NCBI RefSeq assembly: GCF_019890615.1
Contig: NZ_JAINVZ010000002.1
Span: 186,001-250,000 of the forward strand
DNA from: Streptantibioticus parmotrematis
GTDB taxonomy: Bacteria > Actinomycetota > Actinomycetes > Streptomycetales > Streptomycetaceae
Length of the DNA stretch: 64,000 nucleotides
Reading direction: 5' to 3'
Under the pieces are notes generated by a model, which made no database searches, was not told the DNA's origin, and was given only the letters and a program-made list of their open reading frames with translations. Both the position numbers and the translations under genes were made by a program. Of this stretch, positions 1-64,000 are shown piece after piece; the first letter of the stretch is position 1; each line of letters starts with the position of its first letter.

Positions 1-2
1 TG

Positions 3-1277
3 GCCATGGGCAACTGGTTCAGCGACAAGTACGCCGAGGGCACCGTCGGCCGCCGCTTCTACGCGGGCTGCCGCAACGTCGACACCGTCGAGTCGCTCGC
101 CGCCGAGCACGCCCGCGAACTGTTCGGCGCCGAGCACGCCTACGTGCAGCCGCACTCCGGGATCGACGCCAACCTCGTCGCGTTCTGGTCGGTGCTCTCC
201 CAGCGCGTCGAGAGCCCCGCGCTGGAGAAGGCGGGCGTGCGGCAGGTCAACGAGCTGACCGACGCCGACTGGGCCGCGCTGCGCGCCGACTTCGGCAACC
301 AGCGGATGCTGGGCATGTCGCTGGACGCGGGCGGCCACCTCACCCACGGCTTCCGGCCCAACATCTCCGGCAAGATGTTCGACCAGCGCTCCTACGGCAC
401 CGACCCGGCGACCGGGCTGCTGGACTACGACGCGCTGCGCGAGACCGCCCGCGACTTCCGGCCGCTGATCATCGTCGCCGGCTACTCCGCCTACCCCCGG
501 CTGGTGAACTTCCGGATCATGCGGGAGATCGCCGACGAGGTGGGCGCCACGCTCATGGTCGACATGGCGCACTTCGCGGGGCTGGTCGCCGGAAAGGTGC
601 TCACCGGCGACTTCGACCCCGTGCCGCACGCGCAGATCGTGACCACGACCACCCACAAGTCGCTGCGCGGGCCGCGCGGCGGCATGGTGCTGTGCCAGAG
701 CGAGCTGGCCGAGCACGTCGACCGGGGCTGCCCGATGGTGCTGGGCGGGCCGCTGCCGCACGTCATGGCAGCCAAGGCGGTCGCCTTCGCCGAGGCCCGC
801 CGCGCCGACTTCTGCGACTACGCCCAGCGCGTCGTCGACAACGCCCGCGCGCTCGCCGACGGCCTGCTCAGGCGCGGCGCCAAGCTGGTCACCGGCGGCA
901 CCGACAACCACCTCGTGCTGCTGGACGTGACCGGCTACGGGCTCACCGGACGGCAGGCGGAAGCGGCGCTGCTGGAGTCCGGCATCGTCACCAACCGCAA
1001 CTCCGTCCCCGGCGACCCCAACGGCGCCTGGTACACCTCCGGCGTCCGCCTGGGGACGCCCGCGCTCACCACCCGGGGGCTCGGCACGGCGGAGATGGAC
1101 GAGATCGCGGCGCTGATCGACACCGTGCTCGGCTCCGCGCAGCCCGGGCTGACCTCGGGCGGCAAGCCGTCGAAGGCGCAGCACGTGCTGGAGGAGGGCG
1201 TGGCCCTGCGGGTCGCCGCCCGCGCCGCGGAACTGCTCTCCGGCTTCCCGCTCTACCCGGGCGTCGACCTGAGCTGA
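3..1277 (+). CDS. glyA: Serine hydroxymethyltransferase, 5' end outside the window
   Basis: This PLP enzyme interconverts serine and glycine and charges tetrahydrofolate with a one-carbon unit in the cytoplasm. The open frame runs in from base 3. The ATG at base 6 lies inside the conserved motif N-[KW]...[14 protein letters not shown], so the true start lies upstream and about 50 residues are missing. Visible family marks are YAGCRNVD, the PLP-binding lysine in [14 protein letters not shown] (about residue 218 counted from base 6), and the C-terminal GTPALTTRG segment. Length and motifs fit the longer Streptomyces SHMT. A hairpin follows at 1354-1390. Family assignment is secure; only the N-terminus is unseen. 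Confidence 0.95.
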
Positions 1278-1353
1278 CCCGCCGCACCCGGGGCCCCGGA
1301 CACCCGGAATCCCTGACGCCCGGGACCCCCGACGCCCGGGACCCCTCAGGCCC

Positions 1354-1390
1354 GCACGGCCGCCGCGCGAGAAGGAGCGCGCGGCCGTGC
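1354..1390 (+). terminator. Hairpin after glyA
   Basis: Arms 1354-1368 and 1377-1390 pair over 14 bp with one bulged C and an 8-nt purine-rich loop (GAGAAGGA). It lies between glyA and trpS with no U-run, as is common for Streptomyces terminators. It could also act as a leader structure for trpS, whose start is 34 bp downstream. Confidence 0.6.
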
Positions 1391-1411
1391 CGGGCGGGGC
1401 CCGGGACCTGA

Positions 1412-2473
<1,062 letters not shown>

Positions 2474-2606
2474 CCGTCCGCCGCCCCGGGTGCCGGACGC
2501 GCGGGACCGCGCCGAAGGCACCCGGCCGCGAGCGGCCGCCAGGACCCACCACCACCGAAGACGTCGAAGGCCCGGCCTCCTCAACACCTCGAAAGGGGAG
2601 ATCGCA

Positions 2607-3194
2607 TTGGGGACACGGATGATCGGTGTATCCATCGCGGTCCCCGAGCCGTACGGCAGCCTGCTCCAGCAGCGCCGCGCGGGCTTCGGGGACCCGGCTG
2701 CGCACGCCATTCCGACGCACGTCACGCTGTTGCCGCCCACCGAGGTGGACGCGGCCGTGCTGGACGCCTTCGGCGCCCACCTGGCCGAGGTCGCGCGCAC
2801 AGGCCGCCCCTTCCGGCTGCGCCTGGCCGGCGCCGGCACCTTCCGCCCGCTCTCCCCGGTGGTCTACGTGACCCTGGCCGAGGGCGGACCGGAGTGCGCC
2901 GCCCTCCAGGAACGGGTACGGTCCGGGCCGGTCGCCCGGGAGCTGCAATTCCCGTACCACCCGCACGTCACCGTGGCGCACGGCGTGCCCGAGGAGGCGC
3001 TCGACCGCGCCCAGCGGGAACTGGCCGGATACACCGCGTCCTGGACGGTCACCGGCTTCCGCCTCTACGAGCAGGGCGACGACGGGGTCTGGCGCACCCT
3101 GCGCGACTACCCTTTCGCCCACGCGTCCGGCCTGACACCGGGGGTGCCACAGCAGCAGTCGGGCGGCCTGGACGCGGCGGAACCGGTGCGGTAG
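2607..3194 (+). CDS. 2'-5' RNA ligase / cyclic phosphodiesterase family protein
   Basis: A 195-residue 2H phosphoesterase superfamily protein. The two catalytic HxT motifs are HVTLLPPT (His about 38) and HVTVAHGV (His about 120), at the spacing typical of this family, which acts on 2',3'-cyclic or 2'-5' phosphodiester bonds in RNA. A TTG start at 2607 is preferred because GAAAGGGGAG lies 6 bases upstream. An in-frame ATG at 2490 has no such site and adds low-complexity sequence. It follows trpS by 133 bp on the same strand. The substrate is unknown. The stop codon lies in an 18-bp tandem repeat. Confidence 0.85.
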   Translation: MGTRMIGVSIAVPEPYGSLLQQRRAGFGDPAAHAIPTHVTLLPPTEVDAAVLDAFGAHLAEVARTGRPFRLRLAGAGTFRPLSPVVYVTLAEGGPECAALQERVRSGPVARELQFPYHPHVTVAHGVPEEALDRAQRELAGYTASWTVTGFRLYEQGDDGVWRTLRDYPFAHASGLTPGVPQQQSGGLDAAEPVR

Positions 3195-3233
3195 ACGGAG
3201 CCGGTGCGGTAGACGGAACCGGTGCGGTAGACG
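3180..3233. repeat. Three 18-bp tandem repeats over a stop codon
   Basis: Units 3180-3197, 3198-3215 and 3216-3233 are identical except for one base (GAACCGG versus GAGCCGG). Each carries GGTAG, so each copy contains an in-frame TAG; the first is the stop of the RNA-ligase-like gene. The rest of 3234-3442 shows no gene or clear hairpin. Confidence 0.9.
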
Positions 3234-3442
3234 GCGCCTGAGGGGCGGTTCCCCGCGTCGGCGGTCGCGTCCGGCGCGGGCCGTCTCGTACCGGGTCGCC
3301 GCGCCCCGCCTAACACGGCCATGCGGCGCCCGCACGTCGGAGCCACGACGGGAAAACCCGGCAAGACCACCCCATTGGGGGAATTCGGCGGTTCTGGCGG
3401 CCCAAGCGGTGTGCACGGCGGTATCGGGGGTATCCGGCGATC

Positions 3443-4516
3443 ATGGACTGGTTGACGCGGCTTCCCGTCATCGGGCCGTGGATCGCGCGGGGGATGCGCA
3501 CCCACGGCTGGCGGGCGTTCGAGCACGCACAGCGGGTGCAGTGGTCCCGGCTCGCCGCCGCCATCACCTTCACCAGCTTCATCGCGCTCTTCCCGCTGAT
3601 CACCGTCGGCGCGGCCATCGGCGCCGCCGTGCTCAGCCCCGGCCAGCTGCACACCGTCGAGCAGAAGCTCAACCAGCAGCTCCCCGGACTGTCCAAGCAG
3701 ATCGACGTGAGCAGCCTCGCCGCGCACGCGGGCACCGTCGGCCTGATCGCCGGCGCGCTGCTGCTGCTCACCGGCATCGGCTGGATCGGGGCGCTGCGCG
3801 GCTGCCTGCGCGCGGTCTGGGAGCTGGACGACCCCAACGACAACCCGATCGTCCGCAAGGTCCTCGACCTCGGCGTGCTGTTCGGGCTGGGCGTCGTCGG
3901 CCTGGCCACCACCGCGTGCTCGGCCTTCGCGACCTCGGCCGTGGGCTGGACCGCGCACCACATCGGCATTCCCAGCAACGGCGTCGGCAGCTGGCTGCTG
4001 ACCGTCGCGGGCTACGTCATCGCCGTGCTCGGCGACTTCCTGATGCTGGCCTACCTGCTGACCTCGCTGCCCAGGGTGCGCCCCGGCCGCCGCGCGGTGG
4101 TGAGCGCCGCGCTGCTGGGCGCCGTCGGCTTCGAGATACTCAAGGTCGCCATGAGCGGCTACCTCCAGGGCGTCGCGGGCAAGAGCATGTACGGCGCCTT
4201 CGGCACGCCGGTGGCGCTGCTGCTGTGGATCAACTTCATGGCGAAGCTGCTGCTGCTGTGCTCGGCATGGACGGCGACGCAGTGCTCCCAGGGCGAGATG
4301 GAGATGGACCGCGTCGCGGAGGCCGAAGCGGAGTCGGAGCAGGCGCGGGAGGACCGGCAGGAGGACGCGGAGGAGGAGACCGACGCCCGCCGTGCGGAGC
4401 GGGCGCGGGTCCGCCGTGCGGAACGCGAGGAGCGCGCCGAGGTCTGCCGCCTCGAGCAGCGGGACGACTCCGGGCCCGGCCACCGGGGACAGACGACCGC
4501 CGCGGACAGCCCCTGA
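3443..4516 (+). CDS. YihY/BrkB family inner-membrane protein
   Basis: A 357-residue multi-pass membrane protein of the YihY/BrkB (formerly putative RNase BN) family. Hydrophobic segments are near residues 40-60, 95-125, 145-165, 190-215, 220-240 and 250-275. Family sequences include FEHAQRVQWSRLAAAITF and the late YGAFGTPVALLLWINFMAKLLL helix. The last about 70 residues are highly charged (Glu/Arg-rich) and likely form a cytoplasmic helical tail; this tail is variable in the family. Molecular function is not established. The ATG at 3443 begins the typical MDW..RLP N-terminus. Confidence 0.88.
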   Translation: MDWLTRLPVIGPWIARGMRTHGWRAFEHAQRVQWSRLAAAITFTSFIALFPLITVGAAIGAAVLSPGQLHTVEQKLNQQLPGLSKQIDVSSLAAHAGTVGLIAGALLLLTGIGWIGALRGCLRAVWELDDPNDNPIVRKVLDLGVLFGLGVVGLATTACSAFATSAVGWTAHHIGIPSNGVGSWLLTVAGYVIAVLGDFLMLAYLLTSLPRVRPGRRAVVSAALLGAVGFEILKVAMSGYLQGVAGKSMYGAFGTPVALLLWINFMAKLLLLCSAWTATQCSQGEMEMDRVAEAEAESEQAREDRQEDAEEETDARRAERARVRRAEREERAEVCRLEQRDDSGPGHRGQTTAADSP

Positions 4517-4589
4517 CCGCGAGGCGGCGGGACCTGACCCCGGGCGTGGACGTGTCGCTCAGCGCCGCTCAGCCTCGGTGGCGCGCCGC

Positions 4590-5825
4590 TCAGCCCCGGT
4601 GGCGGTTGCCCGACGGGAGCGGCCACTTGCGGCGGACCGCCACGGCGATGCCGGCCAGCACCACCAGCGCGCCCGCGGTGATGCCCGCCGCCGTCCACAT
4701 GCCGCCCGAGCCGGAACCGGCCTGCTTCGCCGACGCGGACGTACCGCCGGCCTTGCCCGCGCCCGCCGAGGCGCCGTCACCCGGCAGCGCGCTCTTCGGC
4801 GCGACCAGCGTGCCGACCGGCTGGACCTTGCCCGCGGCCTTGAAGCCCCAGTCCAGCAGCGACGCGGCCTCCTTGTAGACCTCGTCACCGCCGGCGTCCG
4901 GATGCATCACGGTGACCAGCAGCTTCACGCCGTCGTGGTCGGCGACACCGGTGTAGGTGTTGCCCGCGTTGGTCGTGTAGCCGTTCTTGACGCCCGCGAT
5001 GCCCGGGTACGGCCTGAGCCCCTCGACGGGGTCACCGGCCAGCAGGCGGTCGGTGTTCTGGATCGCGAAGCTCTCGCGGTCCTTCGAGCCCTTCTTGAAG
5101 TCGCCGGGGAACTGCGCGCTCACCGTCGAGCAGTACGACCGGAAGTCGGCGTTCTGCAGCCCCGCGCGGGCGAAGAGCGACAGGTCGTACGCGGACGAGA
5201 CCTGGCCCGGCATGTCGTAGCCGTCCGGGCTGATCACGTGGGTGTCGTCGGCCTGCAGGTCGGCCGCCTTGGCCTGCATCTCCTTGACGGTGGTCGCCAC
5301 TCCGCCGTTCAACGAGGCCAGCACGTGCACGGCGTCGTTGCCGGACCGCAGGAAGACGCCGCGCCACAGGTCCTGCACGGTGTACGGCAGGCCGACCTTT
5401 ATGCCCACCAGACTGCTGCCGACGCCCATCCCCGCGAGATCCTGCGCGGTGACGACGTGCGTCTGGGCCCTGGGCAGCTTCGGCATCACGGTGTCGGCGA
5501 AGAGCATCTTCAGGGTGCTCGCCGGCGCCAGCTGCCAGTGCGCGTTGTGCGCGGCCAGCACCTGGCCGGTCTCCGCGTCCGAGATGATCCACGAGCGCGC
5601 GGTGGTCTTCGGCAGCGCCGGGACCCCCGCCGTGAGCGCGACCTGCGTGCCTTCCTGGCCCAGCCGGTCGCCGCCCACGGTCGACATGTGCTCGGGCGGC
5701 CGGGGCTCCGCGGGGTCGGCGGCATGGGCGACCGGGCTCGACGCCAGCACGGCGGAACCGGCCAGCACGGCGGCGCTGACGGTCAGGGCAGGACGGCCTC
5801 GCAGGGCCGGACGGTTCGAGGGCAC
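4590..5825 (-). CDS. Secreted, membrane-anchored D-alanyl-D-alanine carboxypeptidase
   Basis: Peptidase S11 / low-molecular-weight PBP that trims the terminal D-Ala from peptidoglycan stem peptides. From the GTG at 5825 it has a signal peptide ending near SSPVAHA, an SxxK motif STLK (Ser about 103), an SxN-type SGNDAVH, and KNG (about 280-282) where most members have KTG. The C-terminus has a Gly/Ser-rich linker, one TM segment (about residues 375-395) and a basic tail, so the enzyme is anchored outside the membrane. The longer frame to 5933 only adds a non-signal-like N-terminus. It lies divergent to the small membrane gene at 5996, a neighbour pair I recall from S. coelicolor. Confidence 0.88.
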   Translation of the reverse strand: MPSNRPALRGRPALTVSAAVLAGSAVLASSPVAHAADPAEPRPPEHMSTVGGDRLGQEGTQVALTAGVPALPKTTARSWIISDAETGQVLAAHNAHWQLAPASTLKMLFADTVMPKLPRAQTHVVTAQDLAGMGVGSSLVGIKVGLPYTVQDLWRGVFLRSGNDAVHVLASLNGGVATTVKEMQAKAADLQADDTHVISPDGYDMPGQVSSAYDLSLFARAGLQNADFRSYCSTVSAQFPGDFKKGSKDRESFAIQNTDRLLAGDPVEGLRPYPGIAGVKNGYTTNAGNTYTGVADHDGVKLLVTVMHPDAGGDEVYKEAASLLDWGFKAAGKVQPVGTLVAPKSALPGDGASAGAGKAGGTSASAKQAGSGSGGMWTAAGITAGALVVLAGIAVAVRRKWPLPSGNRHRG

Positions 5826-5995
5826 CCCATGAACGTACAGGGGGATCCGGCGAAAGCGGACACCCCGACGATGACCCGGCTGAGTGAGGAAACCCACGTT
5901 CCGGTCATGCAACCGGGCGAACGCCCCGCGCATCCGGAACCGTCCCGCGCACCCCCGCGACGGGCGGCTCCGGGACCCCGTCCATACTGGACGCC

Positions 5996-6235
5996 ATGAA
6001 GCTCAGCCGCCGCGTCTGCTGGTTCCTGGTCGCCTTCGGCGCGTGGAGCTGGTGCATCTGGATCACCTTCGTCAAGAACCTCTGGGCCGACGCCAGCGGT
6101 CTCGCCTTCCACGACGGCGACCCGACCGCCTACTTCTGGATCCACCTCCTGCTGGCCATCGTCTCCTTCCTCCTGGGCACCGCCATCGGCCTGATCGGCC
6201 TGCGGGGCCTGAAGGCGCTGCGCACGAGCGGCTGA
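5996..6235 (+). CDS. Small two-TM membrane protein, SCO4848 family
   Basis: A 79-residue protein with two hydrophobic helices (about residues 8-27 and 43-66), a conserved aromatic WSWCIWITF segment and a short basic C-terminus. It matches my recollection of the Streptomyces SCO4848-type membrane proteins, which sit beside a D,D-carboxypeptidase and upstream of the sdh operon, as here. Function is unknown. The ATG at 5996 is the only sensible start. The gene ends just before a strong hairpin. Confidence 0.8.
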   Translation: MKLSRRVCWFLVAFGAWSWCIWITFVKNLWADASGLAFHDGDPTAYFWIHLLLAIVSFLLGTAIGLIGLRGLKALRTSG

Positions 6236-6246
6236 CGACACGACAA

Positions 6247-6290
6247 CGCCGAAGGGGCCGCGTTCCGGGTGGAACGCGGCCCCTTCGGCG
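6247..6290. terminator. Perfect 20-bp convergent terminator hairpin
   Basis: Arms 6247-6266 and 6271-6290 are perfect reverse complements (20 bp) with a GGGT loop. It separates the converging small membrane gene and sdhB, so it can stop transcription from both sides. Confidence 0.92.
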
Positions 6291-6303
6291 CGAGCGGTGT
6301 CCG

Positions 6304-7080
6304 TCAGAAGCGGCGCGTGATCAAGGCGCGCTTGACTTCCTGGATGGCCTTGGTGACCTCGATGCCGCGGGGGCAGGCGTCCGTGCAGTTGAAGGTCGTG
6401 CGGCAACGCCACACGCCGTCACGGTCGTTGAGGATCTCCAGGCGCTGCTCGGCGGCCTCGTCGCGCGAGTCGAAGATGAAGCGGTGCGCGTTGACGATCG
6501 CGGCCGGGCCGAAGTACTGGCCGTCGTTCCAGAAGACCGGGCAGGACGACGTGCACGCGGCGCACAGGATGCACTTGGTGGTGTCGTCGAAGCGCTCGCG
6601 GTCCTCGGAGGACTGCAGGCGCTCGCGGGTCGGCTCGTTGCCCTTGGTGATCAGGAACGGCATGACGTCGCGGTAGGCCTGGAAGAACGGCTCCATGTCG
6701 ACCACGAGGTCCTTCAGGACCGCCAGCCCCTTGATCGGCTCGACCGTGATCGGCTTCTCGGGGTTGATGTCCTTCAGCAGCGTCTTGCAGGCCAGCCGGT
6801 TGCGGCCGTTGATCCGCATGGCGTCGGACCCGCAGATGCCGTGGGCGCAGGACCGGCGGAACGTCAGCGTCCCGTCGATCTCCCACTTGATCTTGTGGAG
6901 GGCGTCCAGGACGCGCTCCTTGGGGTCCATCTCCAGCTTGTAGTCCACCCAGGAGGCCTGGTCGGACACCTCGGGGTTGTAGCGCCGGACCCGCAGCGTG
7001 ACCGTGATCAGGTGCGCGTCGGTGCTCTCGGCGGCGTCCAGCGCGGCGGAGTGGTTGTTGTCCACCGTTGCGGTGCTCAT
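6304..7080 (-). CDS. sdhB: Succinate dehydrogenase iron-sulfur subunit
   Basis: Carries electrons from the flavoprotein to quinone through three Fe-S clusters on the inner face of the membrane. The 258 residues include the [2Fe-2S] ligand region CAHGICGSDAM with a later C (RLACKTL), and two ferredoxin-type motifs, CILCAACTSSCP and CTDACPRGI. It is the last gene of the sdhC-D-A-B operon; its ATG overlaps the sdhA stop by one base (TGATG), implying translational coupling. The protein ends 13 bp before the strong convergent terminator. Confidence 0.97.
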   Translation of the reverse strand: MSTATVDNNHSAALDAAESTDAHLITVTLRVRRYNPEVSDQASWVDYKLEMDPKERVLDALHKIKWEIDGTLTFRRSCAHGICGSDAMRINGRNRLACKTLLKDINPEKPITVEPIKGLAVLKDLVVDMEPFFQAYRDVMPFLITKGNEPTRERLQSSEDRERFDDTTKCILCAACTSSCPVFWNDGQYFGPAAIVNAHRFIFDSRDEAAEQRLEILNDRDGVWRCRTTFNCTDACPRGIEVTKAIQEVKRALITRRF

Positions 7081-8834
7081 CAGTACTTACGCTCCATCGG
7101 CTGGTAGCGGGTCTGCACGACCGGCTTGTAGTCGAGACGGATCGTCTCGGTGCCGTCGTCGCCCACCTCGCGGTACGCCATGGTGTGACGCATGAAGTTG
7201 ACGTCGTCGCGGTTCGGGAAGTCCTCGCGGTAGTGACCGCCGCGCGACTCCTTGCGGGCCAGCGCGGAGACCGCGAGCACCTCGGCCAGGTCGAGCAGGT
7301 TGCCCAGCTCGATGGCCTCCAGCAGGTCGGTGTTGTACCGCTTGCCCTTGTCCTGGACGCTCACGCGCTGGAAGCGACGCTTCAGCTCCGCGATGTCCTC
7401 GACGGCCTGCTTGAGCGTCTGCTCGGTACGGAACACCATCGCGTTGGTGTCCATCGTCTCCTGCAGCGCCTTGCGGATGTCGGTGACCTTCTCGTTGCCG
7501 GTCGCGTCGCGCATGCTCTCGACCATCTCGATCACCTGGGCCTCCGGGTCCTCCGGAAGCTCCACGAAGTCGTGGGTCGAGGCGTACTCGGCGGCGGCGA
7601 TGCCGGAACGGCGGCCGAAGACGTTGATGTCGAGCAGCGAGTTGGTGCCCAGGCGGTTGGCGCCGTGCACCGAGACGCACGCCACCTCGCCGGCCGCGTA
7701 CAGGCCCGGGACGACCGTGGTGTTGTCGGACAGCACCTCGCCCTGGACGTTGGTCGGGATGCCACCCATCGCGTAGTGCGCGGTCGGCTGGATCGGCACC
7801 GGGTCGGTGTACGGCTCGATGCCCAGGTAGGTGCGCGCGAACTCGGTGATGTCCGGCAGCTTAGCGTCCAGCTGCTCCGGCGGCAGGTGCGTGAGGTCGA
7901 GGTAGACGTGGTCGCCCTCGGGACCGCAGCCGCGGCCCTCGCGGATCTCGGTGTAGATCGCGCGCGAGACGACGTCACGCGAGGCGAGGTCCTTCATGAC
8001 CGGCGCGTACTTCTCCATGAAGCGCTCGCCGTCCTTGTTGCGAAGGATGCCGCCCTCGCCGCGGGCGCCCTCGGTCAGCAGGATGCCCATGCGCCAGATG
8101 CCGGTCGGGTGGAACTGGAAGAACTCCATGTCCTCCAGCGGCAGCCCGCGCCGGAACGCGGCGGCCTGGCCGTCACCGGTCAGGGTGTGCGCGTTGGAGG
8201 TCACCTTGAAGAACTTGCCGTTGCCGCCGGAGGCGAAGATGACCGCCTTGGCGTGGAAGACGTGGATCTCGCCGGTGGCCAGCTCGTACGCGACGACGCC
8301 CGCGGTGTGCTTGACGCCGTCCACCTCGGTGAGCAGCAGGTCGAGCACGTAGAACTCGTTGAAGAACTCCACGCCCTCCTTGACGCAGTTCTGGTACAGC
8401 GTCTGGAGGATCATGTGACCGGTGCGGTCGGCCGCGTAGCAGGAGCGGCGGACGGCCGCCTCACCGTGGTTGCGGGTGTGACCGCCGAACCGGCGCTGGT
8501 CGATGCGGCCCTCGGGCGTCCGGTTGAACGGCAGGCCCATCTTCTCCAGGTCCAGGACCGCGTCGATGGCCTCCTTCGCCAGGATCTCGGCGGCGTCCTG
8601 GTCGACCAGGTAGTCGCCGCCCTTGATCGTGTCGAAGGTGTGCCACTCCCAGTTGTCGTCCTCGACGTTGGCGAGCGCGGCGGCCATGCCGCCCTGCGCC
8701 GCACCGGTGTGGGAGCGGGTCGGGTACAGCTTGGTCAGCACGGCGGTGCGGCTGCGCTTCGTCGCCTCGATGGCGGCGCGCATGCCGGCGCCGCCCGCGC
8801 CGACGATGACGGTGTCGTACTTGTGGATCTGCAT
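7080..8834 (-). CDS. sdhA: Succinate dehydrogenase flavoprotein subunit
   Basis: Oxidises succinate to fumarate using covalently bound FAD. The 584-residue protein opens with the dinucleotide fold [15 protein letters not shown] and the flavinylation motif SHTGAAQGG (His about 42). It continues with HRYYAxD-type [11 protein letters not shown], the capping-domain active-site Arg in [13 protein letters not shown], and the C-terminal AGR-helical domain. The HPTG segment [12 protein letters not shown] is typical of SDH/FRD. Gene order sdhC-D-A-B and the tail to sdhB support a complete complex II. Confidence 0.98.
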
Positions 8835-8852
8835 GTCGCGTCAGCCCCGGAT

Positions 8853-9338
8853 CTACTGGATGTTCGGGTCGAAGGTGAAGATCACCAGCGTGCCGAGGAG
8901 CACGGTGAACGCCGTGGCGGTGTACAGCAACGCCTTCAGCCAGCTGCGGGTGGCGTCCCGCTCGGCGTAGTCGTTGATGACGGTCCGCAGGCCGTTGGCG
9001 CCGTGCAGCATCGCCAGCCACAGCATGGTGAGGTCCCACAGCTGCCAGAACGGGTTGGCCCAGCGACCGGCGACGAACGCGAAGCCGATCTTGCTCACGC
9101 CGCCGTCCAGCACCAGCTGGATCAGCAGGTGGCCGAGGACCAGCACCACGAGCACGATGCCCGACAGCCGCATGAACAGCCAGCCGTAGAGCTCGAAGTT
9201 GGTGCGGGTGGCGCGCGGGGTGCGCTTGGTGCGGGCGCGCGGCGGCTCGATGACCGGCGCCGGGTTGTCCGGGGAGAAGGCGCTCGCACCGCTGGTGGAG
9301 GTCAGTTCCACGGCGTCGACAGGGGTATCGGCAGACAT
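8853..9338 (-). CDS. sdhD: Succinate dehydrogenase hydrophobic membrane anchor subunit
   Basis: A 161-residue membrane anchor. A Pro/Arg-rich cytoplasmic N-terminus of about 50 residues is followed by three TM helices at about 62-85, 100-125 and 135-157, with haem/quinone-type residues in HLLIQLVLDGG and MLHGANGLRTVINDY. The ATG at 9338 starts two bases after the sdhC stop, with MSADTPVD as N-terminus. The longer open frame upstream overlaps sdhC out of frame and is not used. Confidence 0.93.
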   Translation of the reverse strand: MSADTPVDAVELTSTSGASAFSPDNPAPVIEPPRARTKRTPRATRTNFELYGWLFMRLSGIVLVVLVLGHLLIQLVLDGGVSKIGFAFVAGRWANPFWQLWDLTMLWLAMLHGANGLRTVINDYAERDATRSWLKALLYTATAFTVLLGTLVIFTFDPNIQ

Positions 9339-9340
9339 CC

Positions 9341-9721
9341 TCAGCTCCCGAACAGAATGCGCAGCGAGTGCTGGAGCACGGGGTAGAACGCCCCGGCCAT
9401 CAGCACGATCCAGATTCCGACCACGGACCACAGCATCTGCCGCTGGTACTTCGGGCCCTTGGACCAGAAGTCGACCGCGATGACGCGCAGGCCGTTGAGC
9501 GCGTGGAAGAGGATGGCCGCGACCAGGCCGTACTCCAGCAGGTTCACGACGGGGTTCTTGTAGGTCGCGACGACCTTGTCGTAGTCCTGCGGGGAGACAC
9601 GAACGAGCGCGGTGTCGAGGACGTGTACGAACAGGAAGAAGAAGATGAGGACGCCGGTGACTCGATGAGCCACCCAGGACCACATTCCTTCCCGGCCGCG
9701 GTACAGCGTTCCAGCCGGCAC
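9341..9721 (-). CDS. sdhC: Succinate dehydrogenase cytochrome b556 subunit
   Basis: A 126-residue membrane subunit with three TM helices (about 20-42, 62-85, 98-118). Family residues include the N-terminal GMWSWVAHRVTGVLIFFF and the haem-ligand helix FHALNGLRVI. It is the first gene of the sdh operon; the ATG at 9721 gives MPAGTLYRGREGM, the family N-terminus. Confidence 0.95.
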   Translation of the reverse strand: MPAGTLYRGREGMWSWVAHRVTGVLIFFFLFVHVLDTALVRVSPQDYDKVVATYKNPVVNLLEYGLVAAILFHALNGLRVIAVDFWSKGPKYQRQMLWSVVGIWIVLMAGAFYPVLQHSLRILFGS

Positions 9722-9976
9722 GGAAAACCCTCCGGTTACGGGACTAGGGACCTGCCGGCTTCACTGTCGGTCGGGCCCGGCCGGGTATGGTCCACCGGCC
9801 CTGGACATCGTAGCGACGCGTTGTCGGTACTCGCGTCCGGGGTCGGTCAGGTGTGATCGATCCCGCACGAGCGGGTGAACGCGAGCGGGTCGAGCGGGGT
9901 GTATGGAGGCGGCTTCGGGGGCGCGCGGCTTCAGGCGGTCGCGGCTTCGGGGGCGCGGCTTCAGGCGGTCGCGGCT
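9722..9976. other. sdh upstream region
   Basis: This 255-bp gap should contain the sdhC promoter on the minus strand. I could not fix -35 and -10 boxes. Its upper part holds a near-perfect 30-32-bp direct repeat (9910-9971), next to the stop codon of the OHCU decarboxylase. Confidence 0.5.
9910..9971. repeat. 30-32-bp tandem repeat before the OHCU decarboxylase stop
   Basis: Units 9910-9941 and 9942-9971 alternate CGGCTTCGGGGGCG and CGGCTTCAGGCGGTCG, differing by a 2-bp CG insertion. A third partial CGGCTTCAGGCG runs into the gene end at 9977. Confidence 0.85.
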
Positions 9977-10663
9977 TCAGGCGTCGGCGTGGACGAGGGC
10001 GCTGAGGCGGGCGCGGGCCAGGGCGCGCAGCTCGGCCGCGGCGATGTTGCGCTCCTCCTCGACGTTGTTGCCCAGGCGGGAGCGGATGCCGGCCAGCACG
10101 TGGTTGGCGTGCTCCTCGGGGTCGACCCCGTCGAGGCTGATCACGAAGGCGTGGCCGAAGAGCCGCTCGTACTCGGCGTGCGCGGCGCTCAGCGCGGTGT
10201 GGGCGGCGAGCCCGCCACTGGTCGGCGGCAGCGGCTGCGCGCACTCACCGGCGAGCGCCTCGGTGAGATCGGACGGGTTGAGGTCGTACGCGGCCTCGTC
10301 GGCGGCGGCCAGCAGCGTGCCCAGGTCGCGGTACGGGCGGTGGTCCGCCACCCTCCGGGCCCAGCGTCCGCTGGCGCAGCAGTCCAGCAGCATGCGCTCA
10401 GCCTCCCCGGAGGCCGCGGCGTTGAGACGGGCGAGACCCGTGCGCAGGCGCGCTTCCCGCGCGGGACGGACCGGCGGCGGAGCGGCAGGCGTCGTGGCCC
10501 CGCGGCTCTGCGCGGGTAGCGGGGCCGACGTCGCGCCGCACGGGGCGTGCGGGACCGCCGGGAGGTCGCTGGCCAGCTTCGGCTCCAGGTGTGTGTGGCC
10601 GGATGTGTGCGGCTGCTGGGTGTGTGCGGCTGGTGGTGTCGGGGCACCGTGCGGCCCGACCAA
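9977..10663 (-). CDS. 2-oxo-4-hydroxy-4-carboxy-5-ureidoimidazoline decarboxylase
   Basis: OHCU decarboxylase of the urate degradation pathway; it produces S-allantoin after urate oxidase and HIU hydrolase. The conserved part begins at LARLNAAASGEAERMLLDCCAS and includes RPYRDLGTLLAAADEA, the catalytic segment EYERLFGHAFVISLDG, and the HANHVLAGIRSRLGNN end. The start is uncertain: no ATG or GTG lies close upstream of the domain. A TTG at 10663 is given, but it leaves a low-complexity Pro/Ala/His N-terminus of about 70 residues. The domain itself covers about 9977-10461. Neighbours are unrelated; other urate genes are not in the window. Confidence 0.75.
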   Translation of the reverse strand: MVGPHGAPTPPAAHTQQPHTSGHTHLEPKLASDLPAVPHAPCGATSAPLPAQSRGATTPAAPPPVRPAREARLRTGLARLNAAASGEAERMLLDCCASGRWARRVADHRPYRDLGTLLAAADEAAYDLNPSDLTEALAGECAQPLPPTSGGLAAHTALSAAHAEYERLFGHAFVISLDGVDPEEHANHVLAGIRSRLGNNVEEERNIAAAELRALARARLSALVHADA

Positions 10664-11009
10664 CGTATCGGGCGATGAGCGGAGCTGACCGACAGATGCG
10701 CGAATTTCACTCGTACGGGAGGGGAGCGTCGCGTGGGGTGGACGTGGGGCGGGCCACCGGAACGGTGACGGCCGGGATCGCGCGTGGACCGTCGGCGTCC
10801 ACTTGCGGCTCACAGGTTGACGTTTCAACCGGTTATGAGGCAGAAGAGTGAGAGGCGGCCGGAGTCGCCTCCCCCCACAGGAGCTTCCCCGGCCACCCTC
10901 TCGCGGCGCGTGCCGTTCGTGCGCGTCGCTTATTCCAGTCAGCGTCCAAGGCCGGGAAAGTGTCACACCGCCCAGGTACGGGCACTCGGCGCAAGCTTTC
11001 GGATCAGGC
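10664..11009. other. Intergenic leader between OHCU decarboxylase and sigma factor
   Basis: No supported gene in this 346-bp gap, which must carry divergent promoters. It contains a short perfect hairpin at 10815-10830 (GGTTGA, loop CGTT, TCAACC). The stretch AAAGTGTCAC at about 10958-10967 is a moderate AT dip. No promoter is assigned with confidence. Confidence 0.5.
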
Positions 11010-11642
11010 ATGATGAGGCACGTGGCGGGGGCGGACCAGGACACGGACGACGAGCGGGTGACGGCTGCCGTCGCCGCCGCCCAGCACGGCGACGAGACCG
11101 CGTTCCGCACGGTCTACCGCACCGTCCACCCCCGGCTCCTCGCCTACGTGCGCACGCTCGTCGGCGACGCGGACGCGGAGGACGTCGCGTCCGAGGCGTG
11201 GTTGCAGATAACGCGTGACCTCGGCCGGTTCACCGGCGACGCGGACCGCTTCCGCGGCTGGACGGCGACCATCGCGCGCAACCGCGCGCTGGACCACATA
11301 CGCAAGGTCGGCCGCCGCCCGCTGCCCGGTGGCGACGAGACCGTGCTCCACGGCATACCCGACCGCTCGGACACCGCCGACGAGGCGCTCGCCTCGCTGG
11401 CGACGGGACGGGCGATGGCCCTGATCTCCCGGCTGCCGGCCGACCAGGCGGAGGCGGTCGTGCTGCGCGCGGTCGTCGGCCTGGACGCGAAGAGCGCGGC
11501 GCAGGTGCTGGGCAAGCGGCCGGGGGCGGTACGCACCTCGGCGCACCGGGGGCTGCGAAGGCTGGCGGAACTACTGGAGGACGACACTGCGTCGGACGGT
11601 GTGACGTTTGCGGGGGCGCCGACGCAGAAGGACGTGAGATGA
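11010..11642 (+). CDS. ECF-type RNA polymerase sigma factor
   Basis: A 210-residue sigma-70 group 4 protein that redirects RNA polymerase to specific promoters. Region 2 runs from AFRTVYRTVHPRLLAYVRTL through DAEDVASEAWLQI to FRGWTATIARNRALDHIR. Region 4 is LPADQAEAVVLRAVVGLDAK with the recognition helix around RPGAVRTSAHRGLRRL. The ATG at 11010 is chosen, although the frame stays open to 10848 with unlike-family sequence; a GTG at 11022 after GATGAGG is an alternative. Its stop overlaps the start of the next gene (ATGA), so the partner is translationally coupled and may be its anti-sigma factor. Confidence 0.88.
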   Translation: MMRHVAGADQDTDDERVTAAVAAAQHGDETAFRTVYRTVHPRLLAYVRTLVGDADAEDVASEAWLQITRDLGRFTGDADRFRGWTATIARNRALDHIRKVGRRPLPGGDETVLHGIPDRSDTADEALASLATGRAMALISRLPADQAEAVVLRAVVGLDAKSAAQVLGKRPGAVRTSAHRGLRRLAELLEDDTASDGVTFAGAPTQKDVR

Positions 11643-13000
11643 GCGGAAGCCGCCATGAATGGCTGGACGACGAAACCGCCGAGCGTCTGCTGAGCGGTGC
11701 GTCGGCCGACCCCGGACACGAACCGGTCAGTCCCGGGCGCGCGTCGGCCGACCCCGGACGCGAGCCGGTCGGTCCCGGGCGCGCGTCGGCCGACCCCGGA
11801 CACGAGTCGGCCGACCCCGTGGCCGCCGCAGCAGGTGGCTCCCGGAGCGCGGGCGCGGGTCCGACCAGCCGTAACGGTTCAGCAGAGGCGGGCGCGCCGG
11901 GTGCGCCGGGTGCTGCCGACGCCGCCCCCGGCGTCGAGTCCGACGCCGCCCCTGACGTCGTTGCCGGCGCCGCGTCCGCCGTCCCTGCCATCGATGTCAC
12001 CCGAAATGATGGGTTTGTGCCCAACGATGCACAGAAGCGTGGACTGACAGGGCTGAACGAGCTGTTGACGGCCGCCGTCGCCGAGGTCGACGCCGTCCCG
12101 ATCGACCCGGCACGTGAGTCCGCGGCCCTGGCCGCCTTCCGCGAGGCGAACGCGGCGGCCACGGCGAACGCGGCGACCGCGACGGCTGGGGTGGCCGCGG
12201 CGACCACGGGCGCCTTCCCGAACCCGTCACCGGGCGGACGCTTCGGCCTGCGTCGCGGGTGGAACGGGCTGCGGGGGCTGACGGGCTCCGCCAAGGTCGC
12301 GGTGGCGGCCGCCTTCGCCGCGACCGCTCTGGTGGGCGGTGTCGCCGCAGCGGCCGGGACCGGTGTCATTCCGTCGCCGTTCAGCAGCGGTGATCCGGTG
12401 CCCGAGGCGTCGGGCGGTTCCGCCTCGCCATCCCTCGGCGGAACGGCGTCCCCCTCCACACCGCTGCCGACCGGGTCCTCCTCCGGGCTGCCCGTCTCGC
12501 CGAGCGCGGGCGCGAGCGGTCCGGGCTCCACGGGCCCGACGCCGTCCCACTCGTCGCCGGGCTCTCCGGACTCGTCGGGCCTGCCGTCCGGAACCCTCCT
12601 CCCGCCGGAGCAGTGGGGCAAGGGCGGCTCCGGTGCGCGTGACGCCGCCGCGTTCTGCGCCGCCTACCTCGCCGTCAGGAACGGCCACGGCAGCGCCGCG
12701 CAGCAGCGCCTTCTTCAGCAACTGGCCGGAGGCGCGGCCGAGCAGGCCTTCGACGCCTACTGCGGCAAGCACCTCGACCCGCTCCCGACGGGCAACGCCC
12801 CGGTCGGCGGGGCCCCGGGCTCCCCGGGCAAGGGTTCGGGCGGCAAGGGCTGGGGCGGACCGGGCTCCGGCGGCGCCGGATCTGGCGGGAAGCCGCCTGT
12901 CGGTGGCGGATCCAACGGTTCCGGGGGCGACGGCGGCGGTGGGCACGGCCACGTTCCGAAGCGTCTCGGCAGCCTGCCCGGAACCCTGCTGAGTCACTGA
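11639..13000 (+). CDS. One-TM protein coupled to the ECF sigma factor, likely its regulator
   Basis: A 453-residue protein of unrecognised family. Order: a short N-terminal segment (HEWLDDETAERLLSG); a Pro/Ala-rich linker with 14-residue repeats; a helical part (LNELLTAAVAEVDAVP, about 130-170); a single TM helix near 220-240 (VAVAAAFAATALVGGVAAAAG); a Ser/Pro/Gly linker; an extracytoplasmic piece with two Cys (FCAAYLAVRNG and FDAYCGKHL, about 337-378); and a Gly-rich tail. Topology and the 4-bp ATGA overlap with the sigma gene fit a membrane anti-sigma or sensor partner. No ZAS-type HxxxCxxC motif is visible, so the anti-sigma role is inference. Confidence 0.7.
   Translation: MSGSRHEWLDDETAERLLSGASADPGHEPVSPGRASADPGREPVGPGRASADPGHESADPVAAAAGGSRSAGAGPTSRNGSAEAGAPGAPGAADAAPGVESDAAPDVVAGAASAVPAIDVTRNDGFVPNDAQKRGLTGLNELLTAAVAEVDAVPIDPARESAALAAFREANAAATANAATATAGVAAATTGAFPNPSPGGRFGLRRGWNGLRGLTGSAKVAVAAAFAATALVGGVAAAAGTGVIPSPFSSGDPVPEASGGSASPSLGGTASPSTPLPTGSSSGLPVSPSAGASGPGSTGPTPSHSSPGSPDSSGLPSGTLLPPEQWGKGGSGARDAAAFCAAYLAVRNGHGSAAQQRLLQQLAGGAAEQAFDAYCGKHLDPLPTGNAPVGGAPGSPGKGSGGKGWGGPGSGGAGSGGKPPVGGGSNGSGGDGGGGHGHVPKRLGSLPGTLLSH
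11699..11820. repeat. 42-bp coding tandem repeat
   Basis: Units 11699-11740 and 11741-11782 are followed by a partial third copy. Each encodes a 14-residue unit containing ASADPGHEPV or ASADPGREPV followed by SPGR or GPGR. Reading frame is preserved, so copy number can change without breaking the protein. Confidence 0.9.
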
Positions 13001-13188
13001 CCACGGCACGCCCACCCGGCTTCCCGCCCCTCCTCGCCCCGCCCGGGCACCGTCCGAAGTCGCCGCGCGCCCGCGCCCGTGGGCCGGTGTAACACTTTCC
13101 GGCCACCCGGCGCAGAGCATGGTGGGTCGACTGGTCATCGACCCGCGGGCGTGCCGGTTCCCCCGTTACCGGCCTGAAGTCCGCGCCT

Positions 13189-13228
13189 GACGCGGGCGGG
13201 GCGTCTTTCCCCCCGCCCCGCCCGCGTC
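13189..13228. terminator. 14-bp GC-rich hairpin between converging genes
   Basis: Arms 13189-13202 and 13215-13228 are perfect reverse complements around a 12-nt loop with a T-run (GTCTTTCCCCCC). It lies between the sigma-partner gene and the acyltransferase gene, which converge. The rest of 13001-13296 shows no gene. Confidence 0.85.
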
Positions 13229-13296
13229 GACAGGCTTTTTCCCGTTCCTCTGCCGCGTGGCGCGGTTGTCGGCCCCCTGAGGGCGACGGGCGGGCG

Positions 13297-14538
13297 TCAA
13301 GGGGCCGGAGGCAGAGCGGGCGTCGGCGGACCGGCGGACTTCAGCAGTGCCCGCCTGATCCGGGGCGTGAGCGGGCGTTCCACCAGGACGTGGAGCAGCC
13401 AGGCGAGCAGCAGCATGCTCGCGGCGCAGCCGAGCAGTACGGCCCAGGCGGGCGGCCGCGCGCGTCCGGGCAGGTCGTGCCGGAGGGCGTCGATGAGCAC
13501 CCAGCCCAGGTGTTCGTGGACCAGGTAGAAGGGGTACGTCAGGGCGCCCGCGGTGGTCAGCCAGCGCCAGTCGACGCGGCTCACCGGGGTCAGGGTGACG
13601 ACGGCGACCGCGGCGAAGGACAGCGTGACCAGGGCGATGACCGTCAGCTGGCCGCGGTGGTGGAAGACGTGGGCGGTGCGCGGCGCCACCATCTCGCTCA
13701 CCGCGTAGTGCTGTCCCAGCAGCCAGCCGACCGCCACCACCGACCAGCTCGCGGCGTCGTGCCCGAACCGGTGTACCAGGTACAGGCCCATGCCGCCGAC
13801 GAAGAAGGGGGCGTACTCGGGCATCAACACCAGCTTCAGCAGCGGCTGGTGGGATCCGTCGGCCATCACCGCCGCCGCGGTCCACAGCACGCAGAACGTG
13901 AGGACCTGGCGGCGTCCGGCACCGCGCCACAGGACGAACAGCGCGAACAGCAGGTAGAAGCGCAACTCGGCCCACAGGGTCCAGCAGACCCCCAATACCC
14001 GGGGGGCGCCGACCGGCATCTGAAGCATCGTCAGGTTGGTCAGCAGGTCGCTGGGGGAGACCGGGCGGAACGGGACCCAGGGCAGCGCGAACACGACGGT
14101 GATCAGCAGGATCGCGATCCAGTACGCGGGCAGCAGCCGTGCCGCGCGGGAGGCGGCGAACGCGCGCGGAGTGCGGCCCCAGCCGCTCATGCAGATCACG
14201 AACCCGCTGATCACGAAGAAGAGCTGAACGCCCAGGCAGCCGTAGGAGAACGGGCCGGACAGGGTGGGGAAGAGGGTGTGCGCGGAGGCTCCCCAGGCGT
14301 GTGCGATGTCGCCTCCGCGCCCCGCGTAGTGGTACGCGCAGACGGCGAGCGCGGCGATCAACCGCAGTCCGTCCAGAGCGCGCAGCCGCCGCCCCGCCGC
14401 CCTGCGGCCTTCCCCGAACGAACCGGCGCCCGCGCTCGTACCGCCGCCCGCGCCCGCATCCGTGCCGCCGCTCGCGCCCGCCGATATCGCGCCCGCGGCT
14501 ATCGCGCCCTCGGCGCCGCCTTCCGCTGCCGGCGTCAT
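13297..14538 (-). CDS. Membrane acyltransferase (acyltransferase-3 family)
   Basis: A 413-residue integral-membrane O-acyltransferase of the OafA/AT-3 family, which transfers acetyl or other acyl groups to surface glycans. After a Gly/Ala-rich N-terminus it shows the family opening RLRALDGLRLIAALAVCAYHY (catalytic-type His at about 75), FFVISGFVI, and about ten TM helices to a terminal HVLVERPLTPR. The ATG at 14538 overlaps the stop of the upstream polysialyltransferase-like gene (ATGA). A longer open frame upstream in the same phase crosses two other genes and is an artefact. Context suggests it decorates the nonulosonate polymer. Confidence 0.85.
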   Translation of the reverse strand: MTPAAEGGAEGAIAAGAISAGASGGTDAGAGGGTSAGAGSFGEGRRAAGRRLRALDGLRLIAALAVCAYHYAGRGGDIAHAWGASAHTLFPTLSGPFSYGCLGVQLFFVISGFVICMSGWGRTPRAFAASRAARLLPAYWIAILLITVVFALPWVPFRPVSPSDLLTNLTMLQMPVGAPRVLGVCWTLWAELRFYLLFALFVLWRGAGRRQVLTFCVLWTAAAVMADGSHQPLLKLVLMPEYAPFFVGGMGLYLVHRFGHDAASWSVVAVGWLLGQHYAVSEMVAPRTAHVFHHRGQLTVIALVTLSFAAVAVVTLTPVSRVDWRWLTTAGALTYPFYLVHEHLGWVLIDALRHDLPGRARPPAWAVLLGCAASMLLLAWLLHVLVERPLTPRIRRALLKSAGPPTPALPPAP

Positions 14539-16010
14539 CGGGCGGGGTCCTGGCGGGGGACGCGGGGCCTGAGCACGTGGCGGGCGCGGCGGACCGCGCG
14601 GCGCACGGTGCGGTTGCGGGGGAGGAACGCCAGTTGGGCGGGGACGCCGCCGGGGAGCGCGAGGGCGGTGAGGCGGCGGCGCTTGAAGTAGACGCGGGTG
14701 TGGGCGTCGAGGTGCCGGGTCAGGTAGGTGATGGCGTCGTCGCGCAGCCGGGGATAGGCCTTGGACTGCATGCAGTAGCCCACCGCCCTTAGCAGGGCGG
14801 TGAGTTGGGGAACGGGCAGCGGCGTGCCGTCGGGCGTGGCCGCGGGGCGGTCCTGCGGGGTGAGCGGGGGCAGGAGCGCGTCGGCGATGGTGACGGGGAC
14901 GCGGTTGCTGTTCTGGTAGGGGGCCAGGCGCTCCAGCAGCAATTCGGTCCCGGTGCGCGCGACCGGCAGGCCGAACAGGGCCGAGGCGGTCAGCAGCGCG
15001 GTGGAGAAGCAGCCGACGACCAGGGCCGGGCGCAGGTTCTGGAAGAGCACTTCGGCGAGGACGGGTTCGTCGTGCACGGTGAACTCGACGCCGAGTTCGG
15101 CGGCTTCCTTCTCCAGCAGGCGGGAGTAGCGGGCCGGGGCGGTCGGGTGCGGCTTGAAGACGATCGCCCGGTGGCCGCGGGAGACCGCTCCGCGCAGCAT
15201 GCGCAGGTGGAGGCGTTCTTCCTCGTCGGCGGTGAGGATGCCGAGTGCGGAGAGGTACTGGCCGAGCAGCAGGGCCGGGCCCGAGGACCCGGTGCCGGGG
15301 TCGGCGGCCGTCGCGGCGGCGGTCAACGGCTCGTTGACGGCGGCGAGTTGGGCCAGCACCTTCATGACCGCGGGCGTCGGCACGATGTGCGGGCGGACCC
15401 TGCTCTCCGACAGCAGCAGCGGGGTGAGGCCGGGGACCAGGTCCAGGTGGAGCAGGCGGCGCACCCGGGTGACGACCAGCAGGTCGAGCTTGTTGCGGGT
15501 CGGCCCGTAGCTCATCAGGCCGTCCGCGTAGACGTCGATGGGTGCGGCCGGGAAGAGCTGGACGAGGGCGAGAGCGGGTTCGACCTGGATCGACTCCACG
15601 GCCAGTTCGACCTCGGTGTCCTGGAGGTTCCACAGCAGACGCAGGTGACGCTCCCACAGGGGGACGTCGTCCGGGCGCGGGGACCAGCCGCTGGGGTGGA
15701 AGGGCGAGATGGCCTCGTTCCAGGAGATGACCTCGTCGAAGCGGTCGCGCAGGGCGCTGAAGCCGGGGGCCTCGTTCAGGGGGCGGGTGGTCTCCGGGAC
15801 GGCGGCGTTGTTGCTCACCAGGAGGATGCGGCGGTCGGCCGGGCGGAACAGGCCCGCGTCGAGGGCGGCCGCGAGGGTCGCGGTGCCGTAGAGGGTGGAC
15901 GCGAGGAAGATCTGGGTGCGCGTCCCGCTCCCGGATCCCGGTGCCGTCGGCTCCGCCGGGGCCTGTGGTCCGGAGCCGGGGGTCTTCGCCTGCGGTTCCT
16001 TCGCGGTCAC
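14535..16010 (-). CDS. Polysialyltransferase-like glycosyltransferase
   Basis: A 491-residue GT-B protein resembling the bacterial alpha-2,8-polysialyltransferase (POLYST, GT38-like) group. Visible motifs are a D/E-D/E-G-like VYADGLMSYG, the HP motif in VFKPHPTAPARY, and the Ser/Thr motif GCFSTALLTAS. The early ILLVSNNAAVPE strand-loop also fits. The first 30 residues are Pro/Gly/Ala-rich. The GTG at 16010 overlaps the stop of the GT2 gene (GTGA). With NeuA- and NeuB-like genes across the divergent promoter region, it probably polymerises or adds a CMP-activated nonulosonic acid such as Kdn; the substrate is inference. Confidence 0.78.
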   Translation of the reverse strand: MTAKEPQAKTPGSGPQAPAEPTAPGSGSGTRTQIFLASTLYGTATLAAALDAGLFRPADRRILLVSNNAAVPETTRPLNEAPGFSALRDRFDEVISWNEAISPFHPSGWSPRPDDVPLWERHLRLLWNLQDTEVELAVESIQVEPALALVQLFPAAPIDVYADGLMSYGPTRNKLDLLVVTRVRRLLHLDLVPGLTPLLLSESRVRPHIVPTPAVMKVLAQLAAVNEPLTAAATAADPGTGSSGPALLLGQYLSALGILTADEEERLHLRMLRGAVSRGHRAIVFKPHPTAPARYSRLLEKEAAELGVEFTVHDEPVLAEVLFQNLRPALVVGCFSTALLTASALFGLPVARTGTELLLERLAPYQNSNRVPVTIADALLPPLTPQDRPAATPDGTPLPVPQLTALLRAVGYCMQSKAYPRLRDDAITYLTRHLDAHTRVYFKRRRLTALALPGGVPAQLAFLPRNRTVRRAVRRARHVLRPRVPRQDPAR

Positions 16011-17071
16011 GCCGCCTCCTCCTCGTTGCGCGTCGCGCCCGCGCTCCGGCCGCCGCCCGCGCTCCGGGCGCCGCCCGCGCCCCGGCCGACGGTGCCGCCC
16101 GCGCGCAGGCGGTCGACCAGGCGCAGGCGCCTGAGGCGGACCGTGCGGTCCAGGTCCATCGTGTCGAGGGCGTCGCGCAGCAGGTCCTGCGGCATGCGGC
16201 GCAGGGCCGCCGCGCTGAGGGTGCGCAGGCGGCGGGCGACGTGCGGTTCGAAGCGGTCGATGTTGGACAGGTGGTGGGCGATGATCGCGCAGTAGGTGCG
16301 CACCGCCTTCGGCAGGAACTCCGCCGCCCGCGCGTCGGTCGCCGTCTCGGCGAGCACCTGGTCGAACGAGCGGATGAAGTCCAGTTGCCGCACGTCGCCG
16401 ATCTGGGTGAGCGAACTCGCCACGCCACGGCGGTAGAAGACGCCGAGCAGCCCGAGCACGGCGAACGAGTCCGCCTCACGGTGCAGCCGCCAGATCCACG
16501 GCCGGTCCTCGGCGGTGCGCAGCCCGTCGGGGAAGTGCAGCAGCCCCGCCTCGCGCAGCCTGCGGTGGTACATGCCCGCCCAGGCGTACGGGTAGTCGAC
16601 GGAGGTCGAGGTGTGCGCGGGCAGGATGGCGTCACGCGGGTCGAGCACCTCGCCACGGCGGCCGTGCGGGACGCGGTGGAGGGTGCGCTCCGCGCGGGTG
16701 CACTGCACGTGGTCGGTGCGCACGAAGTCGCAGCCCAGCCGTTCGATCCCGGTCAGCAGGCGCTCCAGGTAGCCGGGCGCCAGCCAGTCGTCGCCGTCGA
16801 GGAAGGCCAGGTACTCACCCTCGGCCGCGTCGAGACCGGTGTTGCGGGCGGTGGCGAGACCGCGGTTGTGCTCGTGCCGTACGAGACGGGCGCCGGGCAG
16901 TCCGCCCTTCCCCACGGCACGTTCCAGTATCTCCGGGGTCCGGTCGGTCGAACAATCATCCACAAGAATGAATTCGAAATCGGAGCGCGCATTCGATGCC
17001 AGGCTTCTCAGCATGTCGGGCGCGAATGTCTGCACGTTGTAGAACGGCACGATGACGGAGAGCTTGACCAC
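16007..17071 (-). CDS. Family 2 glycosyltransferase
   Basis: A 354-residue GT-A enzyme. It begins VVKLSVIVPFYNVQTF and shows the nucleotide-binding LVDDCSTDRTPEI and the DxD-type FLDGDDWLAP near residue 95. The C-terminal half has basic helices similar to wall teichoic-acid or capsule GT2 proteins. It is the first gene of a coupled minus-strand operon (GT2, polysialyltransferase-like, acyltransferase). GTG at 17071 is chosen because it begins the fold; the open frame continues far upstream across the divergent gene and is not real. The ribosome site is weak. The sugar donor is unknown. Confidence 0.88.
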   Translation of the reverse strand: MVKLSVIVPFYNVQTFAPDMLRSLASNARSDFEFILVDDCSTDRTPEILERAVGKGGLPGARLVRHEHNRGLATARNTGLDAAEGEYLAFLDGDDWLAPGYLERLLTGIERLGCDFVRTDHVQCTRAERTLHRVPHGRRGEVLDPRDAILPAHTSTSVDYPYAWAGMYHRRLREAGLLHFPDGLRTAEDRPWIWRLHREADSFAVLGLLGVFYRRGVASSLTQIGDVRQLDFIRSFDQVLAETATDARAAEFLPKAVRTYCAIIAHHLSNIDRFEPHVARRLRTLSAAALRRMPQDLLRDALDTMDLDRTVRLRRLRLVDRLRAGGTVGRGAGGARSAGGGRSAGATRNEEEAA

Positions 17072-17281
17072 CCGCGGAACGGTAGGGGGCGGGCGGCCAC
17101 ACGGGATTGCGGTGCGCGGGCCAGTCGGTGAACGACGTGTGGCAGCGCCGTGAACCCGGTCCGGGCCTTCTCCCCGATGATCTTTACGGGTATTCCGGAG
17201 CCCCGTTCGTCGGCGGTCTGTTAACCGTTTGTTGCGACTTCGTATGCCCCGCGCTCCGATTCGATTCCTACGGTCTGCGTC

Positions 17282-18655
17282 GTGCCCGTAAGTCCCGATC
17301 AGATCCATCACATCACCGTGCTCGCGGATTCCGACACGCGTTGGAAATGGGGTGCGCTGGCCGCTCGCCGTATCGCGCCGGAGGCCCGGCTCGACGGACG
17401 GCTGCTGCGTGGTCGGGCGACACCGACGACCCGTCAGCTGAGTGAACTGGGTATCGCCGCCGACTCGTTGCGGGAAGTGACGATGCGTCAGTTCCTCGCG
17501 GAGGCGGAGGCGGAGGCAGAAGCAGAGGCGGGGGCTCGTGGCGGTCACCACGATGCCGCGAGCGACCCTGACTCCGGCGGCCCCGGTGTCGTCCTGCTCG
17601 CCTGCGTGGGCGGGACCGTCCAGGCCGCGCTGCACGGGCTGGCGCGGGTCTGGGGGCAGGCGCCTCGGCCCCGGCCGGTCACCGTCACCGGTTACGTGGG
17701 CGTGGTCTACGAGAAGCTGGCGGACGGCCTGCTGCTGCGGCACGGCGCCGACGTCGTGATCGCCAACAGCCCGCAGGACGCCCGCCGTTTCCGCGACGTC
17801 TACGAGGGCGTGGGCGCCGACGCCTCCTGCGTGACCGAGGCCGCGCTGCCGTTCCTCGACGGCGCCCCCTACCGGGGCCCGGACGCCGCGCGCCGCTTCA
17901 CCGTGGTCTTCGCCGCCCAGCCCTCCGTACCGGCCTCGCGCGAGGAGCGCACGTACCTGCTGCGCCGCGCGGCCCGGCACGCCGAGCGCCACCCGGACCG
18001 CGACGTGCTGGTGAAGCTGCGCAGCAAGCCGGGCGAACACACCACCCACGTCGAGGAGTTCCCGCTGCAACGCCTCGCGGCGCGCCTCGACCCCCCGCTG
18101 CCGCCAGGCGTCCGCCTGGTCTACGGGCGGATGGGCGAGGTGCTGGACCGCGCCGACCTGCTGGTCACCGTCTCCTCGACGGCCGCCCTGGAGGCGATGC
18201 ACCGGGGCATGCCGACCGCCGTGCTGACCGACTTCGGGGTGCGCGAGGCGCTGGGCAACCACCACTTCACCGGCTCCGGGTGCCTGGCCTCCTGGGACGA
18301 GCTGGACGACGGGCTGCTGCCGCGCGCCGACGCGGACTGGCTGCGCGCGAACGGGGTCGGCGCCGACGACCCGTTCCGCCTGGTGCGCGAACGCGTCGAG
18401 GACCTCGCCGCCGCAGGCCAACTGCCGCCCCCGCGCCCGTACTACACCCCCCGCACCGCCCCCGCCTACCTGCCCGGTGTGCTCGCCCGCCACGGACTCG
18501 ACCCGCAAGGGCGCCCCGTGGGAACCGCGCCGCCTGCCGAAGACGGGCAAGTGCGGCGCCTCACGCGGGAGTTCACCCGTAACGCCGCCCGCGCCGCCTA
18601 CCGCCACGGCGTGCAGCGCGTGGCTCCCGTCATCCGCCGCCTGGGAGAACTGTGA
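17282..18655 (+). CDS. Putative GT-B glycosyltransferase (DUF6716-like)
   Basis: A 457-residue protein that I recall from Streptomyces as a DUF6716 putative glycosyltransferase. It starts with a Rossmann-like HITVLADSDTRWKWGALAA and has a Glu/Ala-rich loop at about 75-90 (a short EA repeat). Later come GYVGVVYEKLADGLLLRHGAD and a C-terminal nucleotide-binding-like lobe with VKLRSKPGEH and ADLLVTVSSTAALEAMHRG, resembling the HP/SS arrangement of capsule Kdo/sialyl transferases. The GTG at 17282 starts the operon; its stop overlaps the next GTG by 4 bp. The 210-bp divergent gap (17072-17281) holds the promoters, which I could not place. Confidence 0.75.
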   Translation: MPVSPDQIHHITVLADSDTRWKWGALAARRIAPEARLDGRLLRGRATPTTRQLSELGIAADSLREVTMRQFLAEAEAEAEAEAGARGGHHDAASDPDSGGPGVVLLACVGGTVQAALHGLARVWGQAPRPRPVTVTGYVGVVYEKLADGLLLRHGADVVIANSPQDARRFRDVYEGVGADASCVTEAALPFLDGAPYRGPDAARRFTVVFAAQPSVPASREERTYLLRRAARHAERHPDRDVLVKLRSKPGEHTTHVEEFPLQRLAARLDPPLPPGVRLVYGRMGEVLDRADLLVTVSSTAALEAMHRGMPTAVLTDFGVREALGNHHFTGSGCLASWDELDDGLLPRADADWLRANGVGADDPFRLVRERVEDLAAAGQLPPPRPYYTPRTAPAYLPGVLARHGLDPQGRPVGTAPPAEDGQVRRLTREFTRNAARAAYRHGVQRVAPVIRRLGEL

Positions 18656-19485
18656 ACGCCACGCCCACGACCCCGTTCGTCCTCGCCGTCGTCCCCGCGC
18701 GCGGCGGCTCCAAGGGCGTACCGGGCAAGAACCTCCAACCGGTCGGCGGCGTCCCGCTGGTGGCCCGCGCGGTCCGGGCCTGCCTCGGTGCCGGGCTGGT
18801 CGGCGCCACCGTCGTCACCACCGACGACCCTGGCATCGCCGAGGCGGCCCGCGCGGCCGGCGCGGACGTCGTGCCCCGCCCGGCCGCCATCGCGGGCGAC
18901 ACCGCCACCAGCGAGGCCGCCGTCCTGCACGCGCTGGAGGCGTACGAGGCGATGCACGGCAGCCGCGTGGACGTCGTCCTGCTCGTACAGTGCACCAGCC
19001 CTTTCGTCACCGCCGACGAGATCGACGCGGTCGCGGCCGCCGTGGTCCACGAGGGCGCCGACAGCGCGCTGACCGCGGCACCGTTCCACGGCTTCATGTG
19101 GCGGGTGGACGGCGGCTCCCCGCGGGGGCGCGGCGGTGAGGCGGTGGGCGTCAACCACGACGCGGTGGGCGTCAACCACGACAAGGCGGTCCGCCCGCGC
19201 CGCCAGGACCGCCCCGAAGACCTGCTGGAGACCGGCGCGGCGTACGCGATGCGGGTCGACGGCTTCCGCGAGGCCGGGCACCGGTTCTTCGGCAGGACCG
19301 CGCTGGTGCGCACCGACCCCGCCCGCGTGCTGGAGATCGACGAGCCGGACGACCTGGCGCGGGCCCGGGCCCTGGCGCCGTTGCTCGACGGCGTCCCGAC
19401 CGACTCCCCGCTCCCGACCGCCTCCCCGCTTCCCGCCGCCTCCCCGCTTCCCGCCGACTCCCCGCTCTCCGCCACCGCCCACTGA
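18652..19485 (+). CDS. CMP-nonulosonate (sialic/Kdn) cytidylyltransferase
   Basis: Activates a nonulosonic acid with CTP for transfer. The 277-residue NeuA-like protein has the nucleotide-binding signature VVPARGGSKGVPGKNL near residue 15, TTDDPGIAEAA, and VVLLVQCTSPFVTADEID. The later RPRRQDRPEDLLETGAAYAM is typical of CMP-sialate synthetases. A 21-bp perfect duplication repeats AVGVNHD just before it. The C-terminus is a Ser/Pro/Leu repeat (SPLPTASPLPAASPLP). The GTG start overlaps the previous stop (GTGA). Kdn rather than Neu5Ac is inferred from Streptomyces wall chemistry. Confidence 0.88.
   Translation: MNATPTTPFVLAVVPARGGSKGVPGKNLQPVGGVPLVARAVRACLGAGLVGATVVTTDDPGIAEAARAAGADVVPRPAAIAGDTATSEAAVLHALEAYEAMHGSRVDVVLLVQCTSPFVTADEIDAVAAAVVHEGADSALTAAPFHGFMWRVDGGSPRGRGGEAVGVNHDAVGVNHDKAVRPRRQDRPEDLLETGAAYAMRVDGFREAGHRFFGRTALVRTDPARVLEIDEPDDLARARALAPLLDGVPTDSPLPTASPLPAASPLPADSPLSATAH
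19141..19182 (+). repeat. Perfect 21-bp in-frame tandem duplication in the CMP-nonulosonate synthetase
   Basis: Copies 19141-19161 and 19162-19182 are identical and encode AVGVNHD twice, directly before the conserved KAVRPRRQDR segment. Confidence 0.95.
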
Positions 19486-19545
19486 ACTCCCTTTCCCCGA
19501 AGCCCTTTTGCCGCACCGCACCCCCCATCGAAAGGACCCGTCCCC

Positions 19546-20517
19546 ATGACCCCCGCACCCCAGCGCCTGCGCACTCTCGGCGAGCGCGTCGTCGGCACCG
19601 GCCGGCCCGTCTACGTCACCGGTGAGATCGGCATCAACCACAACGGCGAGCTGGAGAACGCCTACCGGCTCATCGACGCGGCCGTCGACGCAGGCTGCGA
19701 CGCGGTGAAGTTCCAGAAGCGCACCCCCGAGATCTGCACCCCGCGCGACCAGTGGGACATAGAGCGCGACACCCCGTGGGGCCGGATGCGCTACATCGAC
19801 TACCGCCACCGCGTGGAGTTCGGCGAGGACGAGTACCGCGCGATCGACGCGTACTGCAAGGAGCGCGGCATCGACTGGTTCGCCTCGCCGTGGGACGTGC
19901 CCAGCGTCGAGTTCCTGGAGAACTTCGACCTGCCCGCGCACAAGGTCGCCTCGGCCTGCCTGACCGACGACGAACTGCTGCGCGCCCTGCGGGCGACCGG
20001 CCGCACCGTGATCCTGTCCACCGGCATGTCCACCCCGAAGCAGATCCGGCACGCGGTCGAGGTGCTGGGCAGCGACAACATCCTGCTGTGCCACGCCACG
20101 TCCACGTACCCGGCGAAGCACGAGGAGCTCAACCTGCGGATGATCCACACCCTCCAGGCCGAGTACCCCAACGTGCCGATCGGCTACTCCGGCCACGAGG
20201 TGGGCCTCCAGACCACACTGGCCGCCGTCGCCCTCGGCGCGGTCTTCGTCGAGCGGCACATCACCCTCGACCGCGCGATGTGGGGCTCCGACCAGGCGGC
20301 CTCCGTGGAGACCCCGGGCCTGCAGCGCCTGGTGCGCGACATCCGCATCGTCGAGACCTCACTCGGCGACGGCGTCAAGCGGGTCTACGAAGGCGAGTTG
20401 GGGCCGATGCGCAAGCTGCGCCGGGTCCAGGGCGTCGTCGCGCAGGCGGAGGCGCGGGCCGAGTCGGAGGCCGCGGGCCGGGCCGAGGAGCAGGGCCGAG
20501 AGCCGGTCAACGCGTGA
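19546..20517 (+). CDS. N-acylneuraminate/Kdn synthase (NeuB-like, no SAF domain)
   Basis: Condenses phosphoenolpyruvate with a hexose or hexosamine to make a nine-carbon nonulosonic acid. The TIM barrel is complete: GEIGINHNGELENAYRLIDAA, DAVKFQKRTPEICTP, FASPWDVPSVEFL, HKVASACLTDDELL, STGMSTPKQI, CHATSTYPAKHEELNLRMI, IGYSGHEVGLQTTLAAVALGA, EKHITLD-type ERHITLDRAMWGSDQ. At 323 residues it ends soon after the barrel in an Ala/Glu-rich tail and lacks the usual C-terminal antifreeze-like SAF domain. ATG at 19546 follows GAAAGGA at 19530. It lies in the same operon as the cytidylyltransferase, with a 60-bp gap. Confidence 0.9.
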   Translation: MTPAPQRLRTLGERVVGTGRPVYVTGEIGINHNGELENAYRLIDAAVDAGCDAVKFQKRTPEICTPRDQWDIERDTPWGRMRYIDYRHRVEFGEDEYRAIDAYCKERGIDWFASPWDVPSVEFLENFDLPAHKVASACLTDDELLRALRATGRTVILSTGMSTPKQIRHAVEVLGSDNILLCHATSTYPAKHEELNLRMIHTLQAEYPNVPIGYSGHEVGLQTTLAAVALGAVFVERHITLDRAMWGSDQAASVETPGLQRLVRDIRIVETSLGDGVKRVYEGELGPMRKLRRVQGVVAQAEARAESEAAGRAEEQGREPVNA

Positions 20518-21710
20518 CCGGTGCCGACGCCGACGCCCCGGCGCGCACCCTCGCCCTGGTCGAGTCGCCCGTACAGCTGCTCAACCTGCTGGAGTGGGCG
20601 CACGCGGAACGCGGCGGGCCGCGGTTCGCCGACGCGCGCGGTTCCGTTGACGCCGCTGCACACGGTTCCGTTGACGCCGACGCCTCTGGTGACGCCGTCG
20701 GCTCCGGCGACGACGCCCCCGGTGCCTGCACGGTCGTCGTGCTGCCGCCGCGGGACCCGATGAGCCGGGGGCAGCTGCGCCGGATGGCCGAACTCGCCCG
20801 GGACGAGGGGCTGGCGGTGCGCTGGTGCGAGCCGCGCACCGCCTCCGCCGGGCCGCTGCGCACGCTGGCGGGCCTGGCGCCCTCGCTGATGCGGGCCTCG
20901 CGGCTGGTGCTGGGCGATCCGTTCTCCCGTTTCGTGCAGGCGCTGCTGCCGTTCAGCCGGGCCCGCGAGCTGGTGGTGATCGACGACGGCACGGCGACCA
21001 TGGAGTTCGCCACGCTGATCGCCGAGGGCAGGCGGCTGGTGCGCTGGCACCGGGCGGGCGGTTCGCGCGGTCCCCGCGACCTGGCCTTCGCCGCGTTCGC
21101 CGCGCACGCCAGGCGCCGTCTGACCGCCGGGCGCGGCACCGGCATCGAGCTGTTCAGCGCGATGCCGGTGACCGCCCCGCCCGGTGCCGTGGTGCGCCCC
21201 AACCGGCTGGAGTGGACGCGTGCGCGCTTCGGCCCGCCGAAGCTGCGCGACGGCGCCGACCTGATAGGCACCTCCCTGGTGGAGTCCGGCGTGGTCGACC
21301 ACGACCGCTATCTCGCCGCCGTCGCCGCCATCGCCGAGGAGGGCGGCGCCACCCGCTACTTCGCGCACCGCCGTGAACGCGAGGACAAACTCCGGGAGTT
21401 GTCCCGCCGCACCGGGCTGGAGATCGTACGGCCCGACCTGCCGCTGGAACTCGTGGCGCGGCGCGGCCCGATCGGCTCGCGGCTGCTGAGCTTCCCCTCC
21501 ACCGTGGTGCACACCCTGCCGCTCGCGCTGGCCGGCACCGGCGTGCGGGTCGACGTCCTGGAGGTCGACCCGTCCTGGCTGACCGGCCACGCCTCGCCGC
21601 GCGCGCACGGCTTCCTGTCCGGCATCACCCAGGCCGCCCGCAGCAGGCACGGCCTGGGCACGGCCCGCAACCCGCTCACCAACTCCATCCTCCCGGCGGT
21701 GACTTCGTGA
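20514..21710 (+). CDS. Sialyltransferase-like glycosyltransferase
   Basis: A 398-residue protein with remote similarity to bacterial sialyl/polysialyltransferases. Visible are an N-terminal LALVESPVQLLNLLEWA strand-helix, the acidic motif VVIDDGTATMEF near 160, a YFAHRREREDKLREL helix, and SFPSTVVHTLPLALA (Ser/Thr motif). Loops contain an Asp/Ala-rich repeat (GSVDAAAHGSVDADA). The GTG at 20514 overlaps the neuB-like stop (GTGA), and its stop overlaps the ABC permease start. It is likely the second transferase acting on the CMP-nonulosonate. Family assignment rests on motifs and context, so the substrate and linkage are unknown. Confidence 0.7.
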   Translation: MTGADADAPARTLALVESPVQLLNLLEWAHAERGGPRFADARGSVDAAAHGSVDADASGDAVGSGDDAPGACTVVVLPPRDPMSRGQLRRMAELARDEGLAVRWCEPRTASAGPLRTLAGLAPSLMRASRLVLGDPFSRFVQALLPFSRARELVVIDDGTATMEFATLIAEGRRLVRWHRAGGSRGPRDLAFAAFAAHARRRLTAGRGTGIELFSAMPVTAPPGAVVRPNRLEWTRARFGPPKLRDGADLIGTSLVESGVVDHDRYLAAVAAIAEEGGATRYFAHRREREDKLRELSRRTGLEIVRPDLPLELVARRGPIGSRLLSFPSTVVHTLPLALAGTGVRVDVLEVDPSWLTGHASPRAHGFLSGITQAARSRHGLGTARNPLTNSILPAVTS

Positions 21711-22612
21711 CCCTCACCCTCGACACGGACCTCGCTCCGGCGGAACTGACCGACGCCGAGGTCGACGCCCTGGTGGCCCGCCACGGACTCGCCCCGGCCG
21801 CCCGCCGCCCCGGACTGGCGGAGTACGTACGGGAGTTGTGGTCGCGGCGGCACTTCACCACGCAGTACGCCCACGCCCGCCTGACCGCCCTCTACACCAC
21901 CGCCAGACTCGGCCAGATCTGGCACGTGCTGACGCCGCTGCTCAACGTCTTCGTCTACTGGCTGATCTTCGGCGAACTCCTCCAGCGCACCGACGGCACC
22001 GGCGACAACTACATCGCGTTCCTCACCGTCGGCGTCTTCGTGTTCACCTACACCCGCGAGTCGATCGCCACCGGCACCTGGTCGATCTCCGCCCGCCTCG
22101 ACCTGGTGCGCGCGGTGCACTTCCCGCGTGCCTGCCTGCCGCTGTCGGCGACCCTCATCCAGCTCCAGCAACTGCTGCTGTCGATGGGCGTGGTGCTCAC
22201 CGTGGTGCTGGCCACCGGCGAACCGATCAGGGCACGCTGGCTGCTGCTGATCCCCGCGATGGCGCTCCAGACGCTGTTCAACTTCGGCTGCTCGATGCTG
22301 ATGGCACGCGTCGGCTCGCGCAACCACGACATCGGCGAGCTGGTGCCGTGGCTGCTGCGCACCTGGATGTACCTGTGCGGTGTCTTCTACAGCGTCTCCA
22401 AGGTCGTCGCGCACGCGCCGCACGTGGTGAAGGTCCTGATGGACGCCAATCCCGGCGCGATCTACATCGAACTGGCCCGCCACTGCCTGCTGGCTGGCTA
22501 CGGCGGCCTGACCCCGCACATCTGGCCGCTCGCCTTCTTCTGGGCGTTCTTCACCCTGGCCCTGGGCCTGGTCGTGTGCTGGCAGGCGGAGGACAAGTAC
22601 GGGCGCGGCTGA
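21707..22612 (+). CDS. ABC-2 type polysaccharide export permease
   Basis: A 301-residue TagG/Wzm-like membrane permease for export of a lipid-linked glycan. An amphipathic N-terminus with RELWSRRHFTTQYAHARLTALYTTARLGQIW is followed by six TM helices, with GVFVFTYTRESIATGTWSI and RAVHFPRACLPLSATLIQ typical of polysaccharide exporters. The GTG at 21707 overlaps the preceding stop by 4 bp. No gene for its ATP-binding partner (TagH/Wzt type) is found between 13 and 25 kb. Confidence 0.9.
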   Translation: MTLTLDTDLAPAELTDAEVDALVARHGLAPAARRPGLAEYVRELWSRRHFTTQYAHARLTALYTTARLGQIWHVLTPLLNVFVYWLIFGELLQRTDGTGDNYIAFLTVGVFVFTYTRESIATGTWSISARLDLVRAVHFPRACLPLSATLIQLQQLLLSMGVVLTVVLATGEPIRARWLLLIPAMALQTLFNFGCSMLMARVGSRNHDIGELVPWLLRTWMYLCGVFYSVSKVVAHAPHVVKVLMDANPGAIYIELARHCLLAGYGGLTPHIWPLAFFWAFFTLALGLVVCWQAEDKYGRG

Positions 22613-22641
22613 GACGGGGGCGGTACGTGGGCGATGGCGGC

Positions 22642-22800
22642 GCGTACGGGGTGGCGGGCGGAGCGACGACGGCGGGTGACGCGTACGTGGTGGTGGGCGG
22701 AGCGACGATGATGGGTGACGCGTACGGGGTGGTGGGCGGAGCGTCGACGGCGGGCGGCGCGTCGGTGACGGGTGACGCGTACGTGGTGGTGGGCGCCGCG
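22642..22800. repeat. 39-bp tandem repeats between permease and GT4 gene
   Basis: Units 22642-22680, 22681-22719 and 22720-22758 are near-identical, followed by an 18-bp partial (22759-22776) and a further 24-bp partial copy (22777-22800). One frame reads AY(G/V)V(A/V)GGATTAGD repeats and is open into the GT4 gene, but no convincing start lies upstream. No unique spacers, so not a CRISPR. Confidence 0.92.
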
Positions 22801-22896
22801 GTCGGGCCTTCGGCGGCGGAAAGCCTCCGCGTGGCGTTCAGCGGCGCGCCATGCCCGGGTCATCGGCCGATCACCGGTGTCGGGTTGTCTGCTCCC

Positions 22897-24732
22897 ATGG
22901 GGAGCACATCGCCCTTGGACGGCACGGCCTCGCCCGCCCGGCGCCCGGCCGCGCGCGTTCTGGTGGTCTCGGACAGCGCCGCACTCGGCCACGACTCGCG
23001 CGCGCACCGCGTCGCCCGGGCCGCCGCCGCGGCCGGGTACGACGTGACGCTGGTCGGCAGGGCGGACGACAGCCCTCCTCCCGCGCTGCCCGGGGTGACG
23101 GTGCGCCGCGTCGAGGTGCCGGGCACCCTGGCCGGACACCGCGCCGCGCGGCCGAGGCCCGGCCTGCGCTGGCCCTTGGCGTACCGCAGCGCCGAGACCC
23201 ACCGCCACCGCACCGCGCGGCTCGCGGTGCGGGACCGGACACTTCGTACCCGGGAAGCGGAACTCGCGGTGCGGTACCGGCCGTTGTCCAGGCAGGCGGT
23301 GGCGCGCGCCATCCACGCCGCCGCCCGGCTCGGGCACGCCGTCCGCGGGGCCTGGACGCGCCTGCGTGCCGCGCAGTACGAGGCGGCGGTGCGTCGCCGC
23401 CTGACGCCGACCGGTGCGCTGGACGACGTGGTGACGGCGTTCGTCAGGCTGACCGCGCGCAGGCGGGCCTGGCGGCGGCTCGACCCGTCGCTGCTCGACC
23501 TGGAGGCGGCGTACGGGCCGGTGCTGGACGCGTGCCGCCCGCACCTGATCCATGCGCGCGGCCGCCGCTCGCTGGGCGTCGCCGTCCGCGCGGCGGTGCG
23601 CGCCGAGGCCGCCGGGCGCACGGTGCGGGTGATCTGGGACGCGACCGACTGCTCGGCGCTCACCCCGGCGGCCACCCGGCGCGCGGCGGCGGCCCGCGAG
23701 TCGGACGAACGCGCCCACGCCGAGGAGGCCGACGCGGTCGTGACCGCCTGCGCGGCCTACGGTGACCACCTCGCCGCCCGCCTCCGGCCGGCCCGCCCGC
23801 CGCTGGTCGTCCTGAACGCGCCGGCGCACGCGGACACCCCGGTGCACGCGCACGCGTCGGCCCCGGTCGCGCGAGCGCGGTCGGCGGCCTCGGCGGTGCG
23901 CGCGACCGCCTCCGCGGCACGGGTGACCACCTCAGCAGGGGCGACCGCCTCGGTGCGTGCGGCCTCCTCCGCACGCGCGACCGCCTCGGCCCGCGCCGTC
24001 ACCGCCGCACGCGCGGCCTCCTCCGCACGCGCAGCCGCTTCAGCTCGCGTGCCCGCGGGCACGGTCGCCCCGGCGGCGGTCCCGACCGTCGCCGCCTGCG
24101 GCGGGGTGCGCGCCGCCTGCGGGCTCGGGCCGGACGTCCCCCTGCTGGTGCACAGCGGAGGCGTCGCCCCGGAACGCGGCCTCCTCACCGCGGTCGAGGC
24201 GCTGCCCAAGCTGTACGACCTGCACGCCGCCTTCGTGGTGCCCGATCCCGGCGACGAGCGGGTGCGCGACCTCGTCGACCGGGCGGGCGAGCTGGGGGTC
24301 GCCGCACGCCTGCACGTCCTGCCCTACACAACGCCCGAGGACGTCCCCGCGTTCCTGGCGAGCGCGGACATCGGGGTGGTCCCGGTGCACCACCTGCCGC
24401 ACCACGAAGTCACCCTCGCCACCCGGTACTTGGAGTACGCGCACGTCGCCACCCGGTACTTGGAGTACGCGCACGCGCGGCTGCCGGTCGTGGTCAGCGA
24501 CGTGCGGGCGATGGCCGCGGCCACCCTGGCCACCGGCAACGGCGAGGTCTTCCGGGCGGCCGACACCGCCGACTTCGTGCGCGCGGTGGGCGCGGTGCTG
24601 ACGAACCCGCCGCGCTACCGCCGCGCCTACGAGCGTTCCGGCGTGCTGCGGCAGTGGTGCTGGCAGACCCAGGCGGCACCGTTGCTGGCGCTCTACGCCG
24701 GGCTTCTGGACGAGATCGGTCACCGAGCGTAG
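22897..24732 (+). CDS. Family 4 glycosyltransferase with duplicated motif
   Basis: A GT-B glycosyltransferase of about 611 residues. The N-lobe begins ARVLVVSDSAALGHDSRAHRVA; the C-lobe has LLVHSGGVAPERGLLTAVEALPKL, ADIGVVPVHHLPHHE and LPVVVSDVRAMAAATLATGNGEVF. The EX7E-region segment TRYLEYAH is duplicated in tandem by a 30-bp repeat. A low-complexity Ala/Arg/Ser/Thr insert of about 75 residues (about 311-388) separates the lobes. The ATG at 22897 is the best start inside a frame that stays open far upstream; no good ribosome site is seen. It is in the same orientation as the surface-polymer operon and probably belongs to it. Confidence 0.8.
   Translation: MGSTSPLDGTASPARRPAARVLVVSDSAALGHDSRAHRVARAAAAAGYDVTLVGRADDSPPPALPGVTVRRVEVPGTLAGHRAARPRPGLRWPLAYRSAETHRHRTARLAVRDRTLRTREAELAVRYRPLSRQAVARAIHAAARLGHAVRGAWTRLRAAQYEAAVRRRLTPTGALDDVVTAFVRLTARRRAWRRLDPSLLDLEAAYGPVLDACRPHLIHARGRRSLGVAVRAAVRAEAAGRTVRVIWDATDCSALTPAATRRAAAARESDERAHAEEADAVVTACAAYGDHLAARLRPARPPLVVLNAPAHADTPVHAHASAPVARARSAASAVRATASAARVTTSAGATASVRAASSARATASARAVTAARAASSARAAASARVPAGTVAPAAVPTVAACGGVRAACGLGPDVPLLVHSGGVAPERGLLTAVEALPKLYDLHAAFVVPDPGDERVRDLVDRAGELGVAARLHVLPYTTPEDVPAFLASADIGVVPVHHLPHHEVTLATRYLEYAHVATRYLEYAHARLPVVVSDVRAMAAATLATGNGEVFRAADTADFVRAVGAVLTNPPRYRRAYERSGVLRQWCWQTQAAPLLALYAGLLDEIGHRA
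24418..24474 (+). repeat. 30-bp-period in-frame duplication of a GT4 motif
   Basis: The 27-bp blocks 24418-24444 and 24448-24474 are identical, separated by GTC. They encode ATRYLEYAH-V-ATRYLEYAH where family members carry a single (T/F)KYLEY motif. Confidence 0.95.
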
Positions 24733-24923
24733 TCGAGCAGGTGTCCGCCATCCGGACCCGTTGCCGCGCGTGAGGTTGCTCGTTGGTCCACCATGGAAAA
24801 GGTGGGGCTCGTGTAGGCCTAAAGGGTGGCAATACCCACGCCGTGTCAGGGTATGCGCGACGCGGGAACTTTTTTGGTCTCACGGGCTGGAATTTTCGCC
24901 AACGACGTTACTCGGGAGTGGTC

Positions 24924-26123
24924 ATGAGTCCTACGCTGTCGGGGGTGGACCACTCAACTCCGGAGTCCGGCGCCCTGACCGACGAGCTCTTCGCCGAGCT
25001 CGTCGAGTTCCGCCGCGACCTGCACATGCACCCCGAACTGTCCCGCCAGGAGTTCCGCACCACGGCCGCGATCAAGGCCCGTCTGGAGCAGGCCGGGATG
25101 ACCCCGCGCGAGCTTCCCGGCACCGGCCTGATCTGCGACATCGGTCCACAGGACGGCGGTCCACGCCTCGCGCTACGGGCCGACATCGACGCGCTGCCGA
25201 TCCCGGACACCAAGGTCGTGCCGTACCGCTCGACGCACGAGGGCAAGGCCCACGCCTGCGGTCACGACATGCACACCACCGTGGTCCTCGGCACCGGCAT
25301 CGTGCTGGCCTCTCTGGCCGCCGCCGGACGGCTCACCCGCCCGGTCCGCCTGGTCTTCCAGCCCGCCGAGGAGGCCATGCCCGGCGGCGCGCTCGACGTG
25401 ATCAAGGCACGGGCGCTGGACGGCGTCGACCGCATCCTCGCGGTGCACTGCGACCCCAAGGTCGAGGTCGGCCGCATCGGCCTGCGCACCGGCCCCATCA
25501 CCTCCGCCTGCGACCGCCTGGTGCTGTCGGTGGACGGCGCGGGCGGCCACACCGCGCGCCCGCACCTGACGACCGACCTGGTCACCGCCGCCGCCAAGAT
25601 GGCCACCGAGCTGCCCGCGGTGCTGGCCCGCCGGATCGACCCGCGCGCGGGCCTGTCGGTGGTGTGGGGCCGCATCCAGGCCGGCCACGCCTGCAACGTG
25701 ATCCCGCAGCACGCCGAGCTGGAGGGCACCGTCCGCTGCCTGGACCTGACCGCCTGGCGGGACGCGCCCGACCTCATCCACGAGGTCATCGACCAGATCG
25801 CCGCGATGTACCGGGCCAAGTGGGAGCTGACCTACCACCGCGGCGTCCCCCCGGTCGTCAACGAGCAGACCTCGGCGGAGCTGCTGCGCGACGCGATGGT
25901 CTCGCGCTTCGGCACCCACGCGGTCGAGGACACCGAACAGAGCCTGGGCGGCGAGGACTTCTCCTGGTACCTCGAACACGTCCCCGGCGCGCTCGCCCGC
26001 CTCGGCGTCCGCACCCCCGGCGACCCGGCCATCCGCGACCTGCACCGAGGCGACTTCGACGCCGACGAGAACGCGATCCGCGTAGGCGTCGAACTCTTCA
26101 CGGCGACGGCCCTGCACGGCTGA
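24924..26123 (+). CDS. M20 family metallo-amidohydrolase
   Basis: A 399-residue zinc-dependent amidohydrolase/aminoacylase of the M20D (hippurate hydrolase, IAA-amino acid hydrolase) type. Metal and catalytic marks are LALRADIDALP, ACGHDMHTTVVLG, QPAEEAMPGGA, AVHCDPKVEVG and the late EDFSWYLE and DLHRGDFDADENAI. A dimerisation lid follows about residue 185 (GGHTARPH). ATG at 24924 follows GGGAGTGG closely. The true substrate cannot be read from sequence. The 191-bp upstream region contains an unusual AT-rich stretch (AACTTTTTTGG at 24868-24878) and no gene. Confidence 0.9.
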   Translation: MSPTLSGVDHSTPESGALTDELFAELVEFRRDLHMHPELSRQEFRTTAAIKARLEQAGMTPRELPGTGLICDIGPQDGGPRLALRADIDALPIPDTKVVPYRSTHEGKAHACGHDMHTTVVLGTGIVLASLAAAGRLTRPVRLVFQPAEEAMPGGALDVIKARALDGVDRILAVHCDPKVEVGRIGLRTGPITSACDRLVLSVDGAGGHTARPHLTTDLVTAAAKMATELPAVLARRIDPRAGLSVVWGRIQAGHACNVIPQHAELEGTVRCLDLTAWRDAPDLIHEVIDQIAAMYRAKWELTYHRGVPPVVNEQTSAELLRDAMVSRFGTHAVEDTEQSLGGEDFSWYLEHVPGALARLGVRTPGDPAIRDLHRGDFDADENAIRVGVELFTATALHG

Positions 26124-26140
26124 GGACGCGGCACGGCCGA

Positions 26141-26166
26141 GGCCTCCCGCGGAGCGCCGGGAGGCC
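26141..26166. terminator. 9-bp hairpin between converging genes
   Basis: GGCCTCCCG (26141-26149) pairs with CGGGAGGCC (26158-26166) around an 8-nt loop. It separates the M20 hydrolase gene from the converging aminotransferase gene. Confidence 0.75.
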
Positions 26167-26195
26167 CGGCCCCCGGCCTGGCCCCCGCCCCAGCC

Positions 26196-27473
26196 TCACG
26201 TCCCCAGCAACCGCTCCACCCCCGCCAGCAGCACGCACACCGTCAACGCCTCCAAGGCCTCGGACAGTTCGGGCAGGGACGGGTAGCTGGGGGCGATGCG
26301 GATCGTGTGGTCGTGGGGGTCGCGGCCGTACGGGTACGGGGCGCCGGCCGGGGTCAGGGCGACGCCCGCCTCCGCGGCCAGCGAGACGGTGAGCGTGGCG
26401 CAGCCGTCCGGCACGGTCAGGGTGACGAAGTAGCCGCCCTCCGGGCGGGTCCACGAGGCGATCCCGGTGCCGCCGAGGCGTTCCGTCAGCACCCGCTCGA
26501 CCAGGTCGAACCTCGGCGCCAGCACCTCGCGGTGGCGGCGCATGTGGTCCCGTACGCCGTCCGCGTCGCGCAGGAAGAGGGTGTGCCGCAGCTGGTTGAC
26601 CTTGTCGGGGCCGATGGTGCGGCGCGACAGGTGGCGCAGGGTCCAGCGGACGTTGGCGGGGGAGGCGCCGAGGAACGCCACGCCCGCGCCGGGGAAGGTG
26701 ATCTTCGACGTGGAGCCGAAGACGAACGGCCGGTCCTCGTTGCCGTGCGCGGCGGCCAGCGCGAGCACGTCCGCGATCTGCGGCTCGGCGTCGGTGAGGT
26801 GGTGGACGGCGTAGGCGTTGTCCCAGAAGATCCGGAAGTCCGGCGCCGCCGTGGGCATCGCGGCCAGTCGCCGCACCGTCTCGGGCGCGTAGCTGACGCC
26901 GGTGGGGTTGCTGTACTTCGGCACGCACCAGATGCCCTTGATCTGCGGGTCGCGCGCCACCAGGTGCTCCACCCGGTCCATGTCCGGCCCGTCGGCGGTC
27001 ATCGGCACCGGGATCATGTCGACACCCAGCTGCTCGCAGATCCCGAAGTGCCGGTCGTAGCCGGGTACCGGGCACAGGAAGGCCACCGACTGCTCGGCCG
27101 CCCACGGCCGCACCGACCCGGGCAGCCCCAGCAGCAGCGCGTGCGCCACGCAGTCGTACATCAGCTCAAGGCTGGAGCCGCCCAGCGCCAGCAGCCGGTC
27201 GGCGGGCACCTGGAACGGGCCGCTGAAGATCTCCCGCAGCTCCGGCAGCCCCATCGCGCCGCCGTAGTTGCGCACGTCGGTGCCGTCCGCCCCGGTGTAC
27301 GCCTCGGGGCCCGGCAGCGACAACAGCGGCGCGGACAGGTCGAGTTGGGCGGCGGACGGCTTGCCGCGGGTGAGGTCCAGGGAACGCCCCCGGCCCTTCA
27401 GCGCGGCGTACTGCTCGCGCAGCCGGTCGCGTCTGGCGAGCAGTTCGGCTTCGGTCGCCGTGGTCAGGTTCAC
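26196..27473 (-). CDS. Aspartate aminotransferase, actinobacterial AspT type
   Basis: A 425-residue PLP enzyme that matches the actinobacterial aspartate aminotransferase subgroup known from Corynebacterium (Asp_aminotransf family): LDLTRGKPSAAQLDL, DGTDVRNYGG, CPVPGYDRHFGICEQLG, VPKYSNPTGVSY, FWDNAYAVHHL, the PLP lysine in FGSTSKITFPGAGVAF, and RIAPSYPSLPEL. It transfers the amino group between aspartate and 2-oxoglutarate. ATG at 27473 gives the family N-terminus. Transcribed away from the BMP lipoprotein across a 436-bp gap. Confidence 0.92.
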   Translation of the reverse strand: MNLTTATEAELLARRDRLREQYAALKGRGRSLDLTRGKPSAAQLDLSAPLLSLPGPEAYTGADGTDVRNYGGAMGLPELREIFSGPFQVPADRLLALGGSSLELMYDCVAHALLLGLPGSVRPWAAEQSVAFLCPVPGYDRHFGICEQLGVDMIPVPMTADGPDMDRVEHLVARDPQIKGIWCVPKYSNPTGVSYAPETVRRLAAMPTAAPDFRIFWDNAYAVHHLTDAEPQIADVLALAAAHGNEDRPFVFGSTSKITFPGAGVAFLGASPANVRWTLRHLSRRTIGPDKVNQLRHTLFLRDADGVRDHMRRHREVLAPRFDLVERVLTERLGGTGIASWTRPEGGYFVTLTVPDGCATLTVSLAAEAGVALTPAGAPYPYGRDPHDHTIRIAPSYPSLPELSEALEALTVCVLLAGVERLLGT

Positions 27474-27829
27474 CGGGCATCACACCTGGGCTGGTCGGGG
27501 AAGGTGCTCGACGTCGTACACCTATCTCGTACACGTAGGGCGCGGGTGGAACGTTCATGCGCTACGGCTCACCCTCCGGGTCCGTCCTCCACCTAGTCAA
27601 CGAACCTTCCGATGAACGGACAACGCAACCTCGCCAAACCGGCCAGCCAGTCGGCCCGCCCCGCCGAACCGTCCGGCCGCCCGGTACGTCGTCCGCCGCC
27701 TCGCCCCCGCCCTGAGCTGCGGATCTTCCGTCGGGGCGGGCGGATAGGGTGGGCTTCGTCCGCCATCGGGCGTTGATCGCCGTGAAACCTGCCGTTGGCG
27801 TCGATCCGATAACGGGTTCCCAACCCCCC
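27474..27829. other. Divergent intergenic region, aminotransferase side
   Basis: No gene is supported in this stretch. It must carry the minus-strand aminotransferase promoter. No clear hairpin or repeat was seen; the BMP promoter and operator follow at 27830. Confidence 0.5.
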
Positions 27830-27857
27830 TTTACCTGACATCTACGCGCGTTAAGCT
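27830..27857 (+). promoter_or_regulatory. BMP lipoprotein promoter with nucleoside-regulon palindrome
   Basis: A -35-like TTTACC (27830-27835) and a -10 TAAGCT (27852-27857) lie 16 bp apart. The palindrome copy TCTACGCGCGTTAA (27841-27854) fills the spacer and touches the -10, as expected for a repressor site. Its left half is perfect; the right half differs at two positions from the other copies. Confidence 0.72.
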
Positions 27858-27909
27858 GCCGCAGAACCAGCGCCGGACGGGGCGCTAGATGGATGAAGGG
27901 GTACCCCTC

Positions 27910-28962
27910 GTGCGCCGGGTAACCAGGTTTGCCGCCGCCGGTATAGCCACCGCGGCCCTTGCCCTCAGTGCCACCGCGTGTGGCGCCAGCTCGACCCAGA
28001 GCTCCGGCTCGTCCTCCTCCTCCGGGAAGGGCAGCCTCAAGGTCGGCATCGCCTATGACGTCGGTGGTCGTGGCGACCACTCGTTCAACGACTCCGCCGC
28101 GCGTGGCCTGGACAAGGCCACCAAGGAGTTCGGTGGAACGCCCAAGGAGCTGACCGCCAAGACGACCGACACCGACCAGGACCGCGAGCAGTACCTCGAC
28201 GACCTCGCGTCCAACGGCTACAACCCGGTCATCGCGGTCGGCTTCGCCTACGCCAACGCCCTCAAGGCCGAGGCCCCGAAGTTCCCCAAGACCACCTTCG
28301 CGATCGTCGACTCGGTGGTCCCGGGCAGCAACATCGACAGCATGAGCTTCGCCACCCCGGAGAGCTCCTACCTCGCCGGTGTCGCCGCGGCGCTGAAGTC
28401 CAAGACCGGCCACATCGGCTTCATCGGCGGTGTCGACAACGCGCTGATCAAGGGCTTCCAGGCGGGCTTCCAGCAGGGTGTCACCGACACCAAGCCGTCC
28501 GACAAGGTCACCGTGCAGTACCTGAGCACCGGTTCCGACCTGTCCGGCTTCTCCAGCCCCGACAAGGGCGCCAGCGCCGCGGCGGGCATGCTCTCCCAGG
28601 GCATCGACGTCGTCTACTCCGCGGCCGGCAGCTCCGGCACCGGCTCGATCGAGACCGTGGCGGCCAAGAAGGGCGCCTGGGCGATCGGCGTCGACTCCGA
28701 CCAGTACCAGGACCCGGCGCTGGCGAAGTACAAGGACTCCATCCTGACCTCCGCGGTCAAGAACGTGGACGTCGCCGTCTACGACCTCATCCAGAGCGTC
28801 CACAACGGCAAGCCGCTCACCGGCAACAACACCTACAACCTGGCCAACGGCGGTGTCAGCCTGGCCACCAGCGGCGGGTTCATCAAGGACATCCAGCCGC
28901 AGCTGGACGCGATCACCAAGAAGATCATCTCCGGTCAGATCAAGGTCAAGCAGACCCCCTGA
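27910..28962 (+). CDS. BMP-family nucleoside-binding lipoprotein
   Basis: Substrate-binding lipoprotein of a nucleoside ABC importer (BMP/Med family, like B. subtilis NupN or the streptococcal ribonucleoside transporter). Start GTG at 27910 follows GAAGGGG; a further upstream ATG at 27889 has no site. The signal peptide MRRVTRFAAAGIATAALAL ends at a lipobox ATAC, then a Ser/Gly linker. The mature part has KVGIAYDVGGRGDHSFNDSA, YLAGVAAAL, HIGFIGGVDNALIKGFQAGF and DVVYSAAGSSGTG. A hairpin (29063-29100) separates it from the ATPase, fitting higher expression of the binding protein. Confidence 0.93.
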   Translation: MRRVTRFAAAGIATAALALSATACGASSTQSSGSSSSSGKGSLKVGIAYDVGGRGDHSFNDSAARGLDKATKEFGGTPKELTAKTTDTDQDREQYLDDLASNGYNPVIAVGFAYANALKAEAPKFPKTTFAIVDSVVPGSNIDSMSFATPESSYLAGVAAALKSKTGHIGFIGGVDNALIKGFQAGFQQGVTDTKPSDKVTVQYLSTGSDLSGFSSPDKGASAAAGMLSQGIDVVYSAAGSSGTGSIETVAAKKGAWAIGVDSDQYQDPALAKYKDSILTSAVKNVDVAVYDLIQSVHNGKPLTGNNTYNLANGGVSLATSGGFIKDIQPQLDAITKKIISGQIKVKQTP

Positions 28963-29062
28963 CACGGACCACGGGTCTGACCCCGGGTCACCCGTGACCG
29001 GCACCGCGGCACACCGCCCGGTCCCGGCCGCGGGCCCCGGGCGGGCCGGCCGCCAGGCGTAC

Positions 29063-29100
29063 GGGGCCCGTCGGGAGAGGAACCACTCCCTCCGGGCCCC
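29063..29100 (+). terminator. Hairpin after the BMP lipoprotein gene
   Basis: Arms 29063-29077 and 29086-29100 pair over 8 plus 5 bp with a 2-nt mismatch (GGGGCCCG..GGGAG). Probably a terminator or partial terminator that lets the binding-protein gene be expressed above the downstream transporter genes. Confidence 0.65.
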
Positions 29101-29199
29101 TCGCGCCGCCGGTGGGAAAGCCCGTGAACGCCCCCTGAGAGCCCCCGGAAAGCACCGCCGCAACGCGTTGTCGCCCGGCGGCGGATTTCCCTCGGTACC

Positions 29200-29213
29200 G
29201 CTACGCGCGTAGA
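29200..29213. promoter_or_regulatory. Nucleoside-regulon palindrome upstream of ABC ATPase operon
   Basis: GCTACGCGCGTAGA contains the complete 12-bp palindrome CTACGCGCGTAG. It is framed by GGTACCGC (29194-29201) and GCGGTACC (29225-29232). It suggests a second regulated promoter for the ATPase-permease-cdd-deoA operon. Confidence 0.72.
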
Positions 29214-29393
29214 CACCCGTAGGCGCGGTACCTTCGCCCTTCGCCTTCCGCCCGACCAGGGCACGGTCATCCGGCCGGCGCGCCCACCGCCGCCTCCGCC
29301 GCCCACCGCCCGGCTCCTTCGCCCCGAGGAGAGTGCGCCATCAACGCGTCCAGTCCCCCTTCCGCCGCGAGTGCCCCCGCGAGCGCCCCCGCC

Positions 29394-30989
29394 GTGGAAC
29401 TCAAGGGAATCACCAAGCGGTTCCCCGGCGTCGTCGCCAACCACGACATCGACATCACGGTCCGCCGTGGCATCGTGCACGCCCTCGTCGGCGAGAACGG
29501 CGCCGGCAAGTCCACCCTGATGAAGATCCTCTACGGCATGCAGAAGCCGGACGAGGGCACCATCGCCGTCGACGGCGAGCAGGTCTCGTTCTCCAACCCG
29601 GGCGACGCCATCGTCCGGGGCATCGGCATGGTGCACCAGCACTTCATGCTCGCCGACAACCTCACGGTCCTGGAGAACGTGGTGCTCGGCAGCGAGAAGC
29701 TGTACGGCATCGGCACGAAGGCCCGCGCGAAGATCACCGAGATCTCCGACGCGTACGGGCTGAACGTGCGGCCCGACGTGCTGGTCGAGGACCTCGGCGT
29801 GGCCGACCGGCAGCGCGTGGAGATCCTCAAGGTCCTCTACCGCGGCGCCCGCACGCTCATCCTCGACGAGCCGACCGCGGTGCTGGTCCCGCAGGAGGTC
29901 GACGCGCTCTTCGACAACCTGCGGGAGCTGAAGGCCGAGGGCCTGACCGTCATCTTCATCTCGCACAAGCTGGGCGAGGTGCTCTCCGTCGCCGACGAGA
30001 TCACCGTCATCCGGCGCGGCACCACCGTCGGCACCGCCGACCCGAAGACCATCACCACCAAGCAGCTCGCCGAGCTGATGGTGGGCAGCGAACTGCCGTC
30101 GCCCGAGACCCGCGAGTCCACCGTCACCGACGTGCCGATGCTCCAGGTCGACGGCCTCAAGCTCACCGCCCCCGACCAGGACGGCGTCGAGCGCACCGTG
30201 CTGGACGACATCGCGCTGACCATCCACAAGGGCGAAGTCCTGGGCATCGCGGGTGTGGAGGGCAACGGCCAGGCCGAACTGGTCGAGGCCATCATGGGCA
30301 TGCGCGCCCCCGACGCGGGCGTGCTCACCCTCGACGGCCGGGACATCTCGCGCACGCCGACCCGCAAGCGGCGCGAGGACGGCATCGGTTACATCCCCGA
30401 GGACCGCCACCGGCACGGCCTGCTGCTGGAGGCCCCGCTGTGGGAGAACCGCATCCTCGGCCACGTCACCGAGAAGCCCAACAGCAAGGGCGCGCTGCTC
30501 GACCCGGCCGCCGCCCGCCGCGACACCGAGCGCATCGTCGCCGAGTACGACGTGCGCACCCCCGGCATCGACGTCACCGCCGCCTCGCTGTCCGGCGGCA
30601 ACCAGCAGAAGCTGATCGTCGGCCGCGAGATGAGCCACCAGCCCAAGCTGCTGATCGCCGCCCACCCCACGCGCGGCGTGGACGTCGGCGCGCAGGCGCA
30701 GATCTGGGACCAGATCCGCGAGGCCCGCCGCGAGGGCCTGGCGGTGCTGCTGATCTCCGCCGACCTCGACGAGCTGATCGGCCTGTCCGACTGCCTGCGG
30801 GTGATGTTCCGCGGGCGGCTGGTCGCCGACGCCGACCCCGCCACCATCACCCCCGAGGAACTGGGCTCCGCCATGACCGGCGCCAGCTCCGGCCACCTCG
30901 AACACGCCGCCGCGGGGGCCGTCACCGGCACCGCCCGGGACACCGCCGTCTCCGACACCGCCTCCGACACGGCCGGGGGAGAGGACTGA
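29394..30989 (+). CDS. Nucleoside ABC importer ATPase (two-domain)
   Basis: A fused tandem ATPase of the sugar/nucleoside class (RbsA/NupO-like). The first domain has Walker A GENGAGKST (about 33-41), a degenerate signature (GVADRQRVEILKVL) and Walker B LILDEPTAVLVPQE. The second has a degenerate Walker A (GVEGNGQAELVE), an intact LSGGNQQKLIVGREM and ...AHPTRGVDVGA. The conventional start is GTG 29394, which lacks a ribosome site. A strong GAGGAGAG lies 6 bases before an in-frame ATC at 29340, which would add 18 residues. Stop and permease start overlap (TGATG). Confidence 0.93.
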   Translation: MELKGITKRFPGVVANHDIDITVRRGIVHALVGENGAGKSTLMKILYGMQKPDEGTIAVDGEQVSFSNPGDAIVRGIGMVHQHFMLADNLTVLENVVLGSEKLYGIGTKARAKITEISDAYGLNVRPDVLVEDLGVADRQRVEILKVLYRGARTLILDEPTAVLVPQEVDALFDNLRELKAEGLTVIFISHKLGEVLSVADEITVIRRGTTVGTADPKTITTKQLAELMVGSELPSPETRESTVTDVPMLQVDGLKLTAPDQDGVERTVLDDIALTIHKGEVLGIAGVEGNGQAELVEAIMGMRAPDAGVLTLDGRDISRTPTRKRREDGIGYIPEDRHRHGLLLEAPLWENRILGHVTEKPNSKGALLDPAAARRDTERIVAEYDVRTPGIDVTAASLSGGNQQKLIVGREMSHQPKLLIAAHPTRGVDVGAQAQIWDQIREARREGLAVLLISADLDELIGLSDCLRVMFRGRLVADADPATITPEELGSAMTGASSGHLEHAAAGAVTGTARDTAVSDTASDTAGGED

Positions 30990-32122
30990 TGAAGAAGTTC
31001 GCCAAGATCGACAAGGACCGGCTGCTGCTCGGCATAGCGGCGCCCGTCCTCGCGGTGGTCGCCGCGCTGGTCGTCACCGCCCTGGTGCTGCTGGCCACCG
31101 GCAAGGAGCCGTTCAAGGCCTTCCAGATCATGGTCAGTTACGGCTTCAAGAGCGACAGCCAGGTCTTCATCCTCAACGAGGCCACCACCTACTACCTGGC
31201 CGGTCTCGCCGTCGCCATCGGGTTCCGGATGAACCTGTTCAACATCGGCGTCGACGGCCAGTACCGGATGGGCGCCTTCTTCGGCGCCGTGGTCGGCGGC
31301 ATGGTCACCCTGCCGTCGTTCCTGGAGATCCCGCTGATCATCGTCGTGTCGATGGTGGTCGCCGCCGCGTGGTCCGCCATCGCCGGTTTCCTGAAGGTCG
31401 GCCGTGGCGTGAGCGAGGTGATCGCCACGATCATGCTCAACTCGATCGCCACCGCGGTCATCTCCTACCTGCTCCAGCCGGGCAGGCTCGCGCACCTGAA
31501 CTCCAACACCAACAGCGTCTACACCACGATGCTGCCGAAGTCCGCGTGGTTCTTCACCATGACCACCAACCCGGCGGCCGGTCCCATCGAGGGCTTCATC
31601 GTGATCGCGGTGCTCGCCGGTGTCGCCTACTGGTTCGTGCTGTCGCGCACCCGCTTCGGCTTCGACCTGCGCACCGTCGGCCAGTCCGAGTCGGCCGCCG
31701 AGGCCAGCGGTGTCAACGTCAAGAAGATGATCGTCACCAGCATGATCATCTCCGGTGCGCTGGCCGGTCTGGTCGGCATGCCCGCGTTGCTCAACGAGGC
31801 GCACACCTACAGCGACGAGTTCCCCACCGGCATCGGCTTCATCGGCATCGCCGTCGCGCTGCTCGGCCGCAACCACCCGGTCGGCATCGGCATCGGCGCG
31901 CTGCTGTGGGCGTTCCTGGACCGCACCTCCAACTGGCTGGAGTTCAACGGCTACGACAAGGAGATCGTCGGCGTCATCCAGGGCGTCATCGTGCTGTGCG
32001 TCGTCATCGCCTACGAGGTCGTGCGCCGCTACGGCCTGGGCCGCCAGCAACGCAAGGTCGGCGAGGAACTTGCCGCCGCCGCGTCCCTGAAGACCGTTGA
32101 GAAGGCGGAGGTGACGGCGTGA
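30989..32122 (+). CDS. Nucleoside ABC importer permease 1
   Basis: A 377-residue permease of the branched-chain/ribose class (NupP/YufP-like). About nine TM helices; family segments are GLAVAIGFRMNLFNIGVDGQYRMGAFF, GRGVSEVIATIMLNSIA, GFDLRTVGQSESAAEASGV, and GIGFIGIAVALLGRNHPVG. The ATG overlaps the ATPase stop and follows GGGGGAGAGGAC. The stop overlaps the GTG of the second permease. Charged C-terminal tail. Confidence 0.94.
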   Translation: MKKFAKIDKDRLLLGIAAPVLAVVAALVVTALVLLATGKEPFKAFQIMVSYGFKSDSQVFILNEATTYYLAGLAVAIGFRMNLFNIGVDGQYRMGAFFGAVVGGMVTLPSFLEIPLIIVVSMVVAAAWSAIAGFLKVGRGVSEVIATIMLNSIATAVISYLLQPGRLAHLNSNTNSVYTTMLPKSAWFFTMTTNPAAGPIEGFIVIAVLAGVAYWFVLSRTRFGFDLRTVGQSESAAEASGVNVKKMIVTSMIISGALAGLVGMPALLNEAHTYSDEFPTGIGFIGIAVALLGRNHPVGIGIGALLWAFLDRTSNWLEFNGYDKEIVGVIQGVIVLCVVIAYEVVRRYGLGRQQRKVGEELAAAASLKTVEKAEVTA

Positions 32123-33399
32123 GCGCCACGACCACCGCGGCTCCGGCCGCCAAGACCGCGCCCGCGAAGGCGTCGCGCACCAAGCTGTCCACCCCCGTGA
32201 TCCTGCTCATCGTCGCGGGCGCGCTGATCGCCGTCGCGGCGGTGCGGGCCATCACCGGCGCCCGCGACGTCACCTCCTCCGGCCAGATCGGCGGCGCCCT
32301 GCAGATGGCCGTGCCCGTCGGCCTCGCCGGGCTCGCGGGCCTGTGGTCGGAACGCGCCGGCGTGGTCAACATCGGCCTCGAAGGCATGATGATCCTGGGC
32401 AGCTTCTTCGGCGCCTGGGCGGGCTGGCAGCACGGCCCGTGGATCGGCCTGCTCGCCGGTGTCATCGGCGGCGCGCTCGGCGGCCTGGTGCACGCCATCG
32501 CCACCGTCACCTTCGGCGTCGACCACATCGTCTCCGGTGTCGCCCTCACGCTGCTCGCACAGGGCGCCACCGAGTACCTCGCCAAGATCTGGTTCAACAC
32601 CGGCAAGGCCGCCACCCTCGGCGGCAACCCCAAGCAGTCCCCGCCGATCAACAGCGTCCCGTCGATCACCGTGCCGGGCCTGTCGCCGTGGCTGGCGCAC
32701 GTCGAGGCCCACCACTGGTTCCTCGTCTCCGACCTGGCCGGTGTGCTGGGCGGGCTGGTCACCAACCTGTCGGTGTTCACCGTGATCGCCGCGCTGCTGT
32801 TCGGCGCCACGTACTGGGTGCTGTGGCGCACGCCGTTCGGCCTGCGGCTGCGCTCCTGCGGCGAGGCGCCGGTGGCCGCCGAGTCGCTCGGCGTCGACGT
32901 CTACCGCTACAAGTACGCGGCCGTCATCCTGTCCGGCGGCCTGGCCGGCTTCGGCGGCGCGTTCCTGGCGATGGTCCCGGCGCACGCCTACAACGAGGGC
33001 CAGACCGGCGGCCGCGGCTACATCGGCCTCGCCGCGATGATCTTCGGCAACTGGCGGCCCGGCGGACTCGCCATGGGCGCGGGCCTGTTCGGCTACACCG
33101 ACAGCCTCCAGCTGCGCAACGGCGGCCCGGCCGCGCACGCGCTGCTGCTCCTGCTGGTGCTGCTGCTGGTCCTGATGGCGGTCTGGAAGTTCTCCCGTAA
33201 GAGCTACCGGCAGGCCGTGCTGAGCGCGGTCTTCGCCGCCCTGCTGCTGTTGTGGTTCCTCATGACGGACACCATCCCCTCCGAGTTCGTGAGCGCCACC
33301 CCGTACGTCGCCACGCTGCTGGTCCTCGCGCTGTCCGCGCAACGGCTGCGCATGCCCAAGGCGGACGGCAAGCCGTACCGGAAGGGCCAGGGCAAGTGA
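32119..33399 (+). CDS. Nucleoside ABC importer permease 2
   Basis: A 426-residue partner permease (NupQ/YufQ-like). A Lys/Ala-rich N-terminus is followed by about ten TM helices with LAGLWSERAGVVNIGLEGMM, FGVDHIVSGVALTLLAQGATEYL, RLRSCGEAPVAAESLGVDVYRYKY and GRGYIGLAAMIFGNWRPGG. A 4-bp GTGA overlap with permease 1 and another with cytidine deaminase show a tightly coupled operon, linking uptake directly to salvage. Confidence 0.94.
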   Translation: MSATTTAAPAAKTAPAKASRTKLSTPVILLIVAGALIAVAAVRAITGARDVTSSGQIGGALQMAVPVGLAGLAGLWSERAGVVNIGLEGMMILGSFFGAWAGWQHGPWIGLLAGVIGGALGGLVHAIATVTFGVDHIVSGVALTLLAQGATEYLAKIWFNTGKAATLGGNPKQSPPINSVPSITVPGLSPWLAHVEAHHWFLVSDLAGVLGGLVTNLSVFTVIAALLFGATYWVLWRTPFGLRLRSCGEAPVAAESLGVDVYRYKYAAVILSGGLAGFGGAFLAMVPAHAYNEGQTGGRGYIGLAAMIFGNWRPGGLAMGAGLFGYTDSLQLRNGGPAAHALLLLLVLLLVLMAVWKFSRKSYRQAVLSAVFAALLLLWFLMTDTIPSEFVSATPYVATLLVLALSAQRLRMPKADGKPYRKGQGK

Positions 33400-33821
33400 C
33401 GGCTCGCGACGCGACCGGCGCCGTCGACACCGGCGCCGTCGACTGGGCGGCCCTGCGGGAGCGGGCCCGGGAGATCATGACCCGGGCCTACGCCCCCTAC
33501 TCGGGCTTCCCCGTGGGCGCCGCCGCCCTGGTCGACGACGGCCGGACCGTGACCGGGTGCAACGTGGAGAACGCCGCCTACGGCGTCGCGCTGTGCGCCG
33601 AGTGCGGTCTGGTCTCCGCGCTGCACGCCTCTGGCGGCGGCAGGCTGACCGCGTTCACCTGCTGCGACCGCAACGGCGACGTGCTCATGCCGTGCGGGCG
33701 CTGCCGCCAGCTGCTGTGGGAGAACGGCGGCCCCGAGCTGCTGGTCGACACCGCCTCCGGCGTCCGCCCGATGCGCGAGCTGCTCCCGGACGCCTTCGGC
33801 CCCGAAGACCTCGACCGCTGA
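33396..33821 (+). CDS. cdd: Cytidine deaminase
   Basis: Deaminates cytidine and deoxycytidine to uridine and deoxyuridine. A 141-residue homotetrameric-type enzyme; zinc ligands Cys67 (with catalytic Glu69 in CAEC), Cys100 and Cys103 (PCGRC), plus the substrate motif GCNVENAAYG. GTG at 33396 overlaps the permease stop. The N-terminus carries a perfect 15-bp tandem duplication (33414-33428, 33429-33443) encoding TGAVD twice. Confidence 0.95.
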   Translation: MTARDATGAVDTGAVDWAALRERAREIMTRAYAPYSGFPVGAAALVDDGRTVTGCNVENAAYGVALCAECGLVSALHASGGGRLTAFTCCDRNGDVLMPCGRCRQLLWENGGPELLVDTASGVRPMRELLPDAFGPEDLDR

Positions 33822-33870
33822 GACCGGACGACCTCAACCGCTGAGACAGGTAAGGATCTGAACCGCATTC

Positions 33871-35148
33871 ATGGACGTCATCTCCGTCATCCGCACCAAG
33901 CGTGACCACGGCCGCCTCACCGACGAGCAGATCGACTGGGTGATCGACGCGTACACCCGTGGCGAGGTCGCCGACGAGCAGATGTCCGCGCTCGCCATGG
34001 CGATCCTGCTCAACGGCATGGACCGCGCCGAGATCGCCCGCTGGACGGCGGCGATGATCGCCTCCGGCGAGCGGATGGACTTCGCGTCGCTGCCCCGGCC
34101 CACCGCCGACAAGCACTCCACCGGCGGCGTCGGCGACAAGATCACGCTGCCGCTCGCGCCGCTGGTCGCCGCCTGCGGCGCGGCCGTTCCGCAGCTGTCC
34201 GGGCGCGGCCTCGGCCACACCGGCGGCACGCTGGACAAGCTGGAGTCGATCCCCGGCTGGCGGGCGCTGCTGTCCAACGACGAGATGATGGGCGTGCTGC
34301 GGGACGTCGGCGCGGTCATCTGCGCGGCGGGCGACGGGCTGGCCCCGGCCGACAAGAAGCTGTACGCGCTGCGCGACGTCACCGGCACGGTCGAGGCCAT
34401 CCCGCTGATCGCCTCGTCCATCATGTCCAAGAAGATCGCCGAGGGCACCGGTTCGCTGGTGCTGGACGTCAAGGTCGGCTCCGGCGCGTTCATGAAGAAC
34501 CTCGACGACGCGCGCGAACTCGCCTCCACCATGGTCGGGTTGGGCACCGACCACGGGGTGCGCACCGTCGCGCTGCTCACCGGCATGTCCACCCCGCTCG
34601 GCCTGACCGCGGGCAACGCGCTGGAGGTGCGCGAGTCCGTCGAGGTGCTGGCGGGCGGCGGCCCGGCCGACGTGGTCGAGCTGACCCTCGCGCTGGCCCG
34701 CGAGATGCTGGACGCGGCCGGCCTGAAGGACGCCGACCCCGAGAAGGCGCTGCGCGACGGCTCCGCGATGGACCACTGGCGGCGCATGATCGCGGCGCAG
34801 GGCGGCGACCCGGACGCGGCGCTGCCCGTCGCCCGCGAGCGGCACGTGGTGACCGCCTCCGCGACCGGCGTGCTCACCGGCCTGGACGCGTACGCGGTCG
34901 GCGTCGCCGCCTGGCGGCTCGGCGCGGGCCGCGCGCGCAAGGAGGACCCGGTGCAGGCGGGCGCGGGCGTCGAACTGCACGCCAAGCCCGGCGAGCAGGT
35001 CACCGCGGGCCAGCCGCTGATGACGCTGCACACCGACACGCCGGAGCGCTTCGCGTACGCGATCGAGGCGCTGGACGGAGGCGTGACGATCGAGGCGCCC
35101 GGAACGTCCTTCGAGGCGGACCCGATCGTGCTGGAACGTATCGCCTGA
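33871..35148 (+). CDS. deoA: Thymidine phosphorylase
   Basis: Phosphorolyses thymidine and deoxyuridine to base and deoxyribose-1-phosphate. The 425-residue glycosyltransferase-family-3 phosphorylase has MDVISVIRTKRDHGRLTDEQI, KHSTGGVGDKITLPLAPLVAA, the signature SGRGLGHTGGTLDKLESIPGW, SSIMSKKIAEGTGSLVLDVK and a C-terminal PYNP-type domain. It is the last gene of the transporter operon, 49 bp after cdd, before a hairpin. Its product joins the deoxyribose path through the mutase and deoC elsewhere in the window. Confidence 0.96.
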   Translation: MDVISVIRTKRDHGRLTDEQIDWVIDAYTRGEVADEQMSALAMAILLNGMDRAEIARWTAAMIASGERMDFASLPRPTADKHSTGGVGDKITLPLAPLVAACGAAVPQLSGRGLGHTGGTLDKLESIPGWRALLSNDEMMGVLRDVGAVICAAGDGLAPADKKLYALRDVTGTVEAIPLIASSIMSKKIAEGTGSLVLDVKVGSGAFMKNLDDARELASTMVGLGTDHGVRTVALLTGMSTPLGLTAGNALEVRESVEVLAGGGPADVVELTLALAREMLDAAGLKDADPEKALRDGSAMDHWRRMIAAQGGDPDAALPVARERHVVTASATGVLTGLDAYAVGVAAWRLGAGRARKEDPVQAGAGVELHAKPGEQVTAGQPLMTLHTDTPERFAYAIEALDGGVTIEAPGTSFEADPIVLERIA

Positions 35149-35170
35149 GCTGCGGTTTCCCCTTCTGGGT

Positions 35171-35204
35171 GAACGGGATCGGTGGACGGCCACCGGTCCC
35201 GTTC
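35171..35204 (+). terminator. 14-bp terminator after deoA
   Basis: Arms 35171-35184 and 35191-35204 pair over 14 bp with a single G-U pair and a 6-nt loop. It ends the nucleoside transport and salvage operon. Confidence 0.88.
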
Positions 35205-35245
35205 GTCATGCTTGGGTGGGTGGCGTACGGACTAAGGAGACCACC

Positions 35246-35839
35246 ATGAGCGCACTCCCCATCGAGCCGCCGCAGGATGACGGTTACAGCTGGGACGAGC
35301 TTGTCGGGATCTGGGCGACGATGGACCATCCCGAGGGCTGCAAGGTGGAGATCATCGATGGGAGCATCACGGTGACGCCATCGCCGGCCAATCAGCACTC
35401 CAGCATCGTCTTCAAACTGCTGCGCATGCTCGTCAAGGCCATCCCGGACGAACTCGGCGTGTACACAACCCTGGATGTCGCCGTGCCCGCGTACGGCAAC
35501 CTCTACGTCCCCGACCTGGTCGTCATCCCAGAGGACGTCGTCGACCACACCCCTGGTCACTACGTCGCGGCTGATCAGGTGCTGCTGGCCATCGAGGTCA
35601 CCTCGCCGTCGAACGCCAGGCGCGACCGCATCACGAAGCTCGCGGGATACGCGACAGGCGGCGTTCCCCTCTACCTCCTGGTCGACCGCTGGGCACCGGG
35701 CGGCCCGCTGGTCACGCTCTTCGGAGAGCCGGAGGAACACACGTACAAGACCTTGCAGACGGCCAAGTTCGGCGACCAGGTCCACCTTCCGGCGCCTTTC
35801 GACCTCACGATCGACACCGGAGCCTTTCCGGGGAGTTGA
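35246..35839 (+). CDS. Uma2 family endonuclease-like protein
   Basis: A 197-residue DUF820/Uma2 protein with a PD-(D/E)XK-like core: GCKVEIIDGSITVTPSP near the start, VPDLVVIPE (PD), and LLAIEVTSPSNARRD (E-V-TSPS). These proteins are numerous in Streptomyces and their cellular role is unknown. AAGGAGA lies 5 bases before the ATG at 35246. It converges with the MFS gene with a 6-bp gap. Confidence 0.85.
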   Translation: MSALPIEPPQDDGYSWDELVGIWATMDHPEGCKVEIIDGSITVTPSPANQHSSIVFKLLRMLVKAIPDELGVYTTLDVAVPAYGNLYVPDLVVIPEDVVDHTPGHYVAADQVLLAIEVTSPSNARRDRITKLAGYATGGVPLYLLVDRWAPGGPLVTLFGEPEEHTYKTLQTAKFGDQVHLPAPFDLTIDTGAFPGS

Positions 35840-35845
35840 CGGGTT

Positions 35846-37117
35846 TCACGCGGTCCGCACGCGGGTCGGACTCCTGCGGGCCGCCCGGGTGCCGTACAGC
35901 GTGATGCCCGTCGCGGCCACCATCGCCGTCAGGCCCACCGCTACCGTGCCGGGCCAGCCGTCGCCGTGGTACGCGGTCGCGCCGACCATGCCGCCCACGC
36001 TGTTGCCGATGTAGTACGCCGTCAGGTAGAGCGCCGAGGCCTGCGCTCGGGCCGCCTTCGCGGTGTGACCCACCGCCCCGGAGGCGGTCGCGTGCCCCAC
36101 GAAGAACCCGGCCGTGATCAGCACCAGACCACCCAGCACCGCGGCCAGCGACGCCAGCAGCGTCAGCCCGAGCCCCGCGGCCACCAGCGTGATCCCCACG
36201 TACAGCGCGCCGCGCCGCCCGACTCCCGCCACCAGGCGACCGGTCGCCGCGCTGGACGCCGTGCCGACCAGGTAGACCAGGAAGATCGCCCCGACCAGCC
36301 CCTCGGGCAGGTCGAACGGCGCCGCGGTCAGCCGGTAGCCGAGCACGGTGTAGACCGAGCCGAAGACCGCCATGAACAGCATGCCCAGCAGATACAGCCG
36401 CACCAGCAGCGGATTGCCCAGGTGGCCGCCGACGGTACGGGCCAGCGCACGCGGCGAGATCGGCGCGGGACGGAAGTGCCGCGCCTTCGGCGCCAGCAGG
36501 ACGAACGCCACCGCGCACGCCAGCGACAGCACGCCCAGCACGCCGAGCGCCACCCGCCAGCCCGCGACCTGCGTGACGAAGCCCGCGATGACCCGCGAGC
36601 ACATGCCGCCGATGCTGTTGCCCGCCACGTACAGCCCGATCGCGGAGGCGATCGCGGCCTGCGAGACCTCCTCCGCCAGGTACGCCATCGCGGTCGCGGG
36701 CAGTCCGGCCAGCGCGACGCCCTGAAGGGTGCGCAGCACGACCAGCGTGGTCAGGTCCGGCGCGAACGGCACCGCGAGCCCGATCAGCGCGGCGCTGAAG
36801 ACGGAGGCGGCCATCACCGGCACCCGGCCGAAGCGTTCCGACAGCGCGGACAGCGGGATCAGCGCCACCGCGAGGCCGGCGGTCGTCATCGCCACCGTGA
36901 GACTGGCCTGCGCCGGGGTCACCCGCAGGCTCTGCGAGATCGCGGGCAGCACGCCCTGGGTCGAGTACAGCAGCAGGAAGGTCGCGGTGCCCGCGGCGAA
37001 CAGCGCGAGGATCGCCCGGCGGTACGCGGAGGTGCCGGGCAACAGCTTGGTGTCCGAAGGGAGTTGGGCAGCGAGAATGGCGGCGTCGCGCGCCGCCCCG
37101 GTATCCGCGGAAGGCAT
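35846..37117 (-). CDS. MFS transporter
   Basis: A 423-residue major facilitator with 12 TM helices in two bundles. The loop 2-3 motif is LSALSERFGRVPVMAAS, with the long hydrophobic helices expected. It resembles the inner-membrane YybF/YnfM-type drug or metabolite transporters (GVLPAISQSLRVTPAQASLTVAMTTAGLA). It lies divergent to a LysR regulator with a 62-bp gap, so it is probably the regulated target. Substrate unknown. Confidence 0.9.
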   Translation of the reverse strand: MPSADTGAARDAAILAAQLPSDTKLLPGTSAYRRAILALFAAGTATFLLLYSTQGVLPAISQSLRVTPAQASLTVAMTTAGLAVALIPLSALSERFGRVPVMAASVFSAALIGLAVPFAPDLTTLVVLRTLQGVALAGLPATAMAYLAEEVSQAAIASAIGLYVAGNSIGGMCSRVIAGFVTQVAGWRVALGVLGVLSLACAVAFVLLAPKARHFRPAPISPRALARTVGGHLGNPLLVRLYLLGMLFMAVFGSVYTVLGYRLTAAPFDLPEGLVGAIFLVYLVGTASSAATGRLVAGVGRRGALYVGITLVAAGLGLTLLASLAAVLGGLVLITAGFFVGHATASGAVGHTAKAARAQASALYLTAYYIGNSVGGMVGATAYHGDGWPGTVAVGLTAMVAATGITLYGTRAARRSPTRVRTA

Positions 37118-37179
37118 GCTTCGACGCTACGGCGGCGCCTTTCATGCGTCCAATGCACGAATGACCGATAATCGATGCT

Positions 37180-38181
37180 GTGGTGCATGAAGACAGGTCA
37201 GCGCGGTCGGTGTCACGCGGTCGCAAAGAAGAAGACATTTCCGTGACGAATTCCGTGGCGCACCCCGAGCACGGCGAGGTGGCGTGGGACGGGTTGCTGG
37301 CGCCCCGGCTCGCGCAGTTCGCCGCCGTCGCCCGGCACGAGCACGTGACGCGGGCCGCGCAGCAGCTCGGCGTGCCGCAGTCCACCCTCAGCCGCGCGAT
37401 GGCCCGGCTGGAGGCCGACCTCGAGGTCACGCTCTTCGCCCGGCACGGCCGCACCGTCTCGCTCACCCCGGCGGGCCGCGCCTTCCTCGCCTCGGTGGAC
37501 CGCGCGCTGGACGGGGTGCGGCGGGCCGCGGAGGAGGTACGGGCCGACGCCGACCCGGACAGCGGCAAGGTGGCGTTCGGCTTCCTGCACACGCTGGGCC
37601 CGGAGACGGTGCCCAGTCTGCTGCGGGAGTTCCGGGCGGACCATCCCCGGGTGCGCTTCCAGCTCGTACAGAACTACGGAGAGGCGATGCTGGAACGGCT
37701 GCGCGCGGGAGACCTGGACCTGTGCCTGACCGCGCCGCTGCCGGACGCGCCGGACCTGGTGGTGCGGTCACTGGACGAGCAGCGGCTGCGGCTGGTCGTC
37801 CCGGAGGGCCACCGGCTGGCCGGGCGCAAGCGGGTGCGGGTCGCGGAGGCGGAGGGGGAGTGGTTCGTGACCCTGGAGACGGGTTACGGGCTGCGGCGCA
37901 TCACCGACGCGCTGTGCGAGGAGGCGGGCTTCACCCCGAAGGTCGCCTTCGAGGGCGAGGAGGCGGAGACGCTGCGCGGCCTGGTCGCGGCGGGCCTGGG
38001 CGTCGCCCTGCTCCCGCCGCCCGCGGTCCCGCGCCCCGGCGTCGTCGAACTCGCGGTCACCGCCCCGAAGGCCGTCCGCGAGATCGGCGTGGCCTGGCTG
38101 GAAGGCCACCCCGACACCCCACCGGTAACCGCCTTCAAACGCTTCCTCCTCGCCAGACGGGGGCGCTTGCTGCCGCGCTAG
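37180..38181 (+). CDS. LysR-family transcriptional regulator
   Basis: A 333-residue LysR protein: winged helix (FAAVARHEHVTRAAQQLGVPQSTLSRAMARLEADLEVTLFARHGRTVSLTPAGRAFL, given here as its two ends FAAVARHEHVT and VSLTPAGRAFL) and a ligand-binding domain with two lobes. The GTG at 37180 and a GTG at 37243 are both possible starts; the HTH begins about residue 45 from the first. The divergent gap contains ATGCAC (37154) and GTGCAT (37183) as an inverted repeat, a candidate site. It probably controls the divergent MFS gene. Confidence 0.87.
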   Translation: MVHEDRSARSVSRGRKEEDISVTNSVAHPEHGEVAWDGLLAPRLAQFAAVARHEHVTRAAQQLGVPQSTLSRAMARLEADLEVTLFARHGRTVSLTPAGRAFLASVDRALDGVRRAAEEVRADADPDSGKVAFGFLHTLGPETVPSLLREFRADHPRVRFQLVQNYGEAMLERLRAGDLDLCLTAPLPDAPDLVVRSLDEQRLRLVVPEGHRLAGRKRVRVAEAEGEWFVTLETGYGLRRITDALCEEAGFTPKVAFEGEEAETLRGLVAAGLGVALLPPPAVPRPGVVELAVTAPKAVREIGVAWLEGHPDTPPVTAFKRFLLARRGRLLPR

Positions 38182-38227
38182 ACGTCACCGGGCGGGCGTC
38201 ACCGGGCGGGGCGTGCGCCTCCTTCGC

Positions 38228-38974
38228 TCACCGCCCCCGTCCGAACCCCGACGCCAGGGGCATGCGCAGGCCGAGCGGCGGGGGTGCGGCCAGGGCGTCG
38301 ACGACCGGGCGGGACAGCGGGTGGGCGCACAGGGTGCCGAGGGTGAAGTCCTGGGTCAACGCGAGGACTTCGGGGCGGTGGTGGCGGAGGGCGTGGCCGT
38401 CGGAGTGGACCTCGAAGCGGCAGACGTCGGGGTTGATCTTCTTGGCCCGCGCCGCGTACCGGTACGACAGTTCAGGGTCGCAGGCCGAGTCGTCCGTGCC
38501 GTGGGCGATCAGCACGTGGCGGCCGGCGAGCTGTTTCACCGGATCGGGTTCCGGGCCGGGCGGCAGCCAGGGGGCGAGGGCGACGACCGCGTTGACGGCC
38601 GGATGGCCCGCCGCGTGCAGGGCCGCCCGCGCCCCCATGTCGTAGCCGACCAGGCACACCGGCACGTCCCCGTACCGCCGCACGATCTCGTCGGCCGCCC
38701 AGGCCGCGTCCTGCGCCGGATGCGCGTGGCCGCCGTTCCAGCCGCGGAAGCGGTAGCGCACGACGTGGGCGACCAGCCCGTCGTCCGCCCCGGCGCGGGC
38801 CAGCCGCCGCACGATCGGGCGGACCGCCGCGGTGGACAGCGCGGAGCCGTGCCGGGTGCTCACCGGCAGCGCCGCCGGCAGCACGATCACCGCCGCGCGC
38901 ACGCCGCGGACCGCGTCGGCGCCCACCGCGCGCCCGAGCCGGGCACCACGTACAGGCAAAGCTTGCGAAGCCAT
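38228..38974 (-). CDS. Alpha/beta hydrolase
   Basis: A 248-residue hydrolase of the dienelactone/lysophospholipase-like fold. Visible are the strand [36 protein letters not shown], a nucleophile-elbow-like [17 protein letters not shown] where Asp replaces the usual Ser, an acid [13 protein letters not shown], and a late His in [11 protein letters not shown]. The Asp at the nucleophile place (GYDMG) would fit a haloalkane-dehalogenase-like or inactive enzyme. ATG at 38974 follows AAGG by 8 bases. It converges with LysR. Confidence 0.72.
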
Positions 38975-39067
38975 GGCAAAACCTTGGCAGAAGGATCGGT
39001 GGTCACCACCTGGCCAGTAGGTCAATCTTCGGTATCAGAACGCCTCCAGCACCTTCTTCGGCCACGG

Positions 39068-39090
39068 TCTACGCGCGTAGGGGCTACCAT
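39068..39090 (+). promoter_or_regulatory. Adenosine deaminase promoter with nucleoside-regulon palindrome
   Basis: TCTACGCGCGTAGG (39068-39081) lies directly upstream of a -10 TACCAT (39085-39090). The ATG at 39097 is 7 bases after the -10, so the message is probably leaderless and the operator blocks the -35/-10 spacer. Confidence 0.75.
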
Positions 39091-39096
39091 CGGCCG

Positions 39097-40410
39097 ATGC
39101 AGAGCGAGAACCGTCACGCCGGTGAGACCGGCACGCCGCACACCGCGGCCGAGACCGCCCCGCGCGCCGGCGCCGGGGCCGCCGTACGAGCCGCCGACGC
39201 CGCCCGCCCGGGCACGGCGCTCGTCACCCCCGCGACCGCCACCGCCGAGCGCATCGTGCGCGCTCCCAAGGTGCTGCTCCACGACCACCTCGACGGCGGC
39301 CTGCGCCCCTCGACGGTGATCGAACTCGCCGACGCGGTCGGCTACCGCGACCTGCCGGAGACCGAACCGGGCAAGCTCGCCGAGTGGTTCCGCGAGGCCG
39401 CGGACTCCCCGGCCAAGGCGCAGGGCGACGACGGCGGCAAGGGCCTGGAACGCTACCTGGAGACCTTCGCCCACACCTGCGCCGTGATGCAGACCCGTGA
39501 CGCGCTCTTCCGGGTCGCCGCCGAGTGCGCCGAGGACCTGGCGGCCGACGGCGTGGTCTACGCCGAGATCCGCTACGCCCCCGAGCAGCACCTGGAGGCG
39601 GGCCTGTCCCTCGAAGAGGTCGTCGAGGCCGTCAACGAGGGCTTCCGGGAGGGCGAGCGCCGCGCGCTGGCCGCCGGCAACCGCATCCGGGTCGGCGCGC
39701 TGCTGACCGCGATGCGCCACGCGGCCCGTTCGCTGGAGATCGCCGAACTCGCCAACCGCTACCGCGACCTGGGCGTCGTCGGCTTCGACATCGCGGGCGC
39801 GGAGGCCGGGTTCCCTCCCACCCGCCACCTCGACGCCTTCGAGTACCTCAAGCGGGAGAACAACCACTTCACCATCCACGCCGGTGAGGCGTTCGGCCTG
39901 CCGTCGATCTGGCAGGCGCTCCAGTGGTGCGGCGCGGACCGGCTGGGTCACGGCGTGCGGCTGATCGACGACATCCACGTCGCCGAGGACGGCACGGTCA
40001 AGCTGGGACGCCTCGCCTCCTACGTGCGCGACAAGCGCGTCCCGCTGGAGCTGTGCCCGACCTCCAACCTCCAGACGGGCGCGGCCCCTTCGTACGAGCG
40101 GCACCCGATCGGCCTGCTGCGCGCGCTGCACTTCCGGGTCACCGTCAACACCGACAACCGGCTGATGAGCGCGACCACCATGAGCCGCGAGTTCGGCCAT
40201 CTGGTGGACGCCTTCGGCTACACGCTGGACGACCTGGAATGGATCACCGTCAATTCGATGAAGTCCGCCTTCATTCCTTTTGATGAACGTCTGGCCATGA
40301 TCAACGACGTCATCAAGCCGGGTTACGCCGAGTTGAAGGCCGAATGGCTGTTCCAGCACGCGGCCGGATCATCGGGCGTGGCCAGCGGTTCCGCCACGCC
40401 CGGCGCGTAA
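39097..40410 (+). CDS. add: Adenosine deaminase
   Basis: Deaminates adenosine and deoxyadenosine to inosine and deoxyinosine. The 437-residue protein has an Ala-rich N-terminal extension of about 55 residues, then the zinc HxH in [49 protein letters not shown], and [17 protein letters not shown]. Strong operator and probable leaderless start. The extension looks unlike E. coli ADA, and a downstream start is possible, but the TACCAT box supports 39097. Confidence 0.94.
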
Positions 40411-40649
40411 CGCGGCGGCGGCGGGGAACCGCCCGAACGAGGCGGGAAGGCCGGAGTCACGCGTGAGGCGCGCGGCCCCGGCCCGTTGTTTGCGCGGCGT
40501 GGCGCACCTGGCTAGCGTCTGACGAACGGTGATCACACCTTCACCCGTCGTGATCACCACTTTTCCGCGGTAACGGTAGCGGTCCGCACGCCATCGCGGG
40601 CCGGCGCACGCCATCGCCGACACAAGCCATCGTTCGAGGATGTAATTCG

Positions 40650-40970
40650 ATGAAGACCGGAACCATCAAGACCCTCGGTGCCGCCGCTCTCGGCGTGGCC
40701 TTCGCCGCCGCGGCCGCCGGCTCGGCCAGCGCGGCCCCGGCGCTCCCGTCGGTGCCCGCCGCGGACCCGGCCTCCGCTCTCGACGCGCTCACCACCCAGC
40801 TGCCGGTCGACCAGGTCTCCAACCTGGTCCCGGGTGCCGCCCAGGCCACCGACGCGGTCAAGGGCGTCGTGCACAACGCCCCGGCGACCCTCGCCGCCGC
40901 CAACGGCGGTGGCCTGCTGGGCGGTCTGCCGGTCGGCAACCTGAGCGGCTCGCTCCCGCTGGGCGGCTGA
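40650..40970 (+). CDS. Small secreted protein of unknown function
   Basis: A 106-residue protein with a clear signal peptide (MKTGTIKTLGAAALGVAFAA ending near SASAAP). The mature part is Ala/Leu/Pro-rich with TTQLPVDQVSNLVPGAAQ and a Gly-rich end (GLLGGLPVGNLSGSLPLGG). GAGGA at 40636 precedes the ATG. It lacks Cys and any recognised domain. A second protein at 46935-47294 has the same size, a signal peptide and a similar VTNLLPG. The 239-bp region before it holds its promoter, not located. Confidence 0.75.
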   Translation: MKTGTIKTLGAAALGVAFAAAAAGSASAAPALPSVPAADPASALDALTTQLPVDQVSNLVPGAAQATDAVKGVVHNAPATLAAANGGGLLGGLPVGNLSGSLPLGG

Positions 40971-41029
40971 CACCCGCACGCCAACGGCACCGACGCGCCG
41001 CCGACCGCGAGCGCGTCGCATGTCCGGAA

Positions 41030-41061
41030 ACGGGCCGTGCTCCTTCACGGGCGCGGCCCGT
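41030..41061. terminator. 11-bp hairpin between converging genes
   Basis: ACGGGCCGTGC (41030-41040) and GCGCGGCCCGT (41051-41061) pair with one G-U. It separates the secreted-protein gene and the VanZ gene. Confidence 0.75.
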
Positions 41062-41097
41062 TGGCGTACCCGCGCGGTCGCGGCCGGGGCTCGTGGG

Positions 41098-41754
41098 CTA
41101 CGGCACCAGCCGCACCGACGGCATCGCGGCACCGGAACCGGCCCCCGCGCCCGCCACCGGACCCGGCCCCGCCGCACCCACCGGACCCGAACCCGCAGCG
41201 CCCGCTCCCGCCGTCCCCACGGCCGCGTCGGTCGTCCACGCCTCGGCGGCCTGTCCGTAGCCGCGCCGCCGCAGCGCCGCGCGGGCCGCCGGGACCACCG
41301 CGAGGTGCGCCAGCACCACCCCGAGCGTGTTGAGCAGCACCACGTCCACGTCGAAGACCGAACCGGCCATCCCGGTCCGCACGACCTCCGCGCCGAACGC
41401 CAGCATCAGCCCGCCGAACGCGGTGCGCGCGAAGGAGCCCGGCGCCGAAGTGGTCACCCGCCCGCCGGCCAGCGGTAGCAGCACGCCCAGCGGCGCCAGC
41501 AGCGACAGCCCGGTGGCGAGGTGGTGCACGGCGGCGGCCGGGCCGAGTTCCAGGTACTGCCGGATGGTGTGCAGCGGCACCACGCTCCCGGCCGGGACCC
41601 AGGTGCCCGACATCGGGCGCAGCGCCAGCAGGTAGACGGCGACGAGGTGGAGTGCGACGAGAGCGGCGCCCACCGGACGCGCCCACCTCAGGGACGGCTG
41701 TCGCCCGCCGCTGCGTGTGGTCCGCTCGTCGACGGAAAGTACTTCTCGCTGCAC
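41098..41754 (-). CDS. VanZ family membrane protein
   Basis: A 218-residue membrane protein with four to five TM helices, matching VanZ-like proteins (LVALHLVAVYLLALRPMSGTW; PLHTIRQYLELG; a FDVDVVLLNTLGVVLAHL helix where the family has a conserved D-V..N-xxG). The C-terminal Ala/Gly tail is low complexity. The GTG at 41754 is the only N-terminal start that keeps the first helix. Function is unknown outside teicoplanin-resistance VanZ; here it lies downstream of the AfsQ2-lipoprotein genes. Confidence 0.82.
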   Translation of the reverse strand: MQREVLSVDERTTRSGGRQPSLRWARPVGAALVALHLVAVYLLALRPMSGTWVPAGSVVPLHTIRQYLELGPAAAVHHLATGLSLLAPLGVLLPLAGGRVTTSAPGSFARTAFGGLMLAFGAEVVRTGMAGSVFDVDVVLLNTLGVVLAHLAVVPAARAALRRRGYGQAAEAWTTDAAVGTAGAGAAGSGPVGAAGPGPVAGAGAGSGAAMPSVRLVP

Positions 41755-41850
41755 GTCAAGTATGGACGCCGCGGTAGAAGTGCCGGTTCCGTGAAAGCCG
41801 GTGCGACGCCGGTCACGTCCGCCGCGCCTCCCTCGTCCTGCGGGAGCGTC

Positions 41851-42513
41851 CTACGACGCGGGCTTGCCCGCCGTCGTCCCCGCGTCCGGCACCGTGCGCA
41901 TCGTCTCGTCGCAGGTGTAACGCCGCGGCGGGACGTGCGGGTCGGGCCCGCCCAGCACCACCGTGCGGCCCGTGTCGCCCGCCGGGGTCCCCGCGAAGGT
42001 GCACACCAGCTGGCCCATCGCGTACGAGGGCAGGTCGTCGGGGTCCTGGTCGAGGCGGAGCGTCGCGGCCGGGTCGCCGGTCGCGGGCCCGACCACCTGG
42101 AGCCCGCCGGGCACCTCGGTGGCGAAGCCGCCCTTCTCCTCGGCCTGGTCCGGCTTGCGCTCCAGCTCGGCCAGCAGCAGCTGCGCCGCCGTCAGCCGGT
42201 CCGACTGGTTCAACGCCTTTTCCGGAACGGCACGTTGGACCGGCGAGACCCGCTGGCTGCACACCAGGTAGACCTCGACCGACGTCAGGCCCGACGTGTC
42301 GCCCGGGGCTGTCGCCCGCGGCAGCGCGCACGACACCCGGGTCGGCGCGGGCCCGGCGTCCACCGGCACGGCCGTGGCCCTGATCCCGCAGCCCGCCGCG
42401 GCGCCGCCCAGCACCGCCAGGCCCAGCGTCAGCCGCAGCGCCCGCCGCACGGCCCGGGACGCCGCCCCGGCCGCCGTCGTCTCGTGGGCGGGGCCGGTCG
42501 TCGTGCGTCTCAC
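41851..42513 (-). CDS. AfsQ-associated lipoprotein
   Basis: A 220-residue lipoprotein. Signal segment RLTLGLAVLGG ends at the lipobox AAGC (about residue 42), then CGIRATAVPVDAGP. The mature part resembles the GerMN/LpqB-like domain of the lipoprotein that sits beside AfsQ1/AfsQ2 in Streptomyces (VSCALPRATAP, SVEVYLVCSQRVSPVQR, RLTAAQLLLAELE). It overlaps afsQ2 by 4 bp (GTGA), so it is coupled to the sensor kinase and may report an extracytoplasmic signal to it. Confidence 0.82.
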   Translation of the reverse strand: MRRTTTGPAHETTAAGAASRAVRRALRLTLGLAVLGGAAAGCGIRATAVPVDAGPAPTRVSCALPRATAPGDTSGLTSVEVYLVCSQRVSPVQRAVPEKALNQSDRLTAAQLLLAELERKPDQAEEKGGFATEVPGGLQVVGPATGDPAATLRLDQDPDDLPSYAMGQLVCTFAGTPAGDTGRTVVLGGPDPHVPPRRYTCDETMRTVPDAGTTAGKPAS

Positions 42514-44144
42514 CGCTGCCCCCCGTTCGCCTCGCCGTTGTGGCCGTCGTGTGCCGCGTCGCCGTTGTCGCCGCCGTGGTCGTCGTCGCCGTCGTGCTCC
42601 TCGCCTTCCGGCGGGGGGATCGGTAGCCGCAGGGTGAACTCCGCGCCGCCTTCGGGGCGGTTGGCGGCGGTGATGTCGCCGCCGTGGATGTGGGCGTTCG
42701 CCATGGCGATGGACAGGCCCAGGCCGCTGCCCTCGCTGCGGGCCCGGGAGGCGTCCGCCTTGTAGAAGCGGTCGAAGACGTGCGGCAGCACCTCTTCCGG
42801 GATGCCGGGCCCGTTGTCCGAGACGCGCACCACCAGTCCGGTCCCTCTCCCACCACCACCCTCGACGGAGGCGCTTCGCGCCACGCCTTCGTCGGGGCCC
42901 TCGGTGCGTACCGTGACGCGGACCGGAGAGCCGCCGTGCTTGAGGGCGTTGCCGATCAGGTTGGCCAGGACGACGTCGAGGCGGCGCGGGTCGAGGCGGA
43001 CCAGGATGCCGCGCGGCGCGTCGAGTTCGACCGCGTCCAGCCAGGCGCGGGCGTCGATGCAGGCGGTCACCAGGTCGGCGACGTCGACCTCGTCGACGCG
43101 CAGCCTGGCGGTGCCCGCGTCGAAACGGGTGACCTCCATCAGGTTCTCCACCAGGTCGCCGAGGCGCCGGGTCTCGGTGACCACCAGCCGCACCGCCGGG
43201 GCGATCATCGGGTCGAGGGAGTCCGCCTCGTCCTCCAGCACCTCGGTGACGGCGGTGATGGCGGTCAGCGGGGTGCGCAGTTCGTGCGACATGTCGGCGA
43301 CGAACCGCCGGGAGGCCGCCTCACGGTTGCTCAGATCCTCGACCTGGCGCTGCAACGCCTCCGCCGCGTTGTTGAACGTCCTTGACAACTCGGCCAGTTC
43401 GTCCGTGCCGGACACCCGCAGCCGGGTGTCGAGCCTGCCCTCGCCCAGCCTGCGCGCGGCCACGCTGAGGCGCTGCACCGGCCGCAGCACGGTGGACGCG
43501 GCGGCCTGCGCCAGCAGGGCGGCGCCGATCAGCGCCAGCGCGGTGGCGATCCCCAGCGACCAGGCGAGCGAGTTGAGGTCGCTGCGCTCGGCGGCCAGCG
43601 ACTTGTACATGTAGCCGGTCGGCCCGTCGCCGATCATCCGCGCGCCGCCGACCAGGTACGGGCGCCCGCCGGCCGTCGTGCGCTGCCAGTACAGGTGGTA
43701 CGCGTCGTGGTTGCCGTCGGTCAGCGGCCGGGCCTTGTCCACGGCCGTCCGCAGCGAGGCGGGCACCTGGGCGAGCGTGAAGGCGCCGTGGCCCGAACTG
43801 GCCGCGCAATGGGCGCCGTTGACGTCCGTGCCGAGCAGCAGGACCTGGTAGCTCTGGGTGTTGCTCGCCATCCGGTCGGCGGCTTCCTGCAACTCGTCGC
43901 AGGGCGCGTTCACCGGGAGCGAGCCCACGTTGCGCGTCATCGAGGCGCGGAAGTCGTCGAGCGCCGCGTTCTGGGCGCGGGTGAGCACCGCGTCGCGGTT
44001 GAGCCAGTACGCGATGCCCGACGCGGACACCGCCGCGGTCAGCGCGACCGCGGCGAACACCGCCAGCAGCCGCAGCCGCAGGCTGCCGAACCGCACCCGG
44101 GTCACCCAGGACAGCGCACGACGTGCCGTGGAGCGCGTCGTCAC
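42510..44144 (-). CDS. afsQ2: Sensor histidine kinase AfsQ2
   Basis: A 544-residue membrane histidine kinase. TM helices at about 20-45 and 165-185 flank an extracytoplasmic sensor. HAMP (VLRPVQRLSVAARRLGEG), HisKA with FVADMSHELRTPLTA, and HATPase with VLANLIGNALKHG (N), VSDNGPGIPEEV (G1) and GSGLGLSIAMANAHIHGG (G2) follow. The C-terminal tail is His/Asp/Asn-rich (HDGDDDHGG...). It pairs with AfsQ1, which S. coelicolor uses to control antibiotic production, nitrogen metabolism and sigQ. GTG at 44144 overlaps the afsQ1 stop (GTGA). Confidence 0.9.
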   Translation of the reverse strand: MTTRSTARRALSWVTRVRFGSLRLRLLAVFAAVALTAAVSASGIAYWLNRDAVLTRAQNAALDDFRASMTRNVGSLPVNAPCDELQEAADRMASNTQSYQVLLLGTDVNGAHCAASSGHGAFTLAQVPASLRTAVDKARPLTDGNHDAYHLYWQRTTAGGRPYLVGGARMIGDGPTGYMYKSLAAERSDLNSLAWSLGIATALALIGAALLAQAAASTVLRPVQRLSVAARRLGEGRLDTRLRVSGTDELAELSRTFNNAAEALQRQVEDLSNREAASRRFVADMSHELRTPLTAITAVTEVLEDEADSLDPMIAPAVRLVVTETRRLGDLVENLMEVTRFDAGTARLRVDEVDVADLVTACIDARAWLDAVELDAPRGILVRLDPRRLDVVLANLIGNALKHGGSPVRVTVRTEGPDEGVARSASVEGGGGRGTGLVVRVSDNGPGIPEEVLPHVFDRFYKADASRARSEGSGLGLSIAMANAHIHGGDITAANRPEGGAEFTLRLPIPPPEGEEHDGDDDHGGDNGDAAHDGHNGEANGGQR

Positions 44145-44827
44145 TGCGGCGGGTCCAGCCGGTAGCCGACGCCCCGCACCGTGCGGATCAGCCGGGGCGA
44201 GGACGGCACGTCCTCGACCTTGGCCCGCAGCCGCTGCACGCACGCGTCCACCAGCCGGGAGTCGCCGAGGTAGTCGTGCTCCCACACCAGGCGCAGCAAC
44301 TGCTGGCGGGACAGCGCCTGTCCGGGCCTGCGGCTCAGTTCCAGCAGCAACCGCAGCTCGGTGGGCGTCAGCTGGAGGTCCTCGCCGTCCTTGGTGACGG
44401 TCATCGCGGAGCGGTCGATGACGATCGAGCCGAACGCGGCGGCGTCGGTGCTGTCACGCTCGCCCCGGCGCAGCACGGCGCGGATGCGGGCGTCCAGCAC
44501 CCGCGGCTGGATCGGCTTGAGCACGTAGTCGTCGGCGCCGGACTCCAGGCCGACGACCACGTCGATGTCGTCGCTGCGCGCGGTCAGCAGGATGATCGGC
44601 AACTGGTCGGTACGCCGGATGCGGCGGCACACCTCGAACCCGTCGATGCCCGGCAGCATCACGTCCAGCACGACCAGGTCGGGGCGCTGCTCGCGCAGCC
44701 GTTCCAGACCCTCCTCACCGGTCGCGGCGGCCACCACACGGTGACCCTGTCGGGTCAGGGCGAGTTCGAGGCCGGTACGAATCGCGTCGTCGTCCTCGAT
44801 AAGCAACAGGTAGGGCACGCAGGCCAT
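44141..44827 (-). CDS. afsQ1: Response regulator AfsQ1
   Basis: OmpR-family response regulator; 228 residues from the ATG at 44827 (or 225 from a GTG at 44818). Receiver with acidic pocket IEDDDAIRTGLELAL, phospho-Asp55 (VVLDVMLPGIDGFEVCRRIRR) and Lys in DYVLKPI; winged helix ending SRLVDACVQRLRAKVEDVP and RTVRGVGYRLDPPQ. The near-verbatim match to my recall of S. coelicolor AfsQ1 supports the symbol. It is divergent from sigQ, with an AfsQ1-type box between them. Confidence 0.93.
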   Translation of the reverse strand: MACVPYLLLIEDDDAIRTGLELALTRQGHRVVAAATGEEGLERLREQRPDLVVLDVMLPGIDGFEVCRRIRRTDQLPIILLTARSDDIDVVVGLESGADDYVLKPIQPRVLDARIRAVLRRGERDSTDAAAFGSIVIDRSAMTVTKDGEDLQLTPTELRLLLELSRRPGQALSRQQLLRLVWEHDYLGDSRLVDACVQRLRAKVEDVPSSPRLIRTVRGVGYRLDPPQ

Positions 44828-44997
44828 TGTGTCGCACGGCCCCGGCGGCCCACGACCGCCGCCGTCCGCCCTTCCGCCCTCCGGTCTCCCCGGAACGCCC
44901 GGCGCTCACCGTGCGTCACGGGGAAACGCCCGCGCGTCGATGTTGAACGGTTCTTCCGCCCGTCGCGTCACGTCCACCCGGCGTAGCGGGCCGCGCT

Positions 44998-45013
44998 GTG
45001 ACGGTGCTGTGAC
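44998..45013 (+). promoter_or_regulatory. AfsQ1 box upstream of sigQ
   Basis: GTGAC-GGTGCT-GTGAC fits the published AfsQ1 consensus GTnAC-n6-GTnAC exactly. It lies about 105 bp upstream of the sigQ ATG and 170 bp from the afsQ1 start, so it can serve the divergent sigQ promoter. Confidence 0.8.
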
Positions 45014-45118
45014 ATTCGACGGACAGGCCCATGAAACTGATCCGACAGTCTTTTCACCACGGCGGCCGACCACCGCCGAAACCGTCAGAAGCTGGTTCCA
45101 CTCCACGGGGGTCCCGAG

Positions 45119-45934
45119 ATGAGCGCCATGCACACCACCACCTCCGCCGCGATCGTGCGGCAGCGCCCGCACTCCGCCGAGTGGAACGACAATCTGTCCG
45201 GTGCCGAGGGACACCTCCTGCCGCAGAGCAGGGGCGGGCGGGGGTGCGCGCCGCGCCTGCGGTCCGAGGTCTCCCGAGGTACCGGACGCCAGCCGGTCGG
45301 GTCCGGTTCCGTGCGCCACCGCGCGCCGTTCATGACCGCGATCGAGGGCGGGGCCGCGGGGGTCGCCGCCACCGCGTACGGGGAGGCCACGGGGGAGCGG
45401 AAGAGCCGTTCGAGCGAGGCGGACTTCACCGCCTACGTCGCCGAACGCCGCGCCTCCCTGTACGCGACCGCCTACCACCTCACCGGTGACCGCCACGAGG
45501 CGGAGGACCTGCTGCAGAGCGCGCTGTTCTCCACCTACCGCGCCTGGGACCGGATCACCGACAAGGCGGCGGTGGGCGGCTACCTGCGCCGCACCATGAC
45601 CAACCTGCACATCTCCGCCTGGCGCCGCCGCAAGCTCAACGAGTACCCGACCGAGGAGCTGCCCGAGACGGTCGGCGACAGCGACGAGATGCACGGCACC
45701 GAGCTGCGCGCCGTCCTGTGGCAGGCGCTGGCCAAGCTGCCCGAGACCCAGCGCACGATGCTGGTGCTGCGCTACTACGAGGGCCGTACCGACCCGGAGA
45801 TCGCCGGGATCCTGGGCATCAGCGTCGGCACCGTCAAGAGCAGCATCTGGCGCTCGCTGCGCCGCCTGCGCGACGACCAGGCGCTGGCCCAGGGCCGCGA
45901 CGAGAACGAGGCGTTCGGCGAGCTGGTGGCCTGA
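45119..45934 (+). CDS. sigQ: ECF sigma factor SigQ
   Basis: A SigE-like ECF sigma factor; in S. coelicolor the orthologue is an AfsQ1 target that antagonises antibiotic production. Region 2 is SLYATAYHLTGDRHEAEDLLQSALF; region 4 is LPETQRTMLVLRYYEGRTD with ISVGTVKSSIWRSLRRLR. The ORF from ATG 45119 has an unstructured N-terminus of about 90 residues; an ATG at 45332 would give about 200 residues and may be the real start. The divergent afsQ1 and the GTGAC box confirm context. Confidence 0.87.
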   Translation: MSAMHTTTSAAIVRQRPHSAEWNDNLSGAEGHLLPQSRGGRGCAPRLRSEVSRGTGRQPVGSGSVRHRAPFMTAIEGGAAGVAATAYGEATGERKSRSSEADFTAYVAERRASLYATAYHLTGDRHEAEDLLQSALFSTYRAWDRITDKAAVGGYLRRTMTNLHISAWRRRKLNEYPTEELPETVGDSDEMHGTELRAVLWQALAKLPETQRTMLVLRYYEGRTDPEIAGILGISVGTVKSSIWRSLRRLRDDQALAQGRDENEAFGELVA

Positions 45935-46024
45935 GAGGACCGGGGGAACCGAGGGGGCGCGGGGCACGGCCCCGCGCCGAGGGGAAAAACAGGCGGTCGC
46001 GCGCGCTTGCGGGGAAATGGGGCC

Positions 46025-46050
46025 CCGAAGGCGCCCGCGACCGCCTTCGG
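46025..46050. terminator. Hairpin between converging sigQ and kinase genes
   Basis: CCGAAGGCG (46025-46033) pairs with CGCCTTCGG (46042-46050), 8-nt loop. A longer-range alternative pairs GGCGGTCGCG (45992) with CGCGACCGCC (46036). Either can terminate. Confidence 0.72.
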
Positions 46051-46079
46051 TATGGGGGCGGTCGACGCGCCCCCGCCGC

Positions 46080-46742
46080 CTACCGGACCGCGTACGCCTC
46101 CGGCCGCCGCCGTGAGGGTGTCAACGCCGCGCGGGTGATCAGGGCCAGTGCCGCTCCGTCGTCGCACGCCGTCGCGCCCAGCGCGGTCTGCCGGGCCACG
46201 ATGCCGCGTTCGGCGCGCATCAGCCGCCAGCCGCGCCGCAGCAGGTACGGCACCGACTTGCGGCCCTCGCGCAGGTCCCGCCGCAGCCGCCGCCACGCCG
46301 TCACGACCGGCCGTCCGCGCAGGCACACCGCCGCGCCCAGCAGCCCGGCCGCCTCGCACCGGGCGACCAGTTCGGCGGCGAAGATCCCCTCCGCCACGAA
46401 CAGGCCCACCCCGCCGAGCCCGACGACCGCGTCGCCCGTGATCGAGCTGGACGCGATGTCGTACACCGGGACCCGCGCGGTCCCCGTGCGCGCCAGCGTC
46501 TCCAGCGCGGCCATCGCGGCGTCCGCGTGCCACGACAGCGGTGAGTCCCAGTCGGGGCCCGCGCCGTGCGGCAGTTGGGGCAGCGTGGGGTCGTCGGCGG
46601 CCTTGTAGAAGTCGTCGAGATTGAGCACCGGCAGCCCGGTGCGCTCGGCGAGCGTGGACTTCCCCGACCCGGAGGGCCCGGTCAGCAGGACGACGCGGGC
46701 GGTGGGCACGGCGACGGGGGCGGCGGGATCAGCGGTGGTCAC
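46080..46742 (-). CDS. Uridine kinase-like P-loop protein
   Basis: A 220-residue P-loop NTPase of the uridine/pantothenate kinase fold. Walker A GPSGSGKST (about 21-29), Walker-B-like LNLDDFYK, a Q/DW segment HGAGPDWDSPLSW where uridine kinases bind the nucleoside, VPVYDIASSSITGD, and VAEGIFAAELVARC. It probably phosphorylates uridine or cytidine, which would fit the nearby nucleoside genes, but the match to true Udk is partial, and similar Streptomyces proteins are annotated simply as ATP-binding. Confidence 0.78.
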   Translation of the reverse strand: MTTADPAAPVAVPTARVVLLTGPSGSGKSTLAERTGLPVLNLDDFYKAADDPTLPQLPHGAGPDWDSPLSWHADAAMAALETLARTGTARVPVYDIASSSITGDAVVGLGGVGLFVAEGIFAAELVARCEAAGLLGAAVCLRGRPVVTAWRRLRRDLREGRKSVPYLLRRGWRLMRAERGIVARQTALGATACDDGAALALITRAALTPSRRRPEAYAVR

Positions 46743-46934
46743 GGAAGACCAGTGTGACGCATCCGCCGCGCGCGAGCGCTGGTGGACCGACCGCGCCGGA
46801 TCAACTACGCTGTGCGGTCAGCGCGTTGTGTCCGTAATGCCCGTTAATCGTACGGTTCGATGAGCGGACTTACGGTCCGGGCTCGAAGCAGAAGACCGCA
46901 CAGACCACCGCACCGTCCGGCAGGCAGGTACCCC

Positions 46935-47294
46935 ATGTCGTTCCGCACCACGTCCGCCTCCCGCGCCCTGCTGCGTACCGCACTCGCCCTGTCGGCGGCC
47001 GGGGCCGCCCTGGCCGCCGGCGCGGGTGCCGCCCAGGCGAGCCAACTGCCCGGCGCCGACGACGTGGTGGGCGGCACGATCCAGGGACTGGAGAGCGGCG
47101 TCGCCCCCGTCAAGCACCTCCAGCTCGACCCGCTGGCCCGCACCACCGTCGACCCGCTGACCAACGGCGTCGGCACCCAGATCGCCGACTTCAAGCCGGT
47201 CGGCACCCAGACGGTCACCGGCCCGCTGACCGACGGCGACTCGCTGTCCCAGCTGCCGCTGGTCGGCGAGGTCACCAACCTGCTGCCCGGCTGA
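46935..47294 (+). CDS. Small secreted protein of unknown function
   Basis: A 119-residue protein with a signal peptide (MSFRTTSASRALLRTALALS to AQAS). The mature part has LPGADDVVGGTIQGLESGVAPVK (its LPGADDVVGG core), repeated Thr-rich GVGTQIADFKPVGTQTVTGPL, and QLPLVGEVTNLLPG at the very end. GGCAGG precedes the ATG. It resembles the protein at 40650 in size, secretion and the NLxPG end; both flank the afsQ locus. No enzymatic motif. Confidence 0.78.
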   Translation: MSFRTTSASRALLRTALALSAAGAALAAGAGAAQASQLPGADDVVGGTIQGLESGVAPVKHLQLDPLARTTVDPLTNGVGTQIADFKPVGTQTVTGPLTDGDSLSQLPLVGEVTNLLPG

Positions 47295-47318
47295 GCGGAC
47301 ATCTCCCCGCGCACACGC

Positions 47319-47359
47319 CGAAGGCGGCGGTCCGTCACGCACACGGACCGCCGCCTTCG
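47319..47359. terminator. 17-bp terminator hairpin
   Basis: Arms 47319-47335 and 47343-47359 are perfect over 17 bp with a 7-nt loop. It separates the secreted protein gene from the converging short ALDH gene. Confidence 0.92.
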
Positions 47360-47396
47360 TTCACTCCGAAGAGGGTCGCCCTGAAGAGGGCCGCGC

Positions 47397-48266
47397 TCAC
47401 ACCCCGATCGGGTGCCAGACCGTCTTCGTCTCCAGGAACGCCAGCAGCCGCTCGGTGCCCGGCTCCGCCGTCCAGTCCTCGGCGGTCACCGCGGGACGCA
47501 GCACCCGCTTGAGGTTCTCCGCCGCCGCGACCTCCAGCTCACGCGCCAGGTCGGCGTCCGCGCCGGTCAGGTCGATCGCGTTGACGTCCGCGTGCGCGGC
47601 CAGGTGCGGCGCGATCTCCGACGCCTTGCCGGACAGCACGTTCACCACGCCACCGGGCACGTCCGAGGTGGCCAGCACCTCCGCCAGCGACAGCGCGGGC
47701 AGCGGCGCCTCGTACGACGTCACCACGACCGCGGTGTTGCCGGTCGCGATCACCGGCGCCAGCACGGAGATCAGGCCCAGGAACGAGGAGTCCTGCGGCG
47801 CCAGCACCGTGACCACGCCGGTCGGCTCGGTGGTCGACAGGTTGAAGTACGGTCCGGCCACCGGGTTCGCGGCCCCCGCGATCTGCCCGATCTTGTCCGT
47901 CCAGCCCGCGTACCAGACCCAGCGGTCGATGCCTGAGTCCACGACCGCCGCCGCCTTGGACTTCGACAGCCCCTCCGCGTCGGCCACCTCGCGGACGAAC
48001 TGCTCGCGGCGGCCCTCCAGCATCTCCGCGACGCGGTAGAGGACCTGGCCGCGGTTGTACGCGGTCGCCCCCGACCAGCCGCCGAACGCCTTGCGCGCGG
48101 CCACCACCGCGTCCCGCGCGTCCTTGCGCGAGGCCAGCGGCGCGTTGGCGAGCCAGTTGCCCTTGGCGTCCGACACCTCGTACACCCGCCCGCTCTCGGA
48201 CCGGGGGAACTTGCCCCCGACGAACAACTTGTAGGTCTTGAGGACGTTCAAGCGCGACTCAGACAT
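47397..48266 (-). CDS. Short aldehyde dehydrogenase-like protein without catalytic residues
   Basis: A 289-residue ALDH-fold protein that covers only the NAD-binding domain: KLFVGGKFPRSESGRVY, FGGWSGATAYNRGQVLYRVAEML, YAGWTDKIGQIAG, VVTVLAPQDSSFLGLIS. The catalytic Glu (LELGGK) and Cys loop of ALDH are absent, and the C-terminus stops at about residue 289. It is coupled to the full ALDH by an 8-bp overlap. Similar short ALDHs next to full ones are known to me in Streptomyces, so this is probably a conserved partner subunit rather than a fresh truncation. Confidence 0.83.
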   Translation of the reverse strand: MSESRLNVLKTYKLFVGGKFPRSESGRVYEVSDAKGNWLANAPLASRKDARDAVVAARKAFGGWSGATAYNRGQVLYRVAEMLEGRREQFVREVADAEGLSKSKAAAVVDSGIDRWVWYAGWTDKIGQIAGAANPVAGPYFNLSTTEPTGVVTVLAPQDSSFLGLISVLAPVIATGNTAVVVTSYEAPLPALSLAEVLATSDVPGGVVNVLSGKASEIAPHLAAHADVNAIDLTGADADLARELEVAAAENLKRVLRPAVTAEDWTAEPGTERLLAFLETKTVWHPIGV

Positions 48267-49722
48267 CGAGGTAGGCCTCCAGACCGTGCCGGCCGCCCTC
48301 GCGGCCGAAGCCCGACTCCTTGTAGCCGCCGAACGGCGAGGTCGGGTCGAACTTGTTGAACGTGTTGGCCCACACCACGCCCGCGCGCAGCTTGTCGGCC
48401 ATCCACAGGATGCGCGAGCCCTTCTCGGTCCAGATGCCGGCCGACAGCCCGTACGGCGTGTTGTTGGCCTTCTCCACCGCCTCCGCGGGCGTACGGAAGG
48501 TCAGCACCGACAGCACCGGGCCGAAGATCTCCTCGCGGGCGATCCGGTGCGCCTGGGTGACGCCGGTGAACAGCGTCGGGGCGAACCAGTAACCGGAGGA
48601 CGGCAGTTCGCAGGCCGGGGCCCAGCGCTCGGCGCCCTCCGCCTCGCCCGCCTCGGCCAGCGCGGTGATCCGGGCCAGCTGCTCGGCCGAGTTGATGGCG
48701 CCAACGTCGGTGTTCTTGTCCAGCGGATCACCCACCCGCAGCGTCGCCATCCGCCGCTTGAGCGCGTCCAGCACCTGGTCGGCGACCGACTCCTGCACCA
48801 GCAGGCGCGAGCCCGCGCAGCACACGTGGCCCTGGTTGAAGAAGATGCCGTTGACGATGCCCTCGACGGCCTGGTCGACCGGGGCGTCGTCGAAGACGAT
48901 GTTGGCCGCCTTGCCGCCGAGTTCGAGGGTCAGCTTCTTGCGGGTGCCCGCGACGGTGCGCGCGATCGCCTTGCCGACCTCCGTCGAGCCGGTGAACGCC
49001 ACCTTGTTCACGTCCGGGTGGGCCACCAGCTCCGCGCCGGTCGAGCCGTCACCGGTGAGGATGTTGACGACGCCCTTGGGCAGGCCCGCCTGGCGGCAGA
49101 TGTCGGCGAAGAACAGCGCGGACAGCGGCGTGGTCTCGGCGGGTTTGAGCACGACCGTGTTGCCGCAGGCCAGCGCCGGGGCGACCTTCCACGCCAGCAT
49201 CAGCAGCGGGAAGTTCCACGGGATGACCTGGGCCGCGACGCCCAGCGGCTTCGGGTCCGTGCCGCTCGTGCCGTTCATCGGGCTCCGCCCGAGGGCCGCG
49301 TGGGAGAGCTTGTCGGCCCAGCCCGCGTAGTAGAAGAAGTGCGCGGCGACCAACGGGAGGTCGGCGTCGCGCGACTCGCGGATCGGCTTGCCGTTGTCCA
49401 GCGACTCCAGCACGGCCAGTTCGCGCGAGCGCTCCTGGACGATCCGGGCGATGCGGAACAGGTACTTGGCGCGCTCGGCGCCCGGCAGCGCGGACCACTT
49501 CTCGAACGCCTTGCGGGCGGCGCCCACGGCGGCGTCCACGTCGGCGGCACCGGCCTGCGCGACCTCGGAGAGCACCTCCTCGGAGGAGGGGCTGACGGTC
49601 TTGAAGACCTTGCCGTCCGCCGCCTCGCGGAACTCGCCGTCGACGAACAGCCCGTAGGACGGCGCGATCTCGACGACCGACCGCGACTCGGGGGCGGGCG
49701 CGTAGCTGAAGGGGGAGGTCAT
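48259..49722 (-). CDS. Aldehyde dehydrogenase
   Basis: A 487-residue NAD(P)-dependent aldehyde dehydrogenase. The NAD-binding motif is FTGSTEVGKAIA; the catalytic Glu lies in LTLELGGKAANIV and the Cys in FFNQGHVCCAGSRL; NTFNKFDPTSPFGGYKESGFGRE closes it. Lying 5 bp after deoC, it probably oxidises the acetaldehyde released by DeoC. ATG at 49722 follows a GGGGGAGG-like run on the plus-strand complement only weakly. Substrate is inference from operon logic. Confidence 0.9.
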   Translation of the reverse strand: MTSPFSYAPAPESRSVVEIAPSYGLFVDGEFREAADGKVFKTVSPSSEEVLSEVAQAGAADVDAAVGAARKAFEKWSALPGAERAKYLFRIARIVQERSRELAVLESLDNGKPIRESRDADLPLVAAHFFYYAGWADKLSHAALGRSPMNGTSGTDPKPLGVAAQVIPWNFPLLMLAWKVAPALACGNTVVLKPAETTPLSALFFADICRQAGLPKGVVNILTGDGSTGAELVAHPDVNKVAFTGSTEVGKAIARTVAGTRKKLTLELGGKAANIVFDDAPVDQAVEGIVNGIFFNQGHVCCAGSRLLVQESVADQVLDALKRRMATLRVGDPLDKNTDVGAINSAEQLARITALAEAGEAEGAERWAPACELPSSGYWFAPTLFTGVTQAHRIAREEIFGPVLSVLTFRTPAEAVEKANNTPYGLSAGIWTEKGSRILWMADKLRAGVVWANTFNKFDPTSPFGGYKESGFGREGGRHGLEAYLDV

Positions 49723-49727
49723 CGTGA

Positions 49728-50735
49728 TCAGTCCACCGTCACGTAGTCGGGACCGGAGTACCGGCCGGTGCTCAGCTTCTGACGCTGCATCAGCAGGTCG
49801 TTCAGCAGGCTGGAGGCGCCGAAGCGGAACCACTCGGGGGTCAGCCACTCCTCGCCGAGCGTCTCGTTCACCATCACCAGGTACTTGATCGCGTCCTTGG
49901 AGGTGCGGATGCCGCCTGCGGGCTTGACGCCCACCTGCACGCCGGTCGCCGCGCGGAAGTCGCGGACCGCCTCCAGCATCAGCAGGGTGCCCGGCGGCGT
50001 CGCGTTGACGGCGACCTTGCCGGTCGAGGTCTTGATGAAGTCGGCGCCCGCGAGCATCGCCAGCCACGAGGCGCGGCGGATGTTGTCGTACGTGGACAGC
50101 TCGCCGTTCTCGAAGATCACCTTGAGGTGGGCGGCGCTGCCGTCCTCCCTCGCGCACGCCTGCTTGACCGCCTTGATCTCTTCGAAGACGGACAGGTAGC
50201 GGCCGGCCAGGAAGGCACCGCGGTCGATGACCATGTCGATCTCGTCCGCCCCCGCGGCGACCGCGTCCGCGGTGTCGGCCAGCTTGACGGGCAGCGCGGC
50301 CCGGCCGGCCGGGAAGGCGGTGGCGACCGAGGCGACGTGGACGCCGGAACCGGCGAGCGCGGCCTTGGCGGTCTCCACCATGTCCGGGTACACGCAGATC
50401 GCGGCGACCCTCGGGGTGGTGCGGTCGGTCGGGTCGGGGCTGACGCCCTTGGCGCACAACGCCCGGACCTTGCCGGGGGTGTCGGCGCCTTCCAAGGTCG
50501 TCAGGTCGATCATCGAGATGGCCAGATCGATGGCGTAGGCCTTGGCCGTCGTCTTGATCGAACGCGTACCGAGCATCGCGGCCCGGCCTTCGAGGCCGAC
50601 CGCGTCGACACCGGGCAGCCCGTGCAGGAACCGGCGCAGCGCGGCATCGGAGGCGGTCACGTCCGCCATGGACGCCAGCCGCGCGGCGGCGTCGGGGCCG
50701 TGGGCGGGGACCGTCTGGGGGATGGACTGGGGCAT
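49728..50735 (-). CDS. deoC: Deoxyribose-phosphate aldolase
   Basis: Cleaves 2-deoxyribose-5-phosphate to glyceraldehyde-3-phosphate and acetaldehyde. The 335-residue DERA TIM barrel has the Schiff-base lysine in ADFIKTSTGKVAVNATPPG and the second lysine in VGVKPAGGIRTSKDAI, plus VAAICVYP and DEIDMVIDRGAFL. ATG 50735 follows GGGTGG; a GTG at 50744 is possible. First gene of the deoC-ALDH-short ALDH operon, under a palindromic operator at 50754. Confidence 0.95.
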   Translation of the reverse strand: MPQSIPQTVPAHGPDAAARLASMADVTASDAALRRFLHGLPGVDAVGLEGRAAMLGTRSIKTTAKAYAIDLAISMIDLTTLEGADTPGKVRALCAKGVSPDPTDRTTPRVAAICVYPDMVETAKAALAGSGVHVASVATAFPAGRAALPVKLADTADAVAAGADEIDMVIDRGAFLAGRYLSVFEEIKAVKQACAREDGSAAHLKVIFENGELSTYDNIRRASWLAMLAGADFIKTSTGKVAVNATPPGTLLMLEAVRDFRAATGVQVGVKPAGGIRTSKDAIKYLVMVNETLGEEWLTPEWFRFGASSLLNDLLMQRQKLSTGRYSGPDYVTVD

Positions 50736-50747
50736 GGTCACCACCCG

Positions 50748-50767
50748 AGCATATCTACGCGCGTAGC
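50748..50767 (-). promoter_or_regulatory. deoC promoter with nucleoside-regulon palindrome
   Basis: On the minus strand, GCTACGCGCGTAGA (50767 to 50754) is followed immediately by the -10 TATGCT (50753 to 50748). The site therefore sits between -35 and -10. The start codon follows within 4-13 bases of the -10, so the message is nearly leaderless. Confidence 0.75.
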
Positions 50768-50787
50768 GGCTGTCACCCCCCCGGGGT

Positions 50788-50816
50788 TCCGGGTGGCCCT
50801 GCGCGGGCCACCCGGA
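50788..50816. terminator. 12-bp hairpin between deoC and tetR
   Basis: TCCGGGTGGCCC (50788-50799) and GGGCCACCCGGA (50805-50816) are perfect complements around TGCGC. It can stop tetR-side transcription before the deoC promoter. Confidence 0.8.
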
Positions 50817-50968
50817 CCGCCGGTAGGTACAACGCCATCCGGCTCATCGGCCGGGCCCGTGCGATGAGGGCCGACGGGGTATCGAGGGGCGATGTCGCAC
50901 GGAGGGGCCTCGCCGAGGTCCCGGCGCGCGCACCGCCACAGCGCACCGCGGGGCGCCTGGCGGCCCGG

Positions 50969-51562
50969 TCAGTCGCTCGGGTGGGAGGCTGCCCAGCCGT
51001 GTTCGAGCAGCGCGAAGACCTGGTCGGCGGCTCGGTGCGGTTCGGGGTGCCGCAGGACGAGGCTGCGGGCCTCCAGGGCGAACCGGGCCAGGGCGGCGCA
51101 GCTGACGTCGTCCTCGGGCGCATCCGTCGCTTCGGCGATGGCCCCGGCCAGGGCCGCTTCGTGGCGCGTCCACATGCGGTGGGCGTAGTCGCGCAGCGCG
51201 GGGGTCTCCTGTACCAGGCGGGTGAAGTCGGCGAACCGCGGGTCGGCGGCATGGACGGCGAGCTGGGTCTGCTTCAGCAGGATGTGCTCGCGCAGCGCCT
51301 GCGGGACCGACTGGCCCGGGGCGCGTTCGCGCACGGCGGCGACGAGCTCTGCTTCCAGGTCGTCGTCCTGGTCGAAGACCAGGGCTTCCTTGCCGGAGAA
51401 GTGTTTGAACAGGGTGGTCACCGAGACGTCGGCGCGGTCGGCGATGTCTTTGACGCCGACCTGGTCGTAGCCGCGGTCGAGGAAGAGTTCGAGTGCGGCG
51501 TCGGCCAGGGACTGGCGGGTCTGGGCCTTCTTGCGCTCGCGGCGCCCGGTCGGTTCGGTCAC
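50969..51562 (-). CDS. TetR/AcrR-family regulator
   Basis: A 197-residue TetR protein. The HTH is ARQSLADAALELFLDRGYDQVGVKDIADRADVSVTTLFKHFSGKEAL (seen as GVKDIADRADVSVTTLFKHF); the C-terminal ligand domain is unassigned. GTG at 51562. Divergent to the TetX-like monooxygenase, with a palindrome TCGAAG...CTTCGA between them; it probably represses that gene and itself. Confidence 0.9.
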   Translation of the reverse strand: MTEPTGRRERKKAQTRQSLADAALELFLDRGYDQVGVKDIADRADVSVTTLFKHFSGKEALVFDQDDDLEAELVAAVRERAPGQSVPQALREHILLKQTQLAVHAADPRFADFTRLVQETPALRDYAHRMWTRHEAALAGAIAEATDAPEDDVSCAALARFALEARSLVLRHPEPHRAADQVFALLEHGWAASHPSD

Positions 51563-51576
51563 CTGCCCACCATACC

Positions 51577-51596
51577 TCGAAGCGTATTCACTTCGA
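51577..51596. promoter_or_regulatory. Putative TetR operator palindrome
   Basis: TCGAAGCGTATTCACTTCGA has perfect 6-bp arms (TCGAAG, CTTCGA) and partial inner symmetry. It lies 15 bp from the tetR start and 90 bp from the monooxygenase ATG. Confidence 0.75.
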
Positions 51597-51686
51597 AAGT
51601 TGAGTCATTGCACTTACGTGGTGAGTGTGGTTTCTTGGTGGTGCCGGGTCTCCCGGCGGCTGATCCACCACCCGAGGGACACTCCC

Positions 51687-52796
51687 ATGAACTCTGCTCG
51701 TGATCCCCGCATCGCGATCGTCGGCGCCGGTCTCGGCGGCCTCACCTGCGCCCGCGTCCTCCAGCACCACGGTCGCTCCGTCACCGTCTTCGAACGCGAG
51801 GTATCCGCCGATGCCCGCCCGCAGGGCGGCTCCCTGGACATGCATCCCGGTACCGGCCAGGCCGCGCTCGGTACGGCGGGGCTCCTCGACCGGTTCCACG
51901 CCCTCGCCCGTCCCGAAGGTGACGAGTGGCGTGTGCTCGACTTCGCCACCGCCGCCCTCCTGGCGCGGCAGGGGCCGACGGCCGACGGTGGCCGGCCGGA
52001 GATCGACCGGGGCCAGCTGCGTGGCCTGCTCCTGGACTCGCTCACCGAAGGCGCGGTGCGCTGGGACCGCGCCGTGGGCGGTGCCACCCCGCTCGCGGAC
52101 GGAACCTGCCGACTGCTGTTCCGCGACGGCACCACCGAGGACTTCGACCTGGTGGTCGGCGCCGACGGCGCCTGGTCACGCGTCCGCCCGGCCCTGTCGC
52201 CCGCCGTACCCGATTACACCGGAGTCACCTTCGTCGAGACCGGGTTCGACGACTGCGACACCCGCCATCCCGACCTCGCGCGGCTGGTCGGCAACGGATC
52301 GATGCTGGCCAAAGGCGTCGGCAGGACTCTGGTCGCCCAGCGCAACAGCAACGGCCACATCCGCGCCTACATCGCGCTCCGCGCACCCGAGGACTGGCAC
52401 GAGGCCGCCGGGATCGCCCCTGACGACCAGCGGGCCGTGCGCACACATCTGCTGAGGTTGTTCGACGACTGGGACGAGAGCCTGCGCTACATCCTGAGCA
52501 ACAGCGACCACGGGTTCATCCATCGGTCCCTGTTCGTCCTGCCCGCCCCGCACACCTGGGACCACGTTCCCGGCGTCACGCTCCTCGGCGACGCCGCGCA
52601 TCTGATGCCACCCGTCGGTCTGGGCGCGAACCTGGCCATGCTCGACGGCGCCGACCTCGCCCACGCCCTCGTCACCGAATCCGGCGTCGACGACGCCGTC
52701 CGCGCCTACGAGAGCATCATGCTGCCGCGTTCGAAAGAAGCCGCGACGGGCAGTGCGAAAGGGCTCGACAACCTGGTTCCCGCAACGGCCACCTGA
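51687..52796 (+). CDS. TetX-like FAD-dependent monooxygenase
   Basis: A 369-residue aromatic-hydroxylase-class flavoprotein. FAD GxGxxG is RIAIVGAGLGGLTCARVLQHHG; GGSLDMHPGTGQAAL, RGQLRGLLLDSL, VVGADGAWSRVRPAL, DEWRVLD-type segments, and the final GDAAHLMPPVGLGANLAM. Several segments, especially GGSLDMH..GQ and GDAAHLMPP, resemble TetX, the tetracycline-inactivating enzyme. ATG 51687 follows GAGGGACA. The divergent TetR would make it inducible. Substrate is not proven: many flavin monooxygenases share these motifs. Confidence 0.85.
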   Translation: MNSARDPRIAIVGAGLGGLTCARVLQHHGRSVTVFEREVSADARPQGGSLDMHPGTGQAALGTAGLLDRFHALARPEGDEWRVLDFATAALLARQGPTADGGRPEIDRGQLRGLLLDSLTEGAVRWDRAVGGATPLADGTCRLLFRDGTTEDFDLVVGADGAWSRVRPALSPAVPDYTGVTFVETGFDDCDTRHPDLARLVGNGSMLAKGVGRTLVAQRNSNGHIRAYIALRAPEDWHEAAGIAPDDQRAVRTHLLRLFDDWDESLRYILSNSDHGFIHRSLFVLPAPHTWDHVPGVTLLGDAAHLMPPVGLGANLAMLDGADLAHALVTESGVDDAVRAYESIMLPRSKEAATGSAKGLDNLVPATAT

Positions 52797-52817
52797 ACCA
52801 CGGCGAGACGGCGCCGC

Positions 52818-53726
52818 CTATGCGGACGCTCCGCCCGTGGCCAGCGCGGTTCGCGCCAGCCCGCGCAGCCAGGCGTGGGCGCGGTCGGTGTCGTAGCGCT
52901 GATGCCACGACAGGTATATCGGTGCCGACGGCAGTTCGAGTGGTAGGGGGAGCACGACCAGGCCGAGGTCGGCGACCGCGGAGCGCGTGGTGGCTTCGGG
53001 GACGCAGACCAGGAGATCGGAGCCGCGCGTGAACTCCAGCGCGGCCGCTTCCGTGGGCACGGTCGCCACCACGCGGCGGGTGAGGCCGAGCCGCGCGAGG
53101 GCGTCGTCGAGGGCATTGCTGAGGCTTCCGCGCCGAGAGACGGTGACGTGCTCAGCGGCGGCGTACCGCTTCGCGGTAACGGTCCTGACGCGGCTGAGGG
53201 GGTGTCCCTGCCTCACGACGACGACGATTCGGTCCTCGCCCACGTTCTCGGCATGGATGTCCGGTGCGCTCGGGCGGTTGGCATTCGCCTCCAGGTCGAC
53301 CTCGCCCCGCCGCAACCCGGGGGTGTCGATGCTCGATTCCGCGACGAAGCGCAAGCGCACGCCCGGCGCCTGTTCGCGTACGGCCGAGAGCAGTGCGGGG
53401 CCGCTCAGGGCGACCAGGGAGTCGTGCCAGCGGAGGGTGAAGGTGCGCTCCAGCGTTGCCAGGTCGAGTTCACGACTCGGCGCCAGCACTCCGTGGACCT
53501 GGTGCAGCAGCTCGTGCACCTGTTCCCTGACGGCGATCGCGTACGGCGTCGGGGTCATCGTGCGGCCGGTGCGTACCAGGATCTGGTCCCCGGTGGTGCA
53601 CCGGATTCGGCCCAGGCTCCTGCTCATCGCGGGGGCGGTGACATGCAGGCGTGCGGCCGCCCCGGCCACACTGCCCTCCTCCAGCAGAGCGTCGAGCGCG
53701 GCGAGCAGGTTCAAGTCCAATTGCAT
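52818..53726 (-). CDS. LysR-family transcriptional regulator
   Basis: A LysR protein of 302 residues from ATG 53726 (308 from 53744). HTH: DLNLLAALDALLEEGSVAGAAARLHVTAPAMSRSLGRIR; a ligand-binding domain follows. AGGA lies 8 bases before 53726. It converges with the TetX-like gene and is divergent from the inositol-monophosphatase-like gene, its likely target. The 137-bp gap contains the AT-rich ATGCATTTGAAGTTAATC. Confidence 0.87.
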   Translation of the reverse strand: MQLDLNLLAALDALLEEGSVAGAAARLHVTAPAMSRSLGRIRCTTGDQILVRTGRTMTPTPYAIAVREQVHELLHQVHGVLAPSRELDLATLERTFTLRWHDSLVALSGPALLSAVREQAPGVRLRFVAESSIDTPGLRRGEVDLEANANRPSAPDIHAENVGEDRIVVVVRQGHPLSRVRTVTAKRYAAAEHVTVSRRGSLSNALDDALARLGLTRRVVATVPTEAAALEFTRGSDLLVCVPEATTRSAVADLGLVVLPLPLELPSAPIYLSWHQRYDTDRAHAWLRGLARTALATGGASA

Positions 53727-53863
53727 GTGAGTAATCCTAGTCATGCTTTACATGCATTTGAAGTTAATCAAGGGGCTGTATACCGTCGCGAGCAGAGCGC
53801 TGAACAGAGCGCGTGGTTCGGCCCGAACGGCCCCATCACCCCCTATTCGCAAGGGAGTTCACC

Positions 53864-54688
53864 ATGTCCGAAACCCTTCAGGGTGCCGACGCTGACGTCA
53901 CTGCCTCCGACGCCGAGGTGCTTGCCCAGACCGCGATCGCCGTGCGTGCGGCCGGTTCCGCGTTGCGCGAGCGCTTCGGCGAAGTAGTCGGCTACCGGAG
54001 TCGCGAGGAGTTGATGCGCGCGCTGGCCGCCAACGACGACACGGCCCTCGACATCCTGCGCCCGCGCCTGGCGCAGCTGCGCCCGCACGCCGGCTGGGTG
54101 GAGGACGAACTGGACGGCGGAGCGCTGCCGTCCGGCGAATGGTGGGTCGTGGATCCGGCCGAGGGCAACGTCAACCACCTGCACGCCCTGCCGGAATGGG
54201 CGGTGACCGCGACCCTCGTGCGTGAGAACCAGCCGGTGCTCACCGTGGTCCACCTGCCGTTGACCGGCGAGACCTACACCGCGCTCACCGGCGCGGGCGC
54301 CCACGTCGACGGCCGGCCGCTGCACGTCTCGGCGACCGCGGACCTCGGCCTGAGCATCGTGGCCACCAGCCAGGCCCGGCCCGACGAGGACGACGAGGTC
54401 GTGCGGCGCGTCGGCTCCTCCATCACCGCCATGCTCTTCGACGCGCTCGTCGTGCGCACCTCCGTGCCCGCGACCCTGCACCTGATGAACGTGGCCGCCG
54501 GCCGCATCGACGCCTTCTGGCAGTTCGCCGGCGCCCGCGCGGACCTGCTGCCCGGGGCACTGCTCGTCACCGAGGCCGGCGGACACATCTCCGACGCCCA
54601 GGGCCGCCCCTGGACCCCGCGGAGCGAGAGCCTCCTGGCCACCACACCCGCCATCCACGCCCAAGCCGTGGCCACGCTCTCCCGCTGA
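53864..54688 (+). CDS. Inositol monophosphatase-like protein
   Basis: A 274-residue IMPase-superfamily protein with altered metal site: the DPxDGT motif reads DPAEGNVNHLH, the EE motif WVEDELDGG, and the second site LLPGALLVTEAGG. Similar Streptomyces proteins share this DPAEGN form, so it is probably a distinct subgroup. AAGGGAG precedes the ATG at 53864. It ends AIHAQAVATLSR; a copy of that end occurs again at 55545. Activity on inositol phosphate is uncertain. Confidence 0.85.
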   Translation: MSETLQGADADVTASDAEVLAQTAIAVRAAGSALRERFGEVVGYRSREELMRALAANDDTALDILRPRLAQLRPHAGWVEDELDGGALPSGEWWVVDPAEGNVNHLHALPEWAVTATLVRENQPVLTVVHLPLTGETYTALTGAGAHVDGRPLHVSATADLGLSIVATSQARPDEDDEVVRRVGSSITAMLFDALVVRTSVPATLHLMNVAAGRIDAFWQFAGARADLLPGALLVTEAGGHISDAQGRPWTPRSESLLATTPAIHAQAVATLSR

Positions 54689-54722
54689 CCGCTCACCACA
54701 CCCCGCAGGAAAGGACCACGTC

Positions 54723-55463
54723 ATGGCCGACGATCAGCTGGCTCACGACCTCGCCGGCACGGGACCGATACTCGTGGTCGTCCACGGCATCACCGAAAAC
54801 CGGCGCTTCTGGGACCCCGTTGACCTGCGGCAGCACTTTCGCGTGCTGAGCGTCGACCTGCGTGGCCACGGAGACTCGCCTCGGACCCGGCCGTACGGGA
54901 TCGACGAGTCGGTGGAGGACGTCCACCGGCTGATCGAGTCCCTGGGCGAGGACCAATCCCCGTTCATCGTCGGTCACTCCCTCGGCGGAGTGATCGCGAC
55001 TGCCTACGCGGCCCGCTACCCGACTCGTGGCGTGGTCAACGTCGACCAGTCACTACGGGTCGGCCCACTCCCCGCGGAGATAGCCGCCGCCGTGCGGGGA
55101 GAGGGCTTCGCCGACTGCGTCCGTACGGTTTTCGCCCAGTTGCACGGCGAGCTGGACCCTGCGCTGGTGGCCGACATCGAACGCCGCCGCACCCTCGACC
55201 AGGAAGTGTTCAGCGGGTACTGGACCCCGTTGCTCGATTGGGACGCAGACGCACTGGCAGCGTGGTCCCGGCGCACCACGAGTCTCCCGCCCGACGTTCC
55301 GTACCTGTCCCTGCACGGAACCGATCCCGGTGGGGACTACGCCGACTGGCTCGCCGGCCGTATTCCCGCGGCCGTGGTCGAGCAGGCACCGACCCGCACG
55401 CACTATCCACACCTGGCACAACCGGAATGGTTCGTCTCCCGCGTCCGTCGGTTCTTCAGCTAG
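54723..55463 (+). CDS. Alpha/beta hydrolase
   Basis: A 246-residue hydrolase: oxyanion loop VVVHGITENRRFWDP, GHGDSPRTRPYGIDE, nucleophile FIVGHSLGGVIATAYAARYP (Ser in GHSLGG), the acid near LHGTDPGG and a His in RTHYPHLAQPEWF. It resembles esterases/haloperoxidases of secondary metabolism. AAAGGACCACGTC precedes the ATG, a ribosome site almost the same as that of the reductase at 55588. It appears to have been inserted between the IMPase-like gene and that reductase. Confidence 0.88.
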   Translation: MADDQLAHDLAGTGPILVVVHGITENRRFWDPVDLRQHFRVLSVDLRGHGDSPRTRPYGIDESVEDVHRLIESLGEDQSPFIVGHSLGGVIATAYAARYPTRGVVNVDQSLRVGPLPAEIAAAVRGEGFADCVRTVFAQLHGELDPALVADIERRRTLDQEVFSGYWTPLLDWDADALAAWSRRTTSLPPDVPYLSLHGTDPGGDYADWLAGRIPAAVVEQAPTRTHYPHLAQPEWFVSRVRRFFS

Positions 55464-55494
55464 CCGGCTCCGAAGCCTCGGGGGGCAACGGCCC

Positions 55495-55545
55495 GCCGTC
55501 GCGCCCGGCGTCCACGCCGAGGCCGTCGCCACGCTCTCCCGCTGA
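55495..55545 (+). pseudogene. Duplicated 3' end of an IMPase-like gene
   Basis: In one frame 55495-55545 reads GGQRPAVAPGVHAEAVATLSR stop (short form: GVHAEAVATLSR), matching the IMPase-like C-terminus AIHAQAVATLSR. At DNA level GCC ACG CTC TCC CGC TGA CCGC is identical in both, and the ribosome sites after them (AAAGGACCA) also match. It is a gene-end scar. Confidence 0.75.
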
Positions 55546-55587
55546 CCGCGTATCACCGTTCGCACCCACGAAAAGGACCAGATCACC

Positions 55588-56184
55588 ATGACCACGATCG
55601 CAGTTCTCGGAAACGGCCGCGTCGGCGGCAACCTGGCCGCGGCCCTCTCCCGGGCAGGGCATGAGGTGATGGTGGCGGACCGCGCGCCGGGCGCCGCCGC
55701 CGACGCCGCCCGGACAGCCCGGATCGTCATCAACGCCACCCCGGGAGCCGGCTCGCTGGAACGGCTCGCCGCCCTGCGCGACGAACTGTCCGGCAAGATC
55801 CTCGTCGACGTCTCCAACGCCACCACCGACGGACCGGACGGACTGCCCGCCGACCTGATCCACCCCGGCTCAAGCCTCGCCGAACAACTCCAGGACGCCC
55901 TCCCCGAAACCCGCGTCGTCAAGACCCTCAACACCATGCTCTTCCCCGTGATGACCGCCCCGGCCACGCTCACCCAGGCACCGACCGCGTTCCTCTCCGG
56001 CGACGACCAGCAGGCCAAGCAGGAGGTCGGTGACCTGCTCACCGACCTCGGCTGGCACAAGGAATGGATCACCGACCTCGGCGGGATCCAGACCGCCCGC
56101 GCCACCGAGGCCGCGATCCTCTTCGTCCCCCACCTCATCCGGTCCGCTGGATTCACCCCCTTCGCGATCTCGATCGCCCGCTGA
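55588..56184 (+). CDS. NAD(P)-binding F420-dependent reductase-like protein
   Basis: A 198-residue NADP oxidoreductase (F420-dependent NADP reductase/PF03807-like) with the Rossmann TIAVLGNGRVGGNLAAALSRAGHEV, VINATPGAGSLERL, ILVDVSNATTD, VVKTLNTMLFPVM and FLSGDDQQAKQEVGDLLTDLGW. The family reduces small metabolites or flavins with NADPH/F420. AAAAGGACCA precedes ATG 55588. Substrate unknown. Confidence 0.87.
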   Translation: MTTIAVLGNGRVGGNLAAALSRAGHEVMVADRAPGAAADAARTARIVINATPGAGSLERLAALRDELSGKILVDVSNATTDGPDGLPADLIHPGSSLAEQLQDALPETRVVKTLNTMLFPVMTAPATLTQAPTAFLSGDDQQAKQEVGDLLTDLGWHKEWITDLGGIQTARATEAAILFVPHLIRSAGFTPFAISIAR

Positions 56185-56233
56185 CCCGCACCCCTCCACT
56201 GCCCCCGGCGCCAGCTCCAGGAAGGCCCTCCTC

Positions 56234-56340
56234 GTGTCCCTCGACCCCCAGATCGACGCCCTGCTCGAGAAGCTGGCTGAAGGGGGCGAACCCGCGCCGG
56301 AGAGCCGGACGGTGGAGGAGAACCGCGCCCTCGATGGTGC
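56234..56340 (+). pseudogene. N-terminal fragment of an alpha/beta-hydrolase (esterase)
   Basis: GTG at 56234 with AGGAAGG before it begins MSLDPQIDALLEKLAEGGEP and PAPESRTVEENRAL, the typical N-terminus of acetyl-hydrolase/esterases in actinobacteria. From about 56335 the sequence loses family similarity, and neither phase continues the fold. The gene was probably cut by a deletion. The rest of 56341-56698 shows no gene. Confidence 0.55.
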
Positions 56341-56698
56341 CGACGATCCAGGTCGTTGCCCACCTCCCGGTGGGCGAGCCGTACGCCGTCGCGACCAGGG
56401 ACGTACGACACGGGGCCTCTGCTGCCATGGCCCGGGACGTAGAGCACCGACCCCCGGCGGGCGATGGAGGTTCACGAATCGCTTGTCACCCCGTTGTCTT
56501 CGACAAGGAAATCGTCAACTTTCCGTCCTCTCGACCCCCCCTGAAAACCTTGTCGGAGACAATGACCGGACAACTGATTCGGCGACACGCACCCCCGCCC
56601 CGCCGATCGCACCCGCCCACGCCGACCGATCCATCGATGCCATACCGCAACCCGAGCCGCTCGCGGTTCACCCCCGGGCCTCGTGCAGAATCGATCGC
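56341..56698. other. Region without a supported gene
   Basis: Open frames pass through but look random (Arg/Pro-rich). It contains an AT-richer stretch, AAGGAAATCGTCAACTTTCC (56506-56525), and must contain the promoter of the PH-like gene at 56699. Confidence 0.45.
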
Positions 56699-57376
56699 AT
56701 GACCAGCCAGTACCCGTCCCCCTCGCCGAACCGGCGCTCCGGCGCCGACGGCTCCGCTTACGCGGACCGCGCCTTCCGTTCGCCCATGGGCGTCGTCGGC
56801 GGCGTGCTGCTGCTCGCGCTGGGGCTGTGGCTGGTGATCGACGCCATGCTGCACGGGAGCGGGCGCACGCCCTGGCTGGCGCTGGCCGTCCTGGTGCTGG
56901 GCGCGCCGCTCGTCTACGCCTTCACGCTGCGCCCGGTGGTCTACGCGGGCGAGGCCCGGATGCTGGTGCGCAACCCGTTCCGGACCATCACGATCCCGTG
57001 GGCCGCCGTGGAGGCCGTGCGGTCCGGCTACACCAGTGAGGTGCTGGCCGGGGGCAGGAAGTTCCAGCTGTGGTCGGTGCCGGTCTCGATGCGGGCCCGC
57101 AAGCGCGCCAGCCGGCAGGCCATGCGGGCGGCGGCGGGCGTGGAGACCGGCAGCGCGCCGTCCCGCGGTCCGGCCTTCGGCCGCGGCGGCACCACGGCCA
57201 CGGACGGCCCGCCCCGCGCCCAGTCCGACCAGGTCATCGACCAGCTCAACGATCTCGCCGAGCGCAACGCGCCCAAGGACGCCGCCAAGGGCGAGGTGGC
57301 GGTGCGCTGGGCCTACGAGGTCATCGCCCCCGCCGTCGTCGGCGCGATCGCGACCGTCGTCCTCGCCGCGAGCTGA
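56699..57376 (+). CDS. PH-like domain membrane protein
   Basis: A 225-residue protein: two TM helices near 35-55 and 60-80 followed by a bacterial PH-like (PF10756-type) fold (RPVVYAGEARMLVRNPFRTITIPWAAVEAVRSGYTSEVLAGGRKFQLW region; key cores VYAGEARMLVRNPF and IPWAAVEAV), a basic linker, and a C-terminal TM (about 205-222). ATG 56699. Such proteins are membrane-anchored and of unknown role. I recall a like protein next to the phosphomannomutase gene in S. coelicolor. Confidence 0.78.
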   Translation: MTSQYPSPSPNRRSGADGSAYADRAFRSPMGVVGGVLLLALGLWLVIDAMLHGSGRTPWLALAVLVLGAPLVYAFTLRPVVYAGEARMLVRNPFRTITIPWAAVEAVRSGYTSEVLAGGRKFQLWSVPVSMRARKRASRQAMRAAAGVETGSAPSRGPAFGRGGTTATDGPPRAQSDQVIDQLNDLAERNAPKDAAKGEVAVRWAYEVIAPAVVGAIATVVLAAS

Positions 57377-57424
57377 GCCCCGGCCCGCCCGCCCGTCCGC
57401 CCGTTCCCCTCGAAGGACCCCCGC

Positions 57425-58261
57425 GTGCGCCCTGGCGACCCAGCAGAGAACCCGTCCCCGTCCGAGCTGTCGGAACTGCGGGCGGACTGCTCCCGTTGCT
57501 TCGGGCTGTGCTGCGTCGCGCTGCCGTTCGCGCGGTCGGCGGACTTCGCGATCGACAAGGCCGCGGGAACGCCGTGCCCGAACCTGGCGGACGACTTCCG
57601 GTGCGGGACGCACGCCACCCTGCGCCGCGACGGCTTCACCGGGTGCACCGTCTTCGACTGCTTCGGGGCCGGGCAGAAGGTCTCGCAGGTGACGTTCGAG
57701 GGGCGCGACTGGCGCGGCGACGCGAAGCGGGCCCGGCGGATGTCCGAGGTCTTCCCGGTGATGCGGCACCTGCACGAGCTGCTGCGGTACCTCGCGGAAG
57801 CGCTGGTCCTGCCCGCCGCCGCGCCCGTCCACGACGAACTGGCGGCGGCCCGCGAGCGCGTCGAGCAGCTGACCCGGGGAACGCCGGAGGAGGTCGTCGC
57901 GGTGGACGTGGCCGCGGTGCGCGCCGAGGTCAACGCCTCGTTGCTGCGCGCGAGCGACCTGGCCCGCGCGGGCGTCCCGGGGCGCACGAAGGACAGGAGG
58001 GGCGCCGACCTGTTCGCGGCCCGCCTGAGGGGAGCGTCCCTGCGGGGAGCGAGCCTGCGCGGTGCCTGCCTCGTCGCGGCCGACCTGCGCGGAGCGGACC
58101 TGCGCGCGGCCGACCTCACCGGAGCCGACCTGCGCGACGCGCGCCTGCACGGCGCCGACCTCACCGGCACCCTGTTCCTCACCCAGCCCCAACTGACCGC
58201 CGCGCAGGGCGACATGACGACGAAGTTGCCGGAAACGGTGAGCAGGCCCACCCACTGGTGA
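57425..58261 (+). CDS. Cys-rich pentapeptide-repeat protein
   Basis: A 278-residue protein. The N-terminus (about 20-85) is Cys-rich ([36 protein letters not shown]), like the YkgJ-type zinc/iron-binding motif CxxCxxxCC. A helical middle follows. From about 190 there are pentapeptide repeats A(D/N)LxG ([48 protein letters not shown] core) that form a right-handed quadrilateral helix. GTG 57425 follows AAGGA. Function unknown; the pairing of both domains is characteristic of Streptomyces proteins. Confidence 0.82.
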
Positions 58262-58283
58262 GCCTGCCCGTACCGCTGTCCGG

Positions 58284-59954
58284 TCAGATCCCGGCCGCTG
58301 CCGCGAAGTCCTTCTTCAGGGCCGCAAGCGTCTCCCGGGCCGTCGCCCGCGCCGCGTCGAGCCGCTCAGGACCGGCCACCGGGACGACGGTCTCCAGGTA
58401 GCACTTGAGCTTGGGCTCGGTGCCGCTGGGCCGGACGATGACGCGTGCCGAGGCGACCTCGCCGTCGCCGGAGAGGTGGTAGCGCAGGCCGTCCGTCGGC
58501 GGCAGCTGGTCCGTGCCCCGCGCGAGGTCCTCCGCCGAGGCGACGTCGAGACCCGCGAGCCGCACCGGCGGACGCTCCCGCAGCCGCGCCATCGCCCCCG
58601 CGATCAGACCGAGGTCGGCGACCCGCACCGACAGCTGGTCGGTGGCGTGCAGCCCGTGTTCCAGCGCGAGCTCGTCCAGCAGGGACGTGAGCGTGCGGCC
58701 CTGCGCCTTCAGGCCCGCCGCGAGTTCGGCCACGGCCAGCGCCGCCGTCACGCCGTCCTTGTCCCGTACGCCCTCGGGGTCGACGCAGTAGCCCAGCGCC
58801 TCCTCGTAGCCGTAGCGCAGCCCCGGCACCCGGGCGATCCACTTGAAGCCGGTGAGCGTGTCCTCGTACGGGAGTCCGGCCGCCGCGGCGATCCGCGACA
58901 GCAGGGAGGACGAGACGATGGACGCCGCCAGCGTGCCCTTGGCGCCGGAGCGCACGAGGTGCGCCGCGAGCAGCGCGCCGACCTCGTCGCCGCGCAGCAT
59001 CCGCCAGCCGCCGTCCGCCGAGGCGTCGGGCACGGCCACGGCGCAGCGGTCGGCGTCCGGGTCGTTGGCGATCACGAGGTCCGGCGAGACGCGGCGGGCG
59101 TGCGCGAACGCGAGGTCCATCGCGCCCGGCTCCTCCGGGTTCGGGAACGCCACCGTGGGGAAGTCCGGGTCGGGCTCGGCCTGCTCGGGAACGACCGACG
59201 GCGTGCCGAAGCCCGCGCGTTCGAACGCGGCGACCAGCACGTCGCGCCCGACCCCGTGCATCGGCGTGTAGACCACCGACACCTCGCGCGGTCCGTCCTC
59301 CGTCACCACGGACGCGGTGCGCGCCAGGTAGGCGTCGGTGATCTCCTCGCCCAGCACCTGCCAGCCGCCGTCCGCCAGCGGCACGTCCGCGAGCGCCTCG
59401 ACGGCGGCGATCTCGGCGGCGATCCCCGCGTCGGCGGGCGGCACGATCTGCGAGCCGTCGCCCAGGTAGACCTTGTAGCCGTTGTCGCGCGGCGGATTGT
59501 GGCTGGCGGTCACCATGACGCCCGCGACCGCGCCCAGGTGGCGGATGGCGAAGGCCAGCACCGGCGTGGGCAGCGGCGACGGCAGGACCGCGGCGCGCAG
59601 GCCCGCCCCCGTCATCACGGCCGCCGTGTCCCGGGCGAAGTCGTACGACTTGTGGCGCGCGTCGTAGCCGACGACGACCAGCCCGTCGCCCTGCCCGCGC
59701 CCCTCGAGGTACGCGGCGAGACCGGCCGCCGCGCGGATGACGACGGCGCGGTTCATCCGCATCGGGCCCGCGCCCAGCTCACCGCGCAGCCCCGCGGTGC
59801 CGAACTGCAGCGTCCCGGCGAAGCGCTCGGCCAGCTCGGCCGCGGCCGCCTCGGTGCCCGCCTCCAGCAGTTCGGCCAGCTCGGCCCGGGTCCGGGGGTC
59901 GGGGTCCTCGGCCAGCCAGGCGCGTGCCTGCGCCAACGTGTCGTCGTTGACCAT
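58284..59954 (-). CDS. Phosphosugar mutase (phosphomannomutase/phosphopentomutase-like)
   Basis: A 556-residue alpha-D-phosphohexomutase superfamily enzyme. Phosphoserine loop TASHNPPRDNGYKVYL, metal loop NDPDADRCAVAV, sugar loop GYEEALGYC, and phosphate-binding RPSGTEPKLKCYLE. It follows pnp in one operon, so conversion of (deoxy)ribose-1-phosphate to the 5-phosphate (phosphopentomutase role) is likely, although the family also uses hexose phosphates. ATG at 59954. Confidence 0.9.
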   Translation of the reverse strand: MVNDDTLAQARAWLAEDPDPRTRAELAELLEAGTEAAAAELAERFAGTLQFGTAGLRGELGAGPMRMNRAVVIRAAAGLAAYLEGRGQGDGLVVVGYDARHKSYDFARDTAAVMTGAGLRAAVLPSPLPTPVLAFAIRHLGAVAGVMVTASHNPPRDNGYKVYLGDGSQIVPPADAGIAAEIAAVEALADVPLADGGWQVLGEEITDAYLARTASVVTEDGPREVSVVYTPMHGVGRDVLVAAFERAGFGTPSVVPEQAEPDPDFPTVAFPNPEEPGAMDLAFAHARRVSPDLVIANDPDADRCAVAVPDASADGGWRMLRGDEVGALLAAHLVRSGAKGTLAASIVSSSLLSRIAAAAGLPYEDTLTGFKWIARVPGLRYGYEEALGYCVDPEGVRDKDGVTAALAVAELAAGLKAQGRTLTSLLDELALEHGLHATDQLSVRVADLGLIAGAMARLRERPPVRLAGLDVASAEDLARGTDQLPPTDGLRYHLSGDGEVASARVIVRPSGTEPKLKCYLETVVPVAGPERLDAARATARETLAALKKDFAAAAGI

Positions 59955-59986
59955 CTACGGCTCCTAGTCGCGTCGGTGCGAGTGCG

Positions 59987-60802
59987 TCACATACGGCCGA
60001 GGACCTGGGCCAGCAGGCTGCCCATCCGGGTCGCCGACTCGCGGCCGGCCTCCAGGACCTCTTCGTGGTTGAGCGGCTCGCCCGTCATGCCGGCGGCGAG
60101 GTTGGTCACCAGGGAGATACCCAGCACCTCGGCGCCCGCCTCACGCGCGGCGATCGCCTCCAGCGTGGTGGACATGCCGACCAGGTCACCGCCGATCGCG
60201 CGGACCATGCCGATCTCGGCCGGGGTCTCGTAGTGCGGGCCGGGCAGCTGGACGTAGACGCCCTCGGTCAGCGTCGGGTCGACCTCCTGGCACAGCGCGC
60301 GCAGCCGCGGCGAGTACAGGTCGGTCAGGTCGACGAAGTGGGCGCCCTGGATCGGCGAGGTCGCCGTCATGTTGATGTGGTCGCTGATCAGGACCGCCTC
60401 GCCCGGACGGAAGGTGGGACGCAGCCCGCCGCACCCGTTGGTCAGCACGATGGTCTTGCACCCGGCGGCGACGGCGGTACGGACACCGTGCACCACGGTG
60501 GCGACACCCTTGCCCTCGTACAGGTGGTTGCGGCCCAGGAAGACCAGGGCGCGCTTCTCGCCGATCCGCACGGAACGGATCTTGCCCGCGTGCCCCTCGA
60601 CGGCGGGCGGCGGGAAGCCGGGCAGCTCGGTGACGGCGATCTCGTGCTCGGGCTCACCCAGCGCGTCGGCGGCCGGGACCCAGCCCGACCCCATGACCAG
60701 CGCGACGTCGTGGCTCTCCGCACCGGTCAGCTCGCGCAGGCGTGCGGCGGCGGTCTCGGCGGCGGCGTAGGGGCTCTCGGATGCGGATGCGGTTGCGTTC
60801 AC
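59987..60802 (-). CDS. pnp: Purine nucleoside phosphorylase
   Basis: Phosphorolyses inosine and guanosine (and deoxy forms) to base and ribose-1-phosphate. The 271-residue trimeric-type enzyme has [79 protein letters not shown] and [23 protein letters not shown] at 60802 is 7 bases after a TACCCT -10, so the mRNA is probably leaderless. The operator lies at 60827-60840. Confidence 0.95.
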
Positions 60803-61046
60803 GCGGATGAGGGTAACCGAGGTTTGCCTACGCGCGTAGACGTCTCCTGGACGGGGTCGGAAGAATTGTCCGATCGAACAGTTGACAGTGATCGTTTTGC
60901 GTAGATCACACAGCTTTCGCCCCGCGCCACCCGTAGATCAGGGACAGGTCAGCCGGTTTCCGGACCGAGGTTCATCGAAGCGGCGGAGAGCGGCAGAAGC
61001 ATCACAGAGCACGGGAAGCGGAGCAGCACTGTGGGGGACGGCAGAA
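60803..61046. other. pnp upstream region
   Basis: This stretch holds the pnp promoter and operator, then about 200 bp without a gene. AT-rich steps GTTGACAGTGATCGTTTTGC (60881-60900) may hold another promoter. The 141-bp inverted repeat begins at 61047. Confidence 0.5.
60810..60840 (-). promoter_or_regulatory. pnp promoter with nucleoside-regulon palindrome
   Basis: On the minus strand TCTACGCGCGTAGG (60840 to 60827) lies 11 bp upstream of a -10 TACCCT (60815 to 60810), with the GTG start 7 bases below. The 12-bp core CTACGCGCGTAG is perfect. Confidence 0.75.
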
Positions 61047-61187
61047 GGGGGCGGGGCGGGGCAGTTCCTCCGTGGACGCTGTCGCATATTTGTGAGTCCC
61101 CGAACGTCCCCGTGAAGGAACGTCGTGCGTCCAGGGCGGGGGCTCGTAAATATGCGGTCCACGGAGGGACTGCCCCGCCCCGCCCCC
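61047..61187. repeat. 141-bp long imperfect inverted repeat
   Basis: Left arm 61047-61096, right arm 61143-61187. About 45 paired positions: GGGGGCGGGGCGGGGCAGT (one mismatch then CCTCCGTGGAC), a 5-nt extra GCTGT in the left arm, then CGCATATTT paired with AAATATGCG. The 46-nt centre has no ORF. It lies downstream of the GGCT gene and upstream of pnp. Could be a MITE-like element or a very strong RNA hairpin. Confidence 0.88.
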
Positions 61188-61212
61188 GACCCCGCCGCCG
61201 AAGGGGCAGCGA

Positions 61213-61650
61213 TCAGCAGGGCCGCTTCCGCAGCTCCATCACGTAATCGTGCGGCGCCCCCGCCGACTCCGCCGCGTCCGCGATCTCCCCCAGATACCGC
61301 GCCGAAGGCAACCCGCCCTCGTAGTCGTTGAGCACGTACACCCACGCCGTCAGATCCCCGTCCAGCGTGTGCACCCGCACCGTCGTCCGCCGGTAGATCC
61401 CCAGCGGCACGCCCTCCCACCGGTCCATCGACTCCTCGTCGACCGGCGCGATGTCGTACAGCCCCACGAACACCTGGTGCAGGGGATCCTCGACGAGCGT
61501 GGCGATCGCCCCCTCCCACCCCATCTGCTCGCCGCCGAACGTCAGCCGCCACCCGTTCAGCCAGCCCGTCCCGCGCAGCGGGGAGTGCGGTGCGCGGCGG
61601 GTCATCAGCCTGGCGTCGAGGTTGCCGGCGTAGGCGGCGTAGAGCGACAT
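61213..61650 (-). CDS. Gamma-glutamylcyclotransferase-like protein
   Basis: A 145-residue GGCT-fold protein: AAYAGNLDARLM (phosphate/glycine loop where the family has YGSNL), RGTGWLNGWRLTF, GAIATLVEDPLHQVFVGLYDI and WEGVPLGIYRRTTVRVHT with a family acidic site, VYVLNDYEGG. The family makes 5-oxoproline from gamma-glutamyl amines or hydrolyses small amides. ATG at 61650; a longer frame to 61734 overlaps the divergent lpd promoter. The true substrate is unknown. Confidence 0.85.
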   Translation of the reverse strand: MSLYAAYAGNLDARLMTRRAPHSPLRGTGWLNGWRLTFGGEQMGWEGAIATLVEDPLHQVFVGLYDIAPVDEESMDRWEGVPLGIYRRTTVRVHTLDGDLTAWVYVLNDYEGGLPSARYLGEIADAAESAGAPHDYVMELRKRPC

Positions 61651-61733
61651 GAGCGACAGCGTACGGGAGCCGCCCGAACGCGAGGCGGGCCCGACCGAGC
61701 CCCCGGTTCGACGCTCTCGTCGCGTGCGGGACA

Positions 61734-63179
61734 ATGGAGGGCGTGACTCGGATCGTGATCATCGGTGGCGGACCCGGCGGATACGAGGCGGCGCTGGTCG
61801 CCGCCCAGCTCGGCGCGGAGGTGACCGTCGTCGACTGCGACGGCCTCGGCGGCGCGTCGGTGCTGACCGACTGCGTGCCGTCGAAGACCCTGATCGCGAC
61901 GGCCGAGGTCATGACGACCTTCGACTCCTCGTATGAGGAACTCGGCATCATCGTCACCGACGACACCCCGCCCCGCGAGCAGTCCGCCCGCGTGCACGGC
62001 GTGGACCTGGGCAAGGTCAACCGCCGCGTCAAGCGCCTCGCGCTGGCCCAGTCGCACGACATCACCGCCTCCGTGACCCGCGCCGGCGGCCGGGTGATGC
62101 GCGGCCGCGGCCGCCTGGAGCCGACGCAGGAGCTGGACGGCACCCGTACCGTCACGGTGACCGCCGCGGACGGCACGACCGAGACGCTCAGCGCCGACGC
62201 GGTCCTGGTCGCCACCGGCGCCCACCCCCGCGAGATCCCCGACGCCCAGCCGGACGGCGAGCGCATCCTGAACTGGACGCAGGTCTACGACCTGGAGGAG
62301 CTGCCGGAAGAGCTGATCGTGGTCGGCTCCGGTGTGACCGGTGCCGAGTTCGCGGGCGCCTACCAGGCGCTGGGCAGCCGGGTCACCCTGGTCTCGTCCC
62401 GCGACCGGGTGCTGCCGGGCGAGGACCCGGACGCGGCCGCCGTGCTGGAGGACGTCTTCCGCCGCCGCGGCATGAACGTGATGGCCCGCTCCCGCGCGGC
62501 CGCCGCCAAGCGCGTGGGGGACCGCGTCGAGGTGACGCTCGCGGACGGCCGGGTGATCTCCGGTACGCACTGCCTGATGGCGGTCGGCTCGATCCCCAAC
62601 ACCGAGGGGATCGGCCTGAAGGAAGCGGGCGTGCGGCTGAAGGAGTCCGGTCACGTGTGGACCGACAAGGTCTCGCGCACGACCGCCCCCGGCGTCTACG
62701 CGGCCGGCGACTGCACCGGCGTGCTCGCGCTCGCGTCGGTGGCCGCGATGCAGGGCCGGATCGCGATGTACCACTTCCTGGGCGAGACGGTCGCGCCGCT
62801 GAACCTCAAGACGGTCTCCGCGAACGTCTTCACCGACCCGGAGATCGCCACCGTCGGCTACAGCCAGGCCGACGTCGACAACGGCGTCATCGACGCCCGG
62901 GTCATCAAGCTGCCGCTGCTGCGCAACCCGCGGGCCAAGATGCAGGGCATCAGGGACGGCTTCGTGAAGCTGATCTGCCGCCCCGGCACCGGGATCATCG
63001 TCGGTGGCGTGGTGGTCTCGCCGCGCGCCAGCGAACTGATCCACCCGATCTCGATCGCGGTCGACAACAACCTGACCGTCGAGCAGATCGCGAACACCTT
63101 CACCGTCTACCCGTCGCTGTCGGGTTCGATCGCCGAGGTGGCGCGGCAGCTGCACAGCCGCAGGACCGCGCAGAACTGA
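61734..63179 (+). CDS. NAD(P)H-quinone dehydrogenase (LpdA-type flavoprotein)
   Basis: A 481-residue flavoprotein of the pyridine-nucleotide disulfide family, similar to M. tuberculosis LpdA (Rv3303c). FAD motif IVIIGGGPGGYEAA; NAD motif VVGSGVTGAEFAGAY; CGD-type YAAGDCTGVLALASVAAMQG. The redox loop reads GGASVLTDCVPSK with only Cys47 (Ser42 replaces its partner), and the catalytic HPT-E is VYPSLSGSIAE, so it cannot be a lipoamide dehydrogenase. Quinone reduction is the likely activity. ATG at 61734; a GTG at 61743 after GGAGG is too close to be preferred. Confidence 0.9.
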   Translation: MEGVTRIVIIGGGPGGYEAALVAAQLGAEVTVVDCDGLGGASVLTDCVPSKTLIATAEVMTTFDSSYEELGIIVTDDTPPREQSARVHGVDLGKVNRRVKRLALAQSHDITASVTRAGGRVMRGRGRLEPTQELDGTRTVTVTAADGTTETLSADAVLVATGAHPREIPDAQPDGERILNWTQVYDLEELPEELIVVGSGVTGAEFAGAYQALGSRVTLVSSRDRVLPGEDPDAAAVLEDVFRRRGMNVMARSRAAAAKRVGDRVEVTLADGRVISGTHCLMAVGSIPNTEGIGLKEAGVRLKESGHVWTDKVSRTTAPGVYAAGDCTGVLALASVAAMQGRIAMYHFLGETVAPLNLKTVSANVFTDPEIATVGYSQADVDNGVIDARVIKLPLLRNPRAKMQGIRDGFVKLICRPGTGIIVGGVVVSPRASELIHPISIAVDNNLTVEQIANTFTVYPSLSGSIAEVARQLHSRRTAQN

Positions 63180-63204
63180 CGCTCCGCCAAAAACCCTGCC
63201 CCAT

Positions 63205-63233
63205 GGGGAACCGGCCGGAACGGCTGGTTCCCC
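63205..63233 (+). terminator. 12-bp terminator after the quinone dehydrogenase
   Basis: GGGGAACCGGCC (63205-63216) pairs with GGCTGGTTCCCC (63222-63233) with a single G-U, loop GGAAC. Confidence 0.85.
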
Positions 63234-63332
63234 ACGCGCGTTATAGCACCGGGACGGCCTGCCCGTGAACAACTTCTGTTAATTGGTGCAAACTACTGAA
63301 AGCAGACGCTCGTTGGCGTTACCGTCTGTTTT

Positions 63333-64000
63333 GTGTTCGCAGCAGAACGTCGTCAGTTGATCCTCGAAATGGTGCGGGCGAACGGAGCGGTCTCGCTCCG
63401 GGAGCTCGCCCGCGTCGTCCAGACCTCCGAAGTGACCGTACGGCGTGATGTGCGGGCGCTGGAGGCCGAAGGACTGCTCGACCGCCGGCACGGTGGCGCG
63501 GTGCTGCCGGGCGGTCTGACCCGGGAGTCCGGCTTCCCCCAGAAGTCCCACCTGGCCACCGCGGAGAAGACCGCGATCGCCGACCTCGCGGCCGGACTGG
63601 TCGAGGAGGGCGAGGCGATCGTGGTCGGGGCCGGGACCACCACCCAGGAGCTGGCCCGCAGGCTCGCCCGCGTCCCCGGCCTGACCGTCGTCACCAACTC
63701 GCTGCTGGTCGCCCAGGCGCTCGCGCACGCCAACCGGGTCGAAGTCGTGATGACCGGCGGCACCCTGCGCGGCTCCAACTACGCGCTGGTCGGCAGTGGC
63801 GCCGAGCAGTCGTTGCAGGGGCTGCGGGTGTCGCGGGCCTTCCTGTCGGGCAGCGGCCTGACCGCGGAGCGCGGCCTGTCCACCTCCAACATGCTCTCCG
63901 CCAGCGTCGACCGCGCCCTGGTGCAGGCGGCGGCGGAGGTCGTGGTCCTCGCCGACCACGGGAAGCTGGGCACCGACACGATGTTCCAGACCGTGCCGTC
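63333..64000 (+). CDS. DeoR/GlpR-family regulator, 3' end outside the window
   Basis: The visible 222 residues: FAAERRQLILEMVRANGAVSLRELARVVQTSEVTVRRDVRALEAEGLLDRRHGGAV (seen as the DeoR signature SEVTVRRDVRALEAEGLL with GGA), then the sensor domain EGEAIVVGAGTTTQELA, TVVTNSLLVAQAL, VEVVMTGGTLRGSNYALVG, SRAFLSGSGLTAERGLSTSN and VVVLADHGKLGTDTMFQ. The family senses a phosphorylated sugar. GTG at 63333 begins the family N-terminus. It is a candidate regulator of the palindromic nucleoside sites, because DeoR proteins often bind deoxyribose-phosphate; a weak copy lies upstream at about 63232-63245. Confidence 0.9.
   Translation, partial: MFAAERRQLILEMVRANGAVSLRELARVVQTSEVTVRRDVRALEAEGLLDRRHGGAVLPGGLTRESGFPQKSHLATAEKTAIADLAAGLVEEGEAIVVGAGTTTQELARRLARVPGLTVVTNSLLVAQALAHANRVEVVMTGGTLRGSNYALVGSGAEQSLQGLRVSRAFLSGSGLTAERGLSTSNMLSASVDRALVQAAAEVVVLADHGKLGTDTMFQTVP

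Follow-up and report, generated by a model that had tools for sequence, protein, structure and literature searches.

A putative common operator at promoters for nucleoside uptake and breakdown in Streptomycetaceae

Introduction

In E. coli, the genes of the CytR/DeoR regulon are kept under shared repression, which is relieved by nucleosides or deoxyribose-5-phosphate. For Streptomyces, two comparisons come from designs that were not aimed at nucleosides: in RNA-seq of a protein-producing S. lividans strain, SCO4917 (pnp), SCO4914 (deoC) and SCO4901 (add) went up together, with log2 values of 3.70, 3.24 and 2.16 and TPM rising from 5 to 64, 7 to 69 and 11 to 49, respectively (PMC6302529, Table 3), and in a protein-level comparison S. 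coelicolor had more SCO4901 than S. lividans, and more of three putative nucleases, at all times (PMC7244524). In the same S. lividans table, other catabolic genes are also up, and the importer genes are not listed (PMC6302529). The authors of the protein comparison tie the abundance of SCO4901 and the nucleases to recycling after cell lysis (PMC7244524). The SCO4914 protein is less abundant in an argR mutant (PMC3293853); thus, other regulators may act on these genes. A glucose-response study lists SCO4920 in one of its tables as a regulator of the DeoR family (PMC4848846).

The locus described here carries a short palindrome ahead of its nucleoside import and breakdown genes. Such a switch would most likely let one protein turn the whole set on together. 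A search of mostly open-access literature returned no description of this operator or regulon.

Nucleoside genes and palindromes of the window

The window, that is, the whole 64-kb stretch of DNA that was analysed, had been described in an earlier note as carrying five near-perfect palindromes at nucleoside gene promoters. All five were recovered at the positions given there (Table 1). The names that had been given to the genes behind them, namely BMP, ABC ATPase, adenosine deaminase, DeoC and purine nucleoside phosphorylase, were borne out by Pfam and NCBIfam. The genes from the ABC ATPase to deoA are probably read as one transcript, and the phospho-sugar mutase after pnp may serve as a phosphopentomutase.

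Table 1. Genes, operator copies and -10-like boxes of the window (mismatches counted against TCTACGCGCGTAGA)
Feature	Position	Strand	Remarks
Operator copy, BMP lipoprotein promoter	27841..27854	+	2 mismatches
-10-like box TAAGCT, BMP	27852-27857	+	right operator arm given up to the box
BMP/PnrA-like substrate-binding lipoprotein	27889..28962	+	PF02608, 1.4e-57
Operator copy, nucleoside ABC transporter operon	29200..29213	+	1 mismatch
Candidate -10 TACCTT, ABC operon	29229-29234	+	by eye
ABC ATPase, two permeases, cytidine deaminase (cdd), pyrimidine nucleoside phosphorylase (deoA)	29394..35148	+	Pfam for all five
Operator copy, add	39068..39081	+	1 mismatch
-10-like TACCAT, add	39085-39090	+	probable leaderless ATG at 39097
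Adenosine deaminase (add)	39097..40410	+	PF00962; NCBIfam equivalog above cut-off
Aldehyde dehydrogenase, after deoC	48259..49746	-	NCBIfam matches below cut-offs
Deoxyribose-phosphate aldolase (deoC)	49728..50744	-	TIGR00126 above cut-off
-10-like TATGCT, deoC	50753-50748	-	probable leaderless GTG at 50741
Operator copy, deoC	50754..50767	-	1 mismatch
Phospho-sugar mutase, after pnp	58284..59954	-	best NCBIfam matches glmM/pgm-type, all below cut-off
Purine nucleoside phosphorylase (pnp)	59987..60802	-	TIGR01698 above cut-off
-10-like TACCCT, pnp	60815-60810	-	probable leaderless GTG at 60802
Operator copy, pnp	60827..60840	-	1 mismatch
DeoR-family regulator (AgaR/GlpR-like)	63333..64000, runs on to 64295 beyond the window	+	PF08220, PF00455

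A loose search of the window for the palindrome, allowing up to three mismatches, stayed near chance, with 6 matches against 3.44 expected, a number that 13 of 100 shuffles reached; the window alone is, therefore, little proof. Across the source genome as a whole, 18 matches to the 14-mer were counted when up to two mismatches were allowed, and its reversed control gave 7. Exact copies of the core CTACGCGCGTAG number 5 against 0, with four of the five inside the window, and copies of the degenerate core CTAYRCGYRTAG 6 against 1. An exact core that adjoins a LuxR-type gene in this genome (L001) was set aside as chance or lineage-specific, and a one-mismatch core upstream of rpoB was taken as chance.

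Place of the site in the promoter

It had been proposed that in four of the five promoters the site sits at or just upstream of the -10, and this held. A TANNNT box overlaps the BMP core by 2 bases and starts 1 bp downstream of the core at deoC, 4 bp at add and 12 bp at pnp. For the ABC operon, a candidate -10 picked by eye lies 16 bp downstream of the 12-bp core.

In leaderless Streptomyces promoters, the TANNNT box stands 12-13 nt before the start codon. The count took in distinct promoters in which a core was accepted and the protein start was recognised: a box 12-13 nt ahead of an in-frame start was present at add in 48 of 48, at pnp in 24 of 24 and at deoC in all six. At add, 47 of the 48 promoters have the box 4 bp from the core; at pnp, 20 of the 24 have it at 12 bp and the others at 10-13 bp; and at deoC, all six have it at 1 bp. 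At BMP, the first bases of the box replace the right arm of the operator in every one of the 81 copies.

Different parts of the core promoter are, thus, covered in different genes, which fits steric blocking better than activation. An activator at the site is quite unlikely: the -35 boxes, which by eye are poor in some of these promoters, would speak for it, but the distance from site to -10 depends on the gene (overlap, 1, 4 or about 12 bp), and a site lying over the -10 or the spacer is better suited to blocking than to recruitment. A dual regulator may stand in place of a plain repressor. That the palindrome is instead a sigma-factor promoter element, or a structural element unrelated to nucleosides, is very improbable. 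Its location in the core promoter at add, pnp, deoC and BMP would suit such an element, but its spacing to the -10 varies, it is symmetric, its sites are few per genome, and its targets are mostly of one metabolic theme; the many unrelated promoters with one fixed spacing that would go with a promoter element were not seen in the loci examined.

Conservation in Streptomycetaceae and beyond

A motif search across relatives of the source genome, the check that had been suggested for the palindrome, found it enriched over the reversed control and conserved at nucleoside genes. In 41 Streptomycetaceae genomes, the exact core occurs 117 times against 23 for the control and is present in 40 of them. 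The single family genome without it, G011, has near-copies at its deoC and pnp. Of the 30 exact-core loci listed, pnp accounts for 14, add for 7, the ABC operon for 4 and deoC for 1, and the other 4 lie elsewhere. An equal density upstream of unrelated genes, which would have spoken against the idea of one control, was thus not seen, as 26 of these 30 belong to the four nucleoside promoters.

Upstream regions were counted in 80 named loci, nine family clusters and the window, using only loci with enough upstream DNA. At BMP, all 83 family loci show the form CTACGCGCGTTA, and the core with no or one mismatch stands ahead of the ABC operon in 77/84, of deoC in 9/10 and of pnp in 9/10. By the same measure, other genes of these loci carry next to none: cdd 0/87, perm1 0/86, LysR 0/64, MFS 0/65, lpdA 0/10, DeoR 0/10, aldh 0/10 and pmm 1/10. 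The deoA gene has a core with one or two mismatches in only 37 of 86 upstream regions, mostly as CTATGCGCGTAG, and the deoA of the window lacks it. A second adenosine deaminase in G032 has the exact core inside its first codons (L144:1494-1512).

That five neighbouring promoters carry the palindrome by chance is scarcely conceivable. The loose window search, near chance level as it was, is what could be said for it; against it stand the excess over the reversed control in the 41 genomes and the gene-by-gene conservation. The sites are related by descent, and so the species counted are not independent of one another; the source genus is represented by two genomes in the sample. The counts support the palindrome as a putative operator conserved in Streptomycetaceae and common to promoters for the uptake and breakdown of nucleosides.

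Outside the family, the exact core was found in 5 of 137 genomes of the class, and 20 nucleoside clusters held no core with up to one mismatch. A substitute palindrome was sought in these 20 clusters, and none was common to all. In four of them, a palindrome around GGACGCGATAGCGTCC stands ahead of the nucleoside ABC operon (L196:5025, L199:5203, L205:5250 and, with one mismatch, L195:5062); it may be where another regulator of these nucleoside genes binds.

Further members of the set

The earlier note had placed the whole set within 33 kb. One palindrome common to these promoters and conserved with them stands, whereas its confinement to this stretch does not, as copies lie on other contigs too. 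In the source genome, sites with one mismatch to the 14-mer occur on other contigs upstream of an NCS2 (Xan_ur_permease) transporter and ahead of a carbon-nitrogen hydrolase gene. The genes after the hydrolase encode a class III aminotransferase, a dihydropyrimidinase that scores above the cut-off of TIGR02033, and an NCS1 permease. The NCS2 permease gene is found at threshold in 36 of the 41 family genomes, and a near-copy with one core mismatch is upstream of it in all 30 listed family loci. The pyrimidine operon is found at threshold in 33 of 41; its one-core-mismatch site is present in 20 of the 30 listed loci and absent in 10. Shuffled upstream sequences, as a control for both sets of sites, gave at most 0.2%. 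MarR genes lie near the NCS2 permease and near the pyrimidine operon in part of the loci; in no fewer than 16 of 30 loci, the permease has a MarR gene nearby that is 75-94% identical to the NCS2-adjacent one of the source genome (L258:4979-5413, L297-L323).

Secreted proteins are also among the genes with sites. In the source genome, one-mismatch sites on other contigs stand upstream of an ExeM/NucH-like endonuclease (below the NCBIfam cut-off) and of a secreted protein of unassigned function; a similar secreted protein with exact-core sites was recognised by eye in the translations of two more genomes. A two-mismatch site lies 57 bp upstream of a PLD-like protein (L327:2304-2317), which is also secreted and may be an extracellular nuclease or phospholipase. 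The ExeM and PLD sites are known from the source genome.

De novo purine synthesis genes are not main targets of the operator. Exact-core sites were observed upstream of purN-purH in four genomes of two genera (G015, G035, G040 and G016; L108, L145, L146 and L147) and upstream of purS in one (L137). No site lies near purN in the source genome, and G027, which belongs to one of the two genera, has no purN site among its listed sites. These sites are perhaps a lineage-specific addition of de novo purine genes.

Proposed regulon

The palindrome is probably the operator of one Streptomycetaceae repressor that controls a regulon for scavenging the components of nucleic acids. In this regulon, the BMP and ABC proteins would take up nucleosides, which would be deaminated by add and, via the ABC operon, by cdd, and split by phosphorolysis through pnp and deoA; deoC with the aldehyde dehydrogenase would break down deoxyribose-5-phosphate. 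The NCS2 purine-type base permease and the reductive pyrimidine-degradation operon would also belong to it, joined in some genomes by secreted nucleases and purN-purH. The joint rise of pnp, deoC and add in the S. lividans table and the greater abundance of SCO4901 together with nucleases in S. coelicolor agree with such a regulon. The repressor would block RNA polymerase at the core promoter and be released as a metabolite derived from nucleosides builds up; deoxyribose-5-phosphate, a nucleoside or a purine may play this part. Its operators would stay at least one base away from perfect TCTACGCGCGTAGA, perhaps to let the binding be relieved.

If this is true, Streptomyces has a single switch for the uptake and recycling of nucleosides and bases, for example after partial lysis of the colony, and the operator is a concrete bait for finding the regulator.

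Candidates for the regulator

The DeoR-family protein encoded at 63333, the ortholog of SCO4920, had been named as a possible repressor, and this part of the earlier note fared poorly; as the repressor, sensing a sugar phosphate such as deoxyribose-5-phosphate, it now seems unlikely. It has the DeoR HTH and DeoRC domains and is encoded near the targets, about 2.5 kb from pnp in the window and beside the pnp-lpdA region in nine other mapped family clusters. In each of the 41 family genomes, its best match shares 86-100% identity over 222 aa, and its HTH is near-invariant, with the first 60 residues identical in 35 of 36 family sequences. However, its best NCBIfam matches are AgaR and GlpR, with DeoR weak and all below cut-off. 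An operator in the regulator's own promoter is usual for such regulators, although not obligatory; the leaderless promoter of this gene has no palindrome, and 0 of 10 upstream regions hold the core with up to two mismatches. Furthermore, five genomes outside the family (G202, G232, G193, G237 and G263) have a DeoR protein 67-73% identical over 222 aa, with the same SEVTVRRD helix and with the nucleoside cluster present, but the exact core is found 0 times genome-wide in them, and their 20-kb loci hold no core with up to one mismatch.

The promoter of the DeoR gene is itself conserved over about 70 bp up to a probable leaderless GTG (window 63243-63335; L162-L191, L232-L237). Its conserved elements, GAACAACTTC, GGTGCAAAC, CTGAAAGCAGACGG and GTTACTGTC, are unlike the palindrome and are possibly regulatory sites of its own.

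A LacI protein, the other kind that had been suggested, is a possible but doubtful regulator. LacI-family operators are usually even palindromes, 16-22 nt long, that have a CG pair at their centre (PMC4052901). The site described here is an even palindrome with a central CG in most classes, its informative positions being the 12 of the core and weak flanks. The CG is not kept in the pyrimidine operon, where the centre reads TG, CA or GG in the 20 sites, and this is what makes a LacI protein doubtful. The LysR gene near add was dropped, as no site lies upstream of it at up to two mismatches (0/64).

The missing perfect operator

The sequences examined contain 215 distinct sites with no more than one mismatch to TCTACGCGCGTAGA, and a perfect copy is not among them. 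The outer-base frequencies predict 26 perfect sites among the 150 distinct exact-core sites, against 0 observed. The perfect 14-mer was found in 0 of 150 family genomes, and the reversed control likewise gave 0.

Each class of promoter has its usual flaw. At add, it is the last base (50 of 50 distinct sites under the stricter anchor), and the last base is also changed in 24 of 29 pnp copies. The flaw is at position 5 in deoA, at the fourth base from the end in 29 of 30 NCS2 copies, at the palindrome centre in the pyrimidine operon and at the first base in all 12 deoC copies. Two or more flaws are carried by 33 of 70 ABC copies, 7 of 12 deoC copies and all 38 BMP copies. In pnp and NCS2, copies that lack the usual flaw have another: four pnp copies with a final A have a change in the core instead (TCTACGCGCATAGA in G002, G005 and G018, and TCTACGCGCGTATA in G004), and in the sole NCS2 copy that lacks the change typical of its class, it is the centre that differs (G011).

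Selection against a site that binds too tightly would be the simplest reading of the missing perfect operator, and chance or shared ancestry may also account for it. A preference of the protein for asymmetric sites was considered as the cause and found insufficient, because some promoter classes have their flaw in the core and would be left unexplained. A bolder proposal, which we put forward tentatively, joins these observations to the regulon. An undescribed, family-wide repressor might govern the recovery of nucleic acids, from secreted nucleases through import to the degradation of the base ring, while selection would hold every one of its operators at least one step below the ideal palindrome. 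The flaw typical of a class, if repaired, would be replaced by another, and the perfect, too-tight site would never arise. With the missing perfect operator, nature offers a test of whether evolution sets a ceiling on how tightly a repressor binds its sites.

Comparison with known regulons

The operator is common to nucleoside transporter, deaminase, phosphorylase and deoC genes. As in the CytR/DeoR regulon of E. coli, the genes for nucleoside transport, cdd, deoC, deoA and purine nucleoside phosphorylase are grouped. The operator, however, differs from the CytR and DeoR sites, and the Streptomycetaceae set adds the pyrimidine ring-degradation operon and the NCS2 base permease. A purine-type permease with a site and, in a few genomes, purN-purH with one recall the PurR regulons, although de novo purine genes are not general members here. 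XdhR of S. coelicolor is likewise a Streptomyces regulator of purine salvage, which answers (p)ppGpp; its described targets, xdhABC and act genes, are unlike the present set (PMC6627660). Among Gram-positive bacteria, a dedicated regulator of nucleoside transport is likewise known in Bacillus thuringiensis, namely NupR, which belongs to the GntR/HutC family (PMC9430930).
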